A DNA stretch of 32,684 nucleotides from a virus: IMG/VR virus record IMGVR_UViG_3300035670_000835, positions 1 to 32,684 of that record; one strand, 5' to 3'. The first letter of the stretch is position 1. Each line of letters opens with the position of its first letter. Below are positions 1-32,684 of this stretch, piece after piece. The translations under genes and the position numbers were made by a program. The notes beneath the pieces were generated by a model. The model saw only the letters and a program-made list of their open reading frames with translations. It was not told the DNA's origin and ran no database searches.

Positions 1-127
1 TTTTCTTCAACAGAGCAAGATGGTCAAATGAAAACCTTTATAATAAATATTGGAAAAGATTTATTGAAGAAATCACAGATATAGATTCTAAAGTAATAAG
101 ATGTAAATTATTCTTGACACCAAGAGA
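1..127. repeat. Left copy of the 127-bp terminal overlap
   Basis: Bases 1-127 are identical to 32558-32684. The repeat lies inside the long tail-hub gene and the reading frame continues across the join, so it marks a circular (or circularly permuted) genome that was cut open by assembly. A length of 127 is a common maximum assembly k-mer, which supports an assembly overlap over a biological terminal repeat. Confidence 0.93.
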
Positions 128-971
128 TTTAAATGAATTAGATTTCAAAAAGATTTATGTAATAAATGGTGCTTATTTAAGACTACAAAAGATTATAGAT
201 TATAACGCAAATGGTTCTGAATTGACACAATGTGAATTCTTAAAATTAAAGTCACCTTCAAAATTTGTTAGAAGAAGTGTTGTTGCAAGTGATAATTTTA
301 CTGAATTGTCAGATGTTTCAAGACCTATAACGGTAGTCACAACAGAAAGACCACCACAACCTTGGAACAATACAACCAACTTGACTAATAAAATACCTGA
401 TGAACTGACTACCGTTCAAACTATCACTGTCAATGGTCAAAACAATGTTGTACAAAACAACACAAACAATGTCAGTATTCAAGGTAATGAAAACTATGTA
501 TCTTCAAATTCACAAAATATAAATATATCTGGTGGTGATGGTGTTTTCGTTTCTGGTGGTCTTAAAAATGTAAATGTAGTAGGAACATCTAAAATTGTTG
601 TTGATGAATCAGATGTCACCTATATCAATGGTATCAGATATAAATTCGGTGTTCCTGTAAGTAAGTCTTCAGTCATTGAATCAGGTTTTGATAATATATT
701 AGGTAAAAACGCAAACAACACTACAATAAATATAGTAGATGCTGGTGAAGATGTCACAATACCTTATGGTTCAACGACTTTTGAAAATGTAATAAATGCT
801 GGTCAAGATAAAATCCTACCAGATATACCTGACTATGGTGTATCATCTTTGAATTCAATAGTACCAATAACTAACTATACAGGTGCTTATGACCAACAGA
901 CTGGTACATCATCTTTACCAAATGTAATTTTACAAAAAGTAAATCCAGTGATTTATTTCAAAAACATATAA
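1..971 (+). CDS. Tail hub/tail-tip protein, C-terminal part (wraps from 29905)
   Basis: This is the 3' part of the gene that begins at 29905. The codon that spans 32557/1-2 is residue 885, and the frame then stays open from base 3 to the stop at 969-971, giving about 1,207 residues in total. The first part here (FFNRARWSNENLYNKYWKR, then a segment with LDFKKIYVINGAY) has the look of the end of a baseplate or hub domain in Bacteroidetes phages. After about residue 990 the sequence changes to an Asn/Val/Ser-rich, low-complexity stretch with NNV and GG spacing. It resembles a beta-solenoid or flexible tail and could be exposed on the tail tip. A Met-less start inside this piece should not be used, because the true start is on the other side of the join. 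The stop overlaps a putative late promoter for the next gene. Confidence 0.8.
   Translation, partial: FFNRARWSNENLYNKYWKRFIEEITDIDSKVIRCKLFLTPRDLNELDFKKIYVINGAYLRLQKIIDYNANGSELTQCEFLKLKSPSKFVRRSVVASDNFTELSDVSRPITVVTTERPPQPWNNTTNLTNKIPDELTTVQTITVNGQNNVVQNNTNNVSIQGNENYVSSNSQNINISGGDGVFVSGGLKNVNVVGTSKIVVDESDVTYINGIRYKFGVPVSKSSVIESGFDNILGKNANNTTINIVDAGEDVTIPYGSTTFENVINAGQDKILPDIPDYGVSSLNSIVPITNYTGAYDQQTGTSSLPNVILQKVNPVIYFKNI
940..969 (+). promoter_or_regulatory. Putative phage late promoter P1 (weaker upstream box)
   Basis: ACATAT at 964-969 with the CA dinucleotide of the upstream box at the usual position. The upstream box reads TAAATCCA here, two mismatches from the TAAAAACA form. It sits at the very end of the hub gene and 25 nt before the ATG at 995. 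Assignment rests on the shared pattern seen at the other sites. Confidence 0.4.
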
Positions 972-994
972 CAAAAATAAAAACATAATTAAAT

Positions 995-2161
995 ATGGCT
1001 CAAAAGATAGAACAATTCAGTAGATTATTACATCATAGATTGACAACACAAGGTGCTCTTTTTACGATACCTACTTCAAATGACCACACAGATGAAACCT
1101 GGTCAGCTACTGACCTTTATATTGGTGAAATCGGTATAAATGTTACAGATGATAAAATTTATATGAGAACTAACAATGGTATAGTTCAGATTGCAACTGG
1201 TACATCGTCAGGTGTGTCTTCAACAGCGAGTTCATCACCTTGGACTTTTACTGGTACAAATATTGAAATCGGTGCTACTTTTACAGCTAATGCTGTCACA
1301 AGAAAAACGGGCGTATTTACTGATTTAGGTAGTTCTACTTTAAGATGGAAGGATTTATACTTAGGTGGTTCAACAACTGGTTTTACTACAATATCTACTA
1401 ATTTAGGATTTGAAATAAGTGACTCAGTTTCAAGATTGATATCAACAGCGAATGCTTCTATTAATCAAATCACAATACAGATAGCTACACAATCTTCATC
1501 TGGTGCTAAGTCTCGTGTTTTACACTTAAATTCTACGGACACACAAACCTACGCAGCAACTAAGAATGCGGTATTTGTAGGTTCAAACAACTCTAAAATA
1601 TATGGTGGTGATAGAAATATAATTGTCGGTGGTAATCAAATATCACTGACCGCTTCTTGTGATAATGTTGTTTATTTAGGTTTAGGTTATAACAGATTCT
1701 TTAATTATTCTGATTCAGTCGGGGTTGGTGGTAAATTAGTTGTCAGAGGTGTTGATGATGATGGTTCAGGTCAATACAATGAAAGTGAATGGATAACAGG
1801 TCAAAAAAGATTGACTACATCAAATGCACTGACATACGCTATCTTTTCTATACCTATGAATATGACTTATGGTGAAGCTGTGATGGTAAAGGCTTATGTT
1901 TTGGGTGTTGATACATCTGATGCTACTTTAGTTCATTCAAATGAATTACTATTCACTGGTGTATGTGATGGTGCTTCTGCTTCAATTATACCTTCACCGA
2001 TTATAAATGAAATCGATAGTTTTAATGACAATGTAGAAGTTACGGTAGGTGTTGATAATAGTGTAGGTTCTTCAGATATAGAATTATATGTTAAAGGTAC
2101 TGCTACAAATACAATACAATGGTTGGTTACATACTCTTATCAGAGACTAATAAATATATAA
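995..2161 (+). CDS. Putative tail fibre/appendage protein
   Basis: This is a 388-residue protein without a recognised enzyme motif. Near residues 44-62 it has GEIGINVTDDKIYMRTNNG, a short motif of the type GE.AiN..d.kiy, which is common near the start of phage fibre and appendage proteins. A second fibre-like motif, LRWKDLYLG, lies at about residues 116-124. The rest is rich in Ser, Thr, Gly and Asn with alternating beta-strand patterns, and the C-terminal 120 residues look like a compact beta domain. It lies between the tail hub and the tape measure gene, so a tail-tip or side-fibre role is inferred. The start is the ATG after an A-rich leader; no Shine-Dalgarno sequence is visible. Which receptor it might bind cannot be told. 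Confidence 0.6.
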   Translation: MAQKIEQFSRLLHHRLTTQGALFTIPTSNDHTDETWSATDLYIGEIGINVTDDKIYMRTNNGIVQIATGTSSGVSSTASSSPWTFTGTNIEIGATFTANAVTRKTGVFTDLGSSTLRWKDLYLGGSTTGFTTISTNLGFEISDSVSRLISTANASINQITIQIATQSSSGAKSRVLHLNSTDTQTYAATKNAVFVGSNNSKIYGGDRNIIVGGNQISLTASCDNVVYLGLGYNRFFNYSDSVGVGGKLVVRGVDDDGSGQYNESEWITGQKRLTTSNALTYAIFSIPMNMTYGEAVMVKAYVLGVDTSDATLVHSNELLFTGVCDGASASIIPSPIINEIDSFNDNVEVTVGVDNSVGSSDIELYVKGTATNTIQWLVTYSYQRLINI

Positions 2162-2167
2162 ATATAA

Positions 2168-5100
2168 ATGGCAGATTTAAAATTAAATGTAGTCATAGGT
2201 GGTGTTGCACAAAGTGTTTCAACACTCGGTGAAGTAGAACAGGCTTTAAGAGATACAAGAGCAGAACTTGAGGGTGTTGCTATTGGTTCTGAGGCGTTCA
2301 AAGAACTGACAACACAAGCAAGAATTCTACAGGGTCAATTAGAACAAGTAGAAAAATCCATAAACTTTGAACAAAGTATAAATTTACTTGGTGAATCTGT
2401 TGGTCGATTAGGTGCGACGGTAGCTTCTGGTTTTGCTGTCATAACTTCAGCGTTTGCGTTATTTGGAGATGAAAGTGAAGAACTCACACAAGCTCAAATA
2501 AAGGCACAACAGACACTAAATTTAGTTTTAGGTGCTGCGACTATAGCAAGTAATTTATCTCGTGTTGGTCAAGACCTAAAGAATGTTTCTGATGCTTTAG
2601 GATTAAATTTAACAAGACAAAAAACAGCCGCTACATCTACAAACACCGTTGTGACAGGTATAAATACTGCTGCACAAGAAGCCAACGCTACGGCTACAAC
2701 AGCAGCAGCGACTGCTACCAGAGGTTTTACAGCGGCTTTAGCAGCTAATCCGATAGGTGCAATTGTAGTTGGTCTTACACTCTTAGTCACGGCTTTAGTT
2801 GCATTCGGTGGTGAAGCAGAAGAAACATACAGAATTCAAGAAGATTTGAATGAAGAAATTGAAAGAGGTACCAGTATTATCGATGCTGATATATCAAGAA
2901 AAAAAGAATTAATAAAAGTTGAAGGTCAATTAAAAGAAGCGAAGGCTTCCACACAAGAAGAAGCACTTAGAATAAGACTGGAAACACAGGCCCGTTTAGA
3001 TGAATTAGACCTTGAAGATATAGACAACCAAATCAGAAGTGAAAAAAGAAAGTTACAAAATATAAAAGAAACTTACAATCAACAATTCGCGTTTGCTACT
3101 GCTATATTTGAAAAACAAAAAACCTTACAAGACAGAAATATAATTATACAACAAGATGCTGTAACACAACAAAGAATTCAAATTGTAAATTTATATAAAA
3201 ACAATTTAATATCAGCTGAAACTTATTATAATAAAGTACTTGAATTTGAAGAAAATTTAGCAAAGATTCAAACATATGATTCACCAGAAGAAAAAGAAAA
3301 AGCACTTAAAAGAATAAATGACAGAAAAAATATTACAACAGCTTTAAGTGAATTAGAAAAAGACCGTACCAATCTTGAAAAAATTCAAGCACAACAACGA
3401 GAACTTGTTAGACAAGAAGAACTTAGAAAAAAACAAGAAGAAGCCAAAAAAGAAGCCGAAAGATTAAAAGCGGAACGACAAAAGGCAATTGAAGATAATG
3501 ACAAAGAACTTGAAGCTATTAATGACGCAATTGAAAAGAATGAAATTGAACGTAGAAAATTAAGAATTCAAGCTGGTGAAGAAGGTATAAGAATTAATGA
3601 AAGGTTATTAGATTTAGAACTTCAACAGGAAATTAAAGGTGTTAATGAATCTTTAGAAGAGAGAAAAAAAGAAATCAATGAAACTAAATCACTTTCAAGA
3701 CAGAAAAAAGACGCTTTGATAAAAGATGTTGAAGACGCGACTAAACTTGAAATTGATTCAATAAATCTTTTATTTGAAGAAAGAAGAAAAATTGCTGTTG
3801 AACAAGATGAACAATTAGTTTTAGAAGCTGAAGAAAGATCTACTAAATTAAAAAACATAAATGATATACTACAAAGTGAAATTAGATTTGGTGACCAAGA
3901 CACACTTGATAGTTTTGAGGCTTTACAAATTAAAAGAGATGAACTTCAAGCTGAACAACTTGCAAGATTTGCCGAAAGACAATTAAATCAAGAAGGTACT
4001 AATTTAATTGAATATGAAAACACTTTACGAAAACGAGAAGAATTGTTATTATCTTCGTTGAATAGAAGAGAACAAATTGAATTGAAAACTTTACAAGCAG
4101 AAAACTTAAGAAACTTAACTGCATTGGCAGAACAACTTGAACAAGAATTTGAACTTAAAACAGATTTTGATTCACGAGTTTTACAACAAGTTTTAGCATT
4201 TACTGATGAACAAGCCAAAATTGAACGAGACGCTCTTTTAGCAAGACAAGAAACATTGAATAATGAAGAAAGAGCGTACCTCGCTCTTTTACAAACAAGG
4301 GTCAATCAGACAGAAGAAACTCAAATAAAAACAACCGAGATTACACAACAATATGCAGACCAAAGAGTTCAAATCGAAAACGAAGCGGATGATAAAATCT
4401 TAGCTAAAAGATTAGAAGTTGTCAATACTATATTCAGTCAATTAAAGGATGCAACTCAGGCGTTAAGAAGTGATGTGACTGAACCATACTTCGCTGCACT
4501 TGATGTTTTACAACAAGGTATATCAGACTTTTTAGAAATTCAAGACAAAGAATTCGCTACCGCAATTGAAAAAGTAGCCGCATACGCGTCCGCTGCTTTG
4601 AGTGTTGTACAAGGTATATTATCTGCGATATCAGATGCGAACGCGACCGCTTTACAAAATGACTTAGAAGAATTTGAACGAGTAAAAAATGAAGAAACAG
4701 ATATTCTTACCCGTCAATTGAATTCTGGTTTAATAACACGAGAACAATATGACAAATCTGTTGATAAATTAGACAAAGACTTACAAAAGAAATCTTTAGC
4801 AGCAAAGAAGAAGGCGTTTGAAGAAGACAAAAACTTAAAAATAGCTCAGGCTATTATAGCCGGTCTTCAAGGTGCTTTGACAGCGTTCGCAGGAGCAATG
4901 CAATTAGGACCAATAGCGGGACCTATTGTCGGTGGTTTATTAGCCGCGGCTGTAACTACTTTGACTGGTGTTCAAATAGCCGCAATCAAAAGTACAAAAT
5001 TCGATTCGGGTGGTACAACAGAATCTATTAATGTACCAAATGTATCAGAACCAGGAAGTGAATTACAACAACAAGCAGGTTCTACTGGTGGTTTCACACA

Positions 5101-5254
5101 ATTCAATTCTGCATTGACTGGAACACCACAGGGTGGTTCTTCTACAACTACTGGTCAGGGTATGACTGATACAAGAGTTTATGTTTTAGAATCAGATATA
5201 TCATCTGTTCAAAGAAGAGTACAGGTTGCAGAATCTACTGCGACTTTTGGATAA
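2168..5254 (+). CDS. Tail tape measure protein
   Basis: At 1,028 residues this is one of the two longest proteins of the phage and the clear tape measure candidate. It sets tail length and is threaded inside the tail tube. The N-terminal 110 residues are amphipathic. A hydrophobic stretch at about 185-213 (AANPIGAIVVGLTLLVTALV) is followed by a very long charged coiled coil (about 220-760) rich in Glu, Lys, Arg and Gln. A second Ala/Gly-rich hydrophobic region lies at about 890-941, then a Gly/Ser/Thr-rich tail. This order of helix, membrane-active segment and coiled coil is typical of the family. With the usual relation of about 0.15 nm per residue, a tail of roughly 150 nm is expected. It starts 6 nt after the preceding stop. 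Unusually, the chaperone pair that normally sits next to this gene is about 11 kb away around the circle. Confidence 0.93.
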   Translation: MADLKLNVVIGGVAQSVSTLGEVEQALRDTRAELEGVAIGSEAFKELTTQARILQGQLEQVEKSINFEQSINLLGESVGRLGATVASGFAVITSAFALFGDESEELTQAQIKAQQTLNLVLGAATIASNLSRVGQDLKNVSDALGLNLTRQKTAATSTNTVVTGINTAAQEANATATTAAATATRGFTAALAANPIGAIVVGLTLLVTALVAFGGEAEETYRIQEDLNEEIERGTSIIDADISRKKELIKVEGQLKEAKASTQEEALRIRLETQARLDELDLEDIDNQIRSEKRKLQNIKETYNQQFAFATAIFEKQKTLQDRNIIIQQDAVTQQRIQIVNLYKNNLISAETYYNKVLEFEENLAKIQTYDSPEEKEKALKRINDRKNITTALSELEKDRTNLEKIQAQQRELVRQEELRKKQEEAKKEAERLKAERQKAIEDNDKELEAINDAIEKNEIERRKLRIQAGEEGIRINERLLDLELQQEIKGVNESLEERKKEINETKSLSRQKKDALIKDVEDATKLEIDSINLLFEERRKIAVEQDEQLVLEAEERSTKLKNINDILQSEIRFGDQDTLDSFEALQIKRDELQAEQLARFAERQLNQEGTNLIEYENTLRKREELLLSSLNRREQIELKTLQAENLRNLTALAEQLEQEFELKTDFDSRVLQQVLAFTDEQAKIERDALLARQETLNNEERAYLALLQTRVNQTEETQIKTTEITQQYADQRVQIENEADDKILAKRLEVVNTIFSQLKDATQALRSDVTEPYFAALDVLQQGISDFLEIQDKEFATAIEKVAAYASAALSVVQGILSAISDANATALQNDLEEFERVKNEETDILTRQLNSGLITREQYDKSVDKLDKDLQKKSLAAKKKAFEEDKNLKIAQAIIAGLQGALTAFAGAMQLGPIAGPIVGGLLAAAVTTLTGVQIAAIKSTKFDSGGTTESINVPNVSEPGSELQQQAGSTGGFTQFNSALTGTPQGGSSTTTGQGMTDTRVYVLESDISSVQRRVQVAESTATFG

Positions 5255-5281
5255 AAACAAAATCTCAAAAAAAAGACATAT
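5252..5281 (+). promoter_or_regulatory. Putative phage late promoter P2
   Basis: TAAAAACA at 5252-5259, 16 nt, then ACATAT at 5276-5281. It sits in the 33-nt gap between the tape measure and protease genes. Only 6 nt separate the hexamer from the ATG at 5288, so if it is a -10 element the mRNA would be nearly leaderless. Confidence 0.55.
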
Positions 5282-5287
5282 AAGTAT

Positions 5288-6358
5288 ATGGACAAAAAAC
5301 TACCTATTTTTGATGTCGTAATTAACGATGATACACAGGGTGTTGGTATGATATCTTTAGTTGATGAACCAGCTATAGGTGTCAATTGGATTAAATTAGC
5401 TAAACAAGCTGAATTGACTTTCAAAACAGACAAACAAAAACAACTTCTATATGGTCCTTTCTTAATTCCTAATATGTTGATTTATCGAAATGATGATATC
5501 AATGGCGAATATTATGTAAGATTTTCTAAAGAACAAATAGAAAAGATTGCTACTAAATTCAATGAAGATTTAAATAATAAAAATATAAACTTCATGCATA
5601 CTGAAAGAAAAGTAGAGGCTTTTGTAGCACAAAACTGGTTAATCGAAGGCGAACAAGACAAAAGTAGAAGTTTGAAGTTTGACTTACCTGAAGGCACTTG
5701 GTTTGGTGCAGTAAAAATCAAAGACCTCGACTTCTGGGAAAACGAAGTTCAGAATAACGAAGTCAAAGGTTTTTCAGTAGAAGTCTTAGCTGACTTAGAA
5801 CTAAACTTAAAAAATAAAAATAGACAAATGAAAAGAAAATTAAATTTTGCAACCGCAACTCTTCAAGATGGTACTATCGTTTATTATGATGGTGAATTAT
5901 CAGTAGGTACAGCAATCTTCATTGATGAAGCAATGACTGAACCTGCACCAGATGCTGACCACGTAGCTGAAGACGGAACTATTATAACTACTGTTGATGG
6001 TGTTGTTACTGAAATCAAACCAGTTGAAGTAGAAGAAGAAGTAGAAGCGGGTAAAAACAAGAAAAAAGAAAATATGGAAATCGATCCTAACACTGGTCAA
6101 GAATTACCTACACAAATTACACCTGAAGAAGTTTCTATGATGATTGATAACAGATTCGGTGAATTGATGGAAGAAATTACAAGACTTAAAATTATGATTG
6201 AAAAAGGTGAAGGTGAAGTTGAAGAATTCAAAAAACAAGTTAATGAAAAATTCTCTGTAACACCAGCTGTAAAATCTATTAAGAAACCTGAACCAAAACT
6301 TGATAGTAAATTTTCACAAATCGAAGCAAGAGTAAAATCTTTCGCTAAGATTAAATAA
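5288..6358 (+). CDS. XkdF-like prohead protease with scaffold-like C-terminal region
   Basis: The 356-residue protein has an N-terminal domain (about 1-170) that matches the XkdF/prohead serine protease pattern: GPFLIPNMLIYR, EYYVRFSKEQIEKIA, INFMH and VKGFSVEV. H104 and S163 are the probable catalytic pair. Such proteases trim the scaffold and capsid during head maturation. After residue 180 the sequence becomes acidic and then forms a short coiled coil (about 270-330), which ends in a Lys-rich tail (KSIKKPEPKLDSKF). This is the layout of a scaffolding protein. An in-frame ATG at 5828 (M181) follows an A-rich leader like the other starts here and could make the scaffold part separately. The gene directly precedes the major capsid gene, as expected for a head module. 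The protease assignment is strong; the scaffold role and internal start are inferred. Confidence 0.85.
   Translation: MDKKLPIFDVVINDDTQGVGMISLVDEPAIGVNWIKLAKQAELTFKTDKQKQLLYGPFLIPNMLIYRNDDINGEYYVRFSKEQIEKIATKFNEDLNNKNINFMHTERKVEAFVAQNWLIEGEQDKSRSLKFDLPEGTWFGAVKIKDLDFWENEVQNNEVKGFSVEVLADLELNLKNKNRQMKRKLNFATATLQDGTIVYYDGELSVGTAIFIDEAMTEPAPDADHVAEDGTIITTVDGVVTEIKPVEVEEEVEAGKNKKKENMEIDPNTGQELPTQITPEEVSMMIDNRFGELMEEITRLKIMIEKGEGEVEEFKKQVNEKFSVTPAVKSIKKPEPKLDSKFSQIEARVKSFAKIK
5828..6358 (+). other. Possible internal start giving a separate scaffold protein
   Basis: The in-frame ATG at 5828 (M181 of the protease) would yield a 176-residue protein with the acidic and coiled-coil segments only. It is preceded by an A-rich run that resembles the leaders of other genes in this phage. 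Nested scaffold genes within protease genes are established in lambda (C/Nu3). Here it is only a reading of the sequence. Confidence 0.3.
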
Positions 6359-6385
6359 AAACAAAAACTAAGTTTTTAAACATAT
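6356..6385 (+). promoter_or_regulatory. Putative phage late promoter P3 (capsid gene)
   Basis: TAAAAACA at 6356-6363, 16 nt, then ACATAT at 6380-6385, which is 33 nt before the capsid ATG. It overlaps the protease stop codon. The leader that follows is very A-rich. Confidence 0.55.
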
Positions 6386-6418
6386 AGTTTATAACTACAA
6401 AAAAAAATTAAAATTATT

Positions 6419-7324
6419 ATGGCTTTAGTTGATAATACTACTTTCTACGGAACAGACGCTGAAGGCTTCTTCAAGAAAGTTCTAACAACAGGTGTGGCTA
6501 AAAATGAATTGTCTCTTTTACCTAATGTAAAGAGCAAAATCAAATTGGCTTACTCAGATTTAGGTGACATTTTACAAGGTGACGATTGTTCGTTTTCAGC
6601 ATCTGGTGAAGGTTCATTAAATCAAAAAACTATGGAGGTTTGTGACCTTAAAGTAAATCTTGAATATTGTGCTACAACATTCGAAGCAAACTATCTTTCA
6701 GCTCAATTAAGAGCGGGTTCAAATAACGAAGAAGCAGTACCTGCGTCTTACGCTGAATTCGTTGTAAATTATGTTGCTGAAAAAGTAGCTTCTGATTTAG
6801 AAATTACTATGTTCAAAGGTGATACTGGTACTTCTTCTTACCCACTTAACTTATGTGATGGTCTTGTAAAACAATTCTTAGCTGACTCTGACGTTATTGA
6901 TGTAACTGCAACAGCTTCTACTATTACTTCTACAAATGTAGTAGGTGAATTGAACAGAATTCTTGAAGCGGTTCCTGCACAAGTAAGACAACAACCTAAC
7001 TTCAAAATCTTTGTTTCACAAGAAATCGCATTCGCATACAAACAAGCACAAGCATCTACACAAGGTGGTTTGTTCTTAGTAGGTGACAAAGAATTAAACT
7101 ATTTAGGTTTCAGATTGATTCCTACTTCTGGTTTGTCAGCAAAACAAATGATTGCATTTAATTCAGACAAAGTATTCTTCTTGACTGACTTGACTTCTGA
7201 CTGGGATGAAATTCTAATCATACCACAAAGAAATATCTCAGGTGCAAGAACTGAAAGATTCGCAACATCTTTAAAATTTGGTGTAAATTATCTTTATGGT
7301 AACGAAATCGTACTTTACGCATAA
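6419..7324 (+). CDS. Major capsid protein (probable HK97 fold)
   Basis: At 301 residues it has the size of a compact HK97-type major capsid protein, and it lies directly behind the protease/scaffold gene. Sequence features that fit are the helix-rich N terminus (about 1-40), a central segment with a long spine-like helix (PASYAEFVVNYVAEKVASDLE, about 107-127), a region of alternating strands and helices (about 150-200, NFKIFVSQEIAFAYKQA), and a C-terminal strand set that ends in RNISGARTERFATSLKFGVN. The last motif resembles the end of many Bacteroidetes phage capsid proteins. There is no separate decoration gene between it and the protease. It would form the shell of the head. The call rests on position, size and general pattern, because HK97-fold proteins share little sequence. 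Confidence 0.85.
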   Translation: MALVDNTTFYGTDAEGFFKKVLTTGVAKNELSLLPNVKSKIKLAYSDLGDILQGDDCSFSASGEGSLNQKTMEVCDLKVNLEYCATTFEANYLSAQLRAGSNNEEAVPASYAEFVVNYVAEKVASDLEITMFKGDTGTSSYPLNLCDGLVKQFLADSDVIDVTATASTITSTNVVGELNRILEAVPAQVRQQPNFKIFVSQEIAFAYKQAQASTQGGLFLVGDKELNYLGFRLIPTSGLSAKQMIAFNSDKVFFLTDLTSDWDEILIIPQRNISGARTERFATSLKFGVNYLYGNEIVLYA

Positions 7325-7358
7325 TCCTTATAGGATATAAAAATAAAAATTTGAAAAT

Positions 7359-7874
7359 ATGGCATGTGTATCATTTTCAGGTGGAATAGCTAAGGATTGT
7401 GAAAATAATATTGGTGGTCTTACCAAATTATATATTACAGACTTCGATAACATCGTAAGTACTACATCATCAGGTGGTACTGTATCAGGTATTACTTTAG
7501 CGACCGCTTCATACTTCTATGAATTTGAGTTCAACAGAAACTCTGCAACATTCACAGAAGATTTAGTCAAGTCTGTTGAAGCTGGTTCAGCGTTGTTCGA
7601 GCAAACTGTAACAGTAACTATTCCAAGAAGAGATGTTGTTAAAAGAAATACTTTAGCACTTCTAACGCAAAGAGACTTAGCGGTTATAATTAAAGACTCA
7701 AACGGCTTGTTCTGGTATCCAGGTGAAGTTGAAGGTATGTACCTATCAGAAAGTACATCAACATCTGGAACTGCAAAAGCAGACGGATCTAACTATGTAT
7801 TGACCTTAAAAGGTTTTGAAGTAGAAAGATGTCAAGCAGTTGATGGTACAATTATAGCTGGTTTGTTAGTCTAA
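7359..7874 (+). CDS. Putative major tail (tube) protein
   Basis: The 171-residue protein is beta-rich, with a pattern often seen in tail tube proteins of Bacteroidetes phages: GGLTKLYITDF near the N terminus, FEFNRNSATFTED at about 54-66, a central segment FEQTVTVTIPRRDVVKRN, and the end VLTLKGFEVE. Tube proteins polymerise into the hollow tail through which DNA passes. It follows the capsid gene by 34 nt and a strong terminator comes right after it, so capsid and this gene form one highly expressed unit, as suits two proteins needed in many copies. A head decoration protein is the main alternative, given its position next to the capsid gene. Confidence 0.55.
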   Translation: MACVSFSGGIAKDCENNIGGLTKLYITDFDNIVSTTSSGGTVSGITLATASYFYEFEFNRNSATFTEDLVKSVEAGSALFEQTVTVTIPRRDVVKRNTLALLTQRDLAVIIKDSNGLFWYPGEVEGMYLSESTSTSGTAKADGSNYVLTLKGFEVERCQAVDGTIIAGLLV

Positions 7875-7890
7875 TCACTATATATAAATA

Positions 7891-7926
7891 AAGAACCGAC
7901 ATTGTGAAAACTTTGTCGGTTTTTTT
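7891..7926 (+). terminator. Rho-independent terminator after capsid and tail tube genes
   Basis: The inverted repeat AACCGACA (7894-7901) / TGTCGGTT (7914-7921) has a 12-nt loop and runs directly into a T tract (7920-7926). Three further pairs, one of them G-U, extend the stem at its base. It is placed 17 nt behind the tube gene stop and would end the capsid transcript before the portal operon. Confidence 0.88.
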
Positions 7927-7931
7927 GTTTT

Positions 7932-7961
7932 GAAAAACAACATTCAAATTAAAAGACATAT
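7932..7961 (+). promoter_or_regulatory. Putative phage late promoter P4 (portal operon)
   Basis: GAAAAACA at 7932-7939, 16 nt, then ACATAT at 7956-7961, 18 nt before the ATG at 7980. Its position right behind a strong terminator is what a promoter for the next operon should look like. This is one of the best supporting sites for the motif. Confidence 0.62.
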
Positions 7962-7979
7962 TAAAAAAACAACTTCTAT

Positions 7980-8333
7980 ATGATATACCTTACACCAGGT
8001 TCAACATCTTCAATTTGGATGAGTCTTAAGGAATCAGCACCAATCGGTTCTACAGGAAGTTATAAATTTACTTTGACCAATGATATGTCAGGTTCGACAA
8101 TTCAATTCTACCCTATTGATTTACAACCTGATAATAAATGGTCAAGATTTAATTTTTATGTAGGAACGCCGCAGAACTTACCATCGGTTTTAGATTTACG
8201 ACCAGGTATGTGGTCTTATCAGGTAGAAGATGGTTCAAATATACTTGAAACGGGTAAAGTGTTAGTAAATGAACCTAAAAACTGGACAACTCTGAATAGA
8301 CCCGCTAAAAATGTTGTTGTCCTTAAACGATAA
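7980..8333 (+). CDS. Small beta-rich structural protein of unknown function
   Basis: The 117-residue protein has alternating hydrophobic and polar residues, several aromatic residues and Gly/Pro turns (SIWMSLKES, YKFTLTND, RPGMWSYQVED), which suggests one Ig-like or jelly-roll beta domain. No membrane segment or enzyme motif is visible. Small proteins with this general pattern occur next to structural genes in flavobacterial phages, and a decoration, fibre-base or head-completion role is possible. It is the first gene after the terminator and is separated from the portal gene by 3 nt, so it is probably made together with the portal protein. No function can be assigned from sequence alone. Confidence 0.7.
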   Translation: MIYLTPGSTSSIWMSLKESAPIGSTGSYKFTLTNDMSGSTIQFYPIDLQPDNKWSRFNFYVGTPQNLPSVLDLRPGMWSYQVEDGSNILETGKVLVNEPKNWTTLNRPAKNVVVLKR

Positions 8334-8336
8334 AAT

Positions 8337-9497
8337 ATGGCTTTATTTAATTTTGGTAAAAAAGAAGAACCACAAAAAGTCTTAGTTACTGAACAAGATA
8401 TCTTAGATACTATCTTGATGAGAAACATTGACTTACCACAACCTAAAGAACAAAAAGGTCAAGACTATGTTCTATATGGTAAAAATCATCAATTTCCGAT
8501 TGACATACTTGAATACAGAAATTCATCTGCTATTCACGATTCAATTATAGAATCTAAAACATCATTAATCGCAGGTGGTGGTTTTATGTTCGGTGCAACC
8601 AGAGAAGAATCAAATCAGTTTTTAATTGACAACTGGAAACTTGTACCTTTTTGGCGTAAATTAGATAGAATATTTTGGCAGGTTACTCGTGACCAACAAA
8701 CTTTTGGTTACTCTTGTTTTGAAATAATTTATTCAATGGATAGAACAAGAATCGCTGATATAAACTGGATTGATGCGTCAAGAATTGCATCAGGTAAAAG
8801 AGATGAATTTGGTCAAATCAAAAAGTATTACTATTCTGATAACTGGCTTAATACACATATGAATCCTGTAAAAGAAATTGATGTTTATGACCCTAATGGT
8901 GAAGCATTAAGACAAATTGTATTCATTAAATATGAAGACAACAATATGGATTACTACGCACTTCCTAACTACTATTCTGCATTAAGATGGATTAAAGCAG
9001 ATGGTTTGATGGGTGAATATAATTTAGCTGCAATTAACAATGGTTTTTCACCTTCAATTGTTTTTAAGTTTTATAAAAAACCAACACCTGAAGAAAGAAG
9101 AATGAACGCTGAGGCTATAAAACAACAACACGGTGGTGCGAAGAACGCTGGTAAAGCAATTATACTTTATTCTGATGGTAAAGAATTATCACCTGATATA
9201 GATACTTTAGATGCTACCAATATTGACCAAAGACTTTTACAAGTGTCTGAACAAATCACACAACAAATTATATCTGCACATAGAGCACACCCGCAGTTGC
9301 TGGGAATTCAAGTACCTGGAAAACTTGGATATTCAAGTGAATTACTACAATCGTGGGAAATATTTGACAAGATGGTTATACAACCTGAAAGAAAACTTAT
9401 ATTTGACTACTTCAAAGAAGTCTTAGTATATAATGGTATAATCAAAATGCAGATTGAACCACTTGTACCAATAAAAATAATTGAAGAAAATGGCTAA
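8337..9497 (+). CDS. Portal protein
   Basis: The 386-residue protein forms the ring at the head vertex through which DNA enters and leaves. The N-terminal half has a wing-like pattern with FWRKLDRIFWQVTRDQQTFGYSCFEIIYS, and WIDASRIASGKRDEFGQIKKYY, a typical portal strand pair. The C-terminal half holds the clip/stem region (YYSALRWIKADGLMGEY) and the crown helix with QITQQIISAHRAHPQLLGI and SSELLQSWEIF. These features are typical of HK97/SPP1-type portals. The length is on the short side for the family. It follows the preceding gene by 3 nt, and its stop overlaps the start of the neck protein gene by 8 nt. Confidence 0.88.
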   Translation: MALFNFGKKEEPQKVLVTEQDILDTILMRNIDLPQPKEQKGQDYVLYGKNHQFPIDILEYRNSSAIHDSIIESKTSLIAGGGFMFGATREESNQFLIDNWKLVPFWRKLDRIFWQVTRDQQTFGYSCFEIIYSMDRTRIADINWIDASRIASGKRDEFGQIKKYYYSDNWLNTHMNPVKEIDVYDPNGEALRQIVFIKYEDNNMDYYALPNYYSALRWIKADGLMGEYNLAAINNGFSPSIVFKFYKKPTPEERRMNAEAIKQQHGGAKNAGKAIILYSDGKELSPDIDTLDATNIDQRLLQVSEQITQQIISAHRAHPQLLGIQVPGKLGYSSELLQSWEIFDKMVIQPERKLIFDYFKEVLVYNGIIKMQIEPLVPIKIIEENG

Positions 9498-10047
9498 GGC
9501 ACTATTTATAGATGATGTATATTTAAAAGATTATACACCTTTAGGTAAATCAATTGACATAGATGAGATATATCCGTTTGTCAGTGACGCACAAGATGTT
9601 TATACACAAGATGTTTTAGGTACCCCTTTGTATAATGACCTTGTCAATAAACTTTATCAAGGTGTTACTTATTCTTCGATCGAATTACAATTAGTAGATT
9701 TATGTTCTAAGGCTTTGTCATACTGGACTATTTATATGGCTTTACCGAACTTAGCAATAAAGATTCGTAACATAGGATTAGCCAGAACACAAGGTGAAAA
9801 TGTACAACAATCTACAATGGAAGAATTGAAGTATATCAGAGAAGAAATGAAAAACTTAGGTGAGTTTTTCAACACAAGAATTGTAAATTTTCTTTGTGAA
9901 TATTCAAATCAGTTTCCACTTTATGATGCAGCTTCAGATGATATGTATCCTTCAATTAGACAATATGATTCTGATATCTACCTTGAAGATGGTTATAAAG
10001 ACCTATCTTATGAAGAACTAAGATTCTTAAAAAAATATTTATCTTAA
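9490..10047 (+). CDS. Head-tail connector/neck protein (DUF6712-like)
   Basis: The protein has about 185 residues. It has the pattern of the neck proteins that follow portals in Bacteroidetes phages: KDYTPLGKSIDIDEIYPFV at the N terminus, then AQDVYTQDVLGTPLYNDL, ALSYWTIYMALPNLAIKIRN and a C-terminal helix pair ending in FPLYD. It would sit below the portal and join head and tail. I chose the ATG at 9490. An upstream TTG at 9481 is also in frame, but ATG is the usual start here. The start overlaps the portal stop by 8 nt, and the stop overlaps the next ATG (TAATG), so translation is coupled along the operon. Confidence 0.7.
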   Translation: MAKALFIDDVYLKDYTPLGKSIDIDEIYPFVSDAQDVYTQDVLGTPLYNDLVNKLYQGVTYSSIELQLVDLCSKALSYWTIYMALPNLAIKIRNIGLARTQGENVQQSTMEELKYIREEMKNLGEFFNTRIVNFLCEYSNQFPLYDAASDDMYPSIRQYDSDIYLEDGYKDLSYEELRFLKKYLS

Positions 10048-10298
10048 TGGAACTTTTTCAAATATTATCAATTTTCTTTGGTTTATTAATTTCTATAATC
10101 GGTTACTTTCTTAGAGGTACAATGCAAGAATTAAAAGATGTAAAAGAAATTGCTTATAAAACAAAAACTAAAGTAGAAGTTTTAGAAAATGACTACTTGA
10201 ATAAAATTTCTGTCTTGAATCAAAAGTTTGATATGTTGTATGTTGCGTTAGATAAATTGACAACAAAAATCGAAGAACTTAATAAAAGAATAGATTGA
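10047..10298 (+). CDS. Small membrane-anchored coiled-coil protein (holin-like?)
   Basis: The 83-residue protein has one clear membrane helix at about residues 3-24 (LFQILSIFFGLLISIIGYFL) and then a charged coiled coil to the end (LKDVKEIAYKTKTKVEVLEN...). One membrane segment plus a coiled coil is seen in some holins, spanins and membrane-bound accessory proteins. As no other lysis gene is recognised in this phage, it is a candidate for a lysis role, but that is inference from shape only. It is coupled to the neck gene by a TAATG overlap and ends 0 nt before the next ATG, so it belongs to the portal operon. Confidence 0.65.
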   Translation: MELFQILSIFFGLLISIIGYFLRGTMQELKDVKEIAYKTKTKVEVLENDYLNKISVLNQKFDMLYVALDKLTTKIEELNKRID

Positions 10299-10892
10299 AT
10301 GAGTGCAAGTGTATTATATAGAAACAAACCATATTCAGGTGTCAGACTTACTTACCAAAGAGCCAGTTTTCCAACAGGTACTTTAGTAGATACTACATAT
10401 TCTGAAGCTTTAGGTAACAGATATTACTATACACTTTTAGGTACAACATTTTCAACTGAGATGGAAGCTGCTACATACCAGTCTTTTATTTCTGCAACTA
10501 TGTCAGGTGGTATAGCACACTTTGTAGATTTAGTACCACTTTTACCTGGTGAATTAGTACATCTTCAAACCAGAGTTTCAGCGATGAATGCTTCTTCTAC
10601 AAAGGCTTTAATAGCTACTACTGATGCAGCATTCATTAATACAGGTTCTACTATAAAACCAGTTGGTGGTACAGCAGCTGTGACTTTGAATATCAGAAAA
10701 GATTTTATGACTGCTTCGATTTATTATGTAGCAAACGGAACTCAGTCAGTAACTTTACTTTTAGGTGGTGAAGCAGGTGAAGATTTAGATTGGTCAATCT
10801 TTGTTGAATATAGTAAGTCTTTTCATTCAATATCATCACCAGCATCACCACCTGTATCAAAACCTATCTATCCTACACCACCTACATTATAA
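10299..10892 (+). CDS. Structural protein of unknown function, Pro-rich C terminus
   Basis: The 197-residue protein has no recognised domain. The first 165 residues are beta-rich with many Thr, Ser, Gly and Tyr residues (LVDTTYSEALGNRYYYTLLG, VTLNIRKDFMTASIYYVANG), like an appendage or virion surface protein. The C-terminal 25 residues are rich in Ser and Pro (SSPASPPVSKPIYPTPPTL) and are probably a flexible linker or tail. It starts directly after the stop of the membrane protein gene and stops 1 nt before the fibre gene. A role in anchoring the fibre that follows is possible but not shown. Confidence 0.65.
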   Translation: MSASVLYRNKPYSGVRLTYQRASFPTGTLVDTTYSEALGNRYYYTLLGTTFSTEMEAATYQSFISATMSGGIAHFVDLVPLLPGELVHLQTRVSAMNASSTKALIATTDAAFINTGSTIKPVGGTAAVTLNIRKDFMTASIYYVANGTQSVTLLLGGEAGEDLDWSIFVEYSKSFHSISSPASPPVSKPIYPTPPTL

Positions 10893-10893
10893 T

Positions 10894-11949
10894 ATGTCAA
10901 ATACTATTTATATCAAACAAACTGATGGTACTTATAAAAAAGTAAAGTATGTTGAAAAAGAACAAAAAGGTAACTTGTCTCTTTTCAAAGATGAACTACC
11001 AATAGGTAAAACAGGTCCTACGGGGTCACCAGGTGACCCAGGATTGAACGGATTAGATGGTCGTGATGGATTAGATGGTCGTGATGGTAAAAGTGGTTCT
11101 AATGGTAAAAATGGTATAAATGGTTTAGATGGTTATACACCAATAAAAGGTATAGATTACTTTGATGGTTTTAATGGTCAAGACGGTAAAGACGGTATCA
11201 ATGGTTTAGATGGTTACACACCTATAAAAGATATAGATTACTTTGATGGTCAGTCAGGAACTTCAGGTACATCTGGTCTAAGTGGTACATCTGGTCAGTC
11301 AGGTACATCTGGTCTAAGTGGTACATCTGGTCTAAGTGGTACATCTGGTCTAAGTGGTAGTTCAGGAACTTCAGGTATATCAATTCAAGGTCCGATTGGT
11401 ATTCAAGGTCCAATTGGTCCAACTGGCTCACGAGGATTAATAGGCCCTAAAGGTGAAAGGGGATTTCCAGGTCCTTCAGGTGCTCAAGGTCTTAATGGTA
11501 CTTCTGGTACAAGTGGTCTCGATGGTTCTGGAACTTCTGGTACTTCAGGATTAAATGGTACTTCTGGTACATCAGGTTTGTCACCTACACAAAGTTCTGT
11601 TATAGGTGTCAGTATAGATGGTTCTGGTTCTGAAATTACAACAGGATTAAAAACTTGGATTGAAGTACCTTTCGATGCGGTAATCAATGGTTGGGTTTTA
11701 CTCGCTGGTCAAACTGGTTCAATTGTAATTGATATCTACAAAGATACATATGCTAATTTTCCACCAACATCATCTGAAAGTATAGTAGGTATTCAAAAAC
11801 CAGAATTGTCATCGAGTATTAAAAATGAAGATTATGTTTTGACTGGCTGGACACAAAGTATATCATCAGGTGATATTTTAGCATTCAATGTAGATAGTGT
11901 AACAGGTATTCAAAAAATAAACTTATCATTAAAAATTACTAAGATATAG
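10894..11949 (+). CDS. Collagen-like tail fibre (fibre module 1)
   Basis: The 351-residue protein has four parts. The first is a short N-terminal anchor (about 1-38). A Gly-X-Y collagen-like region with GLDGRDG and GPIGIQGPIG units follows. It carries two copies of a roughly 19-residue repeat around GYTPIK.IDYFDG (11113-11169 and 11194-11250). The third part is runs of [10 protein letters not shown] (about 11255-11370 and 11500-11580). A compact C-terminal domain (about residues 235-351) ends the protein. Collagen-like triplets form trimeric shafts in phage fibres. The C-terminal domain is clearly related to the end of the larger fibre at 24384-26630: both have IDG.GS.ITTGLK, GSIV.D and a GD.(I/L)AFNVDS motif. 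I chose the ATG at 10894, just behind the stop of the previous gene, over an earlier in-frame start that overlaps that gene by 90 bases. Confidence 0.85.
   Translation: MSNTIYIKQTDGTYKKVKYVEKEQKGNLSLFKDELPIGKTGPTGSPGDPGLNGLDGRDGLDGRDGKSGSNGKNGINGLDGYTPIKGIDYFDGFNGQDGKDGINGLDGYTPIKDIDYFDGQSGTSGTSGLSGTSGQSGTSGLSGTSGLSGTSGLSGSSGTSGISIQGPIGIQGPIGPTGSRGLIGPKGERGFPGPSGAQGLNGTSGTSGLDGSGTSGTSGLNGTSGTSGLSPTQSSVIGVSIDGSGSEITTGLKTWIEVPFDAVINGWVLLAGQTGSIVIDIYKDTYANFPPTSSESIVGIQKPELSSSIKNEDYVLTGWTQSISSGDILAFNVDSVTGIQKINLSLKITKI
11113..11370 (+). repeat. Collagen-like and GTSG tandem coding repeats in fibre 1
   Basis: Two 57-bp units encode a GYTPIK-centred repeat at 11113-11169 and 11194-11250. Short tandem units of the type GGTACATCTGG(T) follow to about 11370. 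Such DNA repeats can recombine and change fibre length, and they create spurious long open frames on the opposite strand. Confidence 0.8.
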
Positions 11950-13455
11950 ATGCCAGATTATATTATATCAACAACAGGAGGATTATTCACATCTACAAGT
12001 ACCTGGGTCGGTGGTGTAGTACCACCTTCAGCTACAGCGAGTGATATTATAGGTCTTACTTCATCAGGACCACTATACTTTAATTCTTTAGGTTCAAGAA
12101 TTATAGGTTCGCTTATCTTAGAAGATTTTGCAAATGATATAGGTTTCACTGGTTCTGCTACAACATTACTTGTCAGAGGAACTACTTTTAGTTTAGGTCA
12201 AAACTTAAATATGGTCGGTGCTACCGGACCCGCGACCGTAGCTAATTCAAGATTCGCTTTAAGACCATCAGGTAATGCTACTCTAAGTTTTTATTCAAAT
12301 GGTAAATCTTTTACAAGATGTACTGTTGCGTTTGAATGGTCTCAGGTTGCAGCAGATACTGGTTTTATATCAATTTGTGATGAAATGAAGATTTTTGGTG
12401 AAAGTTATCTAAGATGTCACGATTTCAACGCAGGTCCGAATGTCAATAGGGCGATAGTTGGTTCAGCAACATCAAGTGTCAGAGCTAAGGTTTATTTAGA
12501 TCATGAAAATTCAACAAGTCAATTCTGGGTTGGAACAAGACCACTACAAAACAAAGGTTATGAAGTAGATTTTATAATTGCAGGAAGTGGTAGTGGTAGA
12601 ACAAACTGGTCAGCTGAAAATTACTACTTTAATAAAAATTCACTACCAGAAAGAAGTAGTTTAGAAATTCAGTCAGGAGATTTTAGAATTCTACATAATT
12701 TAGCAATGACAAAAGAAATGACTATTAAATATACAGGTGGAACAGTCAGTGGTTCGAAACGAGCATTAATATGGCACAATACTTTAACAAATAATTTAGA
12801 ACCTACAAATGTTTATTTTGACACGAATGGTGTTCAATGGGGTATTGTCGATATGAGACATGATACTGACTCTTCAACATCACCAGCTACTATGTCTTTG
12901 TGGAACATAAATGGTTTTTCTACAGATAATATGTTAGTAAGTAATGCTGCTGGAAACTCAGCTGTCAATAATTATGGTGTTAGACATTTCAAAATCATTG
13001 GTACAAATTCATCTACAAATTTAGGTAACTTTATTGTAGGTGGTCCTTATTTAAGTGGTGGTGGTGTATTTACATCAGGATTTTGGTATGGTCATTCTAC
13101 CTTATTTTTAGAAGGTGGTCTGACATATTCAGCTAAAAGATTTCAAGGTATGGGTGCTTACTTTGATGACAGTACAAACATAGTAATACCTGGATATAGT
13201 TCAGGTGACCCAAGACAGAAAGGATATTTTAATATTTATGGAACTTCTTCATCAGCTAACTTAGTCCTTTCTGAAAATGAAAACACTACACTGTGGTGTA
13301 GATTTGATAATATAAATGTAACAGGAAGTTCAATATATTCTTTTGGTGGAACTTTTTCAAATACAACTGGTATAGAATCAGTTTTACCAACAGGTGGTGG
13401 TGGTGGCGGTGGTTCAACACAAAGTTGTGAAATATCTTACGCTTATATATCTTAA
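11950..13455 (+). CDS. Beta-rich receptor-binding or depolymerase-like protein (module 1)
   Basis: The 501-residue protein follows the fibre without a gap (TAG-ATG). The N-terminal motif STWVGGVVP at about residues 17-25 is shared with the gene behind the other fibre (TWVGGVVP in 26632-27894). W.GG.VP motifs of this kind open G8-like and parallel beta-helix domains in phage and bacterial surface proteins. The rest is rich in Gly, Ser, Asn and Thr with regular beta spacing (LSLGQNLNM-type turns, NVYFDTNGVQW), consistent with a beta-helix. A Gly run (about 485-491) precedes the last strand. A host surface-binding or polysaccharide-degrading role is plausible, but no catalytic residues can be named. 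Its stop overlaps the end of the convergent gene on the other strand by 4 nt. Confidence 0.7.
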   Translation: MPDYIISTTGGLFTSTSTWVGGVVPPSATASDIIGLTSSGPLYFNSLGSRIIGSLILEDFANDIGFTGSATTLLVRGTTFSLGQNLNMVGATGPATVANSRFALRPSGNATLSFYSNGKSFTRCTVAFEWSQVAADTGFISICDEMKIFGESYLRCHDFNAGPNVNRAIVGSATSSVRAKVYLDHENSTSQFWVGTRPLQNKGYEVDFIIAGSGSGRTNWSAENYYFNKNSLPERSSLEIQSGDFRILHNLAMTKEMTIKYTGGTVSGSKRALIWHNTLTNNLEPTNVYFDTNGVQWGIVDMRHDTDSSTSPATMSLWNINGFSTDNMLVSNAAGNSAVNNYGVRHFKIIGTNSSTNLGNFIVGGPYLSGGGVFTSGFWYGHSTLFLEGGLTYSAKRFQGMGAYFDDSTNIVIPGYSSGDPRQKGYFNIYGTSSSANLVLSENENTTLWCRFDNINVTGSSIYSFGGTFSNTTGIESVLPTGGGGGGGSTQSCEISYAYIS

Positions 13456-13685
13456 TTTATAACACTCGGTAAAATATCATTTAATCTATCGTGTCTAATT
13501 AAAAATTGTGGTTTTGTAAAATGGTGTTTTATAATTGCACCATCGTGATTCTTTTCAATCCAAGAAGCAGCAATTATAATTTCACTTTCTTCTTCGATTA
13601 GATTATATCTTTCAACATAAATATTATCATCAATATAGACAATATCAGTTTTTATATAAGTCATATTATTGAGAGGTACTTTCAT
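13452..13685 (-). CDS. Hypothetical small protein, last gene of the minus-strand set
   Basis: The 77-residue protein has no known motif. It has many Ile residues and alternating strands (YIKTDIVYIDDNIYVERYNL) with a mixed charged C-terminal half (IKHHFTKPQFLIRHDRLND). It starts 22 nt behind the minor head gene, so the two are likely to be on one transcript. M8 is a possible second start, but M1 has the better A/T-rich leader. Its 3' end meets the end of the plus-strand beta-rich gene tail to tail. Confidence 0.6.
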   Translation of the reverse strand: MKVPLNNMTYIKTDIVYIDDNIYVERYNLIEEESEIIIAASWIEKNHDGAIIKHHFTKPQFLIRHDRLNDILPSVIN

Positions 13686-13707
13686 AAGAATTATATTAAA
13701 AAAATCT

Positions 13708-14847
13708 TTAAGGTTGTATAACTACTTCTGCAATCCATTCATGGCGACAATAAGGTGTTGTGTTAGCACCTCTTTGACCACCTGGTGTAGTATAAAAACC
13801 ACCACGATATAAAAAAGGATCTGATGGTAATCCCATATCAGTCAAGTGTTTTGTACCTAAATCCATAATTTCATTTATAGTATATTTTCTATTAGGTGTT
13901 TTCATTAATTCTACACAGAATGGTCTTGAACCTGATTCGGCTGGTGGTACATCTGGTCTTTCTTTATAAGAATATACGGTTTTTATTGTAATAAATTTTA
14001 ATTCGATATCTTTTTTAGACTTTTCAAATTCAAGTGCTTCATCTAAGTTTTTAATTGATTTACTTTTTATTACACGCCAATTAGAATAGTCTTGACCAGA
14101 ACATCTTAATTTTTCTAAGACAGGATCTTGACCAGTCATTAAAATATCGAAATTATATTTTTTATGTAAAAAGGTAACTTCACCAAATACTAAATTATCT
14201 TCAGTCAAACCTACACTTTTTAATTTATTCCAGACTTTCTTGTCTCTTTTTTTATATTTTCTACGACTACGAATCAAAACTTTGAATCCTAAATCTTTAT
14301 ATCTTTTGACTTCTTCTTCATTGAAGTCTTCATTGAAAAGAACTTTTCTTAAACTTAATTTCTGTGATTCAATTTCTTCAAGTTTTCTTTGAGCCCATTC
14401 AATACCAGCCTGACCACCCCACGCATCAACAGCCATACCGCCACAACCTTCACTATATGGTACATCTTTATATTGTAAATGACGAGCAAAAGCAGCCATG
14501 CGAGAAATAGTATCTTTACTGATAGGCTCACCTTTTGCTAACTGATTTGCTCTTTGTTTTCCGACAGGTGTCAAACAATCACCATATCCATTTTTATCAG
14601 CCCAATCTAAAACTCTTTGTGCAGCATTCTTAGCACTTTCTGGATAATCAGAATATGATTCGAACTCGATAGATACTGGTGCGTCACCAGACCAAATTCC
14701 AGACGCTGTGGCAGACTTTAATTCATCCCAGTAGGTGTAACATACAGCAGCTGCTTGATCGTTCGTCATACCACTTGAAATTTCTTTTTCAATACATCTT
14801 GATATAAATTGGTCTTTTGATTCACCAGGTCTTTTTTCTATAGGCAT
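13708..14847 (-). CDS. Probable minor head (MuF-like) or virion protein, composite
   Basis: The 379-residue protein has three visible parts. The first is an N-terminal motif (residues 9-41) with FISRCI, then AAAVCYTYW, a Cys-containing element that recurs in phage head proteins. A domain at about 62-155 follows (YSDYPESAKNAAQRVLDWAD, TPVGKQRANQLAKGEPIS, then GCGGMAVDAWGGQAGI). I recognise it as a segment often found in phage structural or protease-linked proteins, but I cannot name it. The third is a C-terminal segment with SRPFCVELMK, GGFYT and TTPYCRHEW, which resembles the Cys/His-rich C terminus of Mu F-like minor head proteins. It is the only probable virion gene on the minus strand. A late promoter-like site lies 21 nt upstream. 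It could be a minor capsid protein packaged in the head or an injected protein. Confidence 0.55.
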   Translation of the reverse strand: MPIEKRPGESKDQFISRCIEKEISSGMTNDQAAAVCYTYWDELKSATASGIWSGDAPVSIEFESYSDYPESAKNAAQRVLDWADKNGYGDCLTPVGKQRANQLAKGEPISKDTISRMAAFARHLQYKDVPYSEGCGGMAVDAWGGQAGIEWAQRKLEEIESQKLSLRKVLFNEDFNEEEVKRYKDLGFKVLIRSRRKYKKRDKKVWNKLKSVGLTEDNLVFGEVTFLHKKYNFDILMTGQDPVLEKLRCSGQDYSNWRVIKSKSIKNLDEALEFEKSKKDIELKFITIKTVYSYKERPDVPPAESGSRPFCVELMKTPNRKYTINEIMDLGTKHLTDMGLPSDPFLYRGGFYTTPGGQRGANTTPYCRHEWIAEVVIQP

Positions 14848-14868
14848 TTTAAGATAGTTACTTTTAGT

Positions 14869-14898
14869 ATATGTTTAATATCCGTAAAGATGTTTGTT
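14869..14898 (-). promoter_or_regulatory. Putative phage late promoter P7 (minor head gene)
   Basis: On the minus strand, AACAAACA (14898-14891), 16 nt, then ACATAT (14874-14869), followed 21 nt later by the ATG at 14847. The motif overlaps the end of the HNH gene. Finding the same layout on the opposite strand in front of a probable virion gene supports a regulatory function. Confidence 0.5.
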
Positions 14899-15339
14899 TG
14901 TAGCTGACATTTTAGCTTTATTATAAGCATCTAATGCTTCCTGTTCTGTATTAAATCTACCTAACCATATTTTTTTATTATTAATTCTTATTTCGCTTTT
15001 CCATTTGTTAGTAAATTTACAATAGTGATAACCTTTGACATTTTTTTTATTTAAGCAATTGTCTCTTGCGGTAAGATATCTTAAATTACAAGCTCTATTA
15101 TCAAATTTATCTCCGTTTATGTGATCTACATCTAATTTAGAAAACCCTAAAAAAGTAAGAGCTACTAACCTATGTACTGACTTTGATTTATTTTTACCAT
15201 TTATAGTTAGTTGCGCATAATAATATCTTTTATGACTATTTGATAATTTTAATAGTCCTCTTTTACCTCTTATTTTACCTAAGTTACTGGCTTGATATAA
15301 TCCTTCATAACCTGGTATATCTTTCCAAATCTCTTCCAT
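14875..15339 (-). CDS. HNH homing endonuclease (NUMOD4-HNH-AP2-like)
   Basis: The 154-residue protein has three recognisable parts. A NUMOD4 motif is at residues 3-24 (EIWKDIPGYEGLYQASNLG), and an HNH_3-type core is at about 56-88 with H56 and DHINGDKFDNRACNLR. The catalytic candidates are H73 and the N80/N85 region. An AP2-like DNA-binding end is at about 104-142 (GYHYCKFTNKWKSEI, WLGRF, EALDAYNKAK). Proteins of this kind cut a specific site and spread as free-standing or intron-borne homing genes. It sits between the membrane/small-gene cluster and the minor head gene without interrupting a reading frame, so it appears free-standing. Its 3' end carries the late promoter-like site of the next gene. 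Confidence 0.92.
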   Translation of the reverse strand: MEEIWKDIPGYEGLYQASNLGKIRGKRGLLKLSNSHKRYYYAQLTINGKNKSKSVHRLVALTFLGFSKLDVDHINGDKFDNRACNLRYLTARDNCLNKKNVKGYHYCKFTNKWKSEIRINNKKIWLGRFNTEQEALDAYNKAKMSATNKHLYGY

Positions 15340-15341
15340 AT

Positions 15342-15566
15342 TTACTTTTTAACACCACCTCTTTCTTGCCACCATTGTTTTAACCTGTTATACACTCTTG
15401 CTCTGCAGCCAGAACAGCTAACACTATATTCCATAATGCCAGTTACTTCATTATGTAAATTAAATAAATTTCTTATTGTTTGTGCGTCGTGTCTATGATT
15501 CTCTTTACCTACAAGTTCTTGCATCATAGCATCGACTTTCTGAAACCTCAATTCTTCATCTGTCAT
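15342..15566 (-). CDS. Hypothetical small protein with CxxC motif
   Basis: The protein has about 74 residues, starting MTDEELRFQKV. The end (SVSCSGCRARVYNRLKQWWQ) has a CxxC pair and a basic aromatic helix; one pair alone is not a full zinc site. I chose the ATG at 15566 because its ATGA overlaps the stop of the membrane protein gene. A longer frame up to 15698 would overlap that gene by 136 bases and has no support. It ends 2 nt before the HNH gene start. Confidence 0.65.
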   Translation of the reverse strand: MTDEELRFQKVDAMMQELVGKENHRHDAQTIRNLFNLHNEVTGIMEYSVSCSGCRARVYNRLKQWWQERGGVKK

Positions 15567-15820
15567 ATTCCGTTGTTTAATTTTTGATATAATATTTCTG
15601 ATATAACTGCGCATATACTTGAACCTATTATATCTATGTTTCCGTAGTAAAAAAGTTGATACCAAAAGTAAATATGAAAAGTCGAACACATTGCACATTC
15701 GAGTAATCTTCTAAAGAAACCTTGATGATTTCTTAAGATAAATTCTCTAAGTCTTATCGTAGGTTCTGAACAAATCCAAAGAACACCTACACAAGCTAAA
15801 CCAATTATTTCAAACCACAT
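15563..15820 (-). CDS. Small membrane protein with C..C motif
   Basis: The 85-residue protein has a hydrophobic N-terminal helix (residues 2-16, WFEIIGLACVGVLWI) and further hydrophobic stretches at about 47-77 (FHIYFWYQLFYYG, IIGSSICAVISEILY), so two or three membrane helices are likely. The motif LLECAMCSTFHIYFW resembles the C..C.GFW element of small membrane proteins often seen in Bacteroidetes phages (DUF1360-like), but this similarity is weak. Its start overlaps the end of the sigma-like gene by 16 nt, and its stop overlaps the next gene by ATGA. A role in lysis or superinfection exclusion is possible but not shown. Confidence 0.65.
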   Translation of the reverse strand: MWFEIIGLACVGVLWICSEPTIRLREFILRNHQGFFRRLLECAMCSTFHIYFWYQLFYYGNIDIIGSSICAVISEILYQKLNNGI

Positions 15821-16377
15821 TGTAATTTAATTTTAATTTTTAAGTCTGATATCATATTATATATAGTAGAAAGTGGTAAGTCTAATTTTTTTGCTATATC
15901 TCTCATTGACAACATCTTAATAAAGTAAAAGTCATAAAGAACTTTTTCGTGTGTTTTTAATTCTAAATATATTTTTCTAAGTAAAATAAGTCTATCAGCT
16001 TGTAGGTCACTAAATCGATTATGTATATCAATTAACCATTCTTTAATATCATTTAATTCACACTCTGCTGCTATTTCAATACCATTATCAATAGCTTCAT
16101 CTTTGATTGACCACTCTTCATCTAAATTGTTTATACTTAATGATTTATTGAATTCTGAAGATTCCCATCTTGTATTGTTTTTGAACCAAGTTTGTGTGAA
16201 TTTCTTTCTTTCATCACCATCTGGTATCTGTGAAAACTTAGACCAATTTTTATCAATGTATAACCAATAAAAAGTAATTAAGTCAGACCAGTATTGTGGT
16301 GACCATTTTTTAGACCAATATTGTATCCATTTATAATTTGATATGAACCATAATTCACTCGTCTTCACAAAAGTCAA
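15805..16377 (-). CDS. Sigma-70 region 4-like DNA-binding protein
   Basis: The protein has up to 190 residues. The C terminus, at about 145-184, reads like the helix-turn-helix of sigma factor region 4: EKVLYDFYFIKMLSMRDIAKKL, then PLSTIYNMISDLKIKIK. This part would bind a promoter -35 element. The N-terminal 90 residues are very rich in Trp (ten by count) and Tyr (WIQYWSKKWSPQYWSDLITF) and match no sigma region that I know. The frame has no ATG before about residue 155: the possible starts are TTG at 16377 or GTG at 16368, and a stop lies just upstream. The gene is in an overlapping operon with zinc-ribbon and winged-helix genes, a regulatory context. A phage transcription factor for later genes is a reasonable inference. 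Confidence 0.6.
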   Translation of the reverse strand: MTFVKTSELWFISNYKWIQYWSKKWSPQYWSDLITFYWLYIDKNWSKFSQIPDGDERKKFTQTWFKNNTRWESSEFNKSLSINNLDEEWSIKDEAIDNGIEIAAECELNDIKEWLIDIHNRFSDLQADRLILLRKIYLELKTHEKVLYDFYFIKMLSMRDIAKKLDLPLSTIYNMISDLKIKIKLQCGLK

Positions 16378-16714
16378 AGATGTTTTTTAAGTTGTATGAT
16401 ACTTCATATTCTTCTAAACTTAAAGAAACATTTAACCAATCTTGTAGAATAGCAGCAACATAGGTAGAAATCAAAAAGTAATCTTCTGGTGAAGTTTCGT
16501 TTCTTATTTCACCCCACAATAAATTTACATCAAAACAGATTACTTCAACAATGTCCTTTTCGATAACTTCATTTGTTATTGTATAAACAAAATAAGTTTT
16601 TAAGATATGATACGTCATAGCCCAACGCCAATCATCTGGTAAAAAATCTGGTCTAACTATTGTATTTCTACAATAACTTTTAAGTTCTTTAAGTCTTTTT
16701 TTTGAATCAATCAT
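16355..16714 (-). CDS. Hypothetical protein
   Basis: The 119-residue protein is predicted mostly helical. It is Trp- and Tyr-containing, with a basic first 20 residues (MIDSKKRLKELKSYC) and an acidic C-terminal half that ends in FDFCEDE. The stretch FVYTITNEVIEKDIVEVICFDV is hydrophobic but not a clear membrane segment. No known motif is seen. Its ATG overlaps the stop of the upstream zinc-ribbon gene by ATGA, and its end overlaps the start region of the sigma-like gene, so the products are probably made together and may act together. Confidence 0.65.
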   Translation of the reverse strand: MIDSKKRLKELKSYCRNTIVRPDFLPDDWRWAMTYHILKTYFVYTITNEVIEKDIVEVICFDVNLLWGEIRNETSPEDYFLISTYVAAILQDWLNVSLSLEEYEVSYNLKNIFDFCEDE

Positions 16715-17262
16715 TTTTTGTATATATTAAGTTTAGAGTCTAAAATCCTTTTGAATTCTCTGAATATCAATTGTATTTGTTTTTTTGAATTATAAGTATC
16801 TATGTCCATTTTAGGTTTTAATTCACAAAATAAAGAAACACTTTCTAATATCTCGTCTGGTCTTATTATGTTGTTCAACCATTTTATAGTCAGTAATTTT
16901 ACTTTTATTAAATCACCTTCAGATATTTCGATGTCTTCAAATTTATCATTACATACTTGACACTCTGGGGTCCAAACATCTTTAGGTAATTGACATTGAC
17001 AAGTTTTACATTTACCAAATTTTATACCTACTAATCTTGCGTTAGCAAATCTTGAATAACAACTCGGACAAAATTTACCAATCAATTTAGTCAAGTCTTT
17101 ACAAGATTGACAAAATTCAATTTTAGGTTCTTTTTTCTTTGGGGTAATCAAACCTTGTCTTAAACATATCCTGTAACAGTTTTTACAATACCCCCTCGAT
17201 TTGTTACCTGTTTCTAAATTTATAGAACATCTAAGACAATTTTTATTTGATTTTTTTTGCAT
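16711..17262 (-). CDS. Zinc-ribbon protein with multiple CxxC pairs (A)
   Basis: The 183-residue protein has six CxxC pairs in its first 104 residues: C9/C12, C26/C29, C51/C54, C65/C68, C85/C88 and C101/C104. They could fold as three zinc ribbons. The C-terminal 75 residues are helical and basic with a hydrophobic pattern (IKVKLLTIKWLNNIIRPDEI). The layout (N-terminal zinc knuckles, then a helical domain) is shared with the gene at 17638-18072 and suggests a DNA- or RNA-binding protein. No known family is recognised. Its start overlaps the end of the winged-helix gene by 20 nt, so it is operon-linked. Confidence 0.65.
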   Translation of the reverse strand: MQKKSNKNCLRCSINLETGNKSRGYCKNCYRICLRQGLITPKKKEPKIEFCQSCKDLTKLIGKFCPSCYSRFANARLVGIKFGKCKTCQCQLPKDVWTPECQVCNDKFEDIEISEGDLIKVKLLTIKWLNNIIRPDEILESVSLFCELKPKMDIDTYNSKKQIQLIFREFKRILDSKLNIYKK

Positions 17263-17593
17263 AACTTCTTAAACCAGATGCTGCGGCTGTAATTGCACTA
17301 CATCTCATTTCTAATAATTCAGCCATTAGGATACATTCAGACTTTTCTTTAGCTAACCAGTAACCTTTGTTACCTGACATCACAGGTAGTATTTCATTTC
17401 TCCTGATATGATTTATCATAATTCTTATTCTGTCAGGTGATATACTTTTTTTTACATCATTCCTTTCCCAGTATAGTCTAATCATATTTTGAAGCTCATA
17501 GGTAAAAATCGGTCTTTGACCTCTTTGTAAAAGTTCTGCAACAATCAGGGGTACTTCGATGTGCGTTTCTTCGTATGTAATCGGTTTTGTCAT
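17243..17593 (-). CDS. Winged-helix-like DNA-binding protein
   Basis: The 116-residue protein resembles small phage proteins with a winged helix. A helix bundle at about 15-48 (ELLQRGQRPIFTYELQNMIR) is followed by SISPDRIRIMINHIRRNEILPV at about 50-71, which looks like a recognition helix, and the wing SGNKGYWLAKE (about 73-83). A last helix (AELLEMRCSAITAAASGLRS) may mediate dimers. Proteins with this pattern occur in early or replication regions of phages. It starts after a short, very AT-rich leader (17594-17637) between two zinc-ribbon genes. As no replication initiator is otherwise recognised, this protein is a candidate for binding the iteron site at 18265-18488, but that is inference. 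Confidence 0.6.
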   Translation of the reverse strand: MTKPITYEETHIEVPLIVAELLQRGQRPIFTYELQNMIRLYWERNDVKKSISPDRIRIMINHIRRNEILPVMSGNKGYWLAKEKSECILMAELLEMRCSAITAAASGLRSYAKKIK

Positions 17594-17637
17594 AATTAAT
17601 ATTTTATAGTTGTTTTATAAAAATATCTTATAAAAGT

Positions 17638-18072
17638 TTATCTTCTTTTTTCAATTGATTTAAGACTTCTCAACATGAATGTCAATTGGTCATTCTGTGA
17701 ATGTGTATCAAATAGTAATAAAGGTGGTGTTTCTTTGTATATGATATCTATAACCGATATGTAAAGACTACATACTCTTAAAGCATCAACTTCATTCCAA
17801 AAGTTTCTTTTGAACTTTACAAGAAGAATCAGTAGTTCTTTCTTTTGAACATCATTTAAATCGTTCCAATAGACCTTTTTTCTTTTACCTCTACATTCAT
17901 GACAATTAGGATATCCAGAACCTCTTTTTGAAAATTCTAAACCACAACTTTGACAGAATTGATATCTGTTTTCTTTAGACAATAAGATCCTTTGATAACA
18001 TCTATAACAATGACCTTTACAAAATCTTTTTGTAGTAGATTCCGTTACACCACATACTTTACAACTTTTCAT
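17638..18072 (-). CDS. Zinc-ribbon protein with multiple CxxC pairs (B)
   Basis: The protein has about 144 residues, starting MKSCKVCGVTESTT. The first 60 residues hold CxxC-type pairs (C4/C7, C22/C25, C40/C43, C57/C60 in this numbering) plus C18 and H21, enough for two zinc ribbons. The C-terminal half is helical (LNDVQKKELLILLVKFKRNF) and ends in LTFMLRSLKSIEKR. The architecture is parallel to gene 16711-17262, so the two may be paralogues. I start it at the ATG at 18072; a TTG at 18075 is one codon upstream. It is the first gene of the regulatory operon, behind a long hairpin and a CTATAA-type promoter-like site. Confidence 0.65.
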   Translation of the reverse strand: MKSCKVCGVTESTTKRFCKGHCYRCYQRILLSKENRYQFCQSCGLEFSKRGSGYPNCHECRGKRKKVYWNDLNDVQKKELLILLVKFKRNFWNEVDALRVCSLYISVIDIIYKETPPLLLFDTHSQNDQLTFMLRSLKSIEKRR

Positions 18073-18096
18073 CAAAGACTATATATTTAAAATAAA

Positions 18097-18142
18097 GAAC
18101 CCAGTCTCTATATAACGGCTATTCATTGGTGAGACTGGGTTC
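18097..18142 (-). terminator. Leader hairpin, possible terminator or attenuator
   Basis: This is a perfect 12-bp inverted repeat, GAACCCAGTCTC (18097-18108) and GAGACTGGGTTC (18131-18142), with a 22-nt loop. Read on the minus strand the stem is followed by CTTTATTTT, a weak U-rich tail, and by the ATG 24 nt later. It could end the early minus-strand transcript or act as an attenuator in the leader of the zinc-ribbon operon. Confidence 0.6.
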
Positions 18143-18163
18143 TGTGAAATACGAACACAAAAG

Positions 18164-18193
18164 TTATAGTAAAAAAAATTAATTTTGTTTTAT
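18164..18193 (-). promoter_or_regulatory. Putative middle promoter P9 (CTATAA type)
   Basis: On the minus strand, ATAAAACA (18193-18186), 16 nt, then CTATAA (18169-18164). It has the same spacing and phase as the ACATAT sites but a different downstream hexamer. Transcription from here would include the hairpin at 18097-18142 in the leader of the zinc-ribbon/sigma-like operon. Confidence 0.42.
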
Positions 18194-18262
18194 GTACAAA
18201 TGTAAAATAAATTTTAACAAAAATTTAACAAAATTTTTTTCAACTTTTACAAAAACTTTTTC
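18171..18262. other. Very AT-rich stretch with TTTAACAAAA direct repeats
   Basis: This gene-free stretch is nearly all A and T. It has two adjacent copies of TTTAACAAAA (about 18213-18233) and long T and A runs. Next to the GATC-rich inverted repeat it could be an unwinding region of an origin. With the hairpin, P9 and the left half of the dyad it fills the 325-base gap at 18073-18397. Confidence 0.4.
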
Positions 18263-18264
18263 TA

Positions 18265-18488
18265 AAACGATCAGATCCCATTAAAAGTTATTTAAATAAT
18301 CTTAAACATCGTTGTTCGCACAAACGAACAAACGATGTGTTTAAATGATCAGATCACAGTAGATCACAGTAGATCACAGTAGATCTGATCAGATCATTTA
18401 AACATCAATATTCATTATCAAACCATCAATGTCGTCGTTTGTTCGTGTGTGCGAACAACGACTGGTTATCAGATCGATCTGATCGTTT
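18265..18488. other. Nested GATC-rich inverted repeat with iterons (candidate origin or control site)
   Basis: Three tiers of inverted repeats share roughly one centre near 18371-18385. The outer arms AAACGATCAGATC (18265-18277) and its perfect complement (18476-18488) are 13 bp. The middle tier is two 29-nt hairpin units (18308-18336 and 18434-18462) in opposite orientation that agree at 26 of 29 positions by eye. The inner arms are TTTAAATGATC (18340-18350) and its complement (18392-18402). In the centre lie three exact tandem copies of AGATCACAGT (18351-18380). The 16-bp palindrome ATCAGATCGATCTGAT lies at 18468-18483. Twelve GATC sites fall in about 220 bases, against about 20 noticed in the rest of the genome. 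Iterons, dense GATC and adjacent AT-rich DNA are hallmarks of replication origins; function is inferred. Confidence 0.65.
18351..18380 (+). repeat. Three exact 10-bp tandem repeats (AGATCACAGT)
   Basis: AGATCACAGT occurs three times head to tail at 18351-18360, 18361-18370 and 18371-18380, followed by a fourth partial unit (AGATC). The repeat period of 10 bp equals about one helical turn, so all units face the same side of DNA, as iteron or operator arrays often do. Confidence 0.9.
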
Positions 18489-18721
18489 AAGTGAATTATA
18501 TTCCATAAATCTTCAAAGTCTATTTTGAATATTCTAGCAATCACCATTAAAAGGTCTTCAGACATCATATAAGACCCGTCAGACAACTTAAATGGTCTTA
18601 ACATAGACCAATGTATTCTGGCTAAAGATCGTTCTTTAGAGCAAAGAATTATTGAATCTTTAGGTTCAATCTTTGAAAATTGACAAGTCTTGTTTAGAGG
18701 TTTATAATATAGTGTTATCAT
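18398..18721 (-). CDS. Hypothetical protein whose end lies in the nested repeat
   Basis: The protein has about 107 residues, starting MITLYYKPLNKT. I chose the ATG at 18721, because it overlaps the stop of the upstream gene as ATGA. A second ATG at 18733 adds four residues. The middle (SYMMSEDLLMVIARIFKIDFED) is helical. The last 25 residues are encoded inside the right half of the GATC-rich inverted repeat (18398-18488), including SRCSHTRTNDDIDGL from the hairpin unit. The repeat therefore constrains its C terminus. No known domain is recognised. The gene directly borders the candidate origin, which would suit an origin-linked regulator, but nothing else supports that. Confidence 0.6.
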   Translation of the reverse strand: MITLYYKPLNKTCQFSKIEPKDSIILCSKERSLARIHWSMLRPFKLSDGSYMMSEDLLMVIARIFKIDFEDLWNIIHLNDQIDLITSRCSHTRTNDDIDGLIMNIDV

Positions 18722-18969
18722 AAATTCAACCATTTAATTAATCGTTCAGTAGAAATATTCTTCTTCCAGACATAGTTGTTCTTAGAATCTTTTGTACAAA
18801 TAGACTCAGCACCAGGATAGTAATCAAATATCTTTCCGTCTTTTTTAAACTTAATAAAGTGTTCATAGACTTTAGTAGGATATTTTTTAGATATCTTGTC
18901 AGAGACTTCATTAAAGAAAAGAAGTTTCAATGTTTTTTTTGTATTCTTGTCTTTTGACATATGGTTCAT
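18718..18969 (-). CDS. Hypothetical small basic protein
   Basis: The 83-residue protein is rich in Lys and aromatic residues (MSKDKNTKKTLKLLFF, KVYEHFIKFKKDGKIFDYYPG), with no known motif. M4 (18960) is an alternative start. It begins 3 nt after the stop of the upstream gene (18973) and overlaps the next gene, so it belongs to the transcript that starts near 19250. Its small, basic character is common in early phage genes, many of which act on host proteins; no function can be given. Confidence 0.6.
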   Translation of the reverse strand: MNHMSKDKNTKKTLKLLFFNEVSDKISKKYPTKVYEHFIKFKKDGKIFDYYPGAESICTKDSKNNYVWKKNISTERLIKWLNL

Positions 18970-18972
18970 TTG

Positions 18973-19206
18973 TTATCTTCTAAAATGGCCTCTAACATAA
19001 GTTCCATCTTTTCTTGTGTAACCTTGAACATAATGACTACCAGATGAAGAAGATGAAGAAGACGAAGAATAACTATCTGTTGAATCGACTTCAATAGGTT
19101 TAGTGTGTGTGATGTTGTGGTATGCTTTTTTGTAAATACCAGGTAACATAAATACCCCACAAACAACAGAGATGATTAGATAGATTTTTAAGAATTTTTT
19201 TAACAT
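18973..19206 (-). CDS. Small membrane-anchored protein with Ser-rich linker
   Basis: The 77-residue protein has an N-terminal membrane anchor or signal (LKKFLKIYLIISVVCGVFML, about 2-21), then a polar stretch with nine Ser in a row at about 47-55. It ends in the motif HYVQGYTRKDGTYVRGHFRR. The last motif, of the form Y.RKDGT.V..H.R, is seen at the end of many small secreted or membrane proteins of bacteria and phages. Most of the chain would lie outside the inner membrane. A host-like promoter lies 45 nt upstream. A shorter frame at 18966-19166 on the same strand is a shadow without the motif. Confidence 0.7.
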   Translation of the reverse strand: MLKKFLKIYLIISVVCGVFMLPGIYKKAYHNITHTKPIEVDSTDSYSSSSSSSSSGSHYVQGYTRKDGTYVRGHFRR

Positions 19207-19250
19207 AATTTTTAGTTTTTAAGTGATTAATAAATTGTTTAATTGTTTTA

Positions 19251-19281
19251 CAAATATACGGATACTTTTCCGATTTACAAA
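19251..19281 (-). promoter_or_regulatory. Bacteroidetes-type early promoter of gene 19206
   Basis: On the minus strand, TTTG (19281-19278), 19 nt, then TATATTTG (19258-19251), which fits the Bacteroidetes consensus TTTG-N19-TAnnTTTG exactly. The gene start at 19206 is 45 nt downstream. Confidence 0.75.
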
Positions 19282-19297
19282 ATTATTTGGTAAAAAA

Positions 19298-19510
19298 TTA
19301 ATTACCAAGTATTTTGTAAATCATCATACATACTTTACAGGTTCTGTTGTAGCAGATAGTAAGTTGTCGAGGCGTCATATCATCTAAATCAATTAGATTA
19401 GTATAATATTTAGAATAGCCAAGCATATTAGCTGCTGAAATAAAAAGGTGGTCAATAGAAGTGTTTTGAAAAACTGATAAGATAACTGCTTTTTTTGCAT
19501 CTGAGTTCAT
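19298..19510 (-). CDS. Hypothetical small protein
   Basis: The 70-residue protein is probably helical throughout (SDAKKAVILSVFQ, DHLFISAANMLGYSKYY) and ends with RTCKVCMMIYKILGN, with one CxxC pair. Nothing resembles a known domain. It has its own host-type promoter (19541-19571) and a leader, AAATAAACACT, just before the ATG that resembles those of genes 19803 and 20598. It is one of five small genes in this stretch with separate promoters, a pattern typical of early-expressed phage genes. Confidence 0.6.
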   Translation of the reverse strand: MNSDAKKAVILSVFQNTSIDHLFISAANMLGYSKYYTNLIDLDDMTPRQLTICYNRTCKVCMMIYKILGN

Positions 19511-19540
19511 AGTGTTTATTTTTGAGTGTTAATTATAAAA

Positions 19541-19571
19541 CAAAGATAAGGAATTTTTTGTAATTTACAAA
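19541..19571 (-). promoter_or_regulatory. Bacteroidetes-type early promoter of gene 19510
   Basis: On the minus strand, TTTG (19571-19568), 19 nt, then TATCTTTG (19548-19541). This is a perfect match to TTTG-N19-TAnnTTTG, about 31 nt before the ATG. Confidence 0.75.
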
Positions 19572-19575
19572 CTTT

Positions 19576-19803
19576 TTAGAAAATATTTTTTAAGATTTCT
19601 GACTGAAGTTGATACAATCGGCTATCGTCACGCTTAAGAATTTCTTTAAGAAGAGATTTATAATGTTCGAAAGCTTCAGCCTTCATAATACCTTTTTCAG
19701 TTTTAGTTTCAAAAGCAGGCACGCCTAAGATAGCTGCTTGTTTTTTAATTGTTTCGTAGGCTGACAATATTTGGATGAGTGATTCTGTTGATAAGTTTTT
19801 CAT
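19576..19803 (-). CDS. Hypothetical small protein
   Basis: The 75-residue protein is helical with a coiled-coil-like pattern (STESLIQILSAYETIKKQAAI and FEHYKSLLKEILKRDDSRLYQ). No known motif, membrane segment or metal site is present. It has its own promoter at 19830-19861, and the 15 bp TTTCTGTAAAGATAA in that promoter are identical to those in front of gene 20268, so the two are probably controlled alike. A role cannot be given. Confidence 0.6.
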   Translation of the reverse strand: MKNLSTESLIQILSAYETIKKQAAILGVPAFETKTEKGIMKAEAFEHYKSLLKEILKRDDSRLYQLQSEILKNIF

Positions 19804-19829
19804 AGTGTTTTTATTTTTGTTTGTTTCTG

Positions 19830-19861
19830 TAAAGATAATAAATTGTTTTTAAACTACCAAA
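19830..19861 (-). promoter_or_regulatory. Bacteroidetes-type early promoter of gene 19803
   Basis: On the minus strand, TTTG (19861-19858), 20 nt, then TATCTTTA (19837-19830). The last base differs from TAnnTTTG. The -7 region and its downstream flank match the promoter of gene 20268 over 15 bp. Confidence 0.6.
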
Positions 19862-19863
19862 AA

Positions 19864-20268
19864 TTATTTTCTTTTTTTCTTTTTAACTTGAACTGCGGGT
19901 AAATTATGACACACTTCAACAACAACCATTTCATTGTCTGCAGGCATATAACCAAAAGCAAGTGATAGTTGATCGTATGAATACTTTTTAGTTTCATCAA
20001 TATTTCTAAAAACATGCATTGTTGCTTTTTTAACACCAAGAATACCATCTTTAGAAATAGACTTTGAGTGAAGGATACCTTGACTTGCATATAACATGAT
20101 GATTTTGTCAAACATATCTCTGGTATCAGCCGCCATGGGTTGTTTTGTGTCGTGGTGCCAGTAATACCAAGCTTTTTTGATACCATCGTTTTTCTCTCTA
20201 CGAAAGTAATCAATAAATTGTTTTCTTAATTCAACTAAGTTTAGAATTTCAAATTGTAAAGTGCTCAT
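19864..20268 (-). CDS. Hypothetical protein
   Basis: The 134-residue protein has an N-terminal helical part (MSTLQFEILNLVELRKQFID), a central part with WYYWHHDTKQPMAADTRDMF, and a very basic C terminus (VQVKKKKRK). The basic tail may bind nucleic acid or a host protein. No known domain is recognised. It is the longest gene of the early cluster. A frame of 119 codons at 19854-20213 on the same strand is its shadow; this frame is preferred because it has an ATG behind the promoter at 20297-20328 and the usual A-rich leader. Confidence 0.6.
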   Translation of the reverse strand: MSTLQFEILNLVELRKQFIDYFRREKNDGIKKAWYYWHHDTKQPMAADTRDMFDKIIMLYASQGILHSKSISKDGILGVKKATMHVFRNIDETKKYSYDQLSLAFGYMPADNEMVVVEVCHNLPAVQVKKKKRK

Positions 20269-20296
20269 ATTGTTGTTTTGTTTTTAATTATTTCTG

Positions 20297-20328
20297 TAAA
20301 GATAACGAATTTTTTTTAATCTGCCAAA
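20297..20328 (-). promoter_or_regulatory. Bacteroidetes-type early promoter of gene 20268
   Basis: On the minus strand, TTTG (20328-20325), 20 nt, then TATCTTTA (20304-20297). It shares TTTCTGTAAAGATAA with the promoter at 19830-19861. Confidence 0.6.
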
Positions 20329-20598
20329 TTAAGATTTCATAAATCTTGTGAACATAAAAGCCGCATGTAAATCAAGAATATCTGATCCTAAACAAATTCT
20401 ATCATACTCATAAGAAGTAGCCAAAAAGCTGCAATTTTCATAGACATCAAAAAACATAATGTTCGTAGATTCATCATCTAAATCTAAATTAATACCTGTG
20501 TTGAATAACAACTCAATCATCTTTTCAACTGAGAAAAATTCATTAAAGAAGATTTCTTTATCTCGGTTCATAACATACTTTTCTTTGTAAGTTTTCAT
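20329..20598 (-). CDS. Hypothetical small acidic protein
   Basis: The 89-residue protein is acidic and aromatic-rich (MNRDKEIFFNEFFSVEKMIEL, LDLDDESTNIMFFDVYENCS). No known motif is present. It is the outermost gene of the minus-strand early cluster and lies back to back with the terminase operon. M9 is a possible later start. The leader AATAAAAACACT before the ATG recurs in front of gene 19803. Small acidic early proteins often bind host enzymes, but nothing here names a target. Confidence 0.6.
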   Translation of the reverse strand: MKTYKEKYVMNRDKEIFFNEFFSVEKMIELLFNTGINLDLDDESTNIMFFDVYENCSFLATSYEYDRICLGSDILDLHAAFMFTRFMKS

Positions 20599-20627
20599 AG
20601 TGTTTTTATTTTAGTGTTAGACATATA

Positions 20628-20635
20628 CAAATATA
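20628..20635 (-). promoter_or_regulatory. Bacteroidetes-type -7 box of gene 20598
   Basis: TATATTTG on the minus strand (20635-20628) fits TAnnTTTG, 29 nt before the ATG. I see no TTTG at the usual 19-20 nt upstream, so the site is weaker than the others. Confidence 0.5.
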
Positions 20636-20652
20636 CAAACATTTTTTAAATA

Positions 20653-20682
20653 AAAAAACATTTAGACAAAAATTTTCTATAA
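20653..20682 (+). promoter_or_regulatory. Putative middle promoter P8 (CTATAA type), terminase operon
   Basis: AAAAAACA at 20653-20660, 16 nt, then CTATAA at 20677-20682, 5 nt before the ATG at 20688. It has the same layout as P9, which controls the regulatory operon on the other strand. Confidence 0.42.
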
Positions 20683-20687
20683 AATTT

Positions 20688-21326
20688 ATGAATCAGAATA
20701 AAAAAGAATTTAATCGTAATTGGTCTTTATCAGAAGATTTAAGTGAATTGACTATAACTTTTAAATTATCTGACCATACTTTAGATACAAAACTACCATC
20801 AGATATAATTTTCTTTCCGAAGAAAATTAAAAATGTACCACTTAAAACACAAGGTGGTGATTTAGCAGCACTTTTACAAGAATTGCAACAACTCAAATCA
20901 TCATACAAATTAGAACTATACGACTTGAATACAATCGACAGACATTGTTATTTTTTATGGATTGATATAATTGATATGATGATAGAAAATATATTGCCAA
21001 ATCCAAGAAAACTATACTTTATGCAAAACCAAGATGGTTTGATTAAGATTGGTATAAGCAAAGATGTAAGGGCAAGAAAGTCTTCTTTACAATATCAGTT
21101 AGGTGATAAAATTAGTATTATCAAAACACTATCATATCCTGAAAAAGAAAAAGATATTCATAATTTATTTGCGTCATCTAATGCCTACTACGCTGGTGGT
21201 ATAGAATGGTTTAATCCTCATCCTGATTTGATTAAATTTATTGATGATGTAACTGATGAAAACTTCCAAAAATTATATAAAAAATTATGCCAGAAAAATC
21301 TAAATACACTAAAGAAGAAGTCATAG
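20688..21326 (+). CDS. GIY-YIG-like (MUG113/T5orf172) domain protein
   Basis: The 212-residue protein has an N-terminal part without known features (about 1-105). From about 107 to 195 it has a MUG113/T5orf172-type domain of the GIY-YIG-like fold: KLYFMQNQDGLIKIGISKDV, then RKSSLQYQLGDKISIIKTL, EKDIHNLFA and GGIEWFNP. The strand YFMQ, the IKIG.S motif, the Arg of ARKSSLQ and the E..IH..F element are the parts that mark the family. Members are thought to be nucleases or DNA-binding proteins; activity here is not shown. The end overlaps the start of the small terminase gene by 40 nt, so it is tied to the packaging operon. Confidence 0.7.
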   Translation: MNQNKKEFNRNWSLSEDLSELTITFKLSDHTLDTKLPSDIIFFPKKIKNVPLKTQGGDLAALLQELQQLKSSYKLELYDLNTIDRHCYFLWIDIIDMMIENILPNPRKLYFMQNQDGLIKIGISKDVRARKSSLQYQLGDKISIIKTLSYPEKEKDIHNLFASSNAYYAGGIEWFNPHPDLIKFIDDVTDENFQKLYKKLCQKNLNTLKKKS

Positions 21327-21730
21327 ACGCAGTCATTGACATGAAGTTGAATAAGTCAGCTTCTACAAAATTTATTTTAGAGTTCTTAAAAAGAGACTTA
21401 GGTTACTCTCAATCACAAGCTTATGAATATCTACGATGGGCAAGAGAATCAATATCTGAAACCTATAATGATAAAAACATAGGTGCTGTTGAAGAAGCTA
21501 TCGGTGAATTAGAAAGTGTGATGCAATACGCAAGAACAAATAAGAATTATAAGTTATGGTTTGAAATTAGAAAAGAACTTAATAAAGTTAGAGGTGTTTA
21601 TGCTGCTGATAGAATTGAAGTAACTGGTAAAATCGAACATAGTATTACTTCGATAGAGGTGAATATAATCGATTCAAATGTTATTGATATAACACCAAGT
21701 GTAAAAAATATAAAAGAGATTAATGAGTAA
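21287..21730 (+). CDS. terS: Terminase small subunit
   Basis: The 147-residue protein sits directly before the large terminase gene and overlaps it by 8 nt. The N-terminal half is a helix-turn-helix-like region (YTKEEVIDAVIDMKLNKSAST, then LGYSQSQAYEYLRWARESI) that would bind the packaging site. The middle (AVEEAIGELESVMQYARTNK) is an oligomerising helix pair, and the C terminus is beta-like and acidic. These features and the position fit the subunit that recognises phage DNA and loads the large subunit. Small terminases share little sequence, so the call relies on context and layout. Confidence 0.75.
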   Translation: MPEKSKYTKEEVIDAVIDMKLNKSASTKFILEFLKRDLGYSQSQAYEYLRWARESISETYNDKNIGAVEEAIGELESVMQYARTNKNYKLWFEIRKELNKVRGVYAADRIEVTGKIEHSITSIEVNIIDSNVIDITPSVKNIKEINE

Positions 21731-22931
21731 ATTAAACTTGAAAGGCACACCTGTGTTGAATCAATTGTTAAAATCAAATAAAAGATTTGTACTTTCAGTG
21801 GGTTCGTCTCGTTCATCTAAAACATATTCTATGTTACAATGGATAATGTTAGAGTGTATAAAAAATCCTAATAAAGGCTTATACACTTCAGTTGTAAGAG
21901 CTTCTTTTCCATCACTCAGAAGAACTGTGTATAGAGAATTTGTTGAACTACTTAAATCACATAATTTATACTCAGAAGATAAACACAATAAAACAGAACA
22001 TCTAATAGAACTTTTTGGTAACTACATTGAATTCTTTTCGTTAGGTGACTCACAAAAGGTTCGTGGTGCTAAAAGGAATTATCTTTATTTGAATGAATGT
22101 AACGAGATAGATTATGAATCAGCACAACAATTATTTTTAAGAACAACTGAAAGAGTTTTTATGGATCAGAATCCGAGTGATATGTGGCACTGGTCTTTCA
22201 AAATGAAAGATAGAGAAGATGTTGATTATATACATTCTACTTACAAACAAAATCCTTTTTTGACTGAGGCAACAATAAAACAAATAGAATCTTATAAAGA
22301 AACTGATGAGAACTTTTATCGTGTTTATGCACTTGGACTACCAGGTTTTGCGACAACAACGATATACACACATTGGAAAGAATACAAAGAAAAAGACTTA
22401 AAAGTTTTTAGTGAAGATGGTAAAGAACAACCTTTTTATGATACATTTGTTTATGGCTTAGATGTCGGTTATGGTCACGCAATGGCTTTAACTAAGTGCC
22501 ACTTCAAAGATGATACAGTATGGGTTGATGAATTAATATATAAATCAGGTTTGACTTCTAATGATTTAATATCATTAATAAACGATATGAAATTAGACAA
22601 AGATATTGATATGTGGGTTGATGCCGCAGCTCCATCTATGATTGAAGATTTAAGAAGAGCTGGTTATAATGCAAAGTCAGCTGACAAATCTGTCAAAGAA
22701 GGAATAGATATGATTAGGTCTAAAAAAATATTCATCAATACTGAATCTACAAACCTGCTTAACGAAATGAGAAGATATCAGTGGAAGACTAAAAATGAAC
22801 AAATAATTTACGAACCCGTAAAAGTCAATGATGACTTAGTAGATAGTATGAGATACGGTATATGGAACTATTATAGAAATACACAAAGGCGTGATGCGTA
22901 TGACTTTGATATAGATTGGATTGACTTATGA
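21723..22931 (+). CDS. terL: Terminase large subunit (Terminase_3 type)
   Basis: The 402-residue ATPase/nuclease pumps DNA into the head and cuts it. The Walker A motif is GSSRSSKT at residues 27-34, and Walker B is LYLNEC at about 121-126 with E125 as the likely catalytic Glu. The nuclease acidic residues are D247 (YGLDVGYG), D300 (WVDAAAPS) and D371/D374 (NDDLVDSMRYG). The pattern with RS.KT and a nuclease of the GLD.G type matches the Terminase_3/PBSX-like family. Length is normal for the family. It overlaps the small subunit by 8 nt and the next gene by ATGA. Confidence 0.97.
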   Translation: MSKLNLKGTPVLNQLLKSNKRFVLSVGSSRSSKTYSMLQWIMLECIKNPNKGLYTSVVRASFPSLRRTVYREFVELLKSHNLYSEDKHNKTEHLIELFGNYIEFFSLGDSQKVRGAKRNYLYLNECNEIDYESAQQLFLRTTERVFMDQNPSDMWHWSFKMKDREDVDYIHSTYKQNPFLTEATIKQIESYKETDENFYRVYALGLPGFATTTIYTHWKEYKEKDLKVFSEDGKEQPFYDTFVYGLDVGYGHAMALTKCHFKDDTVWVDELIYKSGLTSNDLISLINDMKLDKDIDMWVDAAAPSMIEDLRRAGYNAKSADKSVKEGIDMIRSKKIFINTESTNLLNEMRRYQWKTKNEQIIYEPVKVNDDLVDSMRYGIWNYYRNTQRRDAYDFDIDWIDL

Positions 22932-23116
22932 CAAAAGAAACGATTATACAAACAGACAACTATACTCTACAAAGGATATCTTTCAAATTAAAAATGAAAC
23001 CGATATATAGAGAAGTTATAAAACAAAATGGTCAATTGTCTGTAAAAGAATATGACAAACCACCAATCTGGTTTGTAAGATTAAAAAAAATTAATTATCT
23101 CTTAAATGAAGAATAA
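22928..23116 (+). CDS. Hypothetical small protein
   Basis: The 62-residue protein is basic, with KLKMKPIYREVIKQNG and KPPIWFVRLKKINYLL. No known motif is recognised. It begins in an ATGA overlap with the large terminase gene and ends 15 nt before the chaperone gene, so it is in the same operon. A small connector or accessory protein is possible. Confidence 0.6.
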   Translation: MTKETIIQTDNYTLQRISFKLKMKPIYREVIKQNGQLSVKEYDKPPIWFVRLKKINYLLNEE

Positions 23117-23131
23117 AAAAAATGGAACCAA

Positions 23132-23785
23132 ATGTTGAATATACCAAAGTCTTGGTCAGAGGTAAAAGTAGGTACCTTTCAAGAACTACACTCAGTTGAA
23201 TCAGAAACAGAAATAGGTGTTTTAATTGCTAAGTTGTCTATACTTGCTGATTGTGATTCAGAAGATATCAGACGACTACCTATCAGTCAATTCAATAAAA
23301 TAAAATCTGATATAGAATTTATGTCTAAACCACTTTCTAAAAAGATTAATCTTAAAATAGAAATTGATGGTAAAAAATATGGTATGATACCTGATTTGAA
23401 CTTTTTATCTGCTGGTGAATTTTTAGATTCAGAAAACTGGAAAGAAAAATCTATTGAAAATCTACATTTATATCTCGCACTTCTTTACAGACCTATAATC
23501 TGGGAAGATGGTGAAGATTATAAAATTGAACCACATAAGTCTGAAGGTTTTACCCGTAGAGCAGAATTGTTTAGACAACATCTAACTATTGAAAATGTGT
23601 GGGGTACCTTACTTTTTTTTTCGAGTTTAGGTCTGAATTGTACGAAAGTTATTCTGGATTATTTGGAATCAACACAGACAGAAACAGACAAACCTCAGAA
23701 GAAGATGAAGAAGACCTCGACCCGCAAAGTTACGAAGAACAACAAGCAGAAAAATTCAACAGAGACTGGGTCTGGTATGATATGA
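23132..23785 (+). CDS. Tail assembly chaperone, short form
   Basis: The 217-residue protein is the zero-frame product of a probable chaperone pair. The N-terminal 163 residues are shared with the frameshift product: SWSEVKVGTFQELHSVES, a motif seen at the start of Bacteroidetes tail chaperones, then LYLALLYRPIIWEDGEDY at about 110-127. After the T9 run (23613-23621) the zero frame adds 54 mostly basic and polar residues (KPQKKMKKTSTRKVTKNNKQ). The protein is expected to keep the tape measure protein soluble during tube assembly. The shift to the -1 frame makes the longer form. The neighbourhood (packaging genes before, tail gene after) fits a tail module. Confidence 0.75.
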   Translation: MLNIPKSWSEVKVGTFQELHSVESETEIGVLIAKLSILADCDSEDIRRLPISQFNKIKSDIEFMSKPLSKKINLKIEIDGKKYGMIPDLNFLSAGEFLDSENWKEKSIENLHLYLALLYRPIIWEDGEDYKIEPHKSEGFTRRAELFRQHLTIENVWGTLLFFSSLGLNCTKVILDYLESTQTETDKPQKKMKKTSTRKVTKNNKQKNSTETGSGMI

Positions 23786-23904
23786 TATCTAAAATGTGTG
23801 ATGATGACTTATTGAAGATTCAAGAATATTATGAACTACCTATAAAGGCTGTCTTAAATCACTTGTCATATAAATTAGCAAAAACAAAAACAACACATAA
23901 ATAA
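23599..23904 (+). CDS. Tail assembly chaperone, -1 frameshift extension
   Basis: This is the -1 frame from the slip site to the stop at 23902-23904. A slip at residue 163 gives a fused protein of about 257 residues. The extension is acidic first (SEEDEEDLDPQSYEEQQAEK) and ends with FNRDWVWYDMISKMCDDDLLK and AVLNHLSY. The W.W...I..L...D and ...N.LSY elements are typical of the second part of tail chaperones in Bacteroidetes phages. The GTG at 23599 is only the nearest NTG codon; no leader suggests independent translation. By analogy with lambda G/GT, the extension would contact the tape measure protein. Confidence 0.7.
   Translation: MGYLTFFFEFRSELYESYSGLFGINTDRNRQTSEEDEEDLDPQSYEEQQAEKFNRDWVWYDMISKMCDDDLLKIQEYYELPIKAVLNHLSYKLAKTKTTHK
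23613..23621 (+). other. Slippery T9 run, probable programmed -1 frameshift site
   Basis: The zero frame reads CTT TTT TTT TCG; in the -1 frame the same bases read T TTT TTT TTC. The two Phe codons can re-pair exactly after a one-base backward slip. A sequencing indel in the T run is the main alternative. No clear pseudoknot was seen downstream by eye. Confidence 0.65.
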
Positions 23905-23914
23905 AAAGACATAT
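23885..23914 (+). promoter_or_regulatory. Putative phage late promoter P5
   Basis: CAAAAACA at 23885-23892, 16 nt, then ACATAT at 23909-23914, only 5 nt before the ATG at 23920. It overlaps the end of the frameshift frame. Confidence 0.55.
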
Positions 23915-23919
23915 TAATT

Positions 23920-24384
23920 ATGATAGGATATTTATCACAGAATGGTATGAACAAAGTTTTTGAACAATTTGTTCAATATGACCCTAACTTAAATCAATAT
24001 GGATTTGGTCAATTATATAAAGAAAACGGGGAACCTAAAGTAAATCAAGTTTATGCTGGTATGTGGGTTCAACCACTTACTACACAAGTAACAGATTATA
24101 CTATTATAAGAAATTACCAAATTCTAATTTATGACTTAGTATTTGATAATCAAAATTTAGTTATATCAGATTGTGAAGAAATTGGTTTTAGACTAATAAG
24201 ATTCTTAAAAGACAAATCAGATATCTTTTACATATCAGGTCAGCCTACAATGAATCCTTTTCAAGATAGATTTTTAGATGATGTATCAGGTGTAATTATA
24301 GATGTAGCAATTGAATTCAATGGTGAATCTGCGAATTGTGAAGATCCTGACTATTCATTTACAATAAAACAAAATGATATTTAA
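23920..24384 (+). CDS. Putative tail completion/terminator-like protein
   Basis: The 154-residue protein begins [17 protein letters not shown]. It has the motif [21 protein letters not shown], the strand region [31 protein letters not shown], and near the end [16 protein letters not shown] and CEDPDY. Proteins of this kind are common in tail modules of Bacteroidetes phages. The helix and strand order ([12 protein letters not shown] then a beta pair) resembles tail terminator proteins, which cap the tube before head joining. This is pattern-based, so another neck or tail role cannot be excluded. Its stop overlaps the fibre start by TAATG. Confidence 0.5.
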
Positions 24385-26630
24385 TGAAAAAAGTAGGTAT
24401 ATCATATAATTCAAATATACAAGGTGACAGCCTTATAATCAACAATGGTACAACAGCATCAACACAATTTACTTTTGTAGGTAATTCTAATTTGACTTTC
24501 AATTTACCTTTAGTAGATGGTCAGCCTGGTCAAGCGATTATCACAGATGGTTCAGGTAATCTTTCATTCGGTACGGTATCATCACAATCAGGAACCGTGT
24601 CAGGTACAGGTTCTTCACCTAAGTTAGCTTATTGGACTTCAGCAAATACTCTCGCTGATTCTGATGCTGAACAAGGTACAGGTCAAATTATATTTCCAGG
24701 TGGTTCAAATGCTGCACCAGGTGTTGCATTCAAATTAGATACCGATACAGGTATTTTTAGACCAGGTAACAACAGAGTCGGTGTCGCTGGTGGTGGTGTG
24801 ACATTAGCTATATTCAACTCAGCGGGTGTTCAGACAGGTGGTGTAAATTATACAAATGTAGCAGGTACTTCTGGTCAAATGTTAGCAATCAACCCCTCTG
24901 GTTTCACTTACTGGACTGATGGTGTTGTAGGTCCGACTGGTTCGACAGGTTCAAGTGGTACCTCAGGTACTTCAGGATTAAGTGGTACCTCAGGTACATC
25001 AGGTCAAAACGGTACCTCAGGTGTAGATGGAACATCAGGAACATCTGGTCTAAATGGTACTTCTGGTACCTCAGGATTAAGTGGTTCTTCTGGTACTTCT
25101 GGTCTAAATGGTACTTCTGGTACATCAGGATTAAACGGAACTTCTGGTTCATCAGGTATAAGTGGTTCGTCAGGTTCATCAGGTCAAACAGGAACATCAG
25201 GAACTTCTGGTCTGAATGGTACATCAGGAACTTCTGGTCTGAATGGTACATCAGGTATAAATGGTACATCAGGTATAAATGGTACATCTGGTCAAGACGG
25301 AACTTCAGGTACATCTGGATTAAGTGGTTCTTCTGGTACATCAGGTCAAACAGGAACTTCAGGAACTTCTGGAACATCAACTAATCAAACATTAGAACAA
25401 ACGCTTTCATTAGGAAACACGACTGGTACTCATTCTATTTTAATCGATAATGGAACAGTTGGAACACCATCTATAGCTTTCACAAGTGATACAGATACTG
25501 GTATTTATAGAGTAGGGTCAAATATAATAGGATTTGCTTCTGGTGGTAATAGAGCATTTCAAGCAGTATCAAATCAAATACAAGCAGAGGATGGAACATC
25601 AGGAACACCTTCAATTGCCTTTAGAAATGATTCAGACACAGGTTTTTATAGAGTGTCAGGAAATATATTCGCATCAACTAATGCTGGTGTAAGAGGAGTA
25701 GTTTTTCAATCAACAGCGACAAGATTTGATTTACCACTTTATGCATTAAATGGCACAGAAGCCGCACCAGCATACACTTTTGTGAATGACCCAACAACTG
25801 GTTTATATCAAGCATCAAATGAACTAAGAATTTCAACACAAGGTGGTTTGGCTTTACAAATTGCTTCTGCATCAACGAGATTTAAGGATGGAACGAATGC
25901 TTTACCGAGTATAAGTTTTATAGGTGATACTGATACCGGATTATATAGAACTGGTGCTAACAATTTCAGGATTACTGCTGGTGGAACTGACATAGTCGGA
26001 TTTACAATATTAGGTTCAACACCAGTAATGGGTATGATAAATCAAACAACTGGAAGGTTCTATATGGGACAAGGTTCAGCAGCAACACCATCTTTGACAT
26101 ATGAGGCCGATTTAGACACTGGTATATACAGACCAGCAACAAATCAACTCGGTATATCAACTGGTGGTGCTACATCCGCAGTGTTCAATTCATCAGGTAT
26201 AGTTTTACCACAATTATCAAATACACTTATAGGTGTTGATGCAAATGGTCAAATTATAGCAACTCAGTCTCGTGGTTGTTTTGGAATTACAATAGATGGT
26301 GCTGGTTCAGCTATCACAACAGGTTTGAAAGGTTACATATATGCACCATACGATTGTATTATAGATTGTTGGGGTGTAATCGCAGACCAGTCAGGTTCAA
26401 TAGTTGTAGATGTATGGAAAGGTTCTTCACCACTTGACATACCTCTAACTTCTACCTATAGTATAGCGGGTTCTGAAAAACCAACTTTATCTTCACAACA
26501 ATCAAATGTAGATACAAACTTGACAACTTGGACTACTAATCTTGTTTTCGGTGATGTCATTGCATTCAATGTTGATAGTGCTTCGACTGTGACAAGAGCA
26601 ACAATACAAATAAAAGTAATTAAAGTATAA
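24384..26630 (+). CDS. Large GTSG-repeat tail fibre (fibre module 2)
   Basis: The 748-residue protein has an N-terminal anchor, then a long [13 protein letters not shown] shaft at about residues 189-332. Next come five to six modules of the type DTDTGIYR (variants DTGIFR, DTGFYR, TTGLYQ, DTGLYR) spread over about 120-600; each has the frame ...PSIAF..DTDTG.YR..N. Such short beta modules are typical of trimeric phage fibres. The last 115 residues match the C-terminal domain of fibre 1, sharing [25 protein letters not shown] and [10 protein letters not shown]. It probably binds the host surface. The overlap with the preceding gene (TAATG) shows operon coupling. Confidence 0.85.
24950..25380 (+). 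repeat. GTSG-coding tandem repeats in fibre 2
   Basis: Many short units of the type GGTACTTCTGG, GGTACATCAGG and GGAACATCAGG encode a (GTSG)n shaft. Codon choice among copies varies (GGT/GGA, ACT/ACA, TCT/TCA), so the repeats are old or selected to avoid exact identity. They also give a spurious open frame on the minus strand. Confidence 0.85.
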
Positions 26631-26631
26631 T

Positions 26632-27894
26632 ATGGCTACAAGAACAGTAAGTGCGGCTGGTGGTAACTGGAACAACACAGCTACTTGGGTTGGTGGTGTA
26701 GTACCAACTACAAGTGATGATATAGCAGCGGATGCGACAAGTGGTAATTTGACTGTCAATGTCAATGTCAGTGTCCGATTTGCTGACTTCACTGGATATA
26801 CAGGAACTCTACAAATAAATAGTGGTAATACTCTTACTCTTACTTTATCTGGTTCTACTACAACATTTGGAAGTGGTATGAGTTATAATTTTGTTGGTTC
26901 TGGTGCTACACGAGGACGAATTGTCAAAGGAAATACAGCTATGACTTTTACTATGTTAGGAACTACACCTATACCCCATTTCTCGAATACTGGTGTAGCA
27001 ACATTGACGGCTGGTAGTGACCTTTACTTTAATAATATATACAACACTGCTTCTGGTTTAAGAATAGACGGTAACAATGTTTATATTGATCAAAGTTTAG
27101 AAAGTAGTGGTCGTGCATTCGCTGGTACCACAACTTATCATATGACAGGAACTGGAACGCTATCAGGGACACTTGGTGGTTTTAGTAATATCAATAACAA
27201 TTTGATAATAAATACAACTGGAACTATTACTCTTAGTGCATTTGGATTTGGATTTGCTAATGTAAATTCAAATAATACTTTTACACACACAGCCGGAACT
27301 ATTGTTAATCCTGAAATTAGAGCATCACTGCAATTATCACCATCAACGAATACACTTGATTTAATAAGTGGTGTAACTTGGAGTTTTTATCAATCACCTA
27401 ATATAAATGGAAATTACAATTTGACATTCGTTGGAACACCACAATTTGACAAGTTTATTTTACAGAATAATTATACTACTACACAAACCTTTACTATTGA
27501 TGGTGTTGATGTTACAATGAATGAATTAAATATACAACTTCCGTTGATATCTTATACAAAAAGTAGTTATGATTTTGTCATCACACCAGGTTGTGATGTA
27601 ACTGTCAATTCTTTTATTGACCTTAATGGTGGTTCAGTTGATCCAAGTTCTGCTCAAACACCGACTTTAGAAATACTTTCAGCTTCAGCAGGAACACCAG
27701 CAGTATTAAATGTAAATTCATACTCACAATATGTTTCAAGAGTAAGTTTCACAGATATAGATTGTAGTGGTGGAAATACTTTATATGGTCAAAATTTGAC
27801 TTTATCTAATACAACTAACATATCACAATATACTTTACCACCATCAGGTGGAACATCAAGTGGTGGTGAAACATCACATACATTCTTTAGTTAA
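26632..27894 (+). CDS. Beta-rich receptor-binding-like protein (module 2)
   Basis: The 420-residue protein has the motif TATWVGGVVPTTSDDI at about residues 17-32, matching STWVGGVVP of the gene behind fibre 1. It is Gly, Thr, Asn and Ser-rich with regular short strands (LTVNVNVSVRFADFTGYTG, NNLIINTTGTI, LNVNSYSQYVSRVSF), consistent with a parallel beta-helix or G8-like domain. It lies 1 nt behind fibre 2, as its counterpart lies directly behind fibre 1. It may be a fibre tip or a surface enzyme; no catalytic residues are evident. The rest of the two proteins looks divergent, so the shared motif may mark a common base domain. Confidence 0.65.
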   Translation: MATRTVSAAGGNWNNTATWVGGVVPTTSDDIAADATSGNLTVNVNVSVRFADFTGYTGTLQINSGNTLTLTLSGSTTTFGSGMSYNFVGSGATRGRIVKGNTAMTFTMLGTTPIPHFSNTGVATLTAGSDLYFNNIYNTASGLRIDGNNVYIDQSLESSGRAFAGTTTYHMTGTGTLSGTLGGFSNINNNLIINTTGTITLSAFGFGFANVNSNNTFTHTAGTIVNPEIRASLQLSPSTNTLDLISGVTWSFYQSPNINGNYNLTFVGTPQFDKFILQNNYTTTQTFTIDGVDVTMNELNIQLPLISYTKSSYDFVITPGCDVTVNSFIDLNGGSVDPSSAQTPTLEILSASAGTPAVLNVNSYSQYVSRVSFTDIDCSGGNTLYGQNLTLSNTTNISQYTLPPSGGTSSGGETSHTFFS

Positions 27895-27897
27895 TTT

Positions 27898-28377
27898 ATG
27901 AATGAAGAATTAAAAAGATTTTTTGAACAAGTATATGACCAGTGGGGTCAAGGTACGGTACAAGCTATATTAAAAGAAATTGACAGATATCCTATAAAGT
28001 GGCGTGGTACTCTTCGTAGGTCTATATCATATCAAATAGGTGATGTCGCAGGTGAAGACGCAATCAGTTTTAATATGGCTGATTATGGTGAATTTGTAGA
28101 TAAAGGTGTAAATGGTATATTTCAAAACAGAGGTTCTAAATATAATTTTAGAATTAGTTCAATAGGTGGTGTTGCTTATCACGTAAAACCTTGGGCTGAT
28201 TCTAAAGGTCTAAACAACTGGGCTGTAGCTCGTTCTATAGTCAGAAAAGGTTTCAAACCAAGACCATTCTTTGATTCAGTTATTCAAGCAAGATTTCCTA
28301 AACTTCAAGAAGACCTGACACAGGCTTATCAATCTTATTTAGATTCACAGGTCGAATCCATCAATAGGTCAAATTAA
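27898..28377 (+). CDS. HK97 gp10-like tail completion protein
   Basis: The 159-residue protein has the typical gp10-like layout. An N-terminal helix and basic stretch (PIKWRGTLRRSISYQIGD) is followed by a strand and the motif ADYGEFVDKGVNG at about 61-73, which is close to YAEFVE.GTG of the family. The C-terminal half has KPWADSKGL and KGFKPRPFFDSV, where the PRPFF motif is also common in gp10-like proteins. The family joins the neck to the tail. It starts 3 nt after the beta-rich gene. The match is by motif and size. Confidence 0.75.
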   Translation: MNEELKRFFEQVYDQWGQGTVQAILKEIDRYPIKWRGTLRRSISYQIGDVAGEDAISFNMADYGEFVDKGVNGIFQNRGSKYNFRISSIGGVAYHVKPWADSKGLNNWAVARSIVRKGFKPRPFFDSVIQARFPKLQEDLTQAYQSYLDSQVESINRSN

Positions 28378-28405
28378 AAAACATACAACAAAACTTAAAA
28401 CATAT
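28376..28405 (+). promoter_or_regulatory. Putative phage late promoter P6
   Basis: AAAAAACA at 28376-28383, 16 nt, then ACATAT at 28400-28405, 20 nt before the ATG at 28426. It falls in the 48-nt gap before the distal tail gene. Confidence 0.5.
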
Positions 28406-28425
28406 TCTATAAAGTATAAGAACAA

Positions 28426-29904
28426 ATGGCAATTAGTTTTGTAAGTCAAATCACCTCAAATAAATTTTTACCAGTATCAAATCCTGTAAATATAACCGTC
28501 AATTCAAACAATACAGGTAAATGTAATTTTAGATACATATGTGATATCTATTTAGATGGTACAAATGTATATAGATTTAAGTTGTTTCCAGACCCTTCAA
28601 CTGGTTATGGTTTTTTTCAATTATCAGATGTTTTACAAGATTACTTAAATGATTTTATTACTACAACAAATTCAGCAGGTTTTTCAACAGCAACTTCAGC
28701 GAGTCCGAACAAGACAGTCGCGCAAATTTTCTGTAGATTCGGTGAAGAATATGATTCATCTACAGATTGTGATGGTACTATTAATTCTTATCTTAATCTT
28801 TCTACTTCAAATACTTTTTATATATTCAATGGTGTTGTTGATTATGAAAATTGGCCGACTTTTCAATCAGGTAATTATGTTCATACATACTCTACTGGTA
28901 CGTCATCTTTATTTATGACAAATATACCGAGAGGTATCGCAGAAGCGAGTTACGCAGATAATTACTTCTTAGAGTATATGACTTTAGATAGCACTACTTC
29001 AAACAATAAATTAATTGTTGTAAAAACAGAATGGACTGGTACGACATCTTCACAAATTATAAATGGTACTTCTGTATCACCTGGTAAAATAAGATTGAAT
29101 TGTGGTCCTTTAGGTATAAATAAAGCTTTAAGTGATTCTTACATAAATGGTTCTACAAAACACTATGATGTTTATGTTCAGACAGGTGCGACGGTATCGT
29201 CAGAAAAATTCAGAATTAAAATTACAAAACCTAAAACATTTAGAACAAGATTAGGATTTGTAAATCGATTAGGTAGTTTAGATTATATCACCTTTTATCA
29301 TAGAAATCGTGAGTCTTATAATATCAATAGAAAGATGTATAAAAGATACTTGACTTCAAATAAAGGTTCAGGTAACTGGTCTTATGCTGTCGGTGACAGA
29401 CAAATGACACAATATGCTTCGACAGCTCAAGTTCAACATCAAGTATCTACTTTTGTTGATGAAAAAACTTCGTTCTGGTTAAATGAATTATATCTTTCAA
29501 ACAATGTATTTATAGAAGACAGACCACAAATGATACCTTTTAGGGTTTGGCGTGAAGACCAGACACCAACATCGAGAATGTTGTTTTGGTTTGAAAATGA
29601 CCACGGATTTTTACCAGGTGACTCGTTCTTTTGTATTCCTGATGATAATCCTAACTATGTCGATTATATTGACAGATTTACAATTGTAAGTGTCGATGGT
29701 AACATTATAGATTGTGGTCTGACATATAATATTTATTCAATAACAGAAACAGCTTGTGGTTGGATAGTCAAAGACGAAACTACAAGAAGAATTCCTATAG
29801 TCATAACTGATGGTGCAACTGAGATTAAACAAAAATTAGGCAGACCTATTGAATATATTTTAACTTATTCTAACTCAGTAGATAAATTTACTTTAAGATC
29901 ATAA
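28426..29904 (+). CDS. Putative distal tail/baseplate protein
   Basis: The 492-residue protein is beta-rich with a pattern seen in Bacteroidetes phage tail-tip proteins: an N-terminal domain (CNFRYICDIYLDG, DVLQDYLND), a middle part with KPKTFRTRLGFVNRLGSLDY and YHRNRESYNI, and a C-terminal part with FWLNELYLSNNVFIED, RIPIVITDGATEIKQK and YILTYSNSVDKF. The WLNEL...NVFIED to YILTYSNS order recurs in such proteins. It probably connects the tail tube to the hub. It directly precedes the hub gene and shares no bases with it, the two stops and starts being adjacent (TAA then ATG). The assignment is by recurring pattern and position. Confidence 0.6.
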   Translation: MAISFVSQITSNKFLPVSNPVNITVNSNNTGKCNFRYICDIYLDGTNVYRFKLFPDPSTGYGFFQLSDVLQDYLNDFITTTNSAGFSTATSASPNKTVAQIFCRFGEEYDSSTDCDGTINSYLNLSTSNTFYIFNGVVDYENWPTFQSGNYVHTYSTGTSSLFMTNIPRGIAEASYADNYFLEYMTLDSTTSNNKLIVVKTEWTGTTSSQIINGTSVSPGKIRLNCGPLGINKALSDSYINGSTKHYDVYVQTGATVSSEKFRIKITKPKTFRTRLGFVNRLGSLDYITFYHRNRESYNINRKMYKRYLTSNKGSGNWSYAVGDRQMTQYASTAQVQHQVSTFVDEKTSFWLNELYLSNNVFIEDRPQMIPFRVWREDQTPTSRMLFWFENDHGFLPGDSFFCIPDDNPNYVDYIDRFTIVSVDGNIIDCGLTYNIYSITETACGWIVKDETTRRIPIVITDGATEIKQKLGRPIEYILTYSNSVDKFTLRS

Positions 29905-32684
29905 ATGAAAACTCAAATCATTATAGTTTATAAGCCAGTTGCAGCAAATGTTGCACTTCCGTCTAATAGTACAGAAATTATAAGCGAAGCATCAAATTAC
30001 AACTACAAAAGTTTAGATAATCCTAACTACTTAAATGAAAAAGGTTTCATTGCTCAAGTCAGACCTAAGAATGAATATTTAAGTCTTGATTTATATGATG
30101 ATATAGATATACCTTTGACTTATACAATTTTAGATATCAGAGAACCTGAAAAAAGAAAGACTAACTTTTCTAAAACGATTAAGTTACCAGGTACAAAAAA
30201 CAACAACAGAATTTTTAATCACATTTATGAAGTTTCTGGTTCATCTAAATTTAATCCTAATATAAGAAAAGAAGTCATCATTATTCAAGGTGGTGTGCAG
30301 GTTATGAGAGGTAACATGCAACTTAAATCTATCAATAGAAAAGATCAAAATTTTATAGATTACGATGTACTTATATCAGGTGACTTTACAAGTTTGTTTG
30401 CTGATGTAGGTGTCAGTAAATTATCTGACTTAGACTTAACTGAATGGGAACACGAGTGGTCTGCTGAAAATGTCAAATCTACCTGGACTGGTCTGGCTAC
30501 AAAAAATGACGGAACACAATTTTCACTGAATACATATGGTTCTTATTTGACTTTTTCACAAATAAACAGAGACTCTGCAACTGGTAGAGTCAAAGTTACA
30601 ACTTCATCAAACCATAATTTATTAGAAGGTAATTGGATTATACTTGAACCTACACCTAAAGTAAATGTTGTAGGTGATGTTACAACATATAAAGATGACT
30701 ATTTATATGGTGAATATCAAATTGCTGAAAAGTTATCAAACACACAATTCACTATAAACTATCCTTTTCCTAATGGTATGTTCGGATTGACTGCTTCTGG
30801 TCGATTAAGAAAAGTAATGTCTAAAGGTCAAGGTTACACTTATCCTATGATATCGTGGGGTGATGACCAGTTGATTGATATCAATGGTACTACTACACCG
30901 AGATTTTCTGTGACTTCTTTTGTACCAGCGTTTTATGTAAAACAAATATGGGACAAGATATTCTCAGAGACAAATTCAAGATATGACTCAGACTTTTTAG
31001 ATTCAGAGTTCTTTAAAAGATTAGTCATTGTTCAAAAGAAACAAACTTATGATGTACCAGAATCAGAAATTTCAGAAAGAAGTTTCAAAGTAGCAAATCA
31101 ATTAAATTTTCAACTACAACTATCAGGATTTGCAACACAATCTACTGGTAATTTATCAAATCAATTCAGAGGTTTTCCTTTCAATCAACCTTATACTCAA
31201 CCATTTCCTTTTACTGCTTCAATTGCAGGTTCTGATGGTTTTTTATACAATGGTTCTGGTACCTATTCAACACCTTTTGACCAATCTACATATATTTGGA
31301 CCGTCAGTGATACAGGTTCATACAATGTCAAGTTTAATATAGCTTTTGATATGGTTGCTAATATATCTGACTGGAGAGCTAATGTCGGTTCTAATAACTG
31401 GTCTTATGTACCACCATCAAGTCTTGACGATTATGAATATTGGTGGGGTGGTTTTGGTACAAATCCTTCTACAAGAAAAGTAGAAGTAATAGTAAAAGTA
31501 ATCCTAAGAAGAAATGGTTTGATAGCTGTTTTAGACCAAGTGTTTTTAAGTTTTGGTGATGATGTCACACAACAAATAAAAGATACCTACAAAAACTTTA
31601 GATGGAAAGCTAAACAAGTAAATATCGATATAACAAAAGATTTACAACAAGGTGATGAAGTTTGGATCGAAGTATTCAATAAATCTACTTTTGATAATGA
31701 CAACTCAGGTGTATTTACACAATTATTTAGAGACACAGCTACACCATATGACCCTGGTGCAAACTGGACTTATTATAAATATAGAGGTGATGTCAGAGTT
31801 AGAAGTTTAGCTATTAATTACTTTGAAGCTAAACCTATACCACAATTAAAAGAAGGTTCTACAATCTATCCAAATCAGTTTTTACCTAAAGATATGACTT
31901 GTAAAGATTTTTTAATAGGTATAATTAGAATGTTTAATTTACATATTGAATCAGACAGGGAAGTAGAAAAACTTTATAAAATTGAACCTCGTGATACTTA
32001 CTATGAAGATGGTACAGGTGGTGTTACTGACTATATTGACTGGACTGAAAAAGTAGATACTTCAACGATTGACATTATACCAATGGGTGAATTGACTGCT
32101 AAGTTTTATCAGTTCAGTTACAAACAAGAATCTGATTATTGGAATAAAAAATACAAAGAACAAACATCTGAAGGATATGGTGACCATCTTGTTGAAATTC
32201 AAAATGACTTTTTGACTAATACTCAAAAAATAGAAATACCTTTCGGCGCTTCTGTTATGATTAATTCACCGAGAACTTCAGATATAATTATACCACAAAT
32301 TGTACAAAAAGAAAGTTCAGGTTTTAATAAAATTACAACATCTGCTGCTAAAATCTTACACTGGTCAGGTGTCAGACCTACGACAACACAAGGTGTTCCG
32401 CTTGAATGGCAGTTGTTGAGAACATATCAATCAATCGCTACTTTTAGTGTAGCGACTTTTTCAGCACAAGAAAACTTTACCTATTATCCGTATGCTGGTA
32501 CTTGTGATTCACCTTTAGATCCTTTACAAGATTTGAATTTTTACTATACAGATTATGTTTTCTTCAACAGAGCAAGATGGTCAAATGAAAACCTTTATAA
32601 TAAATATTGGAAAAGATTTATTGAAGAAATCACAGATATAGATTCTAAAGTAATAAGATGTAAATTATTCTTGACACCAAGAGA
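29905..32684 (+). CDS. Tail hub/tail-tip protein, N-terminal part (continues at base 1)
   Basis: The frame opens at the ATG right behind the stop of the distal tail gene and stays open to the window end. Across the join it continues to 971, for about 1,207 residues. The N terminus reads MKTQIIIVYKPVAANVALPS. At about 70-100 it has a motif seen in Bacteroidetes tail-tip proteins (KRKTNFSKTIKLPGTKNNN, then RIFNHIYEV). A segment at about 660-760 (KDFLIGIIRMFNLHIESD, YIDWTEKVD) resembles hub domains of the gp27/gp44 class. Its place next to the tail genes and its size make it the central tail-tip protein. Bases 32558-32684 repeat bases 1-127. Confidence 0.75.
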   Translation, partial: MKTQIIIVYKPVAANVALPSNSTEIISEASNYNYKSLDNPNYLNEKGFIAQVRPKNEYLSLDLYDDIDIPLTYTILDIREPEKRKTNFSKTIKLPGTKNNNRIFNHIYEVSGSSKFNPNIRKEVIIIQGGVQVMRGNMQLKSINRKDQNFIDYDVLISGDFTSLFADVGVSKLSDLDLTEWEHEWSAENVKSTWTGLATKNDGTQFSLNTYGSYLTFSQINRDSATGRVKVTTSSNHNLLEGNWIILEPTPKVNVVGDVTTYKDDYLYGEYQIAEKLSNTQFTINYPFPNGMFGLTASGRLRKVMSKGQGYTYPMISWGDDQLIDINGTTTPRFSVTSFVPAFYVKQIWDKIFSETNSRYDSDFLDSEFFKRLVIVQKKQTYDVPESEISERSFKVANQLNFQLQLSGFATQSTGNLSNQFRGFPFNQPYTQPFPFTASIAGSDGFLYNGSGTYSTPFDQSTYIWTVSDTGSYNVKFNIAFDMVANISDWRANVGSNNWSYVPPSSLDDYEYWWGGFGTNPSTRKVEVIVKVILRRNGLIAVLDQVFLSFGDDVTQQIKDTYKNFRWKAKQVNIDITKDLQQGDEVWIEVFNKSTFDNDNSGVFTQLFRDTATPYDPGANWTYYKYRGDVRVRSLAINYFEAKPIPQLKEGSTIYPNQFLPKDMTCKDFLIGIIRMFNLHIESDREVEKLYKIEPRDTYYEDGTGGVTDYIDWTEKVDTSTIDIIPMGELTAKFYQFSYKQESDYWNKKYKEQTSEGYGDHLVEIQNDFLTNTQKIEIPFGASVMINSPRTSDIIIPQIVQKESSGFNKITTSAAKILHWSGVRPTTTQGVPLEWQLLRTYQSIATFSVATFSAQENFTYYPYAGTCDSPLDPLQDLNFYYTDYVFFNRARWSNENLYNKYWKRFIEEITDIDSKVIRCKLFLTPR
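32558..32684. repeat. Right copy of the 127-bp terminal overlap
   Basis: Identical to bases 1-127. It should be trimmed when the genome is circularised. Confidence 0.93.

Follow-up and report, generated by a model that had tools for sequence, protein, structure and literature searches.

A two-part motif repeated across IMG/VR record IMGVR_UViG_3300035670_000835 is very probably the late-gene promoter in a small family of Bacteroidetes-infecting viruses. We analysed a stretch of 32,684 bases from this record (32% G+C, 68% A+T; hereafter the window) and propose, with a probability of about 85%, that AAAACA-N17-[C/T]ATA[T/A][A/T] forms the −35 and −10 boxes of a late promoter, which would be read by host RNA polymerase with a phage-encoded ECF-like sigma factor (15805-16377). 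The motif, its gene bias, its fixed spacing, its position relative to ATG and its co-variation across lineages are drawn from sequence, and the sigma fold from a structural model; from these we infer binding, start sites and timing.

The original prediction described the motif as AAAAACA-N16-ACATAT. Five exact copies occur in the window against 0.01 expected from shuffles, all on the plus strand and each preceding a gene, which establishes the bipartite motif as real. ACATAT by itself is not enriched (40 observed, 38 expected); the signal therefore resides in the pairing of the boxes and their fixed distance, in line with the earlier argument for the fixed position. A weight matrix scan, which had been suggested as a check, gave seven window sites above 15.5 bits versus 0.08 expected in simulated sequence, with a matrix trained mostly on relatives. 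AAAACA followed by N17, as given above, is the better register.

The five exact copies are assigned as late promoters of gene 5288 (5253..5281), gene 6419 (6357..6385), gene 7980 (7933..7961), gene 23920 together with the tail-fibre genes (23886..23914), and gene 28426 (28377..28405). The first lies 6 nt upstream of the ATG of an XkdF-like prohead protease gene (Peptidase_S78_2, E = 8.5e-16), the second leaves a 33-nt gap to the ATG of the major capsid protein candidate, and the site at 23886 is 5 nt from its ATG. A 748-aa tail-fibre protein with collagen-like tail-fibre matches is encoded at 24384-26630 (plus strand). Just upstream of the 7933 promoter, an intrinsic terminator with a T run (7886..7930, plus strand; −17.6 kcal/mol, z = −4.5) corresponds to the strong terminator reported there before.

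Seven sites had been proposed in total. The five exact copies stood, as did the minus-strand site of gene 14847 (14869..14897; ACAAACA-N16-ACATAT, one mismatch, weight matrix score 17.2); this gene (379 aa) is located towards the far end of the leftward block. The pair assigned to gene 995 (388 aa), AAATCCA at 941 with ACATAT at 964, was misregistered: the ACATAT falls within the true upstream box, AAAAACATAT. The actual site (960..988, plus strand) consists of AAAAACA (960-966), N16 and ACATAA (983-988), scores 27.8 where the null maximum averages 11.9, and is of the leaderless type, with the ATG (995) 6 nt downstream. An eighth, weaker site at about 20654..20683 (plus strand; AAAAACA-N17-TATAAA, score 13.0) is a probable late promoter of gene 20688, with which the rightward terminase cluster begins. 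The TATAAA variant of the −10 box seen at this site is the rule in three relatives (G001, G004 and G007). The product of this first gene (20688-21326, plus strand) is a GIY-YIG/T5orf172-domain protein. An HNH endonuclease gene occupies 14875-15339 (minus strand); an 85-bp piece there (15262-15346) is 87% identical to the human faecal phage MT835473, which is otherwise unmatched, and this suggests a mobile gene. Rfam and tRNA scans found nothing.

Gene 6419 is conserved (phrog_1623, virion structural protein) and probably encodes the major capsid protein. Using its protein, we collected 42 related loci; the motif is kept in most of the capsid-gene leaders of these relatives. Across about 523 kb of related contigs (the 42 loci and other fetched loci, with some contigs overlapping), we counted 33 copies of the exact motif and none of the reversed pattern. 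An unbiased dyad scan of spaced tetramer pairs in 707 upstream windows ranked AAAC-N18-CATA at the top (79 observed, 4.8 expected). The weight matrix returned 112 matches, 104 of them distinct, at a threshold that about five matches pass in reversed sequence, with the consensus A[A/T]AAACAA-N16-A[C/T]ATA[T/A]. Whether the motif lies within genes or before them had been named as a test of the prediction: 93 of the 104 distinct matches have a called start nearby on the same strand, nearly always within 35 nt, and several of the remaining 11 are start-calling or contig-end cases. Unrelated Bacteroidetes phages, examined as negative controls, held 0-1 main-type sites each and no comparable set. 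In one relative (G009; a record of 44471 bases), the promoter sequences repeat at a distance of 33,678 bases; the contig therefore exceeds a single genome length, which puts the phage genome at about 33.7 kb.

The gap between hexamer and ATG is bimodal: it measures either 5-9 nt or 16-35 nt, with hardly any sites at intermediate distances, and about half of the sites fall into the shorter class. If transcription starts approximately 6 nt after the hexamer, as we propose, the two classes would correspond to transcripts without a leader and with one of about 10-30 nt, respectively, implying that about half of the late mRNAs are leaderless and begin at, or a few nucleotides from, the start codon. 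The proposed start agrees with the host geometry in F. johnsoniae, where transcription begins 4-5 nt after TANNTTTG (PMC6847099); leaders longer than 10 nt were found there in 87% of predicted transcripts (PMC6847099).

In the 11 near-complete genomes, the motif (lineage variants allowed) stands before 72 of 116 genes on the late strand and 5 of 73 on the early strand (Fisher, p = 2.5e-15), where strand serves as a proxy for class and nearly all modules of one genome (G005) lie on a single strand. Host-type TAnnTTTG has the opposite preference, preceding 6 of 116 late-strand versus 18 of 73 early-strand genes (p = 2e-4), and stands before no late-strand gene in the window. Its −7 elements were located on the minus strand for early genes 20598 (TATATTTG, 20628..20635), 19510 (TATCTTTG, 19541..19548) and 19206 (TATATTTG, 19251..19258). 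A host primary-sigma promoter at the late sites was rejected, since TAnnTTTG is absent there and present at early ones; the motif is thus distinct from the host TTTG/TAnnTTTG type, as had been noted. A scan for E. coli-type sigma70 promoters gave matches no more frequently than in shuffles. The TAnnTTTG promoters and the host of the distantly related phage P12024L point to Bacteroidetes as the host phylum; a capsid search of bacterial genomes for the host found no relative. The late-strand bias in 11 genomes, together with the presence of a sigma-like gene in the window and all near-complete relatives, supports the original prediction's reading of a phage-specific late promoter.

This gene (15805..16377, minus strand; TTG start as called) encodes a candidate ECF-like sigma factor of 190 aa. 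The protein matches phrog_1190 (sigma factor; E = 4e-4) and Sigma70_r4_2 (E = 8e-5 per genome; 18 bits, below the curated cut-off of 25.7); the sigma70 region 2 profile gave no match, and it is chiefly the predicted structure that makes region 2 recognisable. In the AlphaFold2 model (pLDDT 78), two helical domains (7-80 and 109-190) flank a disordered linker (79-108). The best Foldseek matches were the ECF sigma factors 6dv9 and 1or7 (probability 0.99-1.00), at modest E-values of 0.004-0.02 and with an unreliable relative domain placement, given the large whole-chain rmsd. VIA-align indicated the same family, nearly all structural matches being sigma factors. The C-terminal domain resembles region 4 of sigmaE as seen in the −35 DNA complex 2h27, with a TM-score of 0.77-0.79. 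The model supports a fold of sigma2 and sigma4 joined by a linker, the two domains found in ECF proteins. Homologs are present in 14 other contigs, including every near-complete genome (eleven); the protein is a plausible candidate reader of the late motif.

A second sigma2 protein, similar to T4 gp55, is encoded by five relatives (G006, G009, G010, G027 and G028). It was rejected as the universal reader because the window and most relatives are without it. In G006, the gp55-like gene (L061:1859-2236; phrog_234, late sigma transcription factor) lies directly before the terminase gene. The G023 contig harbors two different sigma-like genes (L123:2173-2754 and L123:6601-7215): one of them clearly matches Sigma70_r2, and the other is a relative of the window sigma.

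Dyad scans by lineage yielded AAAC-N18-CATA in the main group, AAAC-N18-TATA in G001, G004 and G007, and AAGC-N17-CATA in G015. The alignment showed the recognition helix PVMATYLM in G015 alone, as is the case for the AAGCA box; the other sigmas carry a P-x-S-[A/T/S] helix, mostly PLSAVYNM, and mostly end their first domain in S[D/E]FN. The three relatives that use TATAAA are also the only ones with NSKHNV at the end of the sigma2 domain, placed by position in the −10-reading region. More distant variants include AAACA-N16-CGTTA in P12024L and its relative G024 (11 of 11 before genes, none reversed), GTAACA-N16-GTTNTAATA in G025, and AWACA-N16-TAYTTWA in G021 and G023. Matches to sigma region 2 were obtained for P12024L gp35, above the Pfam cut-off, and for a G025 protein; homology of gp35 to the window sigma was not detectable by sequence. 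The AWACA/TATTTA group (5 sites) is the weakest, since the control phage hattifnatt9-1 gave four matches (1 reversed) to this loosest pattern. A search for further genomes with a G015- or G005-type sigma found none. Each change in box and sigma represents a single lineage event, so that the independent points are few, and the joint divergence of late-promoter boxes and phage sigma is suggestive. On balance, we favour a family of Bacteroidetes phages with matched, diverging ECF-like sigma/promoter pairs (AAACA/CATATW, AAACA/TATAAA, AAGCA/CATATA, AWACA/TATTTA, AAACA/CGTTA and GTAACA/GTTNTAATA), in which many late mRNAs would be leaderless, with the start codon inside the start site of the promoter.

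Under the proposed mechanism, host RNA polymerase with the host primary sigma would first read the TAnnTTTG promoters and transcribe the leftward block, which includes the sigma-like gene. The two-domain protein would then reprogram the host core polymerase to the late promoters, which would switch on the structural and packaging genes that run rightward, plus a single gene towards the far end of the leftward block. The spacing fits ECF-type promoters, with an AAC-bearing −35 box and a 16-17 bp spacer (AAACA-N17-CATAW in the dyad scan and weight matrix). ECF sigma factors in general typically use −35 boxes that contain AAC, and Bacteroidetes hosts have many such factors, so a host alternative sigma (e.g., a host ECF), or host holoenzyme with a phage activator, could read the late promoters while the phage protein does otherwise. 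We regard this as unlikely, as the boxes differ by phage lineage, tracking changes in the phage protein, and the gene is kept in every near-complete relative.

The capsid leaders bear on a second alternative, in which the motif is an RNA-level signal (a translation enhancer, or a processing or stability element) in late mRNA leaders. A palindrome covers the −10 box of the window's capsid-gene promoter (6371..6396, plus strand), and hairpin z-scores average −3.6 in 36 capsid leaders versus −0.2 at 95 other sites. It straddles the −10 box in most relatives, its arms changing but remaining complementary; L025 and L047 are exceptions, with the palindrome just downstream. This covarying hairpin and the proximity to start codons would suit an RNA signal. 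However, the other 95 sites lack such structure, the boxes keep a constant 16-nt gap and yet vary, in two classes, in their distance to the ATG, a 16-17 bp separation of the boxes matches sigma geometry, and one site lies directly behind a terminator, leaving an RNA-level role very improbable. With the promoter reading and its proposed start site, the left arm would be untranscribed; the palindrome may therefore be an operator or act in read-through RNA.

Phage-specific late promoters of fixed length are also typical of phages with a single-subunit RNA polymerase, and such an enzyme might read the motif; this is more improbable still, given that the window proteins searched had no RNA polymerase family match in PHROGs and that two boxes with a free 16-nt spacer are unlike a contiguous T7-type promoter. 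A chance match of A-runs, for which the 68% A+T content and the unenriched ACATAT might speak, is refuted by the shuffle (5 versus 0.01 expected), reversed-pattern (33 versus 0), dyad-scan (top rank) and weight-matrix counts.

T4, phiEco32 and 7-11 are known precedents for a phage sigma factor paired with late promoters of its own (PMC4331800). In the open-access literature that we searched, we did not encounter this motif, its diversification within a family of Bacteroidetes phages, the leaderless geometry, or any description of late transcription in phages of this kind; the P12024L record carries no promoter annotation. Bacteroidetes have an unusual primary sigma and promoter and are a phylum without Shine-Dalgarno signals. 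If correct, our reading would offer a set of possibly orthogonal sigma/promoter pairs for these bacteria, a clean test of how promoter boxes are retuned by changes in sigma regions 2 and 4, and an example of late expression without leaders in such a phylum. The cultured phages P12024L and P12024S make testing practical.

Among known systems, phiEco32 and 7-11 resemble the window phage in placing structural and functional genes on opposite strands, in having host-type promoters for the early genes and a phage sigma gene in the functional cluster, and in a phage-specific motif before late genes (PMC4331800). In 7-11, however, the motif is a single 12-nt element (TGTGATGTTATA) with about four late copies, compared with two boxes at a fixed 16-17 bp gap here. 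The window phage further differs from 7-11 in its seven or eight sites within 33 kb, many apparently leaderless, and in its presumed Bacteroidetes host. T4 late promoters (TATAAATA) likewise rely on a phage sigma, gp55, that redirects host core polymerase to late genes, as we propose here, and some relatives of the window phage carry a gp55-like gene. T4 late promoters lack a −35 box and depend on gp33 and the sliding clamp, whereas the window phage has a conserved −35 box and a sigma4 domain. The group 4 (ECF) sigmas sigmaE, SigW and SigL share the sigma2 and sigma4 domains with a linker, the AAC −35 box and a spacer of about 16 bp, and P12024L has CGTTA in the −10 position; the window sigma is very diverged in sequence, below Pfam cut-offs, and its −10 box is CATATW rather than the usual CGTC. 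The Nonlabens phages P12024L and P12024S (Inhavirus) differ in their −10 box (CGTTAATA) and in a gp35 without clear sequence similarity to the window sigma, and share a distant capsid homolog (28% identity), the AAACA box before late genes and a sigma gene of their own, gp35, annotated as Sigma-70 region 2.
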